Source of the DNA: Salipiger profundus
Lineage (GTDB): Bacteria; Pseudomonadota; Alphaproteobacteria; Rhodobacterales; Rhodobacteraceae
Direction: 5' to 3'
Assembly (NCBI RefSeq): GCF_001969385.1
Contig: NZ_CP014796.1
Span: 4,295,501-4,359,500 of the forward strand
Length of the DNA: 64,000 bases
In this document: positions 1-64,000 of the stretch, piece by piece
Layout: each line of letters starts with the position of its first letter
Position numbering within the stretch: the stretch's first letter is position 1
Notes under the pieces: model-generated
Told to the model about the DNA's origin: nothing
The model's input: the letters and a program-made list of their open reading frames with translations, nothing else
Databases searched by the model: none
Position numbers and translations under genes: made by a program

Positions 1-36
1 ACCCTGACCGCCGTCGCCGCCAACCGCACGGGGTAA
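1..36 (+). CDS. 3' end of a gene cut by the window edge
   Basis: An open frame runs from the first base to a TAA at 34-36 and encodes TLTAVAANRTG. Only eleven codons are visible, so no family can be named and the frame itself is a guess. It is followed by non-coding sequence with an inverted repeat. Confidence 0.25.
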   Translation, partial: TLTAVAANRTG

Positions 37-46
37 ACCCGCGCGA

Positions 47-101
47 GATTTTGGGGGAAAATACACCCGAGCTACGCCCGGCTTCCGCTTCCCCCAAAAT
101 C
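47..101. repeat. 13-bp inverted repeat with 29-nt spacer
   Basis: GATTTTGGGGGAA at 47-59 is matched exactly in reverse complement by TTCCCCCAAAATC at 89-101. It lies between the end of the upstream frame and the stress island. It could be a terminator-like structure, a protein-binding dyad or a junction relic. There is no T-tract. The rest of 102-290 is AT-richer and shows no gene. Confidence 0.45.
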
Positions 102-290
102 ACCACCTGCAATGTCGCGCTGTTTCACCAGCGGTATCGCTGCACACTATCGCGGGTTATTTGTAGATTATCAGAAACTTGAATAAACGCTAATGGCAGC
201 GAATTTCATCACCTTTTCAGAAAGTTCCTGAGACTTTGTCTGTGGCAGATTCAAGATATTGCCGGCCCAGTCTCGGGGCCGGCAATCTTA

Positions 291-653
291 CTAGGCGGTC
301 AGCGCTGAACTTCCACCGTCGTCCTTCCATCGGCGCCAAGCTGGGAATGCAAGTGCGATCAGGCCGAGCGCCAGGTGGGCGAGCGAGACTGCTAAGGTGA
401 AACCGTCAATAAGCACCCATGGACTAATGGCCGCCCAAATACCTGTTACCACTCGCGCCCAGTCAAGCCCTTCATGCGGTCGCCAAAGTGCAATCGCGGA
501 AAGCACTACGATCAGTCCGCCCGTCAGTAGGGCGCTCCAGAAGGCAATATCGGTCAACGTGACGACGAAGGGCAACCCAGCGAGGGCGAGGCCCGCGAGA
601 AGGCTGATGCCGTCGCCAAGCTTGTCATAGTTCGTGGTCCAAGTCTTGTTCAT
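291..653 (-). CDS. SPW-repeat integral membrane protein
   Basis: A 120-aa protein with about four hydrophobic segments and the signature ISPWVL near residue 76, plus a W-R-P motif at the end of the first half; this fits the SPW repeat family (PF03779). Function in the family is unknown. Small membrane proteins of this kind (compare HdeD-like proteins) recur in stress-tolerance islands. The start has a strong ribosome site, AAAGGAGGTCACACC-ATG. It is the last gene of a leftward unit that begins at the heat-shock promoter near 2350 and follows the omega-like gene by 30 bp. Family assignment is good; a role in envelope stress is inferred from neighbours. Confidence 0.8.
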   Translation of the reverse strand: MNKTWTTNYDKLGDGISLLAGLALAGLPFVVTLTDIAFWSALLTGGLIVVLSAIALWRPHEGLDWARVVTGIWAAISPWVLIDGFTLAVSLAHLALGLIALAFPAWRRWKDDGGSSALTA

Positions 654-683
654 GGTGTGACCTCCTTTCTGTCAACCAAGGTT

Positions 684-923
684 TCAATGCGGCCGAGCCA
701 GTCGCCTGCACGCCGGCGCAGGCAAGAAAGGACGTAATTCCTCCTGCGAAATCGCGCCGGTCGCGATTTCTTCCAAGGCAACCTCTTCGGTAGCTTGCCG
801 TTGAGGTTCGACCCGCGGTTCCGCCCCGGCCTTCAGCGCCCGGCTGCGGGCGCTCGCGGCGAGGACCAGAGCGAAACGATCGGGCACCGCCTGCTGGGCA
901 TCAATTGCAACGAAGGGATTCAT
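684..923 (-). CDS. RNA polymerase omega-subunit-like protein
   Basis: A 79-aa protein. Residues 15-65 (PDRFALVLAASARSRALKAG, then a short charged stretch, then ALEEIATGAIS) follow the RpoZ pattern NRFdLVLlAa-RAr-i--G and vaLrEIA-g-Is. In RpoZ this region contacts the beta-prime subunit. The N-terminus is shorter than in housekeeping omega and the C-terminal tail (RRLARPH) is basic. Its ATG overlaps the stop of the upstream NDUFS4-like gene (ATGA at 920-923) and is preceded by AAGGGAGGGCGGC, so it is translationally coupled. A second omega inside a stress operon could alter polymerase behaviour under heat. Homology is moderately sure; function is inference. Confidence 0.65.
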   Translation of the reverse strand: MNPFVAIDAQQAVPDRFALVLAASARSRALKAGAEPRVEPQRQATEEVALEEIATGAISQEELRPFLPAPACRRLARPH

Positions 924-1651
924 GCCGCCCTCCCTTTCTCAACGGACGTATACATGCCGTCGGCGGCCACCGCCGCTTCAAGCGCCAACAGCGCTCGTTC
1001 AACCTCGGCAAGCTGCGATTCACGTTGGTTTTCCGGCATGCCTTCGGTGCTGGCGACATCCTGAAGATACTCTGTGTAGGCCCAGTTCATCAGGATAGAA
1101 CGGCGAGCCTCCAACGACAGGCTGGCGTCCGAAGCAACCTCAATGGGAGGACGCCCATCATCGCCGCCTTTCGGATCGCCCCGCCGTTTGGCGCCGGCCA
1201 TCGCGTCGCGATAGGTTTGCCGCATCTCCGACAGGCCGAGCCGAGAAAGCGTGGCATCGGACCACAGCCCGGACTGCCTGTCCCGTGCCCGGGCGGCACC
1301 GCGCGCGGCTTCGCCTGCCGGCAGATGCACCTCGTAAGCCACCCCCAGACGCTTTGCATGGCGAATAGCAGCTTCCAGCGTCGGAAAGCTCAGGTCTATC
1401 TGCTGGATCGTGTCGTCCCCACCCGTCCAGCCCATCAAAGGCTCGAGCCAAGGACCGGTCCGGCGCGGAAAGCTCATCTTCCAGCCCTGCGTGCCCGCGC
1501 GCCCCGAGGTCATCGCCGATTTCGACGGCTTCCAGATCCGGGCGACCGCATCGTCTGGCAGAGAAGAGTCCCAGTCGGGTCGCGAACCGGCCAGGCTCGG
1601 AATGGGTGAGGCATGTGATTGTGCTGTGAAATCTCCACTGATCAAGTTCAC
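920..1651 (-). CDS. NDUFS4-like (ETC complex I subunit) fusion protein
   Basis: A 243-aa protein. Residues about 34-112 (AVARIWKPSKSAMTSGRAGT, then EPLMGWTGGDDT, then a YEVHLP end) match the NDUFS4/ETC_C1 family (PF04800). Genuine complex I NDUFS4 proteins are about 100 aa, so this one carries an extra C-terminal part: a basic linker and a helical acidic segment (ARRSILMNWAYTEYLQDVAS) typical of small proteins in such islands. The likely start is GTG at 1651, with GGAGGGTAAGTA in front. No nuo genes are nearby, so a respiratory role is doubtful. It lies 80 bp downstream of hsp20 and is coupled to the omega-like gene. A paralogue of the N-terminal domain is at 7498-8082. Confidence 0.65.
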   Translation of the reverse strand: MNLISGDFTAQSHASPIPSLAGSRPDWDSSLPDDAVARIWKPSKSAMTSGRAGTQGWKMSFPRRTGPWLEPLMGWTGGDDTIQQIDLSFPTLEAAIRHAKRLGVAYEVHLPAGEAARGAARARDRQSGLWSDATLSRLGLSEMRQTYRDAMAGAKRRGDPKGGDDGRPPIEVASDASLSLEARRSILMNWAYTEYLQDVASTEGMPENQRESQLAEVERALLALEAAVAADGMYTSVEKGRAA

Positions 1652-1731
1652 TACTTACCCTCCAGATTTCGGGAACGGCGTCCGACCGCCAAGAAAGCGG
1701 CCGGAGCATTCCATCCTGGGCCCGAGGTGCT

Positions 1732-2235
1732 TCAGGCCGCGACAGGTTCCGGCTCACGAGCCGTCTCGAGCTGCCTGGTCTCGAGACCTTCGGTCGCCTC
1801 AGGAGACGCGATCTCGATCCGACGCGGCTTGAGTTCCTCGGGGACCTCGCGCTTCAGCTGGACAGTCAGCAGGCCGTTCGACAAGGTGGCCTCTTCGACC
1901 CGGACGTGATCAGCCAGTTCGAACCGACGTTCAAACGACCGACCGGCGATGCCGCGATAGAGATAGCTGGCACCGTCGTCACCATCGGGAGTCTCCTTGT
2001 GGCCCGACACGATCAGCATGTTCTTGTCCTGGGTCAGGGTCAGATCGTCTTCGGCAAAGCCCGCCACCGCCATGTCGATGCGATAGTCGTCCTCGCCGGT
2101 CTTGACGATGTCGTAGGGCGGCCAGTTGTCGAGCGTTTCCACCCGACGGGCAGCCTCAAGTGCGTCGAGCATACGGTCGAAACCGATACTCGAACGGAAC
2201 AGAGGTGCAAAATCAAGTCTCGTTGCCATAGCCAT
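1732..2235 (-). CDS. hspA: Hsp20 small heat-shock protein, IbpA/HspA class
   Basis: A 167-aa holdase chaperone that binds unfolding proteins in the cytoplasm. The alpha-crystallin domain runs from about residue 38 to 135, with the AGFAEDDL motif and the NGLLTVQLKR end of the domain. A C-terminal I-x-I anchor (RIEIAS) is followed by a long acidic tail. N-terminal features (DFAPLFRSSIGFDRMLDAL) are those of the alphaproteobacterial class A/IbpA group. A second in-frame ATG lies two codons downstream; the first is chosen because AAAGGAGGAT ends directly before it. It heads the leftward operon and is preceded by a ROSE-like leader and an RpoH-type promoter. Confidence 0.93.
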   Translation of the reverse strand: MAMATRLDFAPLFRSSIGFDRMLDALEAARRVETLDNWPPYDIVKTGEDDYRIDMAVAGFAEDDLTLTQDKNMLIVSGHKETPDGDDGASYLYRGIAGRSFERRFELADHVRVEEATLSNGLLTVQLKREVPEELKPRRIEIASPEATEGLETRQLETAREPEPVAA

Positions 2236-2326
2236 ATCCTCCTTTGAGCAACATGGGTACAGACGTCGGAAGCACCGCAGGAACGGCGTCCCGCCTTGTC
2301 ACCGATCCCCATCTGGGCGATCAGCA
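2236..2326 (-). promoter_or_regulatory. ROSE-like RNA thermometer in hsp20 leader
   Basis: The predicted leader is about 91 nt. Its 3' end reads TTGCTCAAAGGAGGATATG: the ROSE-type UUGCU sits three bases upstream of the AGGA of the ribosome site and can mask it with the imperfect pairing known for ROSE elements. Upstream are two more hairpins on the minus strand: GATC-GCCC/GGG-GATC (2304-2322) and GGCG-GGA-CGCC (2285-2295). Length and multi-hairpin layout fit the family. Folding was judged by eye. Confidence 0.6.
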
Positions 2327-2332
2327 TAAATT

Positions 2333-2361
2333 GATTTGGAACAGCACCTTACGGTTTCAAG
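2333..2361 (-). promoter_or_regulatory. RpoH (sigma-32)-type promoter for hsp20 operon
   Basis: On the minus strand CTTGAAA (2361-2355) is followed 15 bases later by CCAAATC (2339-2333). This resembles the sigma-32 pattern CTTGAAA-N-CCCATNT and the alphaproteobacterial CTTG-N17/18 spacing. The same arrangement occurs before ftsH. It predicts a start near 2326. Confidence 0.6.
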
Positions 2362-2378
2362 AGGGTGCTCAAAACTTT

Positions 2379-2402
2379 TTTCTGCGAACAGAAATCCTAT
2401 AT
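2379..2402 (+). promoter_or_regulatory. Dyad and possible promoter for the small rightward gene
   Basis: TTTCTG-CGAA-CAGAAA (2379-2394) is a perfect 6-bp dyad in the divergent region, followed by CCTATAT (2396-2402), which resembles an RpoH-type -10. A matching CTTG -35 is not clear. It could serve the gene at 2441 or bind a regulator. Confidence 0.35.
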
Positions 2403-2440
2403 TTCACGCACTTCCTTGTAGCATTCGAAAGGAGGAGATC

Positions 2441-2665
2441 ATGACCGAGAACGACGTGAAGAGCATCTTGGGTCCCGGCACGGATCCTACACTTCTGTCT
2501 GATATTCTGCGCACCGGCGCTGACGCCTCCGAGCTTGCCCGTGCCAAGGCCTGGGTCGAGGCGGATGAAGCGCAGGTCGATGCCCATAGCCCCTTCCCAT
2601 CGGGCCGGGTCGCCCGGTTGGTAGAATTGCTCGAAGCCGATCAGGAAGAAGACGATCTGCTGTAA
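2441..2665 (+). CDS. Small acidic protein of unknown function in stress island
   Basis: A 74-aa protein beginning MTENDVKSILGPGTDPTLLS and ending in an acidic LLEADQEEDDLL tail. It is soluble, has no cysteine and contains helical segments. I do not recognise the family. The start is well supported by AAAGGAGGAGATC before the ATG. It is divergent from the hsp20 operon and shares its roughly 200-bp regulatory region, so heat induction is possible. A strong hairpin follows the stop. It is probably a real gene because of the ribosome site, the bounded context and the amino-acid composition. Confidence 0.6.
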   Translation: MTENDVKSILGPGTDPTLLSDILRTGADASELARAKAWVEADEAQVDAHSPFPSGRVARLVELLEADQEEDDLL

Positions 2666-2673
2666 CAGAAATT

Positions 2674-2701
2674 GGGCTGGCGCAGAAGATGGCGCCAGCC
2701 C
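2674..2701. terminator. Bidirectional terminator hairpin
   Basis: GGGCTGGCGC (2674-2683) and GCGCCAGCCC (2692-2701) form a perfect 10-bp stem with an 8-base loop between two convergent genes. There is no long T-tract, so termination is inferred from position and stem strength. Confidence 0.6.
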
Positions 2702-2707
2702 GTCCCT

Positions 2708-4912
2708 TCAGGTGGTCACGATCACCCGAACCGGTCCGTCGCGACGCAGAACATCGGCAACCACGTGGGTGCCCGACCTGCGTAGAGCCACATCGACGGA
2801 TCCACCATCAAGGCGCAGATTGCGCAGGACGACCTCTCCCAGAAACTCCGGAAGGATCGGTTGCTCGAAGATCACCTGACGCGCCTCAGCATCGAAGCGT
2901 AGCCCGAGACAGGCTTGAAGCAGCAACAACGGCGCTCCCGCCGCCCAGGCCTGCGGCGTACAGGCCACCGGGTAGAAGGTCGGCCCTTGCGTCTCGCGGC
3001 GCGGAAAACCGCAGAACAGCTCCGGCAACCGTCTCAGATCGATATAGGTGGCGGCGGAGAAGATGCCCTCGAATATACGCGCGGCCTGTTCACGGAACCC
3101 GTAGCGCGCCAGCCCCGCCCCGATCAGCGCATTGTCATGGGGCCAGACCGAGCCGTTGTGATAGCTCATCGGATTGTACCGTGCCTGACCCGCGGCAATG
3201 GTCCGCACTCCCCATCCGCAGAAAGACGTCGGCCCCATCAGGGTATGAATGACCGTTACGGCGCGCTCTTCCGGGACGATTCCCGTCCAGAGCAGATGGC
3301 CCGCGTTCGAACTGCGTACTCGGCAGGGCCGTTTGTCACCATCGAGGGCGAGCACATAGGTCCCAAGCTCATCGTCCCAGAACGCCGCGTCGAAACGGGA
3401 CTTGAGTTCCGAGGCCTTACGCGCCTGCTCTTGCGCGATCCCGTCATGACCGAGTTCCCGTGCGATCTCGGCCGCGGCCAGCCGGGCGGCATAGACGTAG
3501 CCCTGCACTTCGCAAAGCGCGATCGGCCCCTTGGCCAGCGTCCCATCGGCGTGAAACACCGCGTCATGACTGTCCTTCCACCCCTGGTTGGCGAGCCCCT
3601 TGTCGCTGCGCCTCCCGTATTCCACGAAACCGTCGCCGTCCCGATCGCCATAGGTCTCGATCCAATCGAGCGCCGCACGGACATGCGGCCAGAGTGTTTC
3701 CAGCACCTCCCGATTGCCGGTGCGCTCGAAATACGCCCCGGCGAGCATCACGAACAGCGGTGTCGAATCCACGCTGCCGTAATAGCGCCGGAACGGAACT
3801 TCGCCGGTTTCCGCCATTTCGCCATAACGCACTTCATGAAGGATCTTGCCTGGCTCGGCATCAGTATGCGGATCGAATTCCGTCGCCTGGTTGGCAGCAA
3901 GATGCAGCAAAACGCCCCGCGCGACCGCCGGGTCGAGCCAGAGCATTTCCCGGGCGGTGATCAGAGCATCGCGACCGAACACGGTGCTGAACCAGGGCAC
4001 GCCCGCATAGGGATAGGGCCCCTCCTCCGTATCGGTCATGAGCATGTAGAGGTCCGAGACCGAACGGCGCATGGTCTCATTGAAAATCTCGTTGGAGCTT
4101 TGCACCGTGGCTGCGCGGGAAGAGGAACGTCTGAGTGCGCGGCGCGCGTCCCGCAAGGAGCGGAAAAACAGGCGCGACGGAGGATCCTCGGCCCCATTCG
4201 CGTCGCAGCCGATCTCGATAAAGAGCGAACGCGTTTCGCTGGGGGCGAGGCTCAGACGATAGACGGCTTTCCCCGGCTCAAGCTGCGCAGGCGCAGGATC
4301 GAAACGCAGAGCGGTGCTACGTGGATTGTGGTCGAGCCCCCGGTACGACAAGAGTACGTGCGAGCCATCCACCTCCGGCAAGAGCGACGTTCCCCGGCGG
4401 GCCCGTACCCGGCCACGGACCTCAAAAATATCCGCAAAATCGGCCTCAAAGGCGATTTCCAAGGTAACTTCATGTGCGACCTCGTCAAAATTGCGTACCG
4501 CCAGCCGCTCATAACAGGTGCCTTGCCAGAGAAACCGCGTCCGGCGCATGTGGATGCGATCATGCGCAATCAGACAGCGACCGGTTTCGTCATTAAGATC
4601 GGGATTCGTCAGATCGCAGGTCAGCGTGGCGTTATCGTCGCGCAATGTGGACGAGAGCAGCATGGGCCGCTCTCCCCCGATGGTCAGATAGTAATGCGAG
4701 AGATACCTGGTGTCGCGATGGAACAGGCCCTCGGGGCTGCCCGGCCCCGAGAGCACATCGCCATTGTGATCGAACACGGCGAAGGTATCGCCGTGCTTCA
4801 GGGTTCGTGGCCGCCGTTCCTGCAAGGAGGCTGCCGCCGGGATGAAGAATTGCGCCGGCGGCGCGACCAGTTGCGACGCACGTAAGCCCGTTTGTTGCAG
4901 CGCCTCGGTCAT
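2708..4912 (-). CDS. Amylo-alpha-1,6-glucosidase (glycogen-debranching type)
   Basis: A 734-aa protein. The N-terminal GDE_N_bis-type beta domain starts around residue 35 (GDTFAVFDHNGDVLSGPGSP, then GLFHRDTRYLS). A C-terminal (alpha/alpha)6-barrel follows with FGRDALITAREML, YYGSVDSTPLF, NQGWKDSHDAVF and SYHNGSVWPHDNALI. These fit the GH15/GH63-like debranching group (PF14742 plus PF06202). It would hydrolyse alpha-1,6 branches of glucans or related glucosides in the cytoplasm. The ATG at 4912 is chosen over longer frames because AAGGAGAATAAG precedes it. It follows the GT4 gene by 17 bp. The pair suggests glucan or glucoside metabolism in stress; the substrate is unknown. Confidence 0.88.
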   Translation of the reverse strand: MTEALQQTGLRASQLVAPPAQFFIPAAASLQERRPRTLKHGDTFAVFDHNGDVLSGPGSPEGLFHRDTRYLSHYYLTIGGERPMLLSSTLRDDNATLTCDLTNPDLNDETGRCLIAHDRIHMRRTRFLWQGTCYERLAVRNFDEVAHEVTLEIAFEADFADIFEVRGRVRARRGTSLLPEVDGSHVLLSYRGLDHNPRSTALRFDPAPAQLEPGKAVYRLSLAPSETRSLFIEIGCDANGAEDPPSRLFFRSLRDARRALRRSSSRAATVQSSNEIFNETMRRSVSDLYMLMTDTEEGPYPYAGVPWFSTVFGRDALITAREMLWLDPAVARGVLLHLAANQATEFDPHTDAEPGKILHEVRYGEMAETGEVPFRRYYGSVDSTPLFVMLAGAYFERTGNREVLETLWPHVRAALDWIETYGDRDGDGFVEYGRRSDKGLANQGWKDSHDAVFHADGTLAKGPIALCEVQGYVYAARLAAAEIARELGHDGIAQEQARKASELKSRFDAAFWDDELGTYVLALDGDKRPCRVRSSNAGHLLWTGIVPEERAVTVIHTLMGPTSFCGWGVRTIAAGQARYNPMSYHNGSVWPHDNALIGAGLARYGFREQAARIFEGIFSAATYIDLRRLPELFCGFPRRETQGPTFYPVACTPQAWAAGAPLLLLQACLGLRFDAEARQVIFEQPILPEFLGEVVLRNLRLDGGSVDVALRRSGTHVVADVLRRDGPVRVIVTT

Positions 4913-4929
4913 CTTATTCTCCTTCGCTC

Positions 4930-6030
4930 TCATTCCGCTGCATGCAGGACCTGAGCCCCTTGGCCCCCGAGCATATGCGGGAGCGGCATCGTAACAGCGT
5001 CGACGCCCGGCAACCCACGATAGATTTCGACATAGTCGCGCGCCATGCGGTCCGCAGTGAAGCGTTCTTCGAACGTCTCGCGCACGATTCGTCTGCTGAT
5101 TCGGTTCAGTTTCCCCACAGCTGCGACGGCATCTTCCAGAGAACTCACTACATAGCCAGTCAGCCCAGGCTCTACGATCTCCGGCACGGAGCCATTCGCC
5201 CATGCGATCACCGGCGTGCCGCAAGCCATAGCTTCGATCATCACGAGACCGAAAGGTTCAGGCCAGTCGACAGGGAACAACAGCGCCCGCGCGTTCCCGA
5301 GAAACTCGGCTTTTTGTTCTTCGTTAATTTCCCCAATGAACTCGACATTGTCATGGGCATCGACCATCGGTGCTATGATCTCGTCCCAATACTTGCGATC
5401 CGCCTCGCCGATCTTAGCAGCAATTTTCAATGGCATCCCCGCTCGCACCGCTATCTCGATGGCGCGGTCCGGCCGTTTCTCCGGCGAAATCCGTCCGAGA
5501 AAAGCAAGATAGTCGCCGTTCGGGCGTTCGGTGAAGGGCAGCAGAGTCTTGGGAAGTCCGTGATAGACGGTCCCTGCCCAGTTCACGAAGGGCAGCGGAC
5601 GGCGCTGGTCGTCCGAGATCGAAACGAGCGGATAGTTCGGGAAGGTCGCATAGAAGGGACGAAGATCAGGCCCGTCGAGCCGGCCGTGCATGGTCGTCAC
5701 CATGCGATCGGCGAATGCGCGCGCCATGGGATAATGCAGGAAGTCGATGTGAAAATGCAGCACGTCGAATTCATCGGCCCGCAAGCGGACTTCCTCCAGC
5801 ATGGCGACATGCCACGGCAGCGAGTTCTTCACGTTCGGATCGAGCCGGAGCGCTTCCTTGCTGCACGGGACCAGGTGGGCCTTGGTCCGGCTGTCGCCGC
5901 TGGCGAACAGCGTGACTTCATGGCCCTGCCTGACCAGTTCCTCGGTGAGATAGGAGACGATCCTTTCTGTTCCCCCATAGAGACGCGGCGGGCAACTTTC
6001 TTCCAGCGGTGCGATCTGTGCGATCTTCAT
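4930..6030 (-). CDS. Family 4 glycosyltransferase
   Basis: A 366-aa GT-B retaining glycosyltransferase. The N-terminal acceptor domain has YGGTERIVSYLTEELVRQGH. The C-terminal nucleotide-sugar domain has GRISPEKRPDRAIEIA and the E-x7-E signature in EPFGLVMIEAMACGTPVIAW. No signal peptide or membrane segment is seen. The start at 6030 is supported by AGAGGAGGTTTTGCCG. It is co-transcribed with the debranching-type enzyme and probably lies at the end of the ftsH-clpG unit. It may make a glucan or glucosylated compound that the neighbour trims. The donor and acceptor cannot be read from sequence. Confidence 0.88.
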   Translation of the reverse strand: MKIAQIAPLEESCPPRLYGGTERIVSYLTEELVRQGHEVTLFASGDSRTKAHLVPCSKEALRLDPNVKNSLPWHVAMLEEVRLRADEFDVLHFHIDFLHYPMARAFADRMVTTMHGRLDGPDLRPFYATFPNYPLVSISDDQRRPLPFVNWAGTVYHGLPKTLLPFTERPNGDYLAFLGRISPEKRPDRAIEIAVRAGMPLKIAAKIGEADRKYWDEIIAPMVDAHDNVEFIGEINEEQKAEFLGNARALLFPVDWPEPFGLVMIEAMACGTPVIAWANGSVPEIVEPGLTGYVVSSLEDAVAAVGKLNRISRRIVRETFEERFTADRMARDYVEIYRGLPGVDAVTMPLPHMLGGQGAQVLHAAE

Positions 6031-6352
6031 CGGCAAAACCTCCTCTTCTGAGCGAAGCCTCAACAATGGACGCGAGAAGGTCGTCTACGATCACCCCGCC
6101 TGGGCATGACCGCCGGATGTGGCATCTCGAATTCGGACAGTCGTGATACAAGATCACTGCCATCCGCCGGACCATCGTGCCGGAACGCGAGATGGCCTTG
6201 CCCGGCAAAACCTCCTGCGCAAAACAGCGATGTCAGATAGCAGGGAACCCCTGCAAAAAGTTCAGTTAGAAATCGGCTTTGGAGTTTCAACCCCTACGAT
6301 GCCCGAAAATATTATGCGAAGCAGGCAACTGCTGAGTGTGCGTCGGTCGCAT
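6031..6352. other. 322-bp spacer with duplicated ribosome-site segment
   Basis: No convincing gene. The 14-bp CGGCAAAACCTCCT at 6031-6044 (the ribosome site of the GT4 gene) recurs exactly at 6203-6216. There it precedes a short TTG-started leftward frame whose product (MPGKAISRSG and onward) resembles nothing I know. This could be a tandem-duplication relic of an initiation region or a small leader gene. Confidence 0.4.
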
Positions 6353-7498
6353 TTACGCTGCGCGACGAACCACAACCGCTCCAATCAGCATACTCAGCCC
6401 CAACGCGAGGAACAGAGGCTCGGCGACCTTGGCTTGCAACAGGCCGGAGGCAGTCGTGACAGAGATGAGCATCAAGCTGAATTCGCCGCCATGGGCCAGG
6501 ATGGCGCCCGCGCGAAGCGCAGTCTCGAGCTGTTCTCCGAACATGCGGGTCAGGGCAACAACAAGCGCGAGTTTCACCACCATGAGCACAAAAAGCCATG
6601 CCAACACCGTTGGCCATGTCGACCAAACCGCACCTATATGGAGTTGAGTTCCGATACCGATGAAGAACGCCCCGACGAACAAATCCCGGAACGGCCTGAT
6701 TTCCCGTTCGACAAATTGGCGAGCGTCGCACTCGGCGATCATCATGCCGGCAGTGAATGCACCGAGCGCCGGCGAAAGACCCGCACCCTGCGCAATAATG
6801 GCCGCGAGCAAGGCTACGGTCAGGGCTAGAAGCTGTGCGAGTTCAGCCTCGCCCTGGGTTGCGACCCATCCGGCAAGCCGCTGAAGCATTGACCGGGCGA
6901 TGAAGAGCGCCCCGACGAGCACGCCCATGCCCCCAACCATCTTCAGGACGTCGTGCGCGCTTCCCACGGCTCCGGCTGCGGCGATGACATCGTGAAACGC
7001 CAGAAAGCCGACGGCCGCCAGATCCTGAAACAGCAGAACAGCGATCGCGACCCGTCCCTGAGGCGTTCCGAGCGCATCGCCGCCCGCCAGGACCTTGAGG
7101 CAAAGCGCGGTCGACGACATCGCGACCGCGCCAGCGATCAGAACCGCCGCCGCCGGCGCGATCTCGGTAAAGACGAGGAGCCCTACGGTGACTAACCCTC
7201 CGACTACGAGCACCTGTGCCAGACCGAGCCCGAAGATCAGTCGCCGGAGCGACACGAGCTTGTCGAGGGAGAATTCCAGACCAAGCGCAAAGAGAAGCAG
7301 GATCACCCCGACCTCACCGATAAGCGTCAGTGTTGCACCCTCCGCGATGAGCCCCAGACCCGACGGCCCGATCACAATGCCGGACAGCAGGAAACCGACC
7401 AGTGCGGGGATGCCAAGCCGTGCGCAGATTGCGACATGGCAAAAAGCCATCATGGCGAGCAACGCGGCGGCCTCCAACAGCCCCTGGTCGGCGTGCAT
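6353..7498 (-). CDS. KefB/CPA2-type cation:proton antiporter without regulatory domain
   Basis: A 381-aa inner-membrane protein with about 11-12 hydrophobic segments. Family features include GIPALVGFLLSGIVIGPSGL near the N-terminus, ILLLFALGLEFSLDKL, AGAVAMSSTALCLKVL, FQDLAAVGFL and ALGAFTAGMMIAE. It fits monovalent cation/proton antiporters of the Kef type (PF00999). It ends soon after the last membrane helix and lacks the cytoplasmic TrkA-N (RCK) domain of about 200 aa seen in KefB/KefC, so gating must differ. Its ATG overlaps the previous stop as TGATG (7496-7500). Kef-type antiporters are typical members of tLST loci. Confidence 0.88.
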   Translation of the reverse strand: MHADQGLLEAAALLAMMAFCHVAICARLGIPALVGFLLSGIVIGPSGLGLIAEGATLTLIGEVGVILLLFALGLEFSLDKLVSLRRLIFGLGLAQVLVVGGLVTVGLLVFTEIAPAAAVLIAGAVAMSSTALCLKVLAGGDALGTPQGRVAIAVLLFQDLAAVGFLAFHDVIAAAGAVGSAHDVLKMVGGMGVLVGALFIARSMLQRLAGWVATQGEAELAQLLALTVALLAAIIAQGAGLSPALGAFTAGMMIAECDARQFVEREIRPFRDLFVGAFFIGIGTQLHIGAVWSTWPTVLAWLFVLMVVKLALVVALTRMFGEQLETALRAGAILAHGGEFSLMLISVTTASGLLQAKVAEPLFLALGLSMLIGAVVVRRAA

Positions 7499-8082
7499 CA
7501 ACGTCGCCCGCTTCCATAGACAGTCGCCCCGATCCACGCCGGTGGGTCGGACGCGGGGAAGGACTCAGCACTCGCTTCACTGACCGGGTCTGCAGCCGTC
7601 GCGAGTTCCGCTGAGAGATCACGAACGCTGGCCGCGTCGATGCCTCGGTGAAGCCGGTGCCCGGAACTCGGTCGGTGGCCTGTCTCGATGCGATGGGCGC
7701 CAGGAGCATCGGCTCCCTTGCTGGTTGGCACGGTTTCCCACCAGAAGCGGCGCGGTGGCACGGATCGACGTTTGTCCGGCTCGTGGCGCACGATATACTG
7801 CCAGTCGTTTCGTTCCGCGAAGGCGATGGCGCTGTCGAGATCAGGGAATGTCAGGCGGATCGGACGATAGGGATCTTCGGTTGCAGTCCAGCCCATAAGA
7901 GGCTCGATGACCGGCGCCCGGGCCGGCTCAAACTCGAGTATCCAATGCTGCCGCCTGATTGGAGCGGAGGTGTGGGACGAGCGAGCTGGCCTGTAGATCA
8001 ACGCTGTCGGCACGTCTGGAGATGTCAGGTCAGTTCCGGGGATCTTCGGCCGAAATGGGGGGCGGTTATGTCCTTTCATCAT
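7498..8082 (-). CDS. NDUFS4-like protein with disordered tail
   Basis: A 194-aa protein. Residues about 25-105 (LIYRPARSSHTSAPIRRQHW, then EPLMGWTATEDP, then WQYIVRHEP) again match the NDUFS4/ETC complex I family (PF04800). The C-terminal tail is basic and low-complexity and ends with the short motif EASAESFPASDPPAW, which I know from several small proteins of unrelated families. The start has GAGAGGTAAATC before ATG-ATG. It sits between clpG and kefB, coupled to kefB by TGATG. Together with the relative at 920-1651 it shows that this domain belongs to the island. A role in respiration is not supported by neighbours. Confidence 0.65.
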   Translation of the reverse strand: MMKGHNRPPFRPKIPGTDLTSPDVPTALIYRPARSSHTSAPIRRQHWILEFEPARAPVIEPLMGWTATEDPYRPIRLTFPDLDSAIAFAERNDWQYIVRHEPDKRRSVPPRRFWWETVPTSKGADAPGAHRIETGHRPSSGHRLHRGIDAASVRDLSAELATAADPVSEASAESFPASDPPAWIGATVYGSGRR

Positions 8083-8105
8083 GATTTACCTCTCTTCGGA
8101 TTGCG

Positions 8106-8133
8106 GCACCGGCGGCGTTACCGTCGCCGGTGC
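8106..8133 (-). other. Hairpin after clpG
   Basis: GCACCGGCG (8106-8114) and CGCCGGTGC (8125-8133) form a perfect 9-bp stem between the clpG stop and the next gene. There is no T-tract. It may protect the mRNA end or partly terminate transcription. Confidence 0.45.
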
Positions 8134-8141
8134 ACGGGCCG

Positions 8142-10922
8142 TCATTCGGCGGCAGGCTCGGTCTCTTCGCTATCGCTATTGCCCGGCTCGCCGAGGGCCT
8201 CGGTTTCTCCTGCGCTCTCCAGCTTTTGGAACGTGATCTTCTGATCATCCGCGGTCCAGGCGACGCGCACCTTGTCCCCGTCCTCGATCCGGCCCGAAAG
8301 CATCTCGCGGGCGAGCTCGGTCTCCAGCTCCGACCGGATTAGCCGTCGCAACTCGCGGGCGCCGAACTCTGGCCGGAAACCCACCGCTCCGAAATGCTCC
8401 GCAACGCTTCCGTCATAGTCGAGCTCGACGCCCTGGGTCATCGCCGTGCGGGCGACGCGGGCCAGCTGCAGCTCGACGATCTGCCGGATTTCCGACTGGT
8501 TCAGAGAATGGAAGACGATGATTTCGTCGATCCGGTTGATGAACTCGGGCCGGAAATGAACGCGCAGAACGTCCATCAGTTCGGCCTTCTGCCCGGCCTC
8601 GTCGAACTCCTTGGTTCCGCGCTTGCGAAGGTTGCGCTGGATGATGTCGGAACCGAGGTTCGACGTGGCGATGATGATAGTGTTGGTGAAATCCACCACG
8701 CGGCCCTTGCCATCGGTCAGGCGGCCATCGTCGAAGACCTGCAGCAGGATGTTATAGACATCCGCATGCGCCTTCTCGATCTCGTCGAGCAGCACGACAG
8801 AATAGGGCCGGCGCCGGACCCGTTCCGTCAACTGGCCGCCCTCGTCGTAACCGACATAGCCCGGCGGGGCGCCAACCAGCCGCGCGACCGCGTGACGTTC
8901 GCCATATTCGGACATGTCGATGCGGATCATCGCATCCTGATCACCGAAGATCGTCTCCGCCAGAGTCTTGGCCAGCTCGGTCTTGCCAACGCCGGTCGGG
9001 CCGAGGAACAGGAAGGTCGCGGTCGGGCCGGAGCCCTCGCGCAGCCCGGCGCGCGCCAGTCGCACGGCGTCGGCAACGGCATGGATGGCCTCTTCCTGGC
9101 CGATTACCCGCTCATGCAACTTGTCCTCGAGTTTCAGCAGCTTTTCGCGCTCTTCTGTCGTCAGTTCGCTCACCGGCACGCCGGTCAGTTTCGAGACGAT
9201 CTGCGCCACGTGATCGGCGCGCACTTCAGCCGTCGCAGAGGCCCGGTCGCGCTTCCAGGTTTCCATCAACTCGTCAAGCTCGACCTGTTTCGTTTCAAGC
9301 TCTTTCTTGAGTTCAGCAGCACGGTCGAACTGCTTCCTCCCCGCGGCGTAGTCCTGCTCGCGCCGGATCTGGGCGACCTCAGCCTCGAGCTCCTGGACAT
9401 CGACGGGACGCGCGGTAGCGCTGATCTTCACGCGCGCGGCAGCCTGGTCGATCAGGTCGATGGCCTTATCGGGCATGAAGCGGCCGGTGACGTAGCGGTC
9501 GGAAAGCTCGGCCGCCGCGACGATGGCCTCGTCGGTGATCGTCACCTTGTGGTGGCTTTCCAGCGTGTCGCGCAGGCCCCGCAGGATCATGATCGTCTGC
9601 GCCACCGTCGGCTCATCGACATAGACCGGCTGGAAGCGGCGCTCCAGCGCGGCGTCCTTCTCGATGTATTTCTGGTACTCGTTCAGGGTGGTCGCGCCGA
9701 TCAGGTTCAGCTCGCCGCGGGCCAGCGCCGGCTTGAACGTATTGGCGATGTCGAGCCCGCCTTCGCCGCCGCCCTGTCCGGCTCCGACGATGGTGTGGAT
9801 CTCGTCGATGAACAGGATCATGTCGGCCTTGTTGGCCTCGATCTCCTTGAGGATCTTCTGGACCCGCTCCTCGAACTCACCGCGATATTTCGATCCGGCC
9901 ACCATCGAGTTGATGTTGAGTTCGACCAGCCGTTTGTCGCGCAGCGCCTCGGGCACCTCGCCCGCGACGATGCGCTGCGCCAGCCCCTCGATGATCGCGG
10001 TCTTGCCGACACCCGGTTCGCCGATCAGCACCGGGTTGTTCTTCTTGCGCCGCGCCAGAACCTCGATCGTCGTTTCGATTTCACGCGCCCGGCCGATCAC
10101 CGGGTCGAGCCTGCCCTCGCGCGCCAGCTTGGTCAAATCGCGGCTATATTCATCCAGATCAGGCGTGCTCGACGGGGTTTCGACACGGCCTTCCTCGGCC
10201 CCCTGACCGACGACCTTCGTCACCTGCTGGCGTAGCGCCTGCGGCGTCAGGCCCAGCCGGTTCAAGATGCTCGACGCCACGCCCTCCCCCTCTTCGGCGA
10301 GACCGATCAGAAGGTGTTCGGGGCCGACATAGGAATGGCCCAGCTCGTTCGAGGCAATGAAGGCGCGGTTCAGCGCATCCTTCACCCGCGGGCTGACGCC
10401 GATCTCACGGTCCTCCCCCGTTGCGTCGCCCTTCTTCGCTTCGCTCTCGATCTGGCGGCGCAGATCGTCGGCGTCGATCTTGACCTGCCCCAGCACCGTG
10501 CGGACAACATCCGAGCCGGTCAGCGCCAGCAGAAGGTGTTCCGTATCAACCTCGGTCCGGCCGAATTCATGCGCCTTCTGGCCCGCCTCCTGCAAAAGCC
10601 GGTTGGCCTGTTCGCTCAGGCGGTCAGCGATATTGATGCCGCCGCGCCGCGCGGTGCGCCCCGCCTGTCGGATCGGGACGGGTTGCCCCTGATCTTCGCC
10701 AAACCGATCGAAAAGGCCACCGGCATCGCCAAAGAATTCATCGAAGAGCGAGCGCCCTCCGAAAAGCGATTCCAGTGGCGATGCGCTACGCCCCTGCCGT
10801 CGGGCGATCCTGCGGTAGTCCTCGTCGCAAAGCTCCATCACCTTGCGTTCACCGTTGACAGAGACCTGCGCACGAAAGCTGGCAGGTCGGGATTTGCAGA
10901 TATCACAGATGCCGTTTGCCAT
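8142..10922 (-). CDS. clpG: ClpG/ClpK-type stand-alone AAA+ disaggregase
   Basis: A 926-aa Hsp100 protein. The order is: an N-terminal cysteine domain (C6-x2-C9 and C32, [11 protein letters not shown]), a linker, a Clp-N repeat domain (about residues 100-240), AAA1 with [10 protein letters not shown], a short coiled M-domain (about residues 495-560) and AAA2 with [10 protein letters not shown]. The C-terminus is acidic. The ClpP-docking loop of ClpA/ClpC (an I/L-G-F/L tripeptide) is absent from the stretch after [10 protein letters not shown], which looks ClpB-like. The enzyme should therefore disaggregate proteins without ClpP. A cysteine-rich N-domain plus a short M-domain is the ClpG/ClpK pattern of heat-resistance islands. 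The start follows GGAGGTGAAAA. It is co-transcribed with ftsH. Confidence 0.88.
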
Positions 10923-10940
10923 TTTTCACCTCCGTCATGC

Positions 10941-10964
10941 TCCCAGCCGGAACGTCCGGACTGG
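10941..10964 (-). other. Hairpin between ftsH and clpG
   Basis: CCCAGCCGGA and TCCGGACTGGG around ACG form a near-perfect 10-bp stem with one mismatch in the 52-bp gap just upstream of the clpG ribosome site. It may tune clpG translation or mRNA processing. Seen directly; function inferred. Confidence 0.45.
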
Positions 10965-10974
10965 GTCTCTATAT

Positions 10975-12807
10975 TCAGGCCGCCTCGACCTCCTGAGTGC
11001 GGACCTTTTCTGCGATGGCCCGAAGGTCGGGCTCGTCCAGCGTCTCGCGGTCGAGCAGATCGCGGGACGTTTCCTCCAGCAGCGCCCGGTTCGCGTCGAG
11101 AAGCGCGACCGTACGTGCGAAGATGTCGTCGATGATCGCCTTGACAGCGGTATCCATCCGCTCGGCCGTTGCCTCGCTGTGGCGGCGGTTGAGCCAGGCG
11201 GATTGATCCCCCGTGCCAAGGAAGCCGGGCCGCTCGGTGTCATAGCTGACATGGCCCAGATCGGGGTCCATGCCGTAGCGCGCGACCATGCCCCTGGCGA
11301 TGTCGGTTGCCTTCACCAGGTCGTCGGCGGCACCGGTCGAAAGGTGATCGTATATGACCTTCTCGGCCGCACGCCCGCCCAGAAGAACGGCGATCTTGTT
11401 CTCCAGTTCCTCGCGGGTCATCAGGAAGCGGTCTTCGGTCGGGCGCTGGATCGTATAGCCGAGCGCACCGATCCCGCGCGGGATGATCGAGACCTTGTGC
11501 ACCGGATCGACCGCCGGCAGCGCCATCGCGACCAGCGCGTGCCCCATTTCGTGATGCGCCACGATTTCCCGCTCGCGCGCGTTCAGAACACGATTGCGCT
11601 TTTCCAGCCCGGCGACGATACGCTCTACCGCGTTGTTGAAGTCTTCCATGGTCACCGCATCGGCCTTTCGGCGGGTTGCCAATAGCGCCGCCTCATTGAC
11701 CAGATTTGCCAGGTCCGCTCCGGAAAAGCCCGGGGTCAGCGCGGCGACCTTCTCGGCATCCACATCCGGTGCTAGCGTCACCTTCTTCATGTGTACCCCG
11801 AGGATCTGGATGCGGCCCTTCTTGTCGGGCTTGTCCACCAGCACCTGCCGGTCGAAGCGCCCGGCCCTGAGCAGCGCCGGGTCCAGGATTTCCGGCCGGT
11901 TGGTGGCCGCCAGCAGCACGATCCCCGACGACGGGTCGAACCCGTCCAGCTCAGTGAGAAGCTGGTTCAGCGTCTGCTCACGCTCGTCATGCCCGCCGGC
12001 CATCTGACCGGAGGCGCGGGCGCGACCAAGCGCGTCGAGCTCGTCAATGAAGATGATCGCGGGTGCGTTCTTGCGGGCCTGCTCGAACAGATCGCGCACC
12101 CTTGCGGCGCCGACGCCCACGAACATCTCGACGAATTCAGAGCCGGAGATCGAGAAGAAGGTCACGCCCGCCTCGCCCGCCACGGCCCGCGCCAGAAGCG
12201 TCTTGCCGGTACCCGGCGGGCCGACCAGCAGGATACCTTTCGGGATCCGCGCGCCGAGCTTGCCGTATTCCTCGGGCGTCTTCAGGAAATCGACCACTTC
12301 CTCCAGCTCGGCCTTGGCCTCGTCGACCCCGGCCACATCGGCAAAACTGACGCCGGTTTCCTTCTCCATGTAGACCTTGGCCTTGCTCTTGCCGACCTGC
12401 AGGAAGCCGCCAAAACCCTGACGCTCGGCGAACTTGCGAAAGACGAACATCCAGAGACCGAAGAAGACCACTGCCGGCACCACCCAGGAGAGAAGCGCCC
12501 CGATCCAGGTGTTTTGCGGAATGCCGGTGATCTCGACATCCGCGTCGTCCAGCCGTTCAAGAATGGCGGGATCGACGATCGTGGTGACGAAGCCCGAGCG
12601 CCCGTCGATGGGAGCTCCGAAAGTACCGGTGATCGTATCGGACCCGACCGCAACCGAAGCGATGTCGCCGTCGGCTAGATACTGTTCGAATTGGCTATAG
12701 CTGATCGGCGCGGTGCTGCGGTAGCTGGCGATCAGATCCTGAATAAAGATCACCGCAAAAAATGCGACGATCCAGTACCAGATATTAAATTCGGTTCTCT
12801 TTTCCAT
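10975..12807 (-). CDS. ftsH: FtsH-type membrane AAA+ zinc protease (island paralogue)
   Basis: A 610-aa protein. Two transmembrane segments (about residues 10-25 and 103-122) flank a short periplasmic domain. The AAA domain has [16 protein letters not shown] and [10 protein letters not shown], with a second region of homology around [16 protein letters not shown]. The M41 protease has the zinc site HEMGH near residue 417 and the third ligand region [10 protein letters not shown]. Housekeeping FtsH usually has HEAGH, so this is a divergent copy, as in tLST loci. It degrades misfolded membrane and soluble proteins. The start is supported by CGAGGAGATAAGGGG. It heads the ftsH-clpG operon behind an RpoH-like promoter. 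Confidence 0.95.
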
Positions 12808-12864
12808 CCCCTTATCTCCTCGGCGCCAACCCGTAGAGATGTTGCTGGTTTATCACACCCGGCC

Positions 12865-12893
12865 AGATTGGTATTGCTTGAGCCGAGTTCAAG
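12865..12893 (-). promoter_or_regulatory. RpoH-type promoter for ftsH-clpG operon
   Basis: On the minus strand CCCTCTTGAAC (the CTTGAAC part is 12893-12887) precedes CCAATCT (12871-12865) with 15 bases between. Motif and spacing nearly repeat the hsp20 promoter at 2333-2361, including the preceding CCCTCTTGAA context. A transcription start near 12858 would leave a leader of about 50 nt. Confidence 0.6.
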
Positions 12894-12976
12894 AGGGATC
12901 CGACATGAAGATCGAAGCTGGCAACGATGCCCAAAATTCTTACATCCCGTGGTGTGCCACTTCCCGTTAGCTGCAA

Positions 12977-13930
12977 GTGAAGTTTATTGCGATCATGACT
13001 GCAACGCCGCGCCACCAATTCCTGAACCTGCTTCAATCCATCCTGCTTTTGGCGGGTATGGCGGTTATCGCCTGGTTCATCGTTTCGGCGATTGCGGGAC
13101 AGGGCTTGGCGATTCCGATCGTCATCGGATCCTTGCTGGGATTGCTGCTGTCACCCGGCATCCCGAAACGCCTGTTGCTGAACGCCTACGGCGCACGCAG
13201 GCTCAGCGGGCGGGAATTTCCAGAGGGCATGGCGATACTGGCCGAACTCGCACGCCGCGCCGGGCTGCCGCGTGTACCGGAACTCTACTATGTACCGAGC
13301 CAGATACCGAACGCCTTCGCTATGGGCTCTCCGGATGAAAGCGCCGTCTGCGTCAGCGATGGTCTTCTGCGATTGATGAACCAGCGCGAACTGGCCGGGG
13401 TCCTGGCGCACGAGGTCGCTCACATCGCCAACCGCGATCTCTGGATCATGGGTCTGGCCGACGCGATGTCGCGCGCGGTGTCGCTCGCGTCCTGGGTTGG
13501 GCAACTCATCCTGCTGCTGAACCTGCCGCTAATCCTGGCCGGCGCGGCTTATGTGCCCTGGCAGGTACCACTTGTCCTGATCTTTTCACCCACGATCATG
13601 GCCCTTCTTCAGCTCGCGCTGTCGCGGGCCCGGGAATACGATGCCGACAGGGGCGGCGCCGAGCTGACCGGCGATCCCGATGGCCTCGCTTCGGCCCTCC
13701 TCAAGCTGGAACGCCGCATCGGGCGGGTCTGGGAAGAGATGTTCCTGCCCGGCCGCCGCATCCCCGAACCCTCGATCCTGCGCACGCACCCGCCCACCGC
13801 CGATCGAGTCCGGCGACTGCGTGCACTTTCCGGACCCCGCCGACCGGTCCCACCGTCCGTTCCCCTGAACGCACCGCGGGCTGTGCGCGTCTCCACGCCG
13901 CGTTACGGGCCCTGGGGCGTCTATCGATGA
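12977..13930 (+). CDS. M48 family (HtpX-like) membrane metallopeptidase
   Basis: A protein of up to 317 aa. Two N-terminal membrane segments (about residues 18-60) precede the peptidase domain. The zinc site is HEVAH near residue 148 (LAGVLAHEVAHIANRD), followed by two more hydrophobic segments and the third zinc ligand in SRAREYDADRGGA. This is the M48B HtpX pattern, which removes damaged membrane proteins alongside FtsH. The start is GTG at 12977 or ATG at 12995; neither has a strong ribosome site. The proline- and arginine-rich tail after residue 270 is unusual. It is divergent from ftsH and shares its control region. Confidence 0.85.
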   Translation: MKFIAIMTATPRHQFLNLLQSILLLAGMAVIAWFIVSAIAGQGLAIPIVIGSLLGLLLSPGIPKRLLLNAYGARRLSGREFPEGMAILAELARRAGLPRVPELYYVPSQIPNAFAMGSPDESAVCVSDGLLRLMNQRELAGVLAHEVAHIANRDLWIMGLADAMSRAVSLASWVGQLILLLNLPLILAGAAYVPWQVPLVLIFSPTIMALLQLALSRAREYDADRGGAELTGDPDGLASALLKLERRIGRVWEEMFLPGRRIPEPSILRTHPPTADRVRRLRALSGPRRPVPPSVPLNAPRAVRVSTPRYGPWGVYR

Positions 13931-13950
13931 GTACTTTTTTGCGCTGAGGC

Positions 13951-13980
13951 CTTGAAGTTGCAAACAAGCAACACTTTATC
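13951..13980 (+). promoter_or_regulatory. RpoH-type promoter for the hsp20 triplet
   Basis: CTTGAAG (13951-13957) is followed by CTTTATC (13974-13980), close to the alphaproteobacterial RpoH pattern CTTG-N-CYTATNT. A start near 13987 would give a leader of about 200 nt, containing the hairpin at 14141-14178. Confidence 0.5.
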
Positions 13981-14140
13981 CGCAGCGGAACGCCCAGTTG
14001 GGGTTTCACGGATACGCGACAGGTTCGGCTGATTCAGCGGACCGCCTGACGTTCGCCTGAGAGGAACGCATGGCAGACGCAAACGCACCAGACCGCCGCC
14101 GAAATGGCGAACCTTGAAGCATGTCCATTCTCCGCGGGCG

Positions 14141-14178
14141 TTCAGTGGCGTGGTGACAAATCCACGCCGTCAACTGAA
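14141..14178 (+). promoter_or_regulatory. Leader hairpin before first hsp20 of the triplet
   Basis: TTCAGT-GGCGTGG (14141-14153) pairs with CCACGCC-(GTCA)-ACTGAA (14162-14178): a 13-bp two-part stem with a 4-base bulge, ending 3 bases before the GACGGAGGCG ribosome site. It may be a thermosensor or a processing structure. It does not contain the ROSE UUGCU motif. Confidence 0.45.
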
Positions 14179-14194
14179 ACGACGGAGGCGAAAC

Positions 14195-14623
14195 ATGCTC
14201 TATCCCACCTACACACGTCGCAGCGATCCGTTTGCGCTGATGCGCTCGATGCTGCGCGATTTTGACAGGACCTCTCCTGGCCGCGTGACCCAGCCCGTTT
14301 TCCCCGCCGTGAACGTCTGGCAGGGCGACGAGGCAGTCGCGATCACGGCAGAACTCCCTGGCGTTGACCCGGCCGACATCGACATTTCCGTGAAGGAAAA
14401 TGTCCTGACGCTCTCTGGCGAGCGCAAGGCGCCCGAAATTCCGGAAGGCGGCCGCTGGCACCGCAACGAACGCGGCTTTGGCAAGTTCGCTCGTTCGGTT
14501 CGGCTGCCGTTCGTGGCCGCAGAGGACAAGGTCGAGGCGCGGATGACCAACGGTGTGCTGCGCATCGTGATCGGCCGTCCCGAAGAGGACAAGCCGCGGA
14601 AAATCGAGATCAAGGCTGCGTAA
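14195..14623 (+). CDS. Hsp20 family small heat-shock protein
   Basis: A 142-aa holdase. An N-terminal arm (RSDPFALMRSMLRDFD) precedes an alpha-crystallin domain of about residues 38-135 with ELPGVDPADIDISV, RSVRLPF and NGVLRIVIGR. The C-terminal anchor is KIEIKAA. This is the class B/HspC-like type rather than IbpA. The ATG at 14195 has GGAGGCGAAAC in front and is preferred to the longer frame. It is the first of three tandem hsp20 genes with 15- and 40-bp gaps, so the three are probably made together and may form mixed oligomers. Confidence 0.93.
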   Translation: MLYPTYTRRSDPFALMRSMLRDFDRTSPGRVTQPVFPAVNVWQGDEAVAITAELPGVDPADIDISVKENVLTLSGERKAPEIPEGGRWHRNERGFGKFARSVRLPFVAAEDKVEARMTNGVLRIVIGRPEEDKPRKIEIKAA

Positions 14624-14638
14624 GAGGAGGACCGATCC

Positions 14639-15037
14639 ATGACCAACGATGTGACACATACTGCCGACAAGACCGCGGCCGAGACACCGGAAACCACCAC
14701 CGGCCGTCGTATCTACAGGCCGCTGACCGACATCGTCGAAACGACTGACGGGGTGACGCTGATGCTCGAGATGCCGGGCGTCGCCGCCGAAGACGTGGAT
14801 ATCACGCTCGAAAAGCGCGTGTTGACGATCCGAGGTAAGGTCCATGCCACGCAGCCCGAGAAGCTGCAATTGGCCTATGCCGAATACGGCGAGGGCGATT
14901 TCGAGCGAGCCTTCACCATGTCCGACGACTTCGACCCCGACAAGATCGGCGCGCAGGTCTCGAACGGTGTGTTGACCCTGACGCTGCCGCGCGCAGCGGA
15001 AGCCCAACCCAAAAAGATCACGGTAACGGCTTCGTAA
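14639..15037 (+). CDS. Hsp20 family small heat-shock protein (short form)
   Basis: A 132-aa protein. A 25-residue threonine- and alanine-rich N-terminus precedes the crystallin domain with EMPGVAAEDVDITL and NGVLTLTLPR, and it ends KKITVTAS. The N-terminal arm is shorter and more polar than in the flanking copies, suggesting small oligomers or a partner role. AAGAGGAGGACCGATCC precedes the ATG. It lies between two other hsp20 genes on one transcript and is distinct from both, so this is not a recent duplication. Confidence 0.92.
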   Translation: MTNDVTHTADKTAAETPETTTGRRIYRPLTDIVETTDGVTLMLEMPGVAAEDVDITLEKRVLTIRGKVHATQPEKLQLAYAEYGEGDFERAFTMSDDFDPDKIGAQVSNGVLTLTLPRAAEAQPKKITVTAS

Positions 15038-15077
15038 ACCCGACATGTCGCACCCAAAAGAAGAAAGGAGAACTCAC

Positions 15078-15569
15078 ATGCAGATCAAGGACCTGATCCC
15101 TTGGGCGCGGAAGGATCATGCGCCCGACCCGAAAAGTGATGACCAGAACCCCATCGCCACCCTTCAACGCGACATGAACCGTGTGTTTGAAGGCTTCTGG
15201 AACCGCGTCGGCGATTTCGACTGGCCCTGGGGAGGCGGCGAGGCGAAATCCGACGTGGTCGAGACCGAAGATCACGTGGAGGTATCGATCGAACTGCCCG
15301 GGATGGAAATGAAGGACATCGAGGTCACCGTGACCGACGACATGCTGACCATCAAGGGCGAGAAGAAGATCGAGCGGCAGGAGGAGAAGAAGGGCTATTA
15401 TCTCTCCGAACGCAGCTATGGCGCGATCTATCGCACGATCCCGCTACCGCCGGGAGTCGACGGTGAGAAGGCCGATGCCAGCTTCAAGAACGGCGTGCTG
15501 ACGATCAAGCTGCCGCAGACCCCGGAGGCGCAGGCCAAGGTCAAGCGCATCGAGGTGAAAAACGCCTGA
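15078..15569 (+). CDS. Hsp20 family small heat-shock protein
   Basis: A 163-aa protein beginning MQIKDLIPWARKDHAPDPKS. The N-terminal arm contains a WPWGGGE motif. The crystallin domain has ELPGMEMKDIEVTV, a charged loop (GEKKIERQEEKKGYYL) and NGVLTIKLPQ, with C-terminal RIEVKNA. The long lysine/glutamate loop is common in archaeal-type or class C Hsp20 of tLST loci. The ATG at 15078 follows AAAGGAGAACTCAC. It is the last gene of the triplet and of the stress island. Confidence 0.93.
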   Translation: MQIKDLIPWARKDHAPDPKSDDQNPIATLQRDMNRVFEGFWNRVGDFDWPWGGGEAKSDVVETEDHVEVSIELPGMEMKDIEVTVTDDMLTIKGEKKIERQEEKKGYYLSERSYGAIYRTIPLPPGVDGEKADASFKNGVLTIKLPQTPEAQAKVKRIEVKNA

Positions 15570-15835
15570 TGCCAAGTGGCGTGCCGGCGGCACCGTGCTG
15601 TCGGCACGACGACCTACACTTCTCCAGTCTTGGACGGCTAAATCCAATCGGGAGAGAGCGATGCAGGTCCGGTTGGAACTTCAGGCAGTTGCCCGGGACT
15701 GGTCTTCCGCAAAAGTACTTCCTAGCAGTTCACATAGCTAAAATGGACGAACGATCTCGTAAAAAGCACGGCACCAGAACCCTGCACGATCGAGTGCGAG
15801 ACCCACCTATGGGGGCATCGAGCGGATGACACACG
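15570..15835. other. Spacer between stress island and conjugation region
   Basis: Just after the hsp20 stop, GTGCCGGCGGCAC and CGTGC-TGTCG-GCACG give two overlapping small hairpins (about 15580-15607) that could end transcription. The remainder has no convincing gene or repeat. It marks the border between the stress island and the conjugation cluster. Confidence 0.4.
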
Positions 15836-16786
15836 ATGAAAAGGAGAGCACGTGACATTGAGTTTCGGCACCTGCGGTGCTTCGTTAATGCAGCCGATCA
15901 TGGCAGTTTCCGAAAGGCTGGAAGCACGATGGGTGTCCAGCAGTCATCAATCAGTCGATGCATCTGCGATCTCGAAGATCGCCTCGGGACATCCTTGTTC
16001 CACCGTCATCGAAGCGGTGTGACCCTAAACCGCGCCGGGCAACAATTTCTACCTCGCGCACGTCAGATAATTCGCGGGCTAGATGAGAGCTTGCACGCGA
16101 TGGCGGCACTTGGCAGATCGGAAAACGGCCGTATAAGAGTCGGCATTTATTCATCGATTGCCTCGGGCTTTCTGGCCGAATTGCTGCGCTCCTTCGGGGA
16201 GCAGCACAACCATGTTCAGATCGAATTGATCGATGGAAACCCGGAAGAACACGTCGCTGCAATTCGCGGGCTCAAACTCGACGTCGCTTTCCTAACCGGA
16301 ACCCGAACCTGGCAAGATTGCGACAGCGCATTGATGTGGTCGGAAGGTGTTTTCGTTGTCCTGCCTGAACGCCATGAGTTAGCCATCCGGACAGCAGTCG
16401 ACTGGCGCGAGCTTAGCGGCGAGGCTTTCATGGTCAGCGAAACAGCGCCGGGCCAAGAGATCTATGACTATCTGGTGAGGAAGCTGGCAGACCTCAGTTG
16501 GCACCCTGACATACATGTGCAATCCGTAGGTCGAGATAACCTGCTGTCATTGGTTGCCATTGGGCGAGGTTTGACCGTGGTCAGCGAAGCGATGACGGCC
16601 ACGAACCATCCGGGAGTGGTCTTTCGACCGATCAAGGGCGAGCGCCTTCCATTTTCTGCAATCTGGTCACCGAATAACGACAACCCTGCGTTCAGGCGTC
16701 TTCTGAGCATGGCGACGACAAAGGCAGGATCGGAGAGAAGCCCGGCGATCAGTGAGCATCTCTGTGGATTTGAGCAGAACGCCTAG
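15836..16786 (+). CDS. LysR-family transcriptional regulator next to trb cluster
   Basis: A 316-aa protein. The N-terminal winged HTH covers about residues 8-70 (EFRHLRCFVNAADHGSFRKA and QQSSISRCICDLEDRLGTSL). The substrate-binding domain runs from about residue 95 to 295 (RIRVGIYSSIASGFLAELLR). The ligand is unknown. It converges on DUF2274, and the two genes overlap at their 3' ends (16749-16786). LysR genes are often found at this end of alphaproteobacterial trb clusters, so control of transfer is plausible, but the target is not shown. The ribosome site is weak. Confidence 0.88.
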   Translation: MKRRARDIEFRHLRCFVNAADHGSFRKAGSTMGVQQSSISRCICDLEDRLGTSLFHRHRSGVTLNRAGQQFLPRARQIIRGLDESLHAMAALGRSENGRIRVGIYSSIASGFLAELLRSFGEQHNHVQIELIDGNPEEHVAAIRGLKLDVAFLTGTRTWQDCDSALMWSEGVFVVLPERHELAIRTAVDWRELSGEAFMVSETAPGQEIYDYLVRKLADLSWHPDIHVQSVGRDNLLSLVAIGRGLTVVSEAMTATNHPGVVFRPIKGERLPFSAIWSPNNDNPAFRRLLSMATTKAGSERSPAISEHLCGFEQNA

Positions 16787-16988
16787 CCTTCGCAAACGCT
16801 CGATCCGTCGCCATGAAGCGCTCTAACATCGGCACGATCAGCCGGACAGGATCAGCGACAGGCTGGCCTGTCTCCCGGCCAAGGACGTCTCCATAGGCGA
16901 CCAGATCGCGATGAACGGACGCGGGCAATTCCACCGTCACCTTAACCGGCTTGTCATCGGGCAAGGGCCCAAGCTTCAGTTTAGACAT
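16749..16988 (-). CDS. DUF2274 protein, end of trb operon
   Basis: A 79-aa protein (MSKLKLGPLPDDKPVKVTVE onward) with a ribbon-helix-helix-like start and the VELPASVHRDLVAYG pattern of the DUF2274 family, which regularly follows trbI. AGGAGGTTGATC precedes the ATG at 16988, just after the trbI stop. A small DNA-binding or regulatory role is possible; none is proven. It is the last gene of the leftward conjugation operon. Confidence 0.85.
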   Translation of the reverse strand: MSKLKLGPLPDDKPVKVTVELPASVHRDLVAYGDVLGRETGQPVADPVRLIVPMLERFMATDRAFAKARRSAQIHRDAH

Positions 16989-16990
16989 GA

Positions 16991-18112
16991 TCAACCTCCT
17001 GCCGGTTCGAATACCAGATCGCGGGTGACGATGATCCTGACCGGGAACCCCGGGCGGATGGTCAGTGTCGGCGCGACCTGCAACTGACGCTGGACGATCT
17101 GCTGGCCGGCCTGGTTGATTGTGTCCACCGCTCCATCGCGGATCGCCTGGATCAGGCGGTCTTCGTCATCGGTGGCGAGGTCCGCGCCGATCGCGAGCAG
17201 CGTGGACAGACCCGCCGCGCGCATCAGATCCCACCAGTGATAGTCGACGCCATCTTCGAGGCCGGCATAGCCGCTCGCATCCGCCCCCGGCAGACGTTCG
17301 AGAACAATGGATCGACCGCCGGGAAGGATCAGGCGGTTCCAGACCAGCAGCACCCGTCGCTGGCCGAACGTCACGCCGTCATCGTATTGACCGATGATGC
17401 GGGTTCCTTGTGGGATCAACAGCAGCGATCCGGTCGGGCTGTCATAGACATTCTCGGTGACTTGCGCGGTGATTTGGCCCGGGAGATCGGAGCGAATGCC
17501 GGTGATGAGCGCGGCGGGTATCACCGCTCCCGCCTGAAGGATGTACGGCGAGGCTGGCGGCTGAATGCGATCCGATGCGACGGTTTGCCGGTCCACCGGA
17601 CCGTTGAGGAAAGCCGTATGCCGGCTCCCCTGAGGTTGCTCGGAGTCCCCTAGGCCCGGAAGGTTCACGCCGACCCCGGCCGTCGTCGCCCTGCCAGATG
17701 CCGTCTGGAAGAAGACACCGCTCAGACGCGCGGTTTCCTCCTCTGCCCTGCGGCGCTCCGCTTCCGGATCGACGGTCGGGCCCACAATCGGCGGAGGGGT
17801 CACGGGCACTCCGCGCTCCTGCGCATCTAGGATCGGCCGCCCGAGGTCACCGGGCAGTGCAGGTCCCAGAACCGGCCCGGTATAGTCGGACGGCAATCCT
17901 TCCAGGCCGTCCGCGGCCGGTCGATTGTCGATGGAGTAGAGTTCTCCACCTCCCGGCCCGGCTTCGCGGGTCTGGAGCGCATAGATCAGCGCCCCGGCGA
18001 TGCCGAACAGGGCGACCGCTCCGACACCGGCCAGAACCTTGCGCGACAGCCTCGTCACGCCCGGCGGATCGGGGCGCAGACGCATCGGCGCTGCAGGATC
18101 TGTGTCATTCAT
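16991..18112 (-). CDS. trbI: TrbI, T4SS outer-membrane-spanning channel protein (VirB10-like)
   Basis: A 373-aa protein. It has a short cytoplasmic N-terminus, one membrane helix (about residues 28-46, AGVGAVALFGIAGALIYAL), a proline-rich periplasmic linker and a C-terminal beta-barrel cap with LIPQGTRIIGQYDDGVTFGQ and GMAGLEDG-like (GYAGLEDGVDYHWW) motifs of TrbI/VirB10. It forms the core channel with TrbG and TrbF. Its ATG overlaps the trbG stop (ATGA). Confidence 0.95.
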   Translation of the reverse strand: MNDTDPAAPMRLRPDPPGVTRLSRKVLAGVGAVALFGIAGALIYALQTREAGPGGGELYSIDNRPAADGLEGLPSDYTGPVLGPALPGDLGRPILDAQERGVPVTPPPIVGPTVDPEAERRRAEEETARLSGVFFQTASGRATTAGVGVNLPGLGDSEQPQGSRHTAFLNGPVDRQTVASDRIQPPASPYILQAGAVIPAALITGIRSDLPGQITAQVTENVYDSPTGSLLLIPQGTRIIGQYDDGVTFGQRRVLLVWNRLILPGGRSIVLERLPGADASGYAGLEDGVDYHWWDLMRAAGLSTLLAIGADLATDDEDRLIQAIRDGAVDTINQAGQQIVQRQLQVAPTLTIRPGFPVRIIVTRDLVFEPAGG

Positions 18113-19137
18113 GACGCCCCTCCCCTTCGCGCATCCCCCGCCGTCCGCGCATCCGCCTCGCGCTCCTCCATGCGCACGATCCGGACCACCTGCTGGCGGT
18201 CTCCTGCGCCCAGCCGGAGCTCGGCGGCGCCGAAGAGGCGATCCACGATCAGCACGTTCCGGTGAATGCGGCTGTTCACGATCTCGGGCTCCCCGTCCGA
18301 ACCGAGCACGAAGAGCGGCGGCATTTCGCCCTGGGCGATGCCAGCCGGGAAGACGACATAGACGCGGCGGCCATCATCGAAGACGGAAACCGGGCGCCAG
18401 GGCGGACTCTCACCCCGGATCTGCAAGCCGTAACGATGATTACGGGCCGACGGCGCCGGGATGGTCGGCGCGGTCGCCACAGCCTGTCGCCCACCACGGG
18501 GCGCAGCCGGATAAGCCCAGGCAACGGAGGGCATGTAGAGCGCCTCGCGCGCACGCAACTCGATCGTATACACCCGCCTGTCAGTGCTGATCACCAGATT
18601 GGTCGAGATGTCGTCCCGCGTCGGTTTGACGAGGATGTGGACGCGGGCGGTTGATCCGGACCCGCTCTCCGTGTCGCCGATGATCCAGCGCGTGGTATCC
18701 CCTGCGGCGATCGGCCCCGCGCCGGTCAGACGCTCGCCCGGCTCGAGTGCGATGTTGGTGATCTGACCCGGCGCGGCATAGACCTGATAGAGGGCTCCTT
18801 CCGACCAGGGATAGATCTGGATCGCATTGAAATAGCCCTCGCGGCGCGGTTCGACCCGGGCGGCGGCATTGGCGTTTTCGATACGGCCGGTCGGTGTGCC
18901 TGCCGCCGCTCCGCCATGCGCCACTGTCCAGACCGGCGGCGTGTGCAGGGGCCGAGGACGTTCCTCGGCAGCCGAGGCGGGCGGAGTGGGCAGCGGCGGC
19001 ACAGACTCGTCGTAACTGAATTCCGGCACCCGGTTACTGGCACACCCCGCCAGAAAGGACGAGCACAGCAGCAAGGCCACCAAGTTGGGCTTGTTGACGC
19101 TCGAAGACCTGATTGCACGAACATGCGTTTCAGTCAT
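18109..19137 (-). CDS. trbG: TrbG, T4SS outer-membrane core protein (VirB9-like)
   Basis: A 342-aa protein. The lipoprotein-type signal (LVALLLCSSFLAGCASN, lipobox LAGC) is followed by a proline-rich segment and the VirB9 domain with PGQITNIALEPGE, TTRWIIGD and the C-terminal VDRLFGAAELRLG. It lines the outer-membrane end of the mating channel. The ATG at 19137 overlaps the trbF stop (ATGA), which rules out the longer upstream frame. Confidence 0.95.
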   Translation of the reverse strand: MTETHVRAIRSSSVNKPNLVALLLCSSFLAGCASNRVPEFSYDESVPPLPTPPASAAEERPRPLHTPPVWTVAHGGAAAGTPTGRIENANAAARVEPRREGYFNAIQIYPWSEGALYQVYAAPGQITNIALEPGERLTGAGPIAAGDTTRWIIGDTESGSGSTARVHILVKPTRDDISTNLVISTDRRVYTIELRAREALYMPSVAWAYPAAPRGGRQAVATAPTIPAPSARNHRYGLQIRGESPPWRPVSVFDDGRRVYVVFPAGIAQGEMPPLFVLGSDGEPEIVNSRIHRNVLIVDRLFGAAELRLGAGDRQQVVRIVRMEEREADARTAGDARRGGAS

Positions 19138-19823
19138 TGGCTCATCTCCCGCGACCAGGAGATCGCATTGACATAGATTCCGAGGGGATTGGCGCGCAGG
19201 CGCTCGGCGCTGCGCGGGGTCTGGATCACGACGGTCAGGATCGCGGTCCAGCGCTCGGTCGTGGAAAGCTGGCCGTTCTCGTAGTGACGCTCGGTCCAAG
19301 CAACGCGGAACGATCCCGGCGAGGCCCGGATGACCGAGGACACCTCGACAGCGATCTGTTGACGACCGACGCGGGTGAACGGGTCGTTGGCGCGAGCGAA
19401 GTCGTTAAGTGCGGCCGCGCCACGGTCCGTGGTGAACTCATAGGCGCGCAGCCAGTTCTGCCGCACAATGATCGGGTCGGCAGGGATGGAACGAACCTGC
19501 TCGATGAAGCGACCAAGATGGAAAGCGATCTGCGGATCGGTTGGTTCGTAATCGGCGGAGGCCGGCGCGACAGCCTGGGCCTCGCCGAGCGCGTCGACCT
19601 GAACGACCCAGGGCACGACGGTACCACGCGCAGATTGCCAGACCAGGGCGCCAGCAAATCCCGCCGCCAGGATCAGGCTGCCAAAGGCCATGTAGCGCCA
19701 GTTGCGGGCCTGAACGCGGGCGGAGCCGATACGCTCGTCCCAGACCTGCGCGGCCCTCTGATAGGGCGTCTCTGGCTGAGGTGTCTTGCCATAATGGGTG
19801 GCGGAGCGCCTGAAGAGGTTCAT
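19134..19823 (-). CDS. trbF: TrbF, T4SS inner-membrane protein (VirB8-like)
   Basis: A 229-aa protein. A cytoplasmic N-terminus with PYQRAAQVWDERIGSARVQA and one membrane helix at about residues 46-64 precede a periplasmic NTF2-like domain with VQVDALGEAQAV and ERHYENGQLSTTERW. It matches VirB8/TrbF and assembles with TrbI and TrbG. Its start overlaps the trbL stop by 4 bases. Confidence 0.95.
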   Translation of the reverse strand: MNLFRRSATHYGKTPQPETPYQRAAQVWDERIGSARVQARNWRYMAFGSLILAAGFAGALVWQSARGTVVPWVVQVDALGEAQAVAPASADYEPTDPQIAFHLGRFIEQVRSIPADPIIVRQNWLRAYEFTTDRGAAALNDFARANDPFTRVGRQQIAVEVSSVIRASPGSFRVAWTERHYENGQLSTTERWTAILTVVIQTPRSAERLRANPLGIYVNAISWSREMSQ

Positions 19824-21169
19824 GAGCGATCCCTTTCGGAGAGATTGACGGAGGAGCCCGAGCCATGGCTGTCGCCCGACCGGACGGCGTGGGCGGCAGC
19901 GCGCACGCCATGGCTCACGGCCTGGTTATGGCGCATGCGCTTCGCCCAGGCTGGCGGGCCATCGGAGGCGGACGGGCCGGAAGCAGGCTCGGGCGCCGCG
20001 CCGCCGACCGTGCCCATCGAGGTGGTTCCGCCAGTCGCCGCAACACCGCCCTTGACGCCCTCGGCGTAGCTGGACTGGATCCCGCCAGCCGCGCGAGAGG
20101 ACGCCTTCTTGAGCGGTGATGCCGCGGCAGCGGCCCCGGCGCGCGCCACACCAGCCATCCCCCCGGAGAGACCACCTCCGCCCATCGAGCCAAGCGTGTA
20201 GGCGCTCGAGGCAGCGCCCGCCGCGGCCGCACCGCCGCGTGCCAGAACGGCGCCACCGGAGAGCGCAGACCCGGCCCCGCGCGCTGCGAGCATGGTTGCC
20301 CCTCCGGCCCCGATCGCAGCGCCACCAACGGCAAGGCCGGTGCCTATGGCGGCCCCCGCGCTGAGTTGGGGCCCGCCGGACACCAGACCCGAGGCGATGC
20401 CGGGGCCGAAGATACCGAGGCCCAGCAGAGACAGGGCGGCCAGAACAATCGCCATGGCGTCATCGATGGTCGGCGTCACGCCGCCGAAACCTGCGGTGAA
20501 CTGACCGAAGAGCGTCGAGCCAATGCCGATGATCACGGCGAGGACGAGAACCTTGATGCCGGAGGAGATGACGTTGCCCAGCACGCGCTCGGCCATAAAG
20601 GCGGTCTTGCCGAAGAGGCCGAAGGGGATCAGCACGAAGCCCGCGAGGGTCGTGAGTTTGAACTCGATCAGGGTGACGAAGAGCTGAACCGCGAGGATGA
20701 AGAAGGCGAGGATCACCAGCGCCCAGGCGAAGAACAGGCAGAGAATCTGGACGAGGTTCTCGAAGACCGCGACCCAGCCCATCAGATCGGAGATGCTTTC
20801 GAGCAGCGGTCGTCCGGCCTCTAGCCCGGTCTGGGCCACGCGGCCAGGGCGAAGAAGGTCGGCAGCGGAAAACCCGGTGCCCGAGGCCATCAGACCGAGG
20901 CCCGCGAAGCTCTCGAAGACGATCCGGGCGAGGTTGTTCCAGTTGGAGATGATATAGGCGAAGACTCCGACAAAGAGCGTCTTCTTCACCAGACGGGCGA
21001 TGATGTCATCATCGGCGCCCCAGGCCCAGAACAGCGCGGCCAGCGTCACGTCGATGACGATCAGCGTCGTGGCGATGAAGGCCACCTCCCCCCCGAGCAG
21101 CCCAAACCCGCTGTCGATATAGCTGGTGAAGATGCCCAGAAAGTTGTCGATGACGCCGGTTCCGCCCAT
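19820..21169 (-). CDS. trbL: TrbL, polytopic T4SS membrane protein (VirB6-like)
   Basis: A 449-aa protein. Five to seven hydrophobic segments in the first 280 residues (for example TLIVIDVTLAALFWAWGADD and FVLIPFGLFGKTAF) are followed by a glycine/alanine-rich low-complexity region and a polar tail. This is the TrbL/VirB6 layout. It sits at the inner-membrane channel entrance. It starts 3 bp after the trbK-like stop with GGAGATCAGTGAGCC in front. Confidence 0.93.
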   Translation of the reverse strand: MGGTGVIDNFLGIFTSYIDSGFGLLGGEVAFIATTLIVIDVTLAALFWAWGADDDIIARLVKKTLFVGVFAYIISNWNNLARIVFESFAGLGLMASGTGFSAADLLRPGRVAQTGLEAGRPLLESISDLMGWVAVFENLVQILCLFFAWALVILAFFILAVQLFVTLIEFKLTTLAGFVLIPFGLFGKTAFMAERVLGNVISSGIKVLVLAVIIGIGSTLFGQFTAGFGGVTPTIDDAMAIVLAALSLLGLGIFGPGIASGLVSGGPQLSAGAAIGTGLAVGGAAIGAGGATMLAARGAGSALSGGAVLARGGAAAAGAASSAYTLGSMGGGGLSGGMAGVARAGAAAAASPLKKASSRAAGGIQSSYAEGVKGGVAATGGTTSMGTVGGAAPEPASGPSASDGPPAWAKRMRHNQAVSHGVRAAAHAVRSGDSHGSGSSVNLSERDRS

Positions 21170-21172
21170 GGC

Positions 21173-21466
21173 TCACTGATCTCCCGGACGCTGCGGCGCT
21201 TCGGGTGCAGGCATCCGACCGAGGAACCGGTCGCGGTTCTCGGCCCATGCGGCGAGGCAGTCGGCATCGCTGGAAGCGGCCTCGCCGAGCTGCTGGCACC
21301 AGCGCAGCGTCGCGCGGAGAGGATCGGCTGGCGGCTGCAGCGCGGGCGCGGGCGCGGTGCTGGCCGGCACGGGACCTTCCTCGCGTGTCATCTCGATCAC
21401 CGTGGCGGTGATCGCGATCGCCACGAACGCGATGGCCGCGATGCGGGCCAGCACCTTCCCCTCCAT
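21173..21466 (-). CDS. trbK: TrbK-like entry-exclusion protein (trbK-alt)
   Basis: A 97-aa protein with one N-terminal membrane helix (ARIAAIAFVAIAITATVI), an alanine/proline-rich linker and a short C-terminal domain with two cysteines (RWCQQLGEAASSDADCLAAW) and RDRFLG. This is the pattern of the alternative TrbK proteins found between trbJ and trbL. They are thought to block redundant entry by related elements. The ATG at 21466 is preceded by GGGAGGGGCGACG. The wider frame reaching 22312 is a shadow of trbJ. Confidence 0.85.
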   Translation of the reverse strand: MEGKVLARIAAIAFVAIAITATVIEMTREEGPVPASTAPAPALQPPADPLRATLRWCQQLGEAASSDADCLAAWAENRDRFLGRMPAPEAPQRPGDQ

Positions 21467-21483
21467 CGTCGCCCCTCCCGGCC

Positions 21484-22266
21484 TCAGTTGAACATCTGCG
21501 CATTGCCGGGCTGGTAGCCCGAGCCCGGCATCAGGAACCGCTCGCGCTGGATGCGGCCCTGTTCGGCGGCGGTGGCACGCTCGGCCTCGGTCAGCGCATT
21601 GGCGCGGCCGTTTGCCGAGATCACCGCGATCAGATCCGAGAGCTGCTGCGATTGCAGTGCGAGGAGCTGGTTGCCCGCCTGTGTGGCCTGCAGAGCACCG
21701 ACCGCGTTCTGGCTCTGCCCCACAAGCGCGGACATCTCGGCGCGGTTGGCGTCGATATTGCCGACGACACCGGCCTGCACGCGCATGGCATCCTGCAGGC
21801 CACCGACGGTGTTCTCCCAACGGGACCGGGCCTCGGCGATCAGCTGCTGGTCGGTCGCCGTCAGGGAAAGGTTGCCATAGTCCTGCTGGAACATCTGGTC
21901 GATGCTCTGCACGTCGAAGGCGATGTTCTGCGCTTGGGCCAGGAGTTGCTGTGTGCGGCTGACGTTCTGCTGGATCTGCTGGAGCGCGGAATACGGCAGG
22001 TTGGCGAGATTGCGCGCCTGGTTGATCAGCATCTGCGCTTCGTTCTGGAGCTGTGCGATCTGGTTGTTGATCTGCTCCAGAGCCCGCGCCGCGGTCAGGA
22101 GGTTTTCCGCGTGGTTGGTCGGGTCGTAGACGATGAAAGGCCCCCCGCCTATGCCGAAGAGCGCGTGTGCGGGCGGCGCTGCAATAGGCGACATGGCCAT
22201 GGGCATCGCCAGCGCGAGGGCGAACAGCGACGGGCCGGCGAACCGAAACGTGATCTTGCGTGTCAT
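21484..22266 (-). CDS. trbJ: TrbJ, periplasmic T4SS protein (VirB5-like)
   Basis: A 260-aa protein. The signal peptide ends near AHA (residues 1-35). The mature part is rich in long amphipathic helices and glutamine-rich coiled coil (ALEQINNQIAQLQNEAQMLI). The early motif GGPFIVYDPTNHAEN is typical of TrbJ. It is needed for pilus assembly and mating contact. Its start overlaps the trbE stop (ATGA). Confidence 0.95.
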   Translation of the reverse strand: MTRKITFRFAGPSLFALALAMPMAMSPIAAPPAHALFGIGGGPFIVYDPTNHAENLLTAARALEQINNQIAQLQNEAQMLINQARNLANLPYSALQQIQQNVSRTQQLLAQAQNIAFDVQSIDQMFQQDYGNLSLTATDQQLIAEARSRWENTVGGLQDAMRVQAGVVGNIDANRAEMSALVGQSQNAVGALQATQAGNQLLALQSQQLSDLIAVISANGRANALTEAERATAAEQGRIQRERFLMPGSGYQPGNAQMFN

Positions 22267-24773
22267 GGTGTGACTTCCTCTTCTTCAAGGTCGATGTCGG
22301 CGTCCTCAACAACAGCGGAGGCCGGAGAGGCCCCCTCTGCGTCGATGGCGAGATTGGTGAGGTCGGGGATCAGCTCGGCGGCCCAATCGAGGCCATGCGC
22401 CTTTAGCCAGGCGTCGAGGAAGCCGTCGTGGCCGTGCCCGGCGCAGATCTCAGCAATCAGCGCCTGATCCGATTTGGACGCCGCCGCGCAGAGTGCGAGT
22501 CCGACATCGCTGAGACCCAGCTCGAACAGCCGGTTGCCGCGCCGCGACTGACAGTAGTAGTCGCGTTTGGGCGTGGCCCGCGCGAGGATCTCGATCTGCC
22601 GGTCATTGAGGCCGAAGCGGCGATAGATGGCCGTAATCTGCGGCTCGATGGCCCGCTCGTTCGGCAGCAGGAGCCGCGTCGGGCAGCTTTCGATGATCGC
22701 CGGTGCGATGGCACTGCGGTCAATGTCGCTGAGGCTGTGCGTCGCGAAGATCACCGAAGCATTCTTCTTCCTCAGCGTCTTCAGCCATTCGCGGAGCTGC
22801 TCCGCGAAGGCATCGTCATCGAGTGCGAGCCAGCCCTCGTCGATGATGAGCAGCGTGGGGCGTCCATCGAGCCGATCACCGATCCGGTGGAACAGGTATG
22901 AGAGGACGGCGGGCGCCGCGCCGGTTCCCACCAGCCCCTCGATCTCGAAGGCCTGCACATCCGCCGATCCCAGCTGTTCGGTCTCGGCATCGAGCAACCG
23001 GCCATAGGGTCCACCCACGCAGTATGCGCGGAGCGCCTGCTTCAGCTCGTTGGACTGCAGCAGGACCGCGAGGCCGGTCATGGTCCGCTCGCCCACAGGG
23101 GCCGAGGCCAGCGAGGTCAGTGCGGTCCAGATATGTTCCTTCACATCCGGGGTGATCTGGATGTTCTCGCGCGTCAGGATGGCGACGATCCAGTCGGCCG
23201 CCCAGGCGCGCTCCGACGTCTCGTGAATGCGGGCCAGCGGCTGTAGCGAGACGGAACTCTCGTCCGCAGCGGTCAGCTCTCCGCCGAGGTCATGCCAGTC
23301 GCCGCCCATGGAAAGCGCGGCGGCGCGGATAGAACCGCCGAAGTCGAAGGCGAAGATCTGGCTGCGCGGATACCGGCGGAACTGAAGCGCCATCAGTGCC
23401 AGCAGCACGGACTTGCCCGCCCCAGTCGGGCCGACGACGAGGGTGTGACCAACATCCCCGACATGAAGAGAAAACCGGAACGGGGTGGAGCCTTCGGTCC
23501 TGGCGTAGAGCAACGGAGCGTCGTTGAAATGTTCGTCCCGCGCCTCGCCCGCCCAGACCGCCGAGAGCGGGATCATATGGGCGAGATTCAATGTGCTGAT
23601 CGGTGGCTGGCGGACATTGGCATAGGCATGCCCGGGCAGACTTCCGAGCCAGGCATCGACGGCGTTGACCGTCTCGACCATGACGCTGAAATCGCGGGAC
23701 TGGACGATCTTTTCGACCAGCCGCAGCTTCTCGTCGGCGCGGCGGGCATCCTCGTCCCAGACCGTGATCGTCGCGGTGACATAGGCCATGCCGGCCACAT
23801 CCGCGCCGAGTTCCTGCAAGGCCATGTCCGCGTCAGCGGCCTTGTTCGCCGCATCGGTGTCGACCAGCGCGGATTGTTCGTTGGTCATCACCTCCTTGAG
23901 GATCGCGGCGATGCTCTTGCGTTTGGCAAACCACTGACGGCGTATCCGGGTCAGCAGCTTGGTTGCATCCAGCTTGTCTATGAGGATGGCCCGGGTCGAC
24001 CAGCGATAGGGGAAGGCCAGCCGGTTCAGCTCGTCTAGCAGACCCGGGGTCGTGGCGCTGGGAAAACCGGTGATCGTCAGCACCCGGAGATGCTGATTGC
24101 CCAGGCGCGGCTCCAGCCCACCGGCCAGCGGCTGGTCTGGCAAGAGTACGTCGAGATAGACCGGCACCTCGGGCACGCGCACGCGGTGCCGGTTGATCGA
24201 GATCGTCGAATGCAGGTAGGTCAGCGTATCGGCGTCATCGAGCCAGTGGCAGTCCGGCATGAAACCATCGAGCAGTGCCAGCACGCGATCGGTACCGTCG
24301 ATGAAGCTGCGCACCTGTTCCCAGGGGTTCACACCCGAGGTTTCGCGTCCCTCGTAGAGCCAGGATTCTGAACGTGCCGCGTCCTCCGCCGGTGGAAGCC
24401 AGAGGAGCGTCAAAAAGTAGCCGGATACGAAATGGCTCCCCTCCTCCTCGAAATCGGCCTTGCGCTCGGCATCGACCAGCGCCGATGCCGCATCCGGGAA
24501 GGTGCTCACCGGATAGGTCGCGGCCTCAGAGCGCTGTGCTTCCACAAAGATCGCCCACCCGGAACCGAGGCGACGGAAAGCGTTGTTCAGCCGTCCGGCG
24601 ACCGCGACCAGTTCGGCCGCGACGGCGCTGTCCAGATCGGGCCCCCGAAACTTCGCCGTCCTCTGAAACGAGCCATCCTTGTTGAGGACCACGCCCTCCC
24701 CGACCAGCGCCACCCAGGGCAGGTAATCGGCGAGGCGCGAGGCGGTGCGGCGGTATTCTGCGAGATTCATCAT
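22263..24773 (-). CDS. trbE: TrbE, T4SS ATPase (VirB4-like)
   Basis: An 836-aa protein. The N-terminal CagE/TrbE domain is followed by the C-terminal ATPase with Walker A VVGPTGAGKSVLLALMA near residue 441, Walker B LLIIDEGWLALDDD and a later FATHSLSDIDRS sensor motif. It energises pilus assembly and substrate transfer at the inner membrane. Two adjacent ATGs are possible (24773 or 24770); no strong ribosome site is seen, and the gene follows trbD by 6 bp, suggesting coupling. Confidence 0.96.
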   Translation of the reverse strand: MMNLAEYRRTASRLADYLPWVALVGEGVVLNKDGSFQRTAKFRGPDLDSAVAAELVAVAGRLNNAFRRLGSGWAIFVEAQRSEAATYPVSTFPDAASALVDAERKADFEEEGSHFVSGYFLTLLWLPPAEDAARSESWLYEGRETSGVNPWEQVRSFIDGTDRVLALLDGFMPDCHWLDDADTLTYLHSTISINRHRVRVPEVPVYLDVLLPDQPLAGGLEPRLGNQHLRVLTITGFPSATTPGLLDELNRLAFPYRWSTRAILIDKLDATKLLTRIRRQWFAKRKSIAAILKEVMTNEQSALVDTDAANKAADADMALQELGADVAGMAYVTATITVWDEDARRADEKLRLVEKIVQSRDFSVMVETVNAVDAWLGSLPGHAYANVRQPPISTLNLAHMIPLSAVWAGEARDEHFNDAPLLYARTEGSTPFRFSLHVGDVGHTLVVGPTGAGKSVLLALMALQFRRYPRSQIFAFDFGGSIRAAALSMGGDWHDLGGELTAADESSVSLQPLARIHETSERAWAADWIVAILTRENIQITPDVKEHIWTALTSLASAPVGERTMTGLAVLLQSNELKQALRAYCVGGPYGRLLDAETEQLGSADVQAFEIEGLVGTGAAPAVLSYLFHRIGDRLDGRPTLLIIDEGWLALDDDAFAEQLREWLKTLRKKNASVIFATHSLSDIDRSAIAPAIIESCPTRLLLPNERAIEPQITAIYRRFGLNDRQIEILARATPKRDYYCQSRRGNRLFELGLSDVGLALCAAASKSDQALIAEICAGHGHDGFLDAWLKAHGLDWAAELIPDLTNLAIDAEGASPASAVVEDADIDLEEEEVTP

Positions 24774-24779
24774 GGGGGT

Positions 24780-25073
24780 TCACACCGAGAGATGACCGGG
24801 AATGCGCAAATGGCGGCGCGCGACCTCGACGAAAAGCGGATCGCGCCTGGCCGCCCAGACAGCAGCGATGTGGCCGACGGCCCAGATCAGGATCCCGACC
24901 AGCCAGAGCTGAAGCCCGAGGCCGACCGCACCGGCGAGCGTGCCATTCAGGATGGCGACCGAGCGTGGTGCGCCGCCGAGGAGGATCGGATCGGTCAGCG
25001 CGCGGTGAACCGGCACGCTGAACCCCGGCACCGCGTCGAGGGCCTCGAAGCTCTGCCATTCGCTACCGCTCAT
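24780..25073 (-). CDS. trbD: TrbD, small T4SS membrane protein (VirB3-like)
   Basis: A 97-aa protein with PGFSVPVHRALTDPILLGGA and two close hydrophobic segments (residues about 40-75), as in TrbD/VirB3. It is a TrbE partner in the inner membrane. The ATG at 25073 follows GGGAGGAACGCC, which decides against the longer frame. Confidence 0.93.
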   Translation of the reverse strand: MSGSEWQSFEALDAVPGFSVPVHRALTDPILLGGAPRSVAILNGTLAGAVGLGLQLWLVGILIWAVGHIAAVWAARRDPLFVEVARRHLRIPGHLSV

Positions 25074-25139
25074 GGCGTTCCTCCCTCGAAACGCTCCCCC
25101 GGAGCCTTTCGTGTCCCTGCGGGCCAACGGTCGTCACCA

Positions 25140-25472
25140 TCAGATCAGCGCCCCGCCACCGAAGCTGAAGAAGCTGAGGAAGAACGACGAGGCCGCAAAG
25201 GCGATGGAAATCCCGAATACGATCTGGATCAGCCGCCGGAAACCGCCCCCGGTATCGCCGAAGGCCAGCGTCAGACCGGTGACGATGATGATGATCACTG
25301 CCACAATCTTGGCCACTGGCCCCTCGACGGAGTCGAGAATGGATTGCAGAGGCGCCTCCCAGGGCATGGAGGACCCGGAGGCATGGGCGGCCGGGGCCAT
25401 AAAGAGACTGACATAGGTGACGGCGGCGGCCGTGGCGATGTGATGGCGGATGCGCAGGGCGTGACGGATCAT
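25140..25472 (-). CDS. trbC: TrbC prepilin (VirB2-like), ribosome site displaced by IS
   Basis: A 110-aa pilin precursor. The signal region ends at AHASG (residues about 1-33), followed by two hydrophobic helices (GPVAKIVAVIIIIVTGLTLA and the FGISIAFAASSFFLSFFSF stretch) around a small polar loop. TraF is expected to process and cyclise it. The ATG is intact, but the IS3 element begins 6 bp upstream. Removing the IS in silico restores CAGGAGATCCCGA before the ATG and an ATGA overlap with trbB. In the present sequence the nearest purine-rich match is a GGAG about 12 bp further away, so translation should be weak unless the IS supplies a signal. Confidence 0.93.
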   Translation of the reverse strand: MIRHALRIRHHIATAAAVTYVSLFMAPAAHASGSSMPWEAPLQSILDSVEGPVAKIVAVIIIIVTGLTLAFGDTGGGFRRLIQIVFGISIAFAASSFFLSFFSFGGGALI

Positions 25473-25475
25473 TCG

Positions 25476-25478
25476 GGA
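25476..25478. repeat. Left copy of IS target-site duplication
   Basis: GGA directly before the left terminal repeat of the IS3-family element. The same three bases follow the right end at 26800-26802. Three-base duplications are normal for the IS3 family. Confidence 0.8.
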
Positions 25479-25531
25479 TGAACCGCTCCGGGTTTGTCGG
25501 AGGCTCCAACTCCTGAGTAAGGTGGAGCATC

Positions 25532-25855
25532 ATGAGCAAGACAACGAACAAGTTTTCCCCCGAAGTGCGCGAGCGTGCGGTGCGCCTGGTTCTCGACAAT
25601 GAGGGTCAGCATGGATCGCGCTGGCAGGCCGTCATGTCGATTTCCGCGAAGATCGGCTGTGCGCCACAGACCCTGAACGAGTGGGTCAAGAAGACCGAGG
25701 TCGACAGCGGCAAGCGGGCTGGTATCCCGACCGACATGGCCGAGAAGATGAAGGCGCTGGAACGGGAGAACCGGGAGCTGCGTCAGGCAAACGAGATCCT
25801 GCGCAAGGCGAGCGCATATTTTGCGATGGCGGAGCTCGACCGCCGGTCGAAGTGA
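25532..25855 (+). CDS. IS3-family transposase OrfA
   Basis: A 107-aa protein. The HTH of IS3 OrfA ([35 protein letters not shown]) is followed by a leucine-zipper-like coil ([20 protein letters not shown]) and ends [15 protein letters not shown]. It binds the IS ends and regulates transposition. Its TGA overlaps the orfB ATG as TGATG. IS3 elements normally make OrfAB by a -1 frameshift in the overlap; I did not identify a definite slippery site. Confidence 0.92.
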
Positions 25856-26760
25856 TGGTCGAGTTCATCGACGATCAGCGAGGGGAGCACGGGGTCGAGC
25901 CGATCTGCAAGGTTCTGCCGATCGCCCCATCCACCTACTACGATCACCTGGCGAAGCGGGCCGATCCGGCCCGATTGTCAGATCGAGCCCGGCGCGACGC
26001 AGTCCTGCGGCCCGAGATCGAGCGCATCTTCGAGGAGAACTGGCGTGTCTACGGCGTGCGTAAGGTCTGGCATCAACTGGATCGGGAGGGTTTCACCGTC
26101 GCCCGTTGCACCGTGGCTCGGCTGATGAAGGGCATGGGTATTCAAGGCATCATCCGGGGCAAGCCGCACAAGACGACCACCCCCGACAAGAAGGCCCCGT
26201 GCCCGCTGGACAAGGTGAATCGGCAGTTCCGCGTGCCCGCGCCGAACATGCTCTGGGTCAGTGATTTCACTTACGTCGCCACCTGGCGAGGGTTCGTCTA
26301 TGTCGCCTTCGTCATCGATGCTTACGCTCGCCGGATCGTCGGCTGGCGGGCGAGCCAAACAGCGCATGCAGGCTTCGTGCTCGATGCCTTCGAACAGGCT
26401 GTCCACGATCGCTGCCCGGTTAAGGGCGCGGGGCTCGTCCACCATTCCGACCGCGGGTCGCAATACCTGTCGATCAAATACACTGAGAGGCTCGGCGAGG
26501 CCGGCATCGAACCTTCCGTGGGCAGCGTCGGCGACAGCTACGACAACGCGTTGGCGGAAACGATCAACGGTCTCTTCAAGGCCGAGGTGATCCATCGCCG
26601 CGGCCCGTGGCGCAACTTCGAGGCCGTCGAATATGCCACCCTCGAATGGGTCGACTGGTTCAACAACCGCCGCTTGCTCGAGCCGATCGGGAACATCCCT
26701 CCGGCGGAAGCAGAGGCAAACTTCTACGCCGCTCTGGAAACGGAAGACATGGCAGCGTAA
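25855..26760 (+). CDS. IS3-family transposase OrfB (DDE integrase)
   Basis: About 301 aa. It begins [20 protein letters not shown], with an HTH_21-type region and then the rve catalytic core. The DDE residues lie in WVSDFTYVA, VHHSDRGSQY and NALAETINGLFKAE. It catalyses strand transfer, probably as an OrfAB fusion. The frame is intact to TAA at 26760, 12 bp before the right terminal repeat, so the element could still be active. Confidence 0.93.
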   Translation: MVEFIDDQRGEHGVEPICKVLPIAPSTYYDHLAKRADPARLSDRARRDAVLRPEIERIFEENWRVYGVRKVWHQLDREGFTVARCTVARLMKGMGIQGIIRGKPHKTTTPDKKAPCPLDKVNRQFRVPAPNMLWVSDFTYVATWRGFVYVAFVIDAYARRIVGWRASQTAHAGFVLDAFEQAVHDRCPVKGAGLVHHSDRGSQYLSIKYTERLGEAGIEPSVGSVGDSYDNALAETINGLFKAEVIHRRGPWRNFEAVEYATLEWVDWFNNRRLLEPIGNIPPAEAEANFYAALETEDMAA

Positions 26761-27791
26761 CTAACCGAAATCAGCCTCCGGCAAACCTGGCGCGGTTCAG
26801 GATCTCCTGGTTCTTGAGTGGTGGCGGTTTCTGAAATGGCGCGGGAAATTCGGTAGTCGCCGTCCGGCCCGAGGCCCTCGACGCGGGCAAGTTCGAGCAG
26901 ACGACGCGCGGAACCTCGACCGCCCAGGACGGCCACGAGGTCGATGGTCTCCGCGATCATGGAGCGGGGCACGGTAACGACGGCTTCCTGGATGAGCTGT
27001 TCGAGACGGCGAAGCGCGCCGATCCCGGAACCGGCATGGATGGTGCCGATGCCGCCGGGATGGCCGGTGCCCCAGGCTTTGAGCAGGTCCAGCGCCTCGG
27101 CGCCACGCACCTCGCCGATCGGAATACGATCGGGGCGTAGACGCAGCGAGGATCGAACCAGATCGGACAGGCTTGCAACACCGTCCCTGGTGCGCATCGC
27201 CACGAGGTTCGGCGCTGAGCATTGCAGCTCTCGGGTGTCCTCGATGATCACGACACGATCGGAGGTCTTGGCCACTTCGGCGAGCAGCGCATTGGTCAGC
27301 GTGGTCTTGCCGGTCGAGGTGCCGCCGGCGACGAGGATGTTGGCGCGGGTGGCGACCGCCAGGCGCAGCGCCTCGGCCTGCATCCCGGTCATGATTCCGG
27401 CGGTGACGTAATCTTCGAGGGTGAAGACGGCGACGGCGGGTTTGCGGATGGCGAAAGCCGGAGCGGCGACCACGGGCGGAAGCAGCCCCTCAAAGCGTTC
27501 GCCTGTTTCCGGCAGTTCTGCGGAAACGCGAGGGGACAGGCTATGAACTTCGACGCCGACATGGTGCGCGACCAGTCGAACGATGCGCTCGCCGTCCGCT
27601 GCGCTCAGCATCTTGCCGCTGTCGGCCAGCCCCTCGGAAAGTCGGTCGACCCAGAGCCGCCCATCGGGGTTGAGCATCACCTCGACGGTCATGGGGTCCT
27701 CCAGAAACCCGGCGATCGCCGGCCCGAGCGCGGTGCGCAGCATCCGCGCGCCTCTCCGGATCACTTCTGGTCTCTGATCGGTCTTCGCCAT
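26724..27791 (-). CDS. trbB: TrbB, T4SS ATPase (VirB11-like), C-terminus replaced by IS read-through
   Basis: A 355-aa protein. The N-terminal domain is followed by Walker [18 protein letters not shown], the EDTRELQC Asp box, Walker B-like [12 protein letters not shown] and the His box [13 protein letters not shown]. It is the hexameric traffic ATPase. The last native residues are TTQEPGD. From 26799 the frame runs into the IS right end and adds foreign residues ([13 protein letters not shown] onward) until TAG at 26724. Without the IS the protein would end TTQEPGDPE, with its TGA overlapping the trbC ATG. Only two residues and the stop were displaced, so TrbB may still work. AAGGAGACGGGGCCAGC precedes the ATG. 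Confidence 0.93.
26800..26802. repeat. Right copy of IS target-site duplication
   Basis: GGA directly after the right terminal repeat, matching 25476-25478. Confidence 0.8.
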
Positions 27792-28248
27792 GCTGGCCCC
27801 GTCTCCTTACGGGCGCCTCCAACAGGCCGCCCTGGATCGGGGTCGATTAAGAAAGCCGTAAATGCCTAGAGCTCAACAGGGTTCCGAGGGTCTTCGTAGC
27901 GTGGCGTGCAAAGACAGGAAAACGGCGGAACATGCCTCACCCACCAAGTAGGATGTCATCGGTCACTAGGTCGTGGCGAAACCTGGAATCAACGGCGCCG
28001 AACCAGAGATGTACCGATCATGTGACGGCCACCGCAATTTCGGGAACAGGGAGTGCTTACTTCCGGGAAATTCTGGGCGTACTACCGAAGTGCGCAGACT
28101 TGTAGCCAATGGAATTTCGCATTTGTAAGAGTTCAATGCGACGTGTCGGGAATCTCTTTCCCAAGACTGTCCAGTCTTGCTCTGACTCGTTGATTATTAT
28201 CAGCGTAGTCATGAAGTTATCGGTTCGCGCAGAACCTCATCGACGTGA
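27792..28248. other. 457-bp non-coding junction between trbB and mntR
   Basis: No gene seen. It holds a 7-bp hairpin AAGACTG-TC-CAGTCTT (28163-28178) and a small GGGAA-TCTCT-TTCCC dyad just before it; either could end mntR transcription. In related clusters trbB directly follows copG, so this stretch probably arrived with the mnt insertion and may carry the promoter now used by trbB. Confidence 0.4.
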
Positions 28249-28689
28249 TCACTTGTCAGTCAAATAAGCTTCGAAGGCCTTCAGCGTGCGACGGGAGACG
28301 TGATGCTCGATCCCCTCTGCATCCGCCTCGGCGGTTTCCTGAGGCACGCCGACTGCGATCAGTAGGTCGACCACCGTTCGATGGCGAACGCGTACCCAAT
28401 TTGCGAGCGCTTCGCCCTTGTCGGTAAGGAAGACCCCGCGATATGGGCGTGAGGTCGCCAGACCCTCTCGCTTGAGCCGCGCCACCGCCTTGGTGGCGGT
28501 AGGATGGGCCACACCCATACGTTCGGCAATATCGGCAACCCGGGCCTCGCCATGCATCGCGATCAAGTCGCCGATCATCTCAACGTAATCCTCCAGGATC
28601 GCCATCGACTGCTTCTCTCTTGCACGGGCGAAACGCCCCGCCTGTTCCGTGGGCGAAATCTCGGCCGGGGGCGTATCGTGTTCGGTCAT
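28249..28689 (-). CDS. mntR: MntR, manganese-responsive DtxR-family repressor
   Basis: A 146-aa protein. The winged HTH is at about residues 50-95 (DIAERMGVAHPTATKAVARL and GVFLTDKGEALA). The dimerisation/metal-binding domain has the DAEGIEHHVSRRTLKAFEAY stretch with glutamate and histidine ligands, very like E. coli MntR. It would repress mntH and itself with Mn(II). The ATG at 28689 is preferred because CAGGACCGCG precedes it. It is divergent from mntH, with three operator-like dyads between them. Confidence 0.92.
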   Translation of the reverse strand: MTEHDTPPAEISPTEQAGRFARAREKQSMAILEDYVEMIGDLIAMHGEARVADIAERMGVAHPTATKAVARLKREGLATSRPYRGVFLTDKGEALANWVRVRHRTVVDLLIAVGVPQETAEADAEGIEHHVSRRTLKAFEAYLTDK

Positions 28690-28752
28690 CGCGGTCCTGA
28701 ACTCATTCATCTGAAGTGCGAGGGAATGTAGCATTTTGAATGTAATGAAATC

Positions 28753-28772
28753 AATATAGCCAAGGCTTGATT
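28753..28772. promoter_or_regulatory. MntR box 1 (mntR side)
   Basis: AATATAGCCAAGGCTTGATT resembles the E. coli MntR operator AACATAGCAAAGGCTATGTT. Its first 16 bases recur exactly in inverted orientation at 28828-28843. Confidence 0.65.
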
Positions 28773-28822
28773 TTTGCACCCAGCATCTGATGTTCAGCCT
28801 GTATAATATTTGCCGTTGTAGA

Positions 28823-28859
28823 ATATGAAGCCTTGGCTATATTACGAAGCCTAGGCATA
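28823..28859. promoter_or_regulatory. MntR boxes 2 and 3 (mntH side)
   Basis: AAGCCTTGGCTATATT (28828-28843) is the exact reverse complement of the core of box 1. A second, weaker copy AAGCCTAGGCATA (28847-28859) follows 3 bp later. Both share AGCC-TN-GGC. They end 14 bp before the mntH ATG, overlapping or just upstream of its ribosome site, suitable for repression. Confidence 0.6.
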
Positions 28860-28873
28860 CAGAGGAAGGCTTG

Positions 28874-30160
28874 ATGATCAGCACAGAACGCACCCGCCGT
28901 GGTATGAGCGCCGTTCTCTCTGGCGAGCGGCGTGGCTTTGGCAGCAAGTTCCTCTTCGTCGGTCCCGCAGTGATAGCCTCAATCGCCTATGTCGACCCAG
29001 GCAACTATGCGACCAACATCCAAGCGGGTGCCGGCTATGGCTACGTGCTTCTGTGGGTGGTCCTGCTGGCCAACCTGATTGCGATGCTGTTCCAGTCCCT
29101 GTCTGCGCGGCTGGGGATCGTCACTGGCAAGAACCTGGCCGAGATGTCGCGGGATAATTTTCCCCGCCCTGTCGTCTGGGCGATGTGGGCGGTTAGTGAG
29201 GTTGCCGCCATGGCCACCGACCTCGCTGAATTTCTCGGTGGCGCAATCGGCTTGGCGCTCCTGTTCAATATGCCGCTGATCTGGGGCATGGTGGTGACCG
29301 CCATCGTGACCTACGGTATCTTGATCTTCGAGCGCCGGGGTTTCCGCCCGATGGAGCTAATCATTGGTACAATGGTCGCGATTATCTCGTTGTGTTACTT
29401 GATCGAGATTTTCATCGCACCGATCGATTGGGGCTCCGCCGCCGTGGGGCTGGTGACCCCGAACCTGCCTGACGCTACCGCGCTGACCATTGCGGTCGGA
29501 ATCATCGGGGCCACGGTGATGCCACATGCGGTCTATCTGCATTCAGGCTTAACACAAAATCGTGCGGAGGTCCGTCACGACGAAGACCGACGCAAGGTGC
29601 TACGGTTCTCGAACATTGAGGTGGTGATCGCACTCGCGGTCGCCGGCATGGTCAACATGGCAATGGTGATGATGGCAGCGTCTGCCTTTCATCAAGGCCA
29701 TAGTAACGTGGCCGAAATCGAGACCGCCTATCATACACTGACACCACTTCTCGGCTCGGCTGCGGCCGCCGTATTCCTAGTGTCGTTGATCACCTCGGGT
29801 GTGTCGTCCTCGGTGGTGGGCACGATGGCCGGGCAGATGATCATGCAGGGTTTCCTTCACTTCCATGTACCGATTTGGGTCCGGCGGCTGGTGACGATGG
29901 TGCCAGCGTTCGCTGTTGTCGCCGTTGGCTACAATGCCACTGACGCCCTCGTGATGAGTCAGGTGGTGCTGTCGATCGCCCTGCCAGTGCCAATGATCGC
30001 ACTGGTTATCTTCACATCGCGTCGCTGCGTCATGGGTACCTTCGCCATAGGAACTGTAACGCGGGTTCTCGCGATCCTCGGCGCAATTGCAGTGCTGTCG
30101 CTGAACTTTGTTCTGCTCGCACAGACCTTTGGTGTACCGATCCCATTCCTCATCAATTGA
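28874..30160 (+). CDS. mntH: MntH, Nramp-type Mn(II)/proton symporter
   Basis: A protein of about 428 aa with 11-12 membrane segments. The Nramp metal motifs are present: YVDPGNYATNI in helix 1 and ATVMPHAVYLHS in helix 6. The loop after it has HSGLTQNR. It imports Mn(II) (also Fe) across the inner membrane. GAGGAAGG precedes the ATG at 28874 (a TTG lies just before it). With mntR it forms a complete manganese-uptake module inserted inside the conjugation operon. Manganese import often protects against oxidative stress, which suits the stress island 13 kb away. Confidence 0.95.
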   Translation: MISTERTRRGMSAVLSGERRGFGSKFLFVGPAVIASIAYVDPGNYATNIQAGAGYGYVLLWVVLLANLIAMLFQSLSARLGIVTGKNLAEMSRDNFPRPVVWAMWAVSEVAAMATDLAEFLGGAIGLALLFNMPLIWGMVVTAIVTYGILIFERRGFRPMELIIGTMVAIISLCYLIEIFIAPIDWGSAAVGLVTPNLPDATALTIAVGIIGATVMPHAVYLHSGLTQNRAEVRHDEDRRKVLRFSNIEVVIALAVAGMVNMAMVMMAASAFHQGHSNVAEIETAYHTLTPLLGSAAAAVFLVSLITSGVSSSVVGTMAGQMIMQGFLHFHVPIWVRRLVTMVPAFAVVAVGYNATDALVMSQVVLSIALPVPMIALVIFTSRRCVMGTFAIGTVTRVLAILGAIAVLSLNFVLLAQTFGVPIPFLIN

Positions 30161-30404
30161 GCAAGAGTTCATTTGTTGTGCTCTCAAAAATGCCGCGCGA
30201 TGCGACGTCGGCTAACATGCTGTAAAGTTGGACCAAGGCACAGGGGACTGAGACAGAAAGGGAAGCCTGCCACAGATCGGGAGCCACGCGCCCGCAGCGC
30301 AGTCACTCACGCCTGGCTTGAGTTAATCAATCCATAGATTTCACTCTTTCCTACGAGCCGTCATTTGGATCGAAGCCGTACACCTACACGATCTTTGTTT
30401 CTGG
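30161..30404. other. Non-coding junction between mntH and copG
   Basis: No gene, strong terminator or repeat matching the other flank of the mnt insertion was seen. The sequence is AT-richer than the conjugation genes. It contains the unknown boundary of the inserted mntR-mntH module. Confidence 0.35.
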
Positions 30405-30833
30405 TTAACTGCCAACCCCTTCCACATCCTCCGACACCTCCTGCCGCAGTTTCGGCCCCTGCGCGAGGCGCCGACCGAGCGCCGAGATAAATGCCTCATA
30501 GCGCTCCCCAGCCTTCGCCCGCGCAGCTTTCGCCGCGGGTTCCGGCAGAGCCGGTGTTGTTGCAAGCCAGAAGCGGATGAATACGGCCAGGCTTTCGACG
30601 GAGATCCCGACATCGCGCTCCAGCCGGGTGATCCGTCTGTCGATCTGATCCAGGCGCCGGGCCAGAACCGCCTCTCGGCGCTCCGTGTCATCCGGGGAGA
30701 GGAAGGATGCTATCGCGGCCTCGGCCACCATCGATTGGGATCGGTCACGCCGGGCGGCGAAGTCTGCCAGCATTTGCATGACCTCAGGATCGAGGTAGAC
30801 CGAGATCTTCGTCTTCTTGCGGCTCAAGGTCAT
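30405..30833 (-). CDS. CopG/ribbon-helix-helix protein of conjugation cluster
   Basis: A 142-aa protein. The N-terminal ribbon-helix-helix (KKTKISVYLDPEVMQMLADF) is followed by a long helical C-terminal region (RRLDQIDRRITRLERDVGIS and a hydrophobic LAVFIRFWLATTPAL). This is the CopG-type protein usually found between traG and trbB. It may act as an accessory relaxosome or regulatory DNA-binding protein. Its start overlaps the traG stop region (traG ends at 30836). Its normal downstream neighbour trbB is now 2.6 kb away because of the mnt insertion. Confidence 0.88.
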   Translation of the reverse strand: MTLSRKKTKISVYLDPEVMQMLADFAARRDRSQSMVAEAAIASFLSPDDTERREAVLARRLDQIDRRITRLERDVGISVESLAVFIRFWLATTPALPEPAAKAARAKAGERYEAFISALGRRLAQGPKLRQEVSEDVEGVGS

Positions 30834-30835
30834 GA

Positions 30836-32821
30836 TCAAAGCTCCATGCCGTCATCGGGATTGAGGGAGACCTGACGCGCGATACCACACATCTGCTGCA
30901 TGATGTGGCGATTGCGAATGGCGCCATCCTCTTCATCCTCGGGTGGGTCGAATTCAAACTCGTTCTCGAGAGGCGTCTGCCTGTCGACCGGCTGAGGCTG
31001 CGCCAGCTCCGGCTGAAGACGGCGTTCCGACGTTGTCGAGTCCTCATCCTCCGGTCCCGTCTCGGATACTGGCTCGAGCTCGTCGTCCTGGGTTGGGACT
31101 GCCAGGCTGCTCCAGTCATCTTTCCCCGAAGCGTCCACATCCACCAAGTCGGGTGGCGGCAAGACCCGTTCGGTGAACCGCGTATCTTCGTAATACCGTG
31201 CTTTCGTCGCCCGGATCGGCGGTGTACCGGCCACCATGACGATCTCGTCGGAGGGCGGCAGTTGCATGATTTCCCCGGGGGTGAGCAAGGCCCTCGCAGT
31301 TTCTGACCGGGACACCATAAGATGGCTGAGCCAGGGGGCCAGACGGTGCCCGGCATAGTTCTTCATCGCCTTCATCTCGGTGGCGGTACCGAGAGCATCA
31401 GAAACCCGCTTGGCCGTGCGCTCATCATTGGTCGCGAAGCTCACACGGACATGACAATTGTCGAGGATCGAGTTGTTCGGGCCGTAGGCCTTCTCGATCT
31501 GGTTCAGCGACTGGGCGATAAGGAAGCTCTTCAGCCCGTAGCCCGCCATGAAGGCCAGCGCGCTCTCGAAGAAATCCAACCGGCCAAGCGCCGGGAACTC
31601 ATCGAGCATCAGAAGCAGCCGATGACGGTCATCCTTGCCCTGCAAATCCTCGGTCAGGCGTCGGCCGACCTGGTTGAGGATCAGACGGATGAGCGGCTTG
31701 GTGCGATTGATATCCGAAGGCGGCACCACGAGATACAGCGTGACGGGGCGCACTCCCCCGACAATGTCACCGATCCGCCAGTCGCAGCGGCGCGTGACCT
31801 GCGCGACCACGGGGTCGCGATAGAGCCCAAGGAATGACATCGCCGTCGAAAGCACGCCGGAGCGTTCATTCTCGGATTTGTTGAGCAACTCGCGGGCGGC
31901 ACTGGCGACCACGGGATGCGGTCCCGCCTCGCCCAGATGCGACGTCCGCATCATCGCGCGGAGCGTCGACTCCACGGGACGCCGCGGGTCGGACAGGAAG
32001 TTGGCGACACCGGCCAGCGTCTTGTCCTTCTCGGCATAGAGGACGTGCAGGATCGCACCGACGAGCAAGCTGTGGCTGGTCTTCTCCCAGTGGTTCCGCC
32101 GCTCCAGACTTCCCTCGGGGTCGACAAGAATATCTGCAATGTTCTGGACATCGCGAACCTCCCACTCGCCGCGGCGCACTTCCAGCAGCGGGTTGTAGGC
32201 CGAAGAGTTCGGATTGGTCGGATCGAATAGCAGGACCCGACCGTGCCGGGCCCGGAACCCTGCGGTCAACTGCCAGTTCTCGCCCTTGATATCATGAACG
32301 ATGGCCGAGCCGGGCCAGGTGAGAAGAGAGGGTACGACGAGCCCTACCCCTTTGCCGGATCGCGTCGGCGCGAAGCAGAGCACATGCTCCGGCCCATCGT
32401 GGCGCAGATATTCCCGCTCATAGCGACCGAGGACCACGCCATCCGGGTCGAGAAGTCCGGCCGCCTTCACCTCGCCCTTCTCGGCCCATCGGGCAGATCC
32501 ATAGGTCGCGACGTTGCGGGCCTCGCGCGCGCGCCAGACCGACATGGCGATGGCCACACCGATGGCGATGAAGCCCCCGGAGGCGGCGATGATCCCACCT
32601 TTCGCAAAGACCGGTGGCGCGTAGGCCTCGTAGAAATACCACCACCAGAAGATGGCCGGTGGATAGTAGATGGGCGTCCCGAACAGCAGGAACCAGGGCG
32701 GGCCCAGCTGTGCCTGATAGCCGAGGCTCGCGGCCACGTATTGCGTCGCTCCCCAGGTGGTGGCCAGAATGATGAGGAAGACGATGGAGATCTGGCCCCA
32801 GAGGATCTTGGTCGCGGACAT
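30836..32821 (-). CDS. traG: TraG, conjugative coupling protein (VirD4-like)
   Basis: A 661-aa protein. Two to three N-terminal membrane helices (ISIVFLIILATTWGATQYVA; IYYPPAIFWWWYFYEAYAPP; the IIAASGGFIAIGVAIAMSVW region) precede the ATPase. Walker A lies in FAPTRSGKGVGLVVPSLLTW, Walker B in LLLMLDEFPALGRLDFFES. It links the relaxosome to the Trb channel. The ATG at 32821 follows GGAAAGGAGCGACAGTC, so the longer frame is rejected. The acidic, proline-rich C-terminal tail is normal for the alphaproteobacterial type. Confidence 0.96.
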   Translation of the reverse strand: MSATKILWGQISIVFLIILATTWGATQYVAASLGYQAQLGPPWFLLFGTPIYYPPAIFWWWYFYEAYAPPVFAKGGIIAASGGFIAIGVAIAMSVWRAREARNVATYGSARWAEKGEVKAAGLLDPDGVVLGRYEREYLRHDGPEHVLCFAPTRSGKGVGLVVPSLLTWPGSAIVHDIKGENWQLTAGFRARHGRVLLFDPTNPNSSAYNPLLEVRRGEWEVRDVQNIADILVDPEGSLERRNHWEKTSHSLLVGAILHVLYAEKDKTLAGVANFLSDPRRPVESTLRAMMRTSHLGEAGPHPVVASAARELLNKSENERSGVLSTAMSFLGLYRDPVVAQVTRRCDWRIGDIVGGVRPVTLYLVVPPSDINRTKPLIRLILNQVGRRLTEDLQGKDDRHRLLLMLDEFPALGRLDFFESALAFMAGYGLKSFLIAQSLNQIEKAYGPNNSILDNCHVRVSFATNDERTAKRVSDALGTATEMKAMKNYAGHRLAPWLSHLMVSRSETARALLTPGEIMQLPPSDEIVMVAGTPPIRATKARYYEDTRFTERVLPPPDLVDVDASGKDDWSSLAVPTQDDELEPVSETGPEDEDSTTSERRLQPELAQPQPVDRQTPLENEFEFDPPEDEEDGAIRNRHIMQQMCGIARQVSLNPDDGMEL

Positions 32822-32847
32822 GACTGTCGCTCCTTTCCTGTGTTTGA

Positions 32848-34602
32848 TCAGAGGCCGAGGCCGCGCTTGCGGCCGAAGTCCCAATCGACCCCGCCGTCCC
32901 CGCGCGCGACGCCGGTGACATCCCGGCCGAGATGCTTTTCGAGGGAGGGGGACCAGGGCACGAACTGGAAGCCGAGAGCGCCGTCGGCACCGTAGCCTTC
33001 GATCATCGCAAATCGCCCCGAGGCCAGCGCGAGACGCTGGCGATAGAGGCCGCTGACGTAGTCGCCAGCATCCGCCTTGTTGAACGGCAACCCGGTCTCC
33101 CCCGAGAGCTGCGTGCCAACCGCCTGCAGTTCCCGGTCGCGCAAGGTTCCGAGCAGGCGCCGGGCAAAGACCACTCTGCCGCCCCGCTGCTCGGCCAGCC
33201 CTTCCGTGACCAGATGATCGGCCCGGGCGTCCAGGGCCTGCCGGACCTCGGCACCGAAGCCCTGGTCCGACAGCGCGAGCGGATCCCGCGCGATGGCCTG
33301 CCGGTCGAGCCAGGTGGCCCCGGACGCGGTCACTTGGGCAGCGAGGTCCAGGTCTGACCGGACCGCCAGCGCGACACGACGCTGGCCGCGCGCATCGTCA
33401 TAGGTGCGGAGCTCCACGATCGAGCCCGGAGCGCTGTCGCCGGCGGCGTCGAGATGGGGCAGACGGATATGGTGGCTCCGGCCATCGACACCATCGACGA
33501 CGGCATAGGCCGACCCTTTCAGCTCGTCATCGAGACCGCGCTCGACCAGACGACCGATGACGGGAACATCGAGGCTCTCCGCGGCAAGCACGTAACTCGA
33601 GGACCCGCGCTCGATCCCCCGGTCCGTCAGAGCCCGATGCATTCGCTTGATGATGTCGCCACGCTCCCCCATCTCGCGCAGGACCGCCTCGGCATCATCC
33701 CTGATGTGCCATTGCGACTGTCCGATCTGGTCGGCAACGCCAAGGACTTCCAACCGGCGCAGCCGCCCGATCTTCAGCGCGTGAAACGCATCCGGCTGCC
33801 GATCCGCATCCGGCGCCATGTCGAGGATGCGGGAGCGTCCCGCGTCCCGCAGCAACTGACGATCAAGTTGCGTCCAGCGCTCGGCCCCGATCTGTCGCTC
33901 AAGCGTCCGGCGGATGTCGAGATCGCTGCGCGGGCCCAGTTCCTGGGTGATGAGATCCCGCGCCCTGTCGCGCATCCCCTCCTTGATGTAGTCCCGCGAG
34001 ATCACGAGATCCCGGCCGTCGTCGCGCATGCCGCGAACGATCAGATGGACATGCGGATGGGCCGTGTTCCAATGATCGACGCCGAGCCAGTCAAGAGACG
34101 TGCCGAGATCCTGCTCCATCCGCCCGACGAGATCGCGGGTGAAGGATTGCAGGTCAGACATGTCCGGCGCGTCGTCGGGCGAGACGATGAAGCGGAAATG
34201 ATGACGGTCATCGCGACACCGCTCGGCAAAGGCCCGGCCATCGGCATCCTCCGATCCGGGCCCGAAGAGACTGGCCTTCTCCCCGTCCCGGGTCACGCCA
34301 TCCCGGCGCAGGTAATCGAGGTGGGCTCCGAGGGGTGCGGATTTCCCGCTGTGCCGGACCACACGCGCCTTGACTACCGCGCCGCGTGTGCGGGCGGTGA
34401 TGAGGCGGTTGGCCTGAATGCTGGCACGCTGACCGCGCCCGAAGCTGGACCGATTGCCCGGGGTGACGCGCCCGGCCCGCGAGACGCCACCGCCGGCCTT
34501 TTTCGCGGCAGCCAGAGCCTGTGCGATGAAGGGCCGGGCCTGCTGCGCCCGGGTAGAGCGGATACGCCCCGGGCGGATGCGGAACTCGCGATCATCGGGC
34601 AT
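32848..34602 (-). CDS. VirD2-type relaxase with DUF3363
   Basis: A 584-aa protein. A basic, arginine-rich N-terminus is followed by the relaxase domain with the metal-binding histidine triad in HWNTAHPHVHLIVRG near residue 190. The C-terminal DUF3363 region makes up most of the remainder (SYVLAAESLDVPVIGRLVER onward). It should nick oriT and lead the strand into the recipient. The ATG at 34602 is chosen because it opens the conserved MPDDREFRIRPGRIRS. It lies 26 bp upstream of traG and just beside the repeat-rich candidate oriT. Confidence 0.92.
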   Translation of the reverse strand: MPDDREFRIRPGRIRSTRAQQARPFIAQALAAAKKAGGGVSRAGRVTPGNRSSFGRGQRASIQANRLITARTRGAVVKARVVRHSGKSAPLGAHLDYLRRDGVTRDGEKASLFGPGSEDADGRAFAERCRDDRHHFRFIVSPDDAPDMSDLQSFTRDLVGRMEQDLGTSLDWLGVDHWNTAHPHVHLIVRGMRDDGRDLVISRDYIKEGMRDRARDLITQELGPRSDLDIRRTLERQIGAERWTQLDRQLLRDAGRSRILDMAPDADRQPDAFHALKIGRLRRLEVLGVADQIGQSQWHIRDDAEAVLREMGERGDIIKRMHRALTDRGIERGSSSYVLAAESLDVPVIGRLVERGLDDELKGSAYAVVDGVDGRSHHIRLPHLDAAGDSAPGSIVELRTYDDARGQRRVALAVRSDLDLAAQVTASGATWLDRQAIARDPLALSDQGFGAEVRQALDARADHLVTEGLAEQRGGRVVFARRLLGTLRDRELQAVGTQLSGETGLPFNKADAGDYVSGLYRQRLALASGRFAMIEGYGADGALGFQFVPWSPSLEKHLGRDVTGVARGDGGVDWDFGRKRGLGL

Positions 34603-34845
34603 ATGAAATCCCCGCACAGTGCGAAACAACGCAAAAGATCAGAGTGTTAGGCACATCTCGCACGGTGCAGGCACGCGCCACACGGTGCGGAGCGCGGCAA
34701 AAACATGAACAAAAACAACCGCCCAACCGCCGCGCACCGTGCACCCTTTTATCCTGCCATCCTTCGGTCGTGGTGCCCGCCACCACCCCTCGCGCCCTCC
34801 AAGACACGCCAGAGCACGATAGAATGCGAAGTGTCGTTGCGCGGA
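34603..34845. other. Candidate oriT / relaxase promoter region
   Basis: A 243-bp gene-free stretch between the transglycosylase and relaxase genes. It has two direct copies of CACGGTGC (34661-34668 and 34681-34688) and an inverted copy GCACCGTG (34734-34741), with an AT-rich middle (AAAAACATGAACAAAAAC, 34699-34716). Short repeats bordering an AT-rich segment next to a relaxase gene are the usual oriT layout. The nick site is not identified. Confidence 0.5.
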
Positions 34846-41861: not shown

Positions 41862-42386
41862 GTGATGATTTACGTCCTGGCATATCCACAGTTTGAGCCG
41901 AGTGTCGCCGAGCGCATTCGTCGGTTTCGGACCGAGAACGAGCCGGCCAGAGCCGAGCTCGTCCCCCCACACGTAACTCTCGTGTTCGGGCTGATGAACA
42001 TTCGCCCTCAAGAGTTCCAGGAACACTGCGAGGCAGTGGCCAGCAGGTCATCGCAGTTTGAGGTGTCTTTCGCCTCAGAGGAGATTACACACGATCCCTT
42101 TGAAAAGACCCATAAACTGCTTCTCGTCAGCTCGACCGGAAGTTCCCATTTGGCGGCACTGCATGACCAGCTCTACGAAGGTGTTCAGAGGGCGGAGCGA
42201 AAGGACGATATTCCCTACCGTCCACACATGACGGTCGCGACGAACCCTGATCGAACGATTATCGAGCGTTTAGAGACATCTTCCCTCGGAGACTTCCCGC
42301 TCTTGGGAACCATCCGGGCCCTGGAGGTCGTTAAGCTTGAACACGGGGGGCTGCACCACCTCCGCACCATCCCATTCGGAAAGTAG
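41862..42386 (+). CDS. 2H phosphoesterase (2'-5' RNA ligase/LigT-like)
   Basis: About 173 aa. Two H-x-T motifs, PPHVTLVFGL near residue 36 and YRPHMTVATN near residue 121, define the 2H fold (PF13563), which hydrolyses 2',3'-cyclic phosphates or 2'-5' linkages. Start codons GTG at 41862 and ATG at 41865 are adjacent; no good ribosome site. It is rightward and convergent with the defence operon, so it may be an independent gene. 2H enzymes can cleave cyclic-oligonucleotide signals, which makes its presence beside a defence operon notable, but no such signalling gene is seen. Confidence 0.8.
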   Translation: MMIYVLAYPQFEPSVAERIRRFRTENEPARAELVPPHVTLVFGLMNIRPQEFQEHCEAVASRSSQFEVSFASEEITHDPFEKTHKLLLVSSTGSSHLAALHDQLYEGVQRAERKDDIPYRPHMTVATNPDRTIIERLETSSLGDFPLLGTIRALEVVKLEHGGLHHLRTIPFGK

Positions 42387-42650
42387 GGCTAGGGTTAGAA
42401 GGCGGCGTACGGAAGCGCGGCAGGTGGTCGTGCTTGATCCGCGCCGCGCCCCTACACTTCCGGCCCACAGCGGACCTTCATCAGAAGGGCACATGCTGCG
42501 GCGGCTTCCCTGATCCGGAACAGGACCTCGAGCGCGGCCCGCGACTGGATCGTCATGAATACGTCGGCGAAGTTGCGATGGGCATGGCAAGGCAGAAGGC
42601 ATGCGCGAGCGGAACGGCGTTGCTCCTGCGACGCCGCTTGGCCCCCCGGC
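42387..42650. other. 264-bp gap at 3' edge of the defence operon
   Basis: A leftward 69-aa frame (42452-42661) ends ALEVLFRIREAAAACALLMK and could be a decayed C-terminus of a gene, but it lacks a ribosome site and family. No terminator with a T-tract was found. Confidence 0.3.
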
Positions 42651-43427
42651 TCAATCAGCATGCGGGGCGTCAGGTGCTTTGACGTCGAATACCTTCGTCC
42701 TGTGCCAGTCCAAGAAGACCCGATGCTTGTCGGTCAGATCGACTGGCCGATCAAAACTTAGTCGCGCACGTGCCTGCTCGCTGAGGTTCGCCGAAAAGAC
42801 CGGAATGCCGTCATCACCGAAGGTAACCAGACCACCATCGAATACGGCATCCCAAAGAGCCGACAGAAGCAAACCATTATGGACATCCAGACGCTCTGCG
42901 TCGTTTTCACAGTCGCGCCATGGCTTGATGTGAGAGGCACGTAGAAGCGGCTTGTCGACAATCCCGGTAAGAGGGCATCGCCCCCGCCAGTATTTGATCA
43001 GACGCTCACGAAAGATGTTCTGGCCGACACGCTGGACCACAAGGCGTTCCGCCTCCGTCGTCTTCGGCAAGTGCTTGGTGCGGTGAATAAACTCCTGAAG
43101 TGGTGCGTCGGGAAGGCTTGCGGCAAGCTCGTAAACTCGTGGCATCACGCCATAAAGCAGTGCCAGCGAGGCAAGCCGGAACCGTGCGAGGCCTGGTCCT
43201 GCGGTATCGGACGCCTCAATCCCGATCTCTGCGATGACTCCGGCGTGATCCAGGGCGAGGAGCCACGCACCGGAAGTGTCCCGTGCGAGCCAGATCGATC
43301 CCTGCGCGGTCGTCGAACTGTACCGCTGCCAGCCATCGATTTCGCCTTGGGGGCGCCGGAAGCCGTTCTGGTAGGTGACTTTGTCGCATTCCTGGCGGGT
43401 CACGAAGGATTGGGGCGTCTCGATCAT
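42651..43427 (-). CDS. HNH endonuclease, last gene of defence operon
   Basis: A 258-aa protein. Residues about 1-140 form a domain of unknown type (a WQRYSSTTAQGSIWLARDT region). The C-terminal HNH_2-like nuclease (PF13391) has RGRCPLTGIVDKPLLRASHI, KPWRDCENDAERLDVHNGLL and LSALWDAVFDGGLVTF, supplying the SHI histidine, the N and the D/H region. It probably cleaves DNA. Its ATG overlaps the ATPase stop (TGATG at 43425-43429), so production is tied to the ATPase. Likely the effector or one of two nucleases in the system. Confidence 0.82.
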   Translation of the reverse strand: MIETPQSFVTRQECDKVTYQNGFRRPQGEIDGWQRYSSTTAQGSIWLARDTSGAWLLALDHAGVIAEIGIEASDTAGPGLARFRLASLALLYGVMPRVYELAASLPDAPLQEFIHRTKHLPKTTEAERLVVQRVGQNIFRERLIKYWRGRCPLTGIVDKPLLRASHIKPWRDCENDAERLDVHNGLLLSALWDAVFDGGLVTFGDDGIPVFSANLSEQARARLSFDRPVDLTDKHRVFLDWHRTKVFDVKAPDAPHAD

Positions 43428-45388
43428 CAAAAGTCCATCGCAAACAATCTGGCTTCAGGTGGGGTTGATGACAGTTTCAGCCGTACCGAGTGATGATCTG
43501 CTGTGATTTGCGATGGGGCGGTAGTTGTCGTTACAATATACTGGAATGGTGGGGGGCTTGTTTTCTCTTCCAGGCCCAGCGCGAAATCAAAGAGATTTGA
43601 GTAGATGCCAGCGTCGAGGTCTGCTTCGCGGGGACTGTCATGGATGAGGAACGACGGTAGGTCCGCCTTTCCGTTCACAGAAAGGATCATGGCGGCGAGG
43701 TCGAAAGCAACGATCTTGAACGACTCTACTGCCGCCGTTGAAAGGCCCGCGCCACGATCTAGCAATATCTCGGGATGTAGACCGTTACCGTCGAGTTTCA
43801 CTTTCCCAGTACAGCCATTGGGCATCAGAGTCGCGACAAGTTGTCGAAAGAGTGTTTCCAAGTCACCTATCGCTGCCGCGGCGCGTTCGCGCTCAAGGCC
43901 CATCTTTTGTCGTTGACCGTCAAGCATTCTGTCAACGCCGGCCAAGCGCTGAACTATTCGGGCGCGATCACTTAACTGGCGGTCGAACCAGTTAGCTTCT
44001 CTCACCAAGTCCTGAGCGTGATTTATAGCTTTGTTGGCGTCTGAGGCTTGCCGCTCGAGTTGCGCGAAAGAATCTTCAATTTTGGAAATTTCACCATCCA
44101 GACGCAAGATTTCCTGATCGAGGTTCTCAATTTCTCCGGGCAGTGCCAATCTTTGACGATCTAGCTCAGCAACATGTTTCTCAGTCCGTTCAATCCGGCC
44201 TTTCACCTCGTCAAGGTTGCACCGTTCCAGAGACACCCCACATCCATTGGCCTTCACCTCATCGATGCTGACATGACAAATTGCGCAACGGACAATAACG
44301 CCAGTTTCAAGTCTTGCTTGCTCGGTACCTTGTTCGGCACGAGCAGCAGAAATCTGACTCGGAAGGCTGTTCAATAGGGCCTTCTTCTCCGCCCTTTCGT
44401 CACTTCTTTTGTTTCGCTCGGACTGCAGAAGGCTTCGTTTGCTGCGCAGAGCGTCGCTGGGGCGACCACCCTTGGAGTGTTCGGTGCCTAGGGCCTTCGC
44501 CAGTACTTCATTCGCCTTGTCGATCAACTCCTTGCGCACGATCTCTTCCGTCGGATCACGGTCCTTGGAGTAAGACAGGCGTTCACAGAGTTCGCCGAAT
44601 CTTTGGCTTTGGAACCAGTCGAGATGGCCGAGCTTTTCACGTAGACCGTCGCGCTCGCGTGTATGTGCTCTCGCCTCCTTCGTGGCTTGAACCTCGTCCG
44701 CTGAGAGCGCCCCGATAGCCAGACGCACGACAGTCAGCCTTGTCTCAAGAGAAAGTTCCTGAGCAGGTGATCCCGAACCGGACCGCTTAGATCGCCAGTC
44801 GAAGACGTCGTCCAGACGGCATTCCTGATCGCGGGTGAGCCAGGCCAGCAGGACGTCCCAGACTTGTTCTGCCTTCAAGTTGTCCGGAACCTGATCTCGA
44901 TACCGGGCACAAAATCTATCGGAGATCACCGGCGCTATCGTTGGAGGTTCAGTGCCGACCAGAAGCTGGTCAAATGTCTCCTCGATCCGCTCTGCGCGGG
45001 TGGCGCGGGACGGCAGGTTCATGCCAATCGGACGGGTGACCACCCAACACTCGCCATCAATGATGACTTCGGCGCCAACAAAGCCATTCGGCAATCTTTG
45101 CTGCATGAGCGGGCGCTGTTCGTCGTTGGCGAAGGTGCGCTCGCCCAAGCAATACCGGATCAAACGGCAGAAGGTCGTCTTGCCGCTGCCATGAGGGGTG
45201 GCACCGGTTTCGTTCATCGACAGATCGGGCGACCAGATGATGTTGACGCCGCGCCGAAGCTCAATATTGCGCAGCAAAGTCTGAGGATCGCGCCAGAGCG
45301 CCAGCCGTCGAACCCACAGGCGAGGCCCTTGCTGACCTTCGGGCAGATTGAATTCAATCTCGGATGGCTGAAACAGATCAGGCTGCAA
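43427..45388 (-). CDS. SMC/Rad50-like ATPase with CxxC hook (DUF2326-like)
   Basis: A 653-aa protein. Walker A is in TPHGSGKTTFCRLIRYCLGE near residue 67. Two long coiled coils flank a zinc-hook-like VRCAICHVS near residue 365. The C-terminal ATPase half has SFLIHDSPREADLDAGIYSN, the HDSP signature I associate with DUF2326/ABC-type defence ATPases. It starts at TTG with GGGAGGGTCGCC in front and overlaps the methyltransferase end by 11 bp. It could sense or clamp DNA ends and license the HNH nuclease. The N-terminal 35 residues are an unusual extension. Codon usage is visibly AT-richer than in the upstream genes. Confidence 0.8.
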   Translation of the reverse strand: MQPDLFQPSEIEFNLPEGQQGPRLWVRRLALWRDPQTLLRNIELRRGVNIIWSPDLSMNETGATPHGSGKTTFCRLIRYCLGERTFANDEQRPLMQQRLPNGFVGAEVIIDGECWVVTRPIGMNLPSRATRAERIEETFDQLLVGTEPPTIAPVISDRFCARYRDQVPDNLKAEQVWDVLLAWLTRDQECRLDDVFDWRSKRSGSGSPAQELSLETRLTVVRLAIGALSADEVQATKEARAHTRERDGLREKLGHLDWFQSQRFGELCERLSYSKDRDPTEEIVRKELIDKANEVLAKALGTEHSKGGRPSDALRSKRSLLQSERNKRSDERAEKKALLNSLPSQISAARAEQGTEQARLETGVIVRCAICHVSIDEVKANGCGVSLERCNLDEVKGRIERTEKHVAELDRQRLALPGEIENLDQEILRLDGEISKIEDSFAQLERQASDANKAINHAQDLVREANWFDRQLSDRARIVQRLAGVDRMLDGQRQKMGLERERAAAAIGDLETLFRQLVATLMPNGCTGKVKLDGNGLHPEILLDRGAGLSTAAVESFKIVAFDLAAMILSVNGKADLPSFLIHDSPREADLDAGIYSNLFDFALGLEEKTSPPPFQYIVTTTTAPSQITADHHSVRLKLSSTPPEARLFAMDF

Positions 45389-48300
45389 GGCGACCCTCCC
45401 TGATGAACGGAAGGATTACGGCAGACACCTGCGCGAGCCCGAGATCCAAATCCACACCTTCCAGCCTCGACCATGCAAAGATTGCGCGGCCGACGGCAGG
45501 ATCACTTGCATTCAGGGTCGATCGATCAAGCCTCGAACCCGCGCTCCATTGTGTGCCATCGGATGAGACATCCAATACGGCAGAGGAAACGAGATCAGTG
45601 AAGACCGCGCCCCAGGCTGCGTTCGTTGGCGGAACGAGTTGAGTAGCGCCCGTCGAGTGCGCCAAGAGACGTTGCCACTCTCGACGATCCGTTTCCGACA
45701 GGAAGCCATTAAGCAGGCCTGGCTGAAGGCAGGCGAGCGCGGCCAGACGGACGCGACGGGCATCCGAAGGCCCTGGCAGAATACCCACCATCGCCCGAAG
45801 CTGTGCTCGGACTCTGTCTCGCTCATTGATACCCTGAGGCCACGCCCACATTGCGTCCTCATACTGGTTGAGCGGGGGCAGCTCGATTTGTTGAGCGACG
45901 GCCGTTGCTCTGTCAGCCAAACCGAGGGCAGCAAACGTGCCATTCTGCTCCATCCTGTCCCAGGCCTCAATTACGAGGCGGCGGGTGCGGTATTCGCCGT
46001 GGTGGCGGATTTCCTTTTCCTTGAGGACGCGGAAGGTTTCCGAGGGGTAGTCGGGGCCCTTCACGTCGGCGGGGTCGAGGATGTAGCGCAGCTCGTCGCG
46101 GGTCAGGCCGTAGGCGCGGGCGTAGAAGGCGTCGAGATCGGCGCGCAGGTGGGCGCGTCGGTCCTCGTCCCAGGCGAAGGGCGGGCCGTCATGGCCCAGA
46201 TCGTGGGCGAAGGGGGCGAGGCTGTGTGAGGTGTAGGTGAGCTCCAGCACCTTCGGGGTGATGAAGTTCAGCCGACGCTCATCGTAGAAATCGGGCGAGA
46301 GGACCGGAAGCTGCTCGTAGATGAAGAAATTGAGATGGGTGCCACCTACTTTATGGCGAGCAACAAAATCGAACGTCAGCGAGGAAAGGCACCCAATAAG
46401 TCCTGCCAGTGATCTCGGCGATGTAGCCATCGGGAATAGCATTATCGGCAAATTGTTACCCACAGCAAGCCGTGGGAAAGCAGCTGCAATGACCGTGCGT
46501 TCGTTTGTAGCATTCGTGATGTCTCGCCAGCCCATGAACCAGTCGCGGCGCCACTCTTTGGCAATAAGCTGTGCTTGTACTTCTTTCTCGTCCACCCAAT
46601 ATCGCGGCAGGGGTTCGAAATCAGCGTTTGCTTTCTCTGTACTTGCTATATCAGTGGAAGTTTCTCCTTCGAGGTCGTAACCCGCCCAGCGATGATCATA
46701 CAGGTGGATCATCTTTGCTTCATAGAGTGGGGTGTACACTTCGCAGCATGTCGCTACGCCACCATCGTTGGGCCCTTCCTGATCATTTTTTCCAACAGGC
46801 TTCACCCAGTTTGCGCCGTGGCGCATGCATCCCCGAGCGGCAAGCTCTTGTGCACTCTTAAACAGCGCAGAATCCGACGTCATGTTGAAGAGCCCTTGGC
46901 GGAACTCCACGCCCCACGGATTGCCGTTTGCGCCTTTGGTCGAATTTATAAATACGGGCGCGGCACGATATATTTTCGCCGTTAATTCAGCATCCGCTTG
47001 GGATCTGAATATTGGTGCAGTTCTCGTGTTTGGATTTATCGCAAAAATATCACTTGCGGATAGCTGATATCTGCGCCGTGGATCGGACAGCTGATCTGAG
47101 GCAAGGATGTACGCAGTAAAGTCGGATGTTTCGCCTGCGTCCCCCATAGTCAAAAGAACGAAGGGGGTGTCGGGGTGAACGGCCGGAAAGATTCTCCACG
47201 CGTTGTCAAACATCAGTGCTGAGACTAGGCGATTCTTCTGCACGATCTCGTCGAAAAAGAAGCGGTTCGAATAATCTGTGGCGATGCCGCTCTGCACAAT
47301 AATGCCCGCGCGCCCACTCTTGCCAATGAGTTGATGGGATAGCTCAGCAAATAGCGGATAGGTGTTAATTTTTCCACGGGCCGTCAGGTCAAACCTACCG
47401 GACTCCCGAGCAAACTCGTTCCCTGCGTCGAAAACCCGCTTGGCAAAAACGAAGCTTGAATACGCGCCGGGGTCGGTTTTCTCCAATCCTTCGATAGCTT
47501 TTTTCCTCGCGGCTCCCGCAAGCGCGGCGATCTCTGGTTTGCGAGTTGCGAAGTATTCTTTGTCGGAAAGCTGCATCACCTCCCACGGTGGGTTGCCAAG
47601 CACCACGTCGAACCCACCGCGCTGCATCACGTCTGGGAACTCCAGCGGCCAATGCAGGGCACGGGCGTTGCGGGCGGCCTTGGGGGCATCATTCATCGCC
47701 TGCCGCATCTTGCCCTGATTGAGGGCCATCCACAGTTCCTCGGTCGTCGGCACGGTGCGGGCCGATGCCCCCGCCGGTGCACCACCGACCTTGGGCAGCA
47801 GGAAAGCCGCTACATAGAGGTCCGCCGCCGCCTTGGCGCGGACAAAGGTCTGCCCCTTGCGCAGTTCCTTGAACCGCTTGGCCTTAGCCCCGATCTGTTC
47901 GACCGTATCCTCGGGCAGGTCACGGAAGCCCGAGAAATCGAGCGCCAGCGGTTTCATCGCGGGCATCGACGCCTGACCGGTGCCGAAGTCGAACCCGCCT
48001 TGCCCCGCCGTCGCATCGCGATTGGCCTTGAGGTAGTATTTCGCTGTTTCCTTGTCGTCGCCGGTCAGCGGCTTGTAGGCGGCGTCGGGAATGCCGTCCT
48101 GCAGCACCTGCAAATCGAACACCCCCAGCAGCGCATCGCCGCAGCGAATCTGCGCGTCGAAGAAGCCGAGGGGAAGGCCCGGGTCCACCGTCTCGATCCA
48201 GAGCGCGACCTTGGTCAGCTCCACCGCCATCGGGTTGCGGTCCACCCCGTGGATGCAACAGCGGGCGACATCGCGCAGGGCGTGGCGGAAGTCGGCGAGC

Positions 48301-49853
48301 GAGGGCGTGCCCTCGGCCCGGATGCGCGCGAGCCGCGTGGCGATGCGGCGGGCGGCGGCCAGCAGGAAGTGGCCCGAGCCACAGGCGGGGTCGATGACCG
48401 AAAGCTTCAGCAGCGCCTTGGCGGGATCGTCCGCCTCGGCCTCAATCTTGTCGAGCACGGGATCGAGCGCGGTGTCGAGCAGCGCCTGCACGAGACTGTC
48501 GGGCGTGTAGTAGGAGCCGGTGGTCTTGCGCTGGTTGCCCTTCTGCTCGGCCGCCTCGGAGGCGAAGACCAGCGTCTTACCGTCGTCGCCGAGCTGGGGC
48601 TGCAGTTCGAGGAGGGATTCGTAGACCGAGCCCAGTTCCTCGGTCTCCATCGCGCGCCAGTTGACCGGGACCATGCCGGTTTTGTCGGCGAGCCAGGAGA
48701 GGCGATAGAGCGCCTCCATGAAGGCGCGGTTGCGCAGGCGGGCGGTCTCCAAGTGGGGCAGCCTGTCCTCCGCGAAGAGGCCGCCGAGGGCGGGCAGCGC
48801 AAGGGCGGGCTGGCCTTGCGTGAGGGCGCGGAAGACGATCTTCACCCCCTCGTAGCGGTCATGGTGCTTGTCCCAGGTGGCGGCGCGGTAGCATTGCTTG
48901 CGCAGCGACTGGAGCGAATAGCCTTGGGCGTAAAGGGCGCGGGCCTCGGGCTTGGCCTTTTCGGGGTGGAGGAGGTTCCGGTCCTCGGCCACCATCAGGA
49001 AGATCAGCCGGTAGACGAGACGCAGGAGTTCGTTGAACCACTCGGTCAGGTTCACTTCGCCGGACCGCAGTTTCGCGGCGAGGTCGGGGTTAGCCTCGAG
49101 GAAGCCCGAGCCGAGCAGTTTGAGGGCCAGTTGGACCTGACCGGCCAGGCGATCTCGCGCGGCTTCGCCCTCCTTGGAGCCGGCATCGCGCCAGCGTTCG
49201 ATGGGGCAATCGGTGGCGGTGGTCTCTGCCGCGCCGAAGCGGGTGCGGTGGATCATGAGCCAGAGCACCGCGAAGGACGCAATGTCTTCGTTGGTAAACA
49301 TCTGCGCCAGATCGGCCTCGACATAGGCCGGACGGGTCAGCGAGGCATTGTCGCGCATGAGGCGCAACTGCATCCCATTGGTGACTATGCCCCAAAGGGC
49401 CTCGTCCCGATCATTCAGGTGGTCCTGAAGGGCAAAGGCCGGAGAGCGCGACCTGTCCGTCGAGAGCGTCGGGCTGCGGCGGTCAAGTAGCTCGGACGGC
49501 GGGACGACGACGACAGGCACACGATCGGACGCGATCAGGGCGATCGGTGCCGCTGCCACCGTGAGGTCTGTGTACCCGAAGGTTTCCTTGAAGAAGTCGG
49601 CGATGAAACGCGAGGTGGCGGCGGCCGAGGGGTGTTCGATCTTCGCAAAGGCATCGAAATGCGATTGGCCTACGCGGAAGGCGGTGGCGATTTCCTCGCG
49701 GATCTGTAGGCCTTTGCGAACCCCGTATTCCTCGGGGGATTGCTCGGGTGCCTGGCGCTGATCGATCTTTGCGATCATTGCAGGCGCGATCAGGTTGCCT
49801 TCGAGGCTCAGCGACGGCCACGCGGACATATCGGTAATTGGTTTGCGGGCCAT
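45378..49853 (-). CDS. Large N6-adenine DNA methyltransferase (Eco57I/DrmMI/PglX-like)
   Basis: A 1491-aa protein. An N-terminal region of about 450 residues is followed by the class gamma MTase: motif I VIDPACGSGHFLLAAARRIA near residue 491 and motif IV VLGNPPWEVMQL near residue 754, then a target-recognition region to about residue 1180 and a C-terminal domain. It would methylate adenines to mark self DNA; size and layout resemble DrmMI of DISARM and PglX of BREX. The segment 46.3-47.6 kb (residues about 750-1175) is clearly AT-richer than both flanks, suggesting exchange of the specificity region. It starts 2 bp after the SNF2 stop. Confidence 0.88.
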   Translation of the reverse strand: MARKPITDMSAWPSLSLEGNLIAPAMIAKIDQRQAPEQSPEEYGVRKGLQIREEIATAFRVGQSHFDAFAKIEHPSAAATSRFIADFFKETFGYTDLTVAAAPIALIASDRVPVVVVPPSELLDRRSPTLSTDRSRSPAFALQDHLNDRDEALWGIVTNGMQLRLMRDNASLTRPAYVEADLAQMFTNEDIASFAVLWLMIHRTRFGAAETTATDCPIERWRDAGSKEGEAARDRLAGQVQLALKLLGSGFLEANPDLAAKLRSGEVNLTEWFNELLRLVYRLIFLMVAEDRNLLHPEKAKPEARALYAQGYSLQSLRKQCYRAATWDKHHDRYEGVKIVFRALTQGQPALALPALGGLFAEDRLPHLETARLRNRAFMEALYRLSWLADKTGMVPVNWRAMETEELGSVYESLLELQPQLGDDGKTLVFASEAAEQKGNQRKTTGSYYTPDSLVQALLDTALDPVLDKIEAEADDPAKALLKLSVIDPACGSGHFLLAAARRIATRLARIRAEGTPSLADFRHALRDVARCCIHGVDRNPMAVELTKVALWIETVDPGLPLGFFDAQIRCGDALLGVFDLQVLQDGIPDAAYKPLTGDDKETAKYYLKANRDATAGQGGFDFGTGQASMPAMKPLALDFSGFRDLPEDTVEQIGAKAKRFKELRKGQTFVRAKAAADLYVAAFLLPKVGGAPAGASARTVPTTEELWMALNQGKMRQAMNDAPKAARNARALHWPLEFPDVMQRGGFDVVLGNPPWEVMQLSDKEYFATRKPEIAALAGAARKKAIEGLEKTDPGAYSSFVFAKRVFDAGNEFARESGRFDLTARGKINTYPLFAELSHQLIGKSGRAGIIVQSGIATDYSNRFFFDEIVQKNRLVSALMFDNAWRIFPAVHPDTPFVLLTMGDAGETSDFTAYILASDQLSDPRRRYQLSASDIFAINPNTRTAPIFRSQADAELTAKIYRAAPVFINSTKGANGNPWGVEFRQGLFNMTSDSALFKSAQELAARGCMRHGANWVKPVGKNDQEGPNDGGVATCCEVYTPLYEAKMIHLYDHRWAGYDLEGETSTDIASTEKANADFEPLPRYWVDEKEVQAQLIAKEWRRDWFMGWRDITNATNERTVIAAAFPRLAVGNNLPIMLFPMATSPRSLAGLIGCLSSLTFDFVARHKVGGTHLNFFIYEQLPVLSPDFYDERRLNFITPKVLELTYTSHSLAPFAHDLGHDGPPFAWDEDRRAHLRADLDAFYARAYGLTRDELRYILDPADVKGPDYPSETFRVLKEKEIRHHGEYRTRRLVIEAWDRMEQNGTFAALGLADRATAVAQQIELPPLNQYEDAMWAWPQGINERDRVRAQLRAMVGILPGPSDARRVRLAALACLQPGLLNGFLSETDRREWQRLLAHSTGATQLVPPTNAAWGAVFTDLVSSAVLDVSSDGTQWSAGSRLDRSTLNASDPAVGRAIFAWSRLEGVDLDLGLAQVSAVILPFIREGRLAA

Positions 49854-49855
49854 GA

Positions 49856-52627
49856 TTACACCTCCCCCGGAACAAGAACGAAGAGGCCGATGACGTCTGG
49901 GGGAATTATCGGCTCGACACTGACACGCGACGCGGAACCGGCGGCAGCACGAAGGCGGGCGTGGTCTTCAACCAGCTCCGCGGCACGCTTTTGGACGAAA
50001 TCGGCAATCGGGCCGCCCAGCAGGTCAGGAAGGGCCGCCTTCGCCGTATTGATCATCCGGTCGCGGGCGACAGACGCGAAATCAGCAGTCGCGGGAGAGG
50101 CAAGCAGCGTGCGCGCCTCGCTGCCAGAGGCAATCACCGAGTTACTGTCGAGGGCAACAAGGGCGGCTTCCTCTGCCAGCAGGAGGCGCTCACGCCGAGC
50201 ATGAACGGTGAGCTTGTAGCGAATACGCAAGAGAGCGACACGCGTCATCTGAGTGACGGCGGCACACGGCCAAGCCCCGACACGACCGATGCCCAGATCC
50301 GGCAGCGCTTCGGTGTCGAGAGAGGCTTCAAGCAGGCTTTCTGCCAGGGACGACGTCAGCGGATGGGTTCTGGTCAGAAGCGAAGCGCCTGAGGGCACGG
50401 GTTCCTGCGTGGCCAGTTTCAGAGAGCCCTTCAGCCCACGCTGCTCCAGCTTTTCCTTGAGGCTATCCTGAAGGGCATGCACGTGAGCGAACTGCAGCGA
50501 CTTCTTTTTCTCGAGGGGCACCCCAAACCGAGACATCGCGCGCTCGAGAAATTCGAGCGTTTCCGCTGGCGATCCAAGGAGGGTCTTCACCTTGTCCCAT
50601 TCAGGAGCGACTTCAATCGGCTTCATGGCATTTTGTGCAAACCGGGCACGTGACCGTTTTTCATTCTCGCTTGCGTCGCGCCAGCGGGTCTCCATCACCT
50701 GGATACCGTCGCCGAGTTGCAGGTCCAACGTCAGCTGCTTGTGACTGCCACCACCACGGCGGAGCATCATTGCCGCCATCAGCGCATCGGTGACCGGTCC
50801 CCGCTCCTCGGGCAGAGGCACAGTCACGCCCGTCGCCTTACGGATTTCTTCTGCCTTGCGGAGAATGACGTCCAACACGGCGCCGTCGATGGCGCTGTCG
50901 GGCGAAAACATCATGATCGAGCGAACGAGTTCGGCGGGTTGTCCGAAACGATCCACGCGACCTTCGCGCTGTTGATGGCGCGTCGGGTTCCAGGAAAGGT
51001 CGTAGTGGATCACGGTGTCGAACAGCTGTTGAAGGTTGATCCCTTCCGACAGGCAGTCCGTGGCGACAAGGATGCGCTGATCTTTGGTGGAACCTTCTTC
51101 CGCCGCCATTTCGGCAACGCGATCGCGACGTTCGTCCGGCGTCAGTTCACCTGTCACGGCTTGTACATTCAGCTTGGTGAAGGCCTTACGAAGCCTTTCC
51201 TTCACATGTTCGGCAGTGGCGAGGTAGCGGCAGAAGACGACGGGATTGGCACCATCTTTGATCAAGGGTTTGAGGGCCTTGATGAGGGCGTTCAGTTTGG
51301 GATCTTCGGCCGTCAGAAGTTCGCTGGCCTTGTCGAGAAGCCCTTGGAGAGCGGGATCATTTGAGAAGACGGTGTTTGGCTCGATGTCCACGGCGTCTTC
51401 ATCATCACCATCTTCGTCGTAGATCTGCGGCTCGAGGCGCTCGTCTTCATTGGAAGCCCGGTTTCGCAACGCGCTCATGGCGGCTGCGGGTGACGATCCG
51501 ACACAGCGCATCAGCGCCAGAGTGCCCCAGAAGGCAAGCCGGCGATCCTTCTGCGCGTCTCCAGCCCGAGACACGACCGAGAAGCAGTAATCAAGCACGG
51601 CCTCTTGGAAGGCCAGATGCTCGTCGTTCAGGCGATACGAGTATTCGGTCGTCTCGTGCTTGGGGAACGAGCGGTTCTCATCCCAGTCGCCCTCGACCAG
51701 GTCGACGCGCCGCCGCTGAACAAAGTGCCTGACAAGGCGCTCGCGGTATTTCTGGTTGTCGAAGTTGACGGTCCCGAATTCCTTGTCGATCAGCGACAGT
51801 AGCCGAGCGAACGCATCCTCGTCCCCGGAGTGCGGCGTGGCTGTCAGCAGGATCAACCGACGCTCAGGGTCGCGTGCAAGGCCTTGGAGCAGGTCAAAAC
51901 GCTGCTGCTTTCCTTTGTGCGTCCCGACGCAGGCGTGTGCTTCGTCTACGATAACGAAATCCGGGCAGGCCCTGGCGAACCCATCCCGGCGTTTCTCGGC
52001 TTTGATATAGTCAAGGCTGACCACCGTGAAGGGATAGGCATCGAAAAGGGTTTGCGCCAATGGGAGGTTGCGCTCCAAACGTGCGGCAGTCCCGGAGGTG
52101 ACGGCAACAGCATCGATCCCGAAGCGATCCTTCAATTCGGTGATCCACTGGTCCACGAGGTGCGGAGGGCAGAGCACCGAAAACGCATCGACTTCTCCGC
52201 GATCCATCAGCTCTCGGAGGATCAGACCCGCTTCGATGGTCTTGCCGATGCCAACGTCGTCGGCAATCAACAGCCGCGGGACCTGAAGCCGAAGGGCCAT
52301 GAGAAGCGGGACCAGCTGGTACGTCCGAGGTTCGAACGCGAGCTGTGCGGCGGATCGGAAGGGACCTGCCCCTCGGCGGAGAGTCAGTCGCAACGCGTCG
52401 GCAAGAAGGGCAGCCTTGGACTGCACGGTAGTGCGCGCATCGTCAGGCAGGTCGAAACGAGCGGCTTCGACCGGTGTAAGCTCGAGATCCGGGGCAAGAA
52501 CCACGATGTCGTTTTCATTGCCCGAGAGGGGGCGCAGGGCGAGCAGGCCCTCGCCGGATGTCGGCAAGGCAACCCATTCACGGCCGCGCGCTCTGACAAG
52601 ATCTCCAGGAGTAAAATTCACAGTCAT
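49856..52627 (-). CDS. SNF2-family helicase (DrmD-like)
   Basis: A 923-aa protein. Helicase motif I is LIADDVGIGKTIEAGLILRE, the DEAH box FVIVDEAHACVG and motif III LILLTATPHSGDEDAF. The C-terminal helicase half has LVATDCLSEGINLQQLF and HQQREGRVDRFGQP. This is the RapA/SNF2 type found in DISARM (DrmD) and helicase-methylase systems. It likely translocates on DNA to deliver methylation or restriction. The ATG at 52627 lies one base after the helicase stop (TGA-T-ATG). The longer TTG frame is less likely. Confidence 0.9.
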   Translation of the reverse strand: MTVNFTPGDLVRARGREWVALPTSGEGLLALRPLSGNENDIVVLAPDLELTPVEAARFDLPDDARTTVQSKAALLADALRLTLRRGAGPFRSAAQLAFEPRTYQLVPLLMALRLQVPRLLIADDVGIGKTIEAGLILRELMDRGEVDAFSVLCPPHLVDQWITELKDRFGIDAVAVTSGTAARLERNLPLAQTLFDAYPFTVVSLDYIKAEKRRDGFARACPDFVIVDEAHACVGTHKGKQQRFDLLQGLARDPERRLILLTATPHSGDEDAFARLLSLIDKEFGTVNFDNQKYRERLVRHFVQRRRVDLVEGDWDENRSFPKHETTEYSYRLNDEHLAFQEAVLDYCFSVVSRAGDAQKDRRLAFWGTLALMRCVGSSPAAAMSALRNRASNEDERLEPQIYDEDGDDEDAVDIEPNTVFSNDPALQGLLDKASELLTAEDPKLNALIKALKPLIKDGANPVVFCRYLATAEHVKERLRKAFTKLNVQAVTGELTPDERRDRVAEMAAEEGSTKDQRILVATDCLSEGINLQQLFDTVIHYDLSWNPTRHQQREGRVDRFGQPAELVRSIMMFSPDSAIDGAVLDVILRKAEEIRKATGVTVPLPEERGPVTDALMAAMMLRRGGGSHKQLTLDLQLGDGIQVMETRWRDASENEKRSRARFAQNAMKPIEVAPEWDKVKTLLGSPAETLEFLERAMSRFGVPLEKKKSLQFAHVHALQDSLKEKLEQRGLKGSLKLATQEPVPSGASLLTRTHPLTSSLAESLLEASLDTEALPDLGIGRVGAWPCAAVTQMTRVALLRIRYKLTVHARRERLLLAEEAALVALDSNSVIASGSEARTLLASPATADFASVARDRMINTAKAALPDLLGGPIADFVQKRAAELVEDHARLRAAAGSASRVSVEPIIPPDVIGLFVLVPGEV

Positions 52628-52628
52628 A

Positions 52629-55600
52629 TCAACCTTCAAAATTCTTCATGAAGCCATCCGGCAGTCCTTCCGACGGCGCCGAAGGCAATCCAAAAACGAC
52701 CCAGCCCTTGTTCATCGCGTCTGCCTCAGCTTCCGCTGTCAGGTCAGCGGTCGTCGCGGCAACCGCGAATGCGCGCCAAACAAACTCGAATTCGCGTCCA
52801 CCAAAGCTCGCGGGCATCGTATCAATTTGGGGGATGCCCGCGGCGCTGAATGCCTCAATCCATGGTGATGCCACCGTTCCAGCGGTCGGCTTCGCAGCAC
52901 GGGAAATCGTGCCGCGTGCAAGATCGATCAGGAATTGCGTCACTTCCGAGCTCGAGCGGTCGATCAGTTCATGGTCCGGTTGGTTGAAATAGGACAGCAG
53001 GCAACGGTAGCAGCCGCGAACACAGCTTCCGTCTTTCTTCTCCTGCAACAGATCCGCATCACCCGCCGCAATCGCAGCATCGACATTCTCGAAGTGCATC
53101 AAACCCAGTGCGGTCTTCGCCACCTCGTTGATTGCCTTTCCTTCATCAATCAGGCGCGTGAGCACGCCGGCGCCGCCTTCCGTTGCCTCGTAGGCAAGGA
53201 TTGCGCGACGGTTGTCCCTCGCGGGCAGCGGTTCACCGAGGATTTCGCCTTCTTCCAATTGGAAAACCACCTCGATTCCGCGCAGCAACGCATGCTGAAC
53301 CGTCGCGATTGTCTCGGGCTCATACTGCTCCGGCTTTTCGAAGCGGAACAGCAGGGCATTCTTTCTGTCGCGGACAATCGGAACAATGCGAACCGGCTTG
53401 ACCACGTCCGGCGGAACGTCCGTGTCGCTGTCCTCGTCGTCGGATTTCGCCCAGTATCCGGACCTCGGATCGATGTGGAAACCGAAAACCGTCTGGTCCT
53501 TTCGGCGCTTCAAGCCCTTGTTCAGTCGGCTGATTTCTGCGCTATTGGCGTATTGCAGGGCCAAGAGGGAGGTCTCGCCACAGACGAATTTGGCGTTGGT
53601 CACTTGGACCTGCCCATCCTTCTTCGGCCAGGAGAAGACGGTCTGGATGTCAAAGCCCTGCCGAACGCGCTCTTCATCGTTCGCCGTGATGCGCTCAGTC
53701 GGGGCGGCCTCGACGTTGTCGATGCGCAGGGTCTTCTTAATGGGGACCTCACCCGCCATATGGTTGTTGCACCCATGGCAACGCTCGACCTCGCCCTCAT
53801 GCGATGCACCACAGTTGGAGCAGATGTAGATATCCTTGGTCGCCAACTCCGACCCGTCGCCCTGACGCACCTCGGGCGGCAATTTGGCTTTCATGACCCG
53901 GTAGGCGCGGCCCTCATGATAGATCAGACTGCGCGGGCCGAATTCGGAAATGGCGAGGAAGCGGGCTCTGGAAAGGAATGACCCCGTCTTGCCTTCGCTT
54001 GGTACAAACGCGTAGAGCGGCAGGCGCGGGAAGTTGTACCCGGGCAGGAAGCCCTCAGTCGCCAGATACCGATACGAATAGAAATCGGACCCATTCGAGG
54101 CTTTGCCTTGTTCGAGGATGGCGATCTGATCCTGGGCCTGCATTTGCGCAGCCTTGATCTTGCGCCGGTCGGCTCCCGATAGCCCCGTAATCTCCGAACG
54201 CTTGTTGGCCTCAGCCAATTGCGTCCTGGCAGAGCTATAAAGCTCCCGCCAACGGTCGAAGGCGCGGTCAAACTCCTTTGGGGCATTCATGGCCGTGTGA
54301 AGAACGAACTCGTCTGGATCGTCCATCCAGATCGGGGTTTGCCCTCCGTCGGACGCCAGAATCTGCTTCAAGACACGCGCCATCGGTCCCCGTGCCTGCG
54401 AGACCAGAGCGGGTTTCGAGATGACCTCCAGAACGTCTTCTTTCAGCGGGAATTTGTCCCCGTGAAGGTCCAGAATCTCTGGGATGTCGGGAGAAAGCGC
54501 CAGTTTCGCTTCCGCCAGCCACACCGCGTGCAGGTGCGATCGGACCAGCTCTTCATTCGTGATGTCGAGTGCTGGCGGCCGCACGACACCGGCCACCATA
54601 TCGTTGCGCCGTTCAAAGAAATACTGATCATGCGGTGATCCCGAGGCGCAGTATGTCACGACAACCGCGGCCTGGCCCGAGCGACCGGCACGGCCAGCGC
54701 GCTGCGCGTAATTCGCCGGTGTAGGAGGTACGTTGCGGAGGTAGACCGCGTTCAAGGCGGAAATATCAACGCCGAGTTCCATAGTCGGAGAGCAGAACAG
54801 CGCTGGCAGGAACCGGTCTGACTCGCCGGTCGCCCGAATTTCTGTTCGGTACTCCGAGGTCGCGAGATGGTCCATGTCGTCCTGCTCGAAACGGAACCGC
54901 CATTCACGCCATTCTCTCTGCTTTTGCGAAACCTGAGCCGTGTGCTCGCGTCCCTCCAGCCCCCAGTAGGAACTACGCCCGTCGCCAAGGTCACTGGCAA
55001 TCGCGGTGTAAAGGTCGTGGAAATATCGGTTGCCGCAGTGGGTTTCATCATCGAGAGCCGGTCCAGGCACAAGCCGAACCGCAGATGGTGACAGGCGCCA
55101 GCCCGTCACATCGCTATCGAGTTCAACAGGCACCAGCAGCCCTTCCTCGCTCAGGAAGACAAGCATCCCTTCCATGAACTCGTAGTACTCATCCTTGTTC
55201 AGCTTCATGCCTAGAACCGACTTCCGGTTCACGAGCCGTGCGATCCGCGAATTGGGACCTGCCCGAAGAAGCGTTTGTTCTTCACGCAGCGTGACGACAT
55301 TTTTGCTGCCCGCGCGCAGGACAAGCGAGGACCGCGCTCGCGGATTTTCCTTTTGGTCAATGGCCCAAGGTGCCTGAAGCAGCATTCGGGATTTCTGGGC
55401 CACGCCGTCGAGGACAGTCAGGTCCAAGGCTTCGGTCTGAACAGCCAGGCCCTCAAGCATCGCGGACAAAATCGCCTTTAGAATTGCCTGCCGCTGTTCG
55501 AGGCTGAGGTCTCCCAGCGCTGGATGGATGGCCATGAAGCGCTCGCGATCTTCAGAGATTTCCTCGAGGCCGAGGAAGTTCACGTCGATCAGGTTCAGGA

Positions 55601-57806
55601 CAGACAAGCTGGGGTTGGTGAAGCGCCAACCGCGACGCAGGTCCGTCCAGACACGGTGGGCGAGTACCTTCGCGAGCGATCGCTGGGCGTCTTCGCGAAT
55701 GATGGCACCAGCATTCGAATCCAGCAGCCAATGCTGGCGCGCCTCTTTGTTGGCGGCAGTAAAGCCGAGCGCCTTCACCACCTGCAGGCCGAACTCATCT
55801 TCTGCGAGCCCACCTGAGCCAGCAGCAATGACCGCGCGAAGGATGGCTCCGCGCAACAGGCTTACGAACAGGAAGTCATTGAAATGGCCAGACTGCAGGG
55901 CTGCATCCTGACGGTTATCCGTGAACCCCAAAAGCTTCCGCTTCGTCTCGGGTACGCCGCTGCCAGGTTTGTTCATCCACTCCAGGGCGCTGGCGACCAG
56001 CAAGGTTGTTGCCGAGCTTCGCCCTTCGCCGGACAGACCCGCCAACTTGCTGCGCTCACGCATCCCCTGCGTCGGTTCGTCATGGCAGCACAGGCAGAAC
56101 GCGAACTTTCCCGGGATGAACCAGAAATCGTTTCCGCCCGCTCCGTGGCGACCATCAGCACCGACGACGTAGGACACCGGCATACGCTTCTTGCGATACC
56201 CTCTCAGCCGTTCAATGCCGTTTTTCTCTTCTCGCCAGCTTTCGGGGTAACCCTCAAGCTCGCCTGTGAACTGGAAGTCAGTATCGCCGGGCGTCACCGG
56301 ACAGAGATACCCCGCGACCTCGTCTTCTTCAGTGTCGAGCGGCGTGTCGTCGATGCTTCGAGGCAGAAAGCGCAAGCTCCCATCATCGTCGACCTTGGTC
56401 ACGACATGGTATTCTTGGCCACAGTTTCGGCAGAACCGCGTGGGGTAGAGGCGGTTTCCAGGGGCTTCGGGGTCCTCGAGCTGCCCTTCAAGGAGGATCC
56501 GACGCGGCCTGGCCGTGAGCGTCGTAAAGACTTCACCGGCACCGGAGATGAACCGGTGGAGTTTGAAAGCGAGAAAGGCTCCGTCCTTCATGCCGCCGCG
56601 CTCAATCTCCGGCAGGCTTACCCGGGTCAGGAATTTTTCGAGATAGTCTCGGCAGGTTTCTGCATCGACCGCACTGGCCAGAGAAAGCTTTTCAACGGCT
56701 TCTTCAAAAGGGATCGGCTTCTTCCTGCGAAGCTCAAGCCCATCGTCCAATCCGAGTTCGAGTTCGGCCCAAACCGAGAGCGGATGGCGCTCTAGGGTTT
56801 CGTCATCGAGTGCGTCCGGCAAAGGCTGCGTCAGGGCCGTCTTCAAAGCGCCAAGGACGTGCTCGGTCTTCAGGGCGTCATCGGTCGCGCGCTGCAAGGA
56901 CTCGTCGATGACCGCGTCCGGGCCAATGTCGGTGCCAAACAGACGAGACGCTACCTTCGCGACAGCAAGTGCGCGGCTCTCGTCCGATCCCTCGGAGGCC
57001 ATCGTTGCCGAGGTCCCAATGCAGATTGGCTCCTTGTCCGGCGAGCACCTGTCCCGCAGGCGTCGAACGAGGACCGCGACATCGGCACCTTGGCGCCCGC
57101 GATAGGTATGGAGTTCGTCGAGAATGATGAACTCGAGACCGGACGCGTTCGAGACGACCTTCGAGTCCAGGTCGTCCTGACGCGTCAGAAGCAATTCTGC
57201 CATCATGTAGTTAGTCAGGAGAATGTCGGGCGGATTGGCAGCGATGCGCTCCCGCCCTTCACGGCTTTCCTGACCGGTGTAACGTTTGACCACCGGCTTG
57301 AGCTCATCGGGCAAACCGGAACCAGCGATGAACTTGTCGATCTCCTTCATCTGGCTGTTTGCCAGTGCGTTCATGGGGTAAACGATGATTGCCGTCGTGC
57401 GACGCGGCTTTCCTGCGCGCCGCGCTCGGATGATCGAGTCGACAACCGGCACGAAGAAGCAAAGGGATTTCCCCGAACCCGTACCGGTTGTGACGACATA
57501 ACTCTTTCCTTGCTTCGCCTTCGCGATCGCCTCGGCTTGGTGCCGGTGAAAGCGAAGAGGCGTGGTGCCAAACCGGAAAACCTTGCCCGTGCCGTCGTCG
57601 AGATCACCCGTGGCGACAAGTTCATCGACCGTCGGCCCCGCCATGAAGCGTGGGTTTAGAGACAAGAGGGCATCCGGCCAGAATTTTCCGGCGTCGTACT
57701 GGGCATCGATCTCGGATTTCAGGTCGGGTGCCCGAATTGCGCTGAATGAACGCGAAAAGTGCTCGTAAGCACGGATCAATTGATGGTCGAACTCAAACGC
57801 TTTCAT
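52629..57806 (-). CDS. Giant DEAD/DEAH helicase with DUF1998 (DruE- or DrmA-DrmB-like)
   Basis: A 1725-aa protein. Motif I is VVTTGTGSGKSLCFFVP near residue 105, motif II FIILDELHTYRGRQGADVA near residue 230 and the SAT motif IGTSATMAS. A first cysteine pair lies in FCRNCGQEYHVV. Helicase C has CSPTMELGVDISALNAVYL and YAQRAGRAGRSGQA. Another zinc-type stretch is CSNCGASHEGEVERCHGC. The C-terminal DUF1998 region has YEATEGGAGVLTRL and the cysteine cluster SCVRGCYRCLLSYFNQ near residue 1595. The order corresponds to DruE of Druantia, or DrmA plus DrmB of DISARM in one chain. It starts immediately after the DUF262 gene stop (TGA-ATG), so it is strongly coupled. Confidence 0.88.
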   Translation of the reverse strand: MKAFEFDHQLIRAYEHFSRSFSAIRAPDLKSEIDAQYDAGKFWPDALLSLNPRFMAGPTVDELVATGDLDDGTGKVFRFGTTPLRFHRHQAEAIAKAKQGKSYVVTTGTGSGKSLCFFVPVVDSIIRARRAGKPRRTTAIIVYPMNALANSQMKEIDKFIAGSGLPDELKPVVKRYTGQESREGRERIAANPPDILLTNYMMAELLLTRQDDLDSKVVSNASGLEFIILDELHTYRGRQGADVAVLVRRLRDRCSPDKEPICIGTSATMASEGSDESRALAVAKVASRLFGTDIGPDAVIDESLQRATDDALKTEHVLGALKTALTQPLPDALDDETLERHPLSVWAELELGLDDGLELRRKKPIPFEEAVEKLSLASAVDAETCRDYLEKFLTRVSLPEIERGGMKDGAFLAFKLHRFISGAGEVFTTLTARPRRILLEGQLEDPEAPGNRLYPTRFCRNCGQEYHVVTKVDDDGSLRFLPRSIDDTPLDTEEDEVAGYLCPVTPGDTDFQFTGELEGYPESWREEKNGIERLRGYRKKRMPVSYVVGADGRHGAGGNDFWFIPGKFAFCLCCHDEPTQGMRERSKLAGLSGEGRSSATTLLVASALEWMNKPGSGVPETKRKLLGFTDNRQDAALQSGHFNDFLFVSLLRGAILRAVIAAGSGGLAEDEFGLQVVKALGFTAANKEARQHWLLDSNAGAIIREDAQRSLAKVLAHRVWTDLRRGWRFTNPSLSVLNLIDVNFLGLEEISEDRERFMAIHPALGDLSLEQRQAILKAILSAMLEGLAVQTEALDLTVLDGVAQKSRMLLQAPWAIDQKENPRARSSLVLRAGSKNVVTLREEQTLLRAGPNSRIARLVNRKSVLGMKLNKDEYYEFMEGMLVFLSEEGLLVPVELDSDVTGWRLSPSAVRLVPGPALDDETHCGNRYFHDLYTAIASDLGDGRSSYWGLEGREHTAQVSQKQREWREWRFRFEQDDMDHLATSEYRTEIRATGESDRFLPALFCSPTMELGVDISALNAVYLRNVPPTPANYAQRAGRAGRSGQAAVVVTYCASGSPHDQYFFERRNDMVAGVVRPPALDITNEELVRSHLHAVWLAEAKLALSPDIPEILDLHGDKFPLKEDVLEVISKPALVSQARGPMARVLKQILASDGGQTPIWMDDPDEFVLHTAMNAPKEFDRAFDRWRELYSSARTQLAEANKRSEITGLSGADRRKIKAAQMQAQDQIAILEQGKASNGSDFYSYRYLATEGFLPGYNFPRLPLYAFVPSEGKTGSFLSRARFLAISEFGPRSLIYHEGRAYRVMKAKLPPEVRQGDGSELATKDIYICSNCGASHEGEVERCHGCNNHMAGEVPIKKTLRIDNVEAAPTERITANDEERVRQGFDIQTVFSWPKKDGQVQVTNAKFVCGETSLLALQYANSAEISRLNKGLKRRKDQTVFGFHIDPRSGYWAKSDDEDSDTDVPPDVVKPVRIVPIVRDRKNALLFRFEKPEQYEPETIATVQHALLRGIEVVFQLEEGEILGEPLPARDNRRAILAYEATEGGAGVLTRLIDEGKAINEVAKTALGLMHFENVDAAIAAGDADLLQEKKDGSCVRGCYRCLLSYFNQPDHELIDRSSSEVTQFLIDLARGTISRAAKPTAGTVASPWIEAFSAAGIPQIDTMPASFGGREFEFVWRAFAVAATTADLTAEAEADAMNKGWVVFGLPSAPSEGLPDGFMKNFEG

Positions 57807-59729
57807 TCAGGCGGCCTCCTCGGTGTCCGGGCTTGGAACATCGAAGCCTTCGTCGTCCTGGAGAACGTCCTCGCCTTCCTCCGGCACGGAATCTGCCCTG
57901 ACGATCGCATGCCCGGTTGCCTTTGAAATCATGGCAAGGAGCCGCGTCTCCCGATCCGCCATGAATCCCTCGAAGTCATCCGCCCTCAGCAAGGATGGAT
58001 CCAGTCCGTGAGACGCCAGATAATCATCAAGCGCTTCGCGGGCGATCGGCGGGTTGTCCTTTCCGCCTGTTTCCAGTCGTTCCAGGTAGACCGATGGAGC
58101 TACGCCGCCAAGAATGCGGTTGGTCTTGTAGCTGAGCGGCGTCTTGTTGACGACGGTGTCAAAGACCTTCGGCTCGATTTTCTGCTTCTTGCACCAGTCC
58201 TGCGGGAAGATGTGGTGGATATCGACGTACTCGTCAAAGAATACCGTGTCCTTGAAGTGCTGGCCGGAGCGAAGATCTCTCGCGCCTTCGGCCATCAGAA
58301 GGGCGTGGATACCCTTGTAGGCGGCCGACAGGCGGGTGCGCAGGGTGCGCAGGCGTTCCGGTCGGAAACGGCCATCGGTGATCGTGCTGGGTTCGGGGCC
58401 ACCGTCCAGCCATGCGGGCACCTCGAGCACGTCCTTGGCAAATCGGGACTCGATGGCCGAGCCATAGAGTTCGCCAAAAATGCCGCACCAGAACCAGCGG
58501 GCGAGCTGGTCTTTCACTGCAGCGTGGTCGAACCTCGGCCCGATGATGGCGAGGATCGCGGCAAAGGGGACAAGCTGGCCCTGATAGGGCAGATCGATGA
58601 CCCGATAGATGTGGTTCTGCCGGAGGAACTTTGCCGCAGTCTTGAACCCTTCTTCGACCGCAGCACGGTGTTTCAGATACGCCTCCAGCGGCAGGTCTAG
58701 GAGCGACTGACGCGTGGCCCGGACTGCGGACAGCTCCGTCTCTTTGCTCCCGGCGGCGATTTCGGCCGCACGGGTCTCGACCCCATGCAGGAGGGCGATG
58801 GCCTGCAGCACGTCGGTGGCAGCGACCTTCTCCAGCACGCCAAACTTCTGTTCGGCCGCCCGCCCAAAGAGCTGAAGCCGGGTCTGCAGCCCCGGCTGGC
58901 CGTCGGCGCCGAGCCAGTCGTCCCGCAGGCGATGGCCGCGGGCTGCATACATCGCTGTCACAAGCTCGAATGCGTCGAGCGGCTTGCCGCCGGTATTCAC
59001 CTTCTCAAAGACCAGACAGACGGCCTCGTGGGAGGTGTCGGGGCTCAATGCGATTACGGGCAGCTGGTAGGCCTTGAAGTTCTGAAGGACCTCATCCTTG
59101 AACGGCTTGAAGAGCTTGCGTGTCTCCGGGTCGTTTTCCAGCCAGTATTCGTTGAAGCCGTCTTGCCATTCGTCCCAGTCAAAAACCTGGTTCAGCGGGA
59201 ACATGAGGTTTTGGTATTCGAGTTCCGGCGTGGAGAGATCGAGGTCGATCTTCCGGTCGAAGTCCGACTTGATCCGCCGATCCTCCGGTACTGAGACAAT
59301 GGCGTTTTCGCGGTCCTCGGCCGGGTTCATTGCTTTTCGAATGTCGATGTAAAACCAGCGCTTCACGAGCTTGAGGCGAGGCGTGACCGTTTGCACCACC
59401 TCGCGGCGCAAGCAGGTCTGATAAAGCGAGGTCATGCGCTGCTGGCCATCCAGCAAGAGCTGATCCGGTGCGTCGTCGCCAACTGCGGCATCCGCCCCCT
59501 GGATTGGTCGGCGTGCGAAGGTATCAGCCGCACCAGGCTTCACCTCGAGCGTCATCAAGGCGCCGACCGGAAACGCCTGCGAGATCGAGGCGATCAGCCC
59601 CTTGATCCGTTCCTCGTCCCACACCCAGCTGCGCTGGAAATCCGGCAACTGAATTTTGCCGTTCCCACACTGACGGAGAAGCTCCTCCAAGCTGACCGGG
59701 TTGGTCTTGAATGCCGCTTGTTTACCCAA
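57807..59729 (-). CDS. GmrSD-like DUF262/DUF1524 protein
   Basis: About 640 aa. The N-terminal DUF262 (ParB/Srx-like NTPase) has QLPDFQRSWVWDEERIKGLI and LLLDGQQRMTSLYQ. The C-terminal DUF1524 HNH-type nuclease has DEYVDIHHIFPQDWCKK and NKTPLSYKTNRILG. GmrSD enzymes are type IV restriction proteins that use NTP to cut modified DNA. Start: TTG at 59729 is preferred because GAGGAGAGCCAGA precedes it; a TTG at 59744 has none. It lies 63 bp after the WYL gene. In this operon it may destroy phage DNA carrying modified bases that the methyltransferase module would not recognise. Confidence 0.85.
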   Translation of the reverse strand: MGKQAAFKTNPVSLEELLRQCGNGKIQLPDFQRSWVWDEERIKGLIASISQAFPVGALMTLEVKPGAADTFARRPIQGADAAVGDDAPDQLLLDGQQRMTSLYQTCLRREVVQTVTPRLKLVKRWFYIDIRKAMNPAEDRENAIVSVPEDRRIKSDFDRKIDLDLSTPELEYQNLMFPLNQVFDWDEWQDGFNEYWLENDPETRKLFKPFKDEVLQNFKAYQLPVIALSPDTSHEAVCLVFEKVNTGGKPLDAFELVTAMYAARGHRLRDDWLGADGQPGLQTRLQLFGRAAEQKFGVLEKVAATDVLQAIALLHGVETRAAEIAAGSKETELSAVRATRQSLLDLPLEAYLKHRAAVEEGFKTAAKFLRQNHIYRVIDLPYQGQLVPFAAILAIIGPRFDHAAVKDQLARWFWCGIFGELYGSAIESRFAKDVLEVPAWLDGGPEPSTITDGRFRPERLRTLRTRLSAAYKGIHALLMAEGARDLRSGQHFKDTVFFDEYVDIHHIFPQDWCKKQKIEPKVFDTVVNKTPLSYKTNRILGGVAPSVYLERLETGGKDNPPIAREALDDYLASHGLDPSLLRADDFEGFMADRETRLLAMISKATGHAIVRADSVPEEGEDVLQDDEGFDVPSPDTEEAA

Positions 59730-59792
59730 TCTGGCTCTCCTCAAATGAACTTGCTGGCTTCTGGCAACTGGACGCGATGTCCGAAAAAGGCT

Positions 59793-60680
59793 TCATTTCG
59801 AACCCTCCGGAGCGCCAGCTGCTCGAATGCCACTGAAAATCTCGTCGCGATTGATCAGCACGATCTGCTGGTCCTGGGGCGCGCGCGCTTCGAGGGCGGT
59901 ATCTAGACCGAGGCGTTTGAGCGCATAGTAGAGGAGCGCACGTCTCACCTTGATCTTCGCCTTGCCGCCGCGCATGCCATAATCGAGGGCAATAACCTTC
60001 GCTTGTGTTTCCGAGAGATCGGGGTGTGGCCCAACCTCCAGCGTGACCTCGGCAAGCCAGTCGTGATCGTCGCCGGCCGATTTGTCGCTTTCGCCCGAGC
60101 CTCGAACCTCAAGCATTCGAGACAACAGGAAGCCCTTGAAGCAATCGTCGGTTTGGCAGAACGCCCGAGTGTGCCAGCGGAAACCGTCAAACGCGATGGC
60201 ATGGGGGGCGATCCAGCGCCAGCGCGGCTCGGGGCTGGACAGGGACTGGTACTTTACCTCGATCGCCTCGGACCGACGGATTGCGCCAACGACCGAACGA
60301 AGCGTCGCCGGATTGACCCCACGAACTGGCGTAGGGGCGGCCGCGTAGGGCGGGAGGTTGGCGATCCAAGCGTCCTCGCGGTCGAGGAGCCCGTCAGCGA
60401 CTGATCGGAGTTGTGCAAGGTAGCGGCTCGCGTCGGGCTCGAGGAACTGCGGCTTGAACTCGGAGCCGCGTACATAGGTTCGCGCACTCTTGTCGTAGAC
60501 CATGTTGTCCGGCGCGAAGCCGATGTAGCGGTTCAGGTCGGTGGACGCCTGGTTCACCGATACCCCGAACTGGTCCATCAGATCGCTGCGGTTCACATGT
60601 CCCTCCCAGAACAGGCGGAACTCTATGAACTCGAGGCGCTTCTCGACACCCCAGCGAAGTTCCGACCGGTCGCTCTCCAA
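59793..60680 (-). CDS. WYL-domain regulator of defence operon (BrxR/CapW-like)
   Basis: A 295-aa protein. The winged HTH is at about residues 12-60 (EFIEFRLFWEGHVNRSDLMD, GVSVNQASTDLNRY). The WYL domain is at about residues 125-190 (EVKYQSLSSPEPRWRWIAPH and DGFRWHTRAFCQTDDCFKGF), followed by a WCX-type C-terminus. This is the BrxR/CapW layout of repressors that head BREX, CBASS and other phage-defence operons. The start is TTG with GGAGGTGATTTT before it. It is the first gene of the seven-gene unit; a dyad in its promoter region could be its operator. Confidence 0.88.
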   Translation of the reverse strand: MESDRSELRWGVEKRLEFIEFRLFWEGHVNRSDLMDQFGVSVNQASTDLNRYIGFAPDNMVYDKSARTYVRGSEFKPQFLEPDASRYLAQLRSVADGLLDREDAWIANLPPYAAAPTPVRGVNPATLRSVVGAIRRSEAIEVKYQSLSSPEPRWRWIAPHAIAFDGFRWHTRAFCQTDDCFKGFLLSRMLEVRGSGESDKSAGDDHDWLAEVTLEVGPHPDLSETQAKVIALDYGMRGGKAKIKVRRALLYYALKRLGLDTALEARAPQDQQIVLINRDEIFSGIRAAGAPEGSK

Positions 60681-60708
60681 AAATCACCTCCGGGCCAGAT
60701 CGGTGGAC

Positions 60709-60723
60709 CCGCAAACTATGCGG
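60709..60723. promoter_or_regulatory. Candidate WYL-regulator operator
   Basis: CCGCA-AACTA-TGCGG, flanked on both sides by GGACC-type sequence, 29-43 bp upstream of the WYL start. BrxR-type proteins bind inverted repeats in such positions. Inference. Confidence 0.4.
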
Positions 60724-60957
60724 ACCCATTTTCTGTGCTCTCGATGACGCTAACTGAGGGGAGGAAAGCGGGCAATCGAAATTGCGGGTAACTGCGCTAC
60801 ATACCCTTGGCTGACACTGATTTCTTCCTGGCGGGCCAGCCTCCGGCTCAGAGAGCTGCTCGACGTACAGCGAACTCAGCCCTCCCTCCGATCCGAGGCA
60901 CTGCAATCTTCACTGTCATCGGACTACTTGCCTCTTGCCTTCCCCTTCAGGAAGCAT

Positions 60958-60989
60958 GTTACTTCTGGCAAAAAATTGCCAGAAGTAAC
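60958..60989. repeat. Perfect 14-bp palindrome with AAAA loop
   Basis: GTTACTTCTGGCAA and TTGCCAGAAGTAAC are exact inverted arms around AAAA. It could be a terminator stem, a regulator site or a junction mark at the outer edge of the defence island. Confidence 0.7.
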
Positions 60990-61050
60990 GGTCGTATCAG
61001 TTGGTCTCTTCAAGGCGAGCTTTGAGCCAGTGGAGAAAGAACGGATGACG

Positions 61051-61259
61051 TGTCCACTTAACCTTCTTTCCGTGCTATTCATGGATAGGAGGGTTCGATC
61101 ATGGGACGCACATCGACCGCTGCGACGCCGCAGAAACGGGACGCGGACACGAAGCTGGCGCAGAGCCGCCTGAGCGTGCTGGAACTGGCGAAGGAGCTTG
61201 GCAACGTCGCCGAGGCCTGTCGTCAGCGGGGGCTGGACCGGACCAGCTTCTATGAGTGG
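61051..61259 (+). pseudogene. Truncated IS481-type transposase fragment
   Basis: From ATG 61101 (AGGAGGGTTCGATC before it) the frame encodes the transposase N-terminal HTH: RLSVLELAKELGNVAEACRQ and RGLDRTSFYEW. In IS481-like elements the protein continues with a KRRFQ-type sequence and a DDE domain. Here similarity stops after codon 53 at 61259 and the frame runs into DUF3489 sequence. TGTCCACTTA at 61051 may be its left end. A dead remnant. Confidence 0.65.
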
Positions 61260-61266
61260 AACTGCT

Positions 61267-61404
61267 CTCGACCTTCTCGGCGGCGATGTGCAGGCCCAGC
61301 TTCGTCTTCAGGTCACCTGAGATCGAACCGTGGGCGGTAGGGGTCAAGCATACGGTGGCCTCGACCATCTCGGCGACTGTAGCCTCCTTGGGACACTGAA
61401 GCAT
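61267..61404 (-). pseudogene. DUF3489 gene fragment
   Basis: On the minus strand, CPKEATVAEMVEATVCLTP and HGSISGDLKTKLGLHIAAEK match the end of DUF3489 proteins (normally followed by a GRGRVYRI-type end). The reading is lost after EKVE at 61267, where the IS481 fragment abuts, and no upstream half is present. DUF3489 genes commonly neighbour DUF2493 genes in these elements, so this is backbone damaged by the IS event. Confidence 0.65.
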
Positions 61405-61669
61405 GGCGATAATCTGTGCAGTAAAGTGTCAGAGTTCGGCCTCCTCTGAATGTCGGCTTTCTGCGCACGGGCTTTTTCGTTCGCGCCCGCAGAGAATGTC
61501 CGGACGCCGTCCTCCGTGCACGTCGCGCCGGGCCGGGCGGGGTGATCCTGGCGGAATGTCCGCTTCCATGTCCTGACAAGGGCATGTTCGCACAGGCAGA
61601 GAATGTCGGCTCACCGCCCACCGTAACGTATGCAGGAAGCTGCGCGGCCATTTTGAATCGGTGCAGCGC
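61405..61669. other. Gap with repeated GAATGTCSG motifs
   Basis: No gene seen. GAATGTCGG or GAATGTCCG occurs four times in the same orientation (61449, 61495, 61555, 61602), 46-60 bp apart. This looks like degenerate repeated non-coding DNA. It lies downstream of the DUF2493 gene. Confidence 0.4.
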
Positions 61670-62596
61670 TCACGCGCTGCCCTTTGCGAGTCGGTAGACC
61701 GGGATGCCCATCTTGCGGGCCTTGTCGGCGAGGTTTTCCTGAATGCCGGTGCCGGGGAAGACGATGACCCCGATCGGCATCGAGTCGAGCATCCGGTCGT
61801 TGCGCTTGAACGGCGCAGCCTTGGCGTGTTTCGCCCAGTCCGGTTTGAAAGCGACCTGCGGCACCTTGCGATTGTCGGCCCAGGTGGCCGCGATGCGTTC
61901 GGCACCTTTCGGCGTTCCACCGTGCAGAAGGACCATATCGGGGTGCTTGGCATGAACCTGATCGAGCCTGTCCCAGATCAGCCGGTGATCAGTGGTGTCC
62001 CCGCCCGAGAAGGCAATCTTCGGCCCTGCGGGCAAGAGCACCTCATTGTCGACCCTGCGCTTGGCCGCGAGGAAGTCGCGGCTGTCGATCATGGCCGAGG
62101 TCATCTGGCGATGGTTGACCCGTGAACCGGAGCGCGGCGACCAGGGCTTGCCGGTGCTGCGCAGGAAGAGGTCGGCGGCAGTGTCGCGGAAGGTCTCCAT
62201 GCTGTCGCGGCGCTCGATCAGGCTCTGGCCGATACCGATCAGGGTCTCCAACTGGACGGATTTGACCTCGCTTCCGTCCTGTTCGCGCTGAAGGCGCTTC
62301 TGGGCCTGCTCGTTGTCATCGAGTTTGCGTTCGATCCGCTCGACGGCGCGGTGGAAGGTGTTGACCGTGGACCACATGATCTCGTCTAGGTCGAAATCGA
62401 GGCTGGTGTCGGCCATGGTGGAAATCAGAGCATCGAAGATGTCGGCAACCGCGCCCTGGATGGCGGTGTCCTCGGGCGTGATCCGGGGATCAGCCTCGCC
62501 CTCGGCGGGACGGTAGCCATAGAGTTCGAGCTCTTCGATGACATGGGCAGTGGGAGACGTGCTGTGATCGGGTTCGAATTCGTCATGGGCATACAT
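61670..62596 (-). CDS. DUF2493 (YspA/cpYpsA-like Rossmann) protein
   Basis: A 308-aa protein. The N-terminal 170 residues are helical and acidic, including a coiled segment (RIERKLDDNEQAQKRLQREQ). The C-terminal DUF2493 domain has PKIAFSGGDTTDHRLIWDRL, DMVLLHGGTPKGAERIAATW and PIGVIVFPGTGIQENLADKA, a Rossmann-like nucleotide- or ADP-ribose-binding fold related to YpsA/SLOG proteins. AAGGACACATCCC precedes the ATG. Such genes are standard in alphaproteobacterial conjugative elements; the role is unknown, possibly nucleotide-ligand sensing. Confidence 0.88.
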   Translation of the reverse strand: MYAHDEFEPDHSTSPTAHVIEELELYGYRPAEGEADPRITPEDTAIQGAVADIFDALISTMADTSLDFDLDEIMWSTVNTFHRAVERIERKLDDNEQAQKRLQREQDGSEVKSVQLETLIGIGQSLIERRDSMETFRDTAADLFLRSTGKPWSPRSGSRVNHRQMTSAMIDSRDFLAAKRRVDNEVLLPAGPKIAFSGGDTTDHRLIWDRLDQVHAKHPDMVLLHGGTPKGAERIAATWADNRKVPQVAFKPDWAKHAKAAPFKRNDRMLDSMPIGVIVFPGTGIQENLADKARKMGIPVYRLAKGSA

Positions 62597-62952
62597 GGGA
62601 TGTGTCCTTCGGCTGGACCGCGACCGTCGCGGCCTTCATGGCGACGACAAGCCCACGGGCGCTCCGGTCTGGCAGCCCGAGCTCTTTGCGAGGGCCTTGA
62701 TGGCAAAGCCCGGCTGATTTGCTTCGCGCTGTAAAGGCGGGGGAGACGGGGTCCCCACGCGACCTGTCGCGTGGGGTGGCGGGCCGCCGACGGAAATCAG
62801 TCGGGCGCCGCCATTGCCGGGCCGGAGCGTTTGTGGGCTGCTCGCCCTCTCAAGAAGGCCAAGGCGCGGTCCCCTTGCCGAGGTGCCCCAACCCCTTGCC
62901 CATGGCGGGATCGGTCATCCCCGAGCACGGCCCTCTCTGGCTATTGTGCGCG
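62597..62952. other. Gap with strong hairpin at 62753-62776
   Basis: CCCCACGCGAC (62753-62763) and GTCGCGTGGGG (62766-62776) form an 11-bp stem with a 2-base loop, likely a terminator or mRNA-end structure between the Toprim and DUF2493 genes. No convincing gene is present. Confidence 0.5.
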
Positions 62953-63987
62953 CTATATGAAACGGCTGACGTCCTCAGGGGCAATCTGCACCCGGATCTG
63001 CGCCCGAAGCGCCTCCAGGCCGAAGCTGACGAGATCGTCGTTGAAATCTCCCAGCATGGGCGAGAGCGTGATGGCCTCGATCCCGGCTCCGATGGCCCGG
63101 TCCACCAGGCTGTCCCGCGCGGCGTCACCTGCCGGATCGTTGTCGCGGACGATGTAGAGCCTGCGCAGATGCGGGGAGAACTGGATGGCGGAGAGATGCC
63201 CGGCCGAAAGTGCGGAGGCCATCGGCATCCTGGGCAATGCCTGCCGCAGCGAGAGGATGGTTTCGATCCCCTCGCCTGCCGCCATAACATCCTGCGCCCC
63301 GCCAAACCGGACGGCGTTTCCCAGCAGGTCTCCCATCGCCTTCCTCGGCGGATCGACAGGTGCCTTGCCGGAACCGTCGCGCATGAGCCAGGTGCGATGC
63401 GCACCGGTGATCCTGCCGTCGAGGTCGGTGACGGCGGCGATCATGGCCGGCCAGGTTTCGGTCGGGCCATCGTCCTCGGGCCGCCAGTAACTGTTGGGAT
63501 GGAACCGCAGACTTGCGGTTCCGCGTAAATCCGCAATGCCGCGTGTCCGTAAATAAGTCTCTGCGAGACTGCCGGTGAGCGGCTGCGTCATGCGCCAGAG
63601 GCGACGGGCGGCTTCGGACGATCCCGATGGTACTGGCGGTGTTTGGGCCCTGCGGGATTGCAGCACCGGTTCAGGATCCGGTAGACTGAGGAAGCGGCGC
63701 GCTTCTTCGGCAATGTCGGCGAAGTCAATGAGGCCAAGGCTTTCACCGATCACGTCGAGCAGATCGCCATGCTCACCGCTCTGGGCATCGGTCCATTTTC
63801 CAGCCGCACCCTTACCGGCCTCCGGCCCGGTCAGACGGACGAACATCGAACGACCGGGCGTGTTTCGCACATCCCCAACCTGCCAGTAATTGCCCTGTTT
63901 GCGCCCATTCGAGAGATAGTGGCGGCACACCGCCTCGGCCTGGAGACCAAGACGCTGCGCCAGCTCGGAAGCGTTGAGACGTGCCAT
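62953..63987 (-). CDS. Toprim-domain protein of element backbone (DUF7146/primase-like)
   Basis: A 344-aa protein. An N-terminal region (VCRHYLSNGRKQGNYWQVGD, then TDAQSGEHGDLLDVIGESLG) is related to primase-associated domains. The Toprim fold has the glutamate motif VMAAGEGIETILSLRQALP and the DxD motif LYIVRDNDPAGDAARDSL. Proteins of this kind may prime DNA on entry or in replication of the element. GGGAGGCCGCGTG precedes the ATG at 63987. Its upstream neighbour is outside the window. Confidence 0.88.
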   Translation of the reverse strand: MARLNASELAQRLGLQAEAVCRHYLSNGRKQGNYWQVGDVRNTPGRSMFVRLTGPEAGKGAAGKWTDAQSGEHGDLLDVIGESLGLIDFADIAEEARRFLSLPDPEPVLQSRRAQTPPVPSGSSEAARRLWRMTQPLTGSLAETYLRTRGIADLRGTASLRFHPNSYWRPEDDGPTETWPAMIAAVTDLDGRITGAHRTWLMRDGSGKAPVDPPRKAMGDLLGNAVRFGGAQDVMAAGEGIETILSLRQALPRMPMASALSAGHLSAIQFSPHLRRLYIVRDNDPAGDAARDSLVDRAIGAGIEAITLSPMLGDFNDDLVSFGLEALRAQIRVQIAPEDVSRFI

Positions 63988-64000
63988 CACGCGGCCTCCC

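Follow-up and report, generated by a model that had tools for sequence, protein, structure and literature searches.

An ARMADA Type I-like operon in Salipiger profundus that appears to have exchanged a built-in Vsr domain for an HNH nuclease and gained a swappable ATPase and methyltransferase tail

A tight cluster of seven genes in Salipiger profundus, closest to the anti-phage systems lately described as ARMADA, appears to have lost the DNA-cleaving domain built into its helicase, acquired a stand-alone nuclease, and picked up an exchangeable DNA-sensing motor which travels with a matching methyltransferase tail. The window, that is, the whole stretch of 64,000 nucleotides analyzed here, carries a three-gene core which is ARMADA Type I-like by gene content and order. 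We assign a probability of roughly two in three to the reading that the cluster belongs to the ARMADA Type I-like operons, in a lineage whose nuclease was swapped, and that it carries a Lamassu-like sensor cassette.

Operon layout and gene families

The first-pass annotation had described seven leftward genes with tight junctions from the DUF262 to the HNH gene, and this layout was confirmed by computation. All seven open reading frames (ORFs) lie on the minus strand (Table 1), and from the DUF262 gene onwards neighboring genes overlap or are at most two bases apart. The WYL and DUF262 genes are separated by 48 bases, followed by 0 bases between the DUF262 and helicase genes, an 11-base overlap of the helicase and SNF2 genes, 2 bases between the SNF2 and methyltransferase genes, and overlaps of 11 and 4 bases at the two ends of the SMC-like gene. 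With the start that gives an SNF2 protein of 923 aa instead of 927 aa, the first overlap becomes a 1-base gap, and most database relatives among the matches listed measure 921–923 aa. Paracoccus denitrificans DSM 413 (L002) encodes an SNF2 protein with 100% identity to this one.

Table 1. Features of the operon in window coordinates.
Feature	Positions	Strand	Length and evidence
WYL-domain regulator	59793..60680	-	295 aa; Pfam WYL 40 bits
DUF262/GmrSD_N protein	57807..59744	-	645 aa; Pfam GmrSD_N 96.6 bits
YprA-family helicase (DruE-like, DEAD + DUF1998/MZB), core gene 1	52629..57806	-	1725 aa
SNF2/BrxHII (DrmD, DpdE)-like helicase, core gene 2	49856..52639	-	927 aa
Eco57I/PglX-like adenine methyltransferase, core gene 3	45378..49853	-	1491 aa; Eco57I 63.1 bits, GNPPWE at 753
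LmuB/Rad50-like ABC ATPase (DUF2326-like; SMC-like), slot gene	43427..45388	-	653 aa; CxxC at residue 368
HNH nuclease	42651..43430	-	259 aa; Pfam HNH_2 34.9 bits
Degenerate Vsr/PD-(D/E)XK-like domain, helicase C-terminus	52632..52868	-	hhalign, model, missing residues
Methyltransferase hypervariable region, residues about 781–1200	46254..47513	-	identity per bin versus L002
Methyltransferase C-terminal extension (tail), winged-helix model	45408..45839	-	covariation; weak fold match to LmuC

Pfam found DEAD, Helicase_C, and MZB/DUF1998 in the YprA-family helicase and SNF2-rel and Helicase_C in the SNF2 protein, and both contain Walker A plus DELH/DEAH motifs. GSGKT is present in the SMC-like protein, in which DUF2326 scored just below the Pfam cut-off (26.9 versus 28.7 bits), and SHI and HNG are present in the HNH protein. 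For the protein first read as a DUF262/DUF1524 nuclease, the DUF262/GmrSD_N part stood, but Pfam gave no DUF1524 match at E 0.001; the string HHIFP at residue 510 is what we take to be the sole hint of that domain. DruE, DpdE/DrmD, DrmMI (251.8 bits), and LmuB were among the best PADLOC models, and the NCBIfam scores listed for the seven proteins were all below cut-off. The PADLOC and NCBIfam models used here assigned the seven genes to no single system.

Relatives and samples

Loci were gathered from a species-genome collection (the 80 best of at least 465 relatives), from chosen plasmid records, and from evenly drawn samples. Of the class genomes sampled, 7 of 385 matched the SNF2 helicase at E <1e-100, as did 13 of 398 from the phylum, the window's own counted in each. 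The assembly containing the window measures 5.42 Mb. The order YprA, SNF2, methyltransferase was kept in most loci with enough sequence, the exceptions seen being L092, L093, L106, and L108 with YprA last, and several relatives also carry SMC and HNH genes. Since the core order recurs in other genomes, the arrangement is not due to chance.

The helicase tree comprised 105 rows with the Vsr domain cut off, and L005, where the helicase is split into two ORFs, stood outside it. For the joint scoring of Vsr and HNH, 87 of the 105 rows were scorable and 18 lacking a Vsr or HNH state were dropped; absence of HNH or ATPase was scored only with more than 2,500 bases beyond the methyltransferase. States were set by hand for L051 (HNH-positive), L087, L089, and L121 (intact), L005 (dead), and L100 and L102 (undecided). 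The covariation of ATPase and tail excluded 11 loci in which the methyltransferase ORF is truncated or split. Alignment A5 held the window and 20 of 40 extension rows, A7 the window and 23 of 40, and A8 the window and 24 of 29 ATPase rows.

Among 110 YprA loci, profile searches of same-strand ORFs found WYL in 15 and DUF262 in 10, to which annotation adds two WYL genes (L098) and one DUF262 gene (L089). At these frequencies, both genes are optional. In some relatives, e.g., L012, L014, and L029, WYL immediately precedes the helicase and DUF262 is lacking, and DUF262 genes were also found at other positions. By its family, the DUF262 protein would be a type IV restriction-like accessory.

Identity of the core

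In the main text of the preprint by Bell et al. (2025; PMC12458937), ARMADA Type I consists of a YprA-like, then a BrxHII-like, then a PglX-like gene, and its clade rests on phylogeny and gene content, with WP_108720193.1 as a representative. The C-terminal Vsr domain of Type I representatives is predicted there to be active, and the experimental tests concern Type II, with none reported for Type I in that text. The window contains the complete gene set in the same order, which it shares with most relatives. In the model of its helicase, long helices at model residues 6–46 and 53–74 would form a finger-like extension after RecA2, and CSNC at 1329 and CHGC at 1343 mark a candidate zinc-binding insertion in the OB region. 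An active Vsr domain was not found in the window helicase, and the window was consequently filed as a Vsr-dead variant instead of a standard ARMADA Type I member.

The model of the C-terminal 567 aa of the helicase has long helices ahead of an OB/DUF1998-type part that is mostly beta, and its sole PDB matches below E 0.001 were MrfA (6znp, E 1.8e-5) and chain B of DrmAB (7s9v, E 9.1e-5). On a helicase tree of the gathered loci and two outgroups, the window groups with the other loci, and the outgroups ArmC (Type II) and DruE (Druantia III), both from E. coli ATCC 8739, fall far outside; as both sit on long branches, the finer placement of the window helicase is unsure.

Outside PMC12458937, no description of the core was found in the titles and abstract openings of the literature search, nor one of a variant with HNH or ATPase, which the supplements of the preprint might mention. 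Its main text contains no mention of DUF262, GmrSD, or SMC, and HNH and WYL occur there in the reference list only. A work on Druantia III (PMC13192584) mentions ARMADA and HNH.

Loss of the Vsr domain and the HNH nuclease

The end of the window helicase aligned with intact Vsr-type ends by hhalign at 99.8% over 128 columns, the shared MZB end included, and its model has the predicted order alpha-beta-beta-beta-alpha-beta. The D and DGxxH residues found in the Vsr of intact relatives are missing from it, and the presumed catalytic residues of the HNH protein (H167, N185, D194) are kept in 77 of 77 cases. A dead Vsr coincided with an HNH gene in 67 of the 87 scorable rows, and an intact Vsr stood without HNH in 15. 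One row (L084, with an IS21-type transposase gene directly after the methyltransferase) had a dead Vsr without HNH, and four had an intact Vsr with an HNH-family gene, two of these genes being 380–394 aa long. In the genome collection with the window (n = 62), dead with HNH, dead without, intact with, and intact without HNH numbered 55, 0, 4, and 3, respectively; in plasmids and sampled genomes (n = 25), the values were 12, 1, 0, and 12.

State changes on the tree of 105 helicases amounted to 2 for Vsr, 6 for HNH, and 24 for the ATPase. As the Vsr-dead rows form one clade, the nuclease swap was probably a single event, and a repeated-loss test of Vsr versus HNH offered one independent pair only. 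The intact-Vsr loci with HNH-family genes fit, without proving, a course in which HNH was gained first and Vsr decayed later. It is only within the Vsr-dead clade that HNH is near-constant; its distances track the helicase (Spearman 0.897 over 65 loci, above shuffles). In the class sample, HNH matches occurred in 17 of 385 genomes and were nearly full-length in four, of which three adjoin the core and one (G066, L109) adjoins a 102-aa SNF2 remnant and looks like a relic.

The ATPase slot and the methyltransferase tail

The SMC-like gene is one among several fillers of the slot between the methyltransferase and HNH genes. It was present in 32 of the 67 Vsr-dead rows with HNH (window included) and absent from 35, and in nine ATPase-free loci, including L030 and L112 on the same contig, the HNH gene shares 4 bases with the end of the methyltransferase gene (offset −3). 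Ten fillers were scanned: three M78/IrrE-like, one CBS, two HD proteins with a DarG-like neighbor, one UvrD/GajB-like, one AAA_21/AbiLi-like, and two without a match. DUF262 genes occupy the slot in L067 and L076.

With regard to the ATPase itself, a PADLOC LmuB match of 67.8 bits was dropped as unspecific. In a control scan, the window ATPase scored 49 bits, many proteins of housekeeping-SMC length reached about 60–75, and 13 of 14 control genomes gave matches; because controls match too, the score was replaced by a profile comparison. By hhalign, the ATPase profile matched LmuB at 99.1% over 553 columns and 98.7% over 557 columns, versus 35.6% over 111 columns for a housekeeping-type SMC/SbcC control. 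This control does recognize the family, since LmuB itself links to it (94.4% over 59 columns); its four rows, like the second LmuB group (L132, L135, L138, L144, L146), received their names from length, motifs, and the ORFs upstream. In a PDB sequence search with the ATPase, coiled-coil proteins made up most of the matches, including LmuB 9ux7 (E 0.0013); this search was uninformative.

Across the class sample and 72,556 plasmid records, the ATPase was found in 2 of 385 genomes (the window's own included), both adjoining the core, and in eight plasmid records, seven of which adjoin the core (five inspected, two judged by coordinates). The eighth, L088, holds an ATPase-HNH pair directly downstream of IS21 genes, and its ATPase is the only one seen off the core in these two sets. 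A scan of viral contigs with the single ATPase sequence, which reaches close relatives only, found none.

The pair in L088 could be taken to mean that ATPase and HNH form an independent abortive back-up dyad, Lamassu/ABC-3C or OLD-HNH-like, which kills the cell if the core fails. Passages of PMC12839542 report such ABC-ATPase and HNH dyads as back-up effectors beside BREX, and LmuA effectors can be HNH according to passages of PMC10586767. However, L088 looks like a relic, HNH stands without the ATPase in about half of the Vsr-dead rows and directly overlaps the methyltransferase in nine, its distances follow the helicase and not the ATPase (0.559), and the ATPase goes with the tail of the methyltransferase instead, which makes a separate dyad rather unlikely.

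This association rests on 83 loci, in which both ATPase and tail were present in 39, neither in 41, the tail only in three, and the ATPase only in none. Each changed 23 times on the tree, and over 21 independent pairs an average of 18.8 changed the same way, 0 opposite, and 2.2 were undecided (p 3.8e-6). In 30 loci, ATPase distances correlated with those of the tail at 0.876 and with those of the helicase at 0.581, both above shuffles, and the tail correlated with the catalytic domain of its own methyltransferase at just 0.581, again above shuffles. L012 and L013 have 96% of the helicase in common, against 32% for the ATPase and 30% for the tail. The covariation strongly supports the pairing of ATPase and tail, which we read as an exchangeable module.

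A second variable part lies further upstream in the methyltransferase. Identity to L002 per 60-residue bin is 12–55% in the hypervariable region and 83–100% elsewhere. Target-recognition parts are exchanged in type IIG and PglX enzymes, and this region is probably the target-recognition region.

Alternatively, the tail could serve DNA recognition without an ATPase partner, with one crossover swapping the methyltransferase 3' end and the next gene. Tail and ATPase gene are adjacent, and the fold evidence is weak. In favor of a Lamassu-like tail, Lamassu entries rank 1, 2, and 4 in the structural list of its winged-helix model, though as weak matches; links to PDB sequences, PADLOC, Pfam, and LmuC-like profiles were sought without finding any. 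Adjacency, however, also permits crossovers between the two, and none of the 83 loci has an ATPase without tail over the 23 changes, with three cases of the reverse; moreover, HNH, the other neighbor of the ATPase in the window, travels apart from it. This alternative is thus unlikely, and a tail that pairs with the ATPase and may be LmuC-like is the reading we follow below.

Proposed mechanism

We propose that a Lamassu-type sensor was grafted onto the core through an LmuC-methyltransferase fusion, that sensor and tail are swapped as one allele, and that cutting moved from Vsr to HNH; as a whole, this proposal is tentative, with slightly less than even odds. Gene content, covariation, and the missing catalytic residues are observed; which enzyme cuts, what the sensor detects, and the tail being LmuC are inferred. 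Judged by its family and variability, the methyltransferase would mark adenine in a motif set by the variable region, and host DNA would be protected by this marking. By analogy with DISARM and ARMADA Type II, the two helicases would engage unmarked incoming DNA and translocate on or unwind it. Where relatives retain an intact Vsr, their helicase would do the cutting; in the window, the comparative evidence suggests that the separate HNH enzyme cuts in place of the dead Vsr. The LmuB-like ATPase may dock on the methyltransferase via its winged-helix extension and, as in Lamassu, could add a checkpoint for DNA ends or DNA structure which holds or releases HNH cutting. From their families, we infer a back-up type IV-like nuclease for DUF262 and regulation for WYL.

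The first-pass interpretation was partly supported. Its single system includes the SMC-like and HNH genes, by covariation and distances, but is not a fixed set of seven. DUF262 and WYL come and go, other genes can take the place of the SMC-like one, and HNH is near-constant in the Vsr-dead clade alone. The core has a name, and the seven together have none in the PADLOC and NCBIfam models used.

The lineage provides a natural dissection of which nuclease cuts (dead Vsr versus HNH), of target setting by a region exchanged among nearly identical operons, and of the coupling of an SMC-like sensor to a methyltransferase. If the proposal is true, defence systems merge at the level of protein fusion, tail and ATPase are a mating pair whose specificity is testable by allele mixing, and the operon is a defence machine built from modules, in which the self/non-self sensor can be swapped.

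Comparison with known systems

The resemblance of helicases and methyltransferase to DISARM and Druantia noted at first pass was borne out by the DrmD, DrmMI, and DruE models, but a DISARM or Druantia variant is highly improbable, as Pfam finds no PLD nuclease among the seven proteins, helicase and DUF1998 are fused in a single protein, the NCBIfam DrmD score is 292.6 against a cut-off of 610, and content and order suit ARMADA Type I. Both labels were rejected on gene content and order; DISARM class 1 requires split DrmA/DrmB and the PLD nuclease DrmC, which are absent among the seven.

With BREX and BREX-related systems, as treated in passages of PMC12839542, the window shares a helicase and a PglX-like methyltransferase, and nearby nucleases are proposed there as compensation where the helicase has no fused nuclease. 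In contrast to BREX, the seven proteins gave no Pfam match to PglZ, BrxC, or DUF499.

Lamassu/ABC-3C (LmuA-LmuC-LmuB; passages of PMC10586767) likewise has a small ATPase of the Rad50 type (about 650 aa), a CxxC hook in the coil (CAIC in the window, CPxC in 7 of 12 LmuB-like proteins tested), a replaced Walker B glutamate (HDSP in the window, LDSP in one LmuB-like protein), and HNH among its reported LmuA effectors. Unlike Lamassu, the window has no separate LmuC gene, for which the overlapping methyltransferase, ATPase, and HNH genes leave no room; the LmuC-like fold, if real, is fused to a DNA methyltransferase, and the nuclease family occurs without the ATPase in relatives.

ARMADA Type II (E. 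coli ATCC 8739, L154) shares the three core families but lies far off on the helicase tree, with an end branch of 9.41, and its ArmC has an intact Vsr motif when judged like the window helicase. Its order of SNF2, methyltransferase, YprA, and then a UvrD/GajB-like gene is unmatched by the window, and this label was rejected. ARMADA Type I, as far as the main text of PMC12458937 describes it, shares the long helical extension ahead of the OB-DUF1998 part and the CxxC pair located there. Its representatives have a Vsr domain predicted to be active, whereas that of the window is dead, and the window adds an HNH gene, an SMC-like ATPase, a methyltransferase tail, WYL, and DUF262.

Genomic setting of the operon

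The genes of conjugation and the replication initiator RPA, listed in the table, are located near the defence operon on the same window, and its carrier is therefore probably a conjugative element or an integrated plasmid.

Features of the window and of related loci
Feature	Locus	Coordinates	Details
Conjugation genes and replication initiator	Window	18109-38247	CagX, TrbL, TrbE/VirB4-like, coupling protein, DUF3363 relaxase, RPA
Stress-type genes	Window	2708-12807	ClpB-like AAA protein with Clp_N, FtsH, sodium/hydrogen exchanger, glycogen debranching-like enzyme
ATPase-HNH pair	L088	11428-16746	Paracoccus versutus pBEN
Full-length HNH gene adjoining 102-aa SNF2 fragment	L109	8788-9945
HD-domain protein and small DarG-like protein	L033	16814-18702	Also L034, L041, L043

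Variation among related loci

On pBEN, IS21 genes were found directly upstream of the LmuB/Rad50-like ATPase gene and its HNH nuclease partner, and the ARMADA-like core (YprA-family helicase, SNF2 helicase, methyltransferase) was absent from the 14 kb upstream of this pair. L109 is probably a relic. Between the methyltransferase and HNH genes, four loci carry a filler pair, whose HD/DarG-like naming derives solely from L033, the other three being assigned by similar start and length. Two open reading frames encode the methyltransferase in three phylum-sample genomes (L116, L117 and L119; 924-1012 aa and 495-502 aa).

Comparison with known systems

On plasmids of Nocardioides, Deinococcus radiodurans and Chlorohelix (L094, L086 and L102), an ARMADA-like core is followed by McrB/McrC-like or DUF2357 genes, and the Nocardioides plasmid additionally bears drmA and drmB upstream. 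The stress-type genes of the window may be akin to transmissible stress-tolerance loci.
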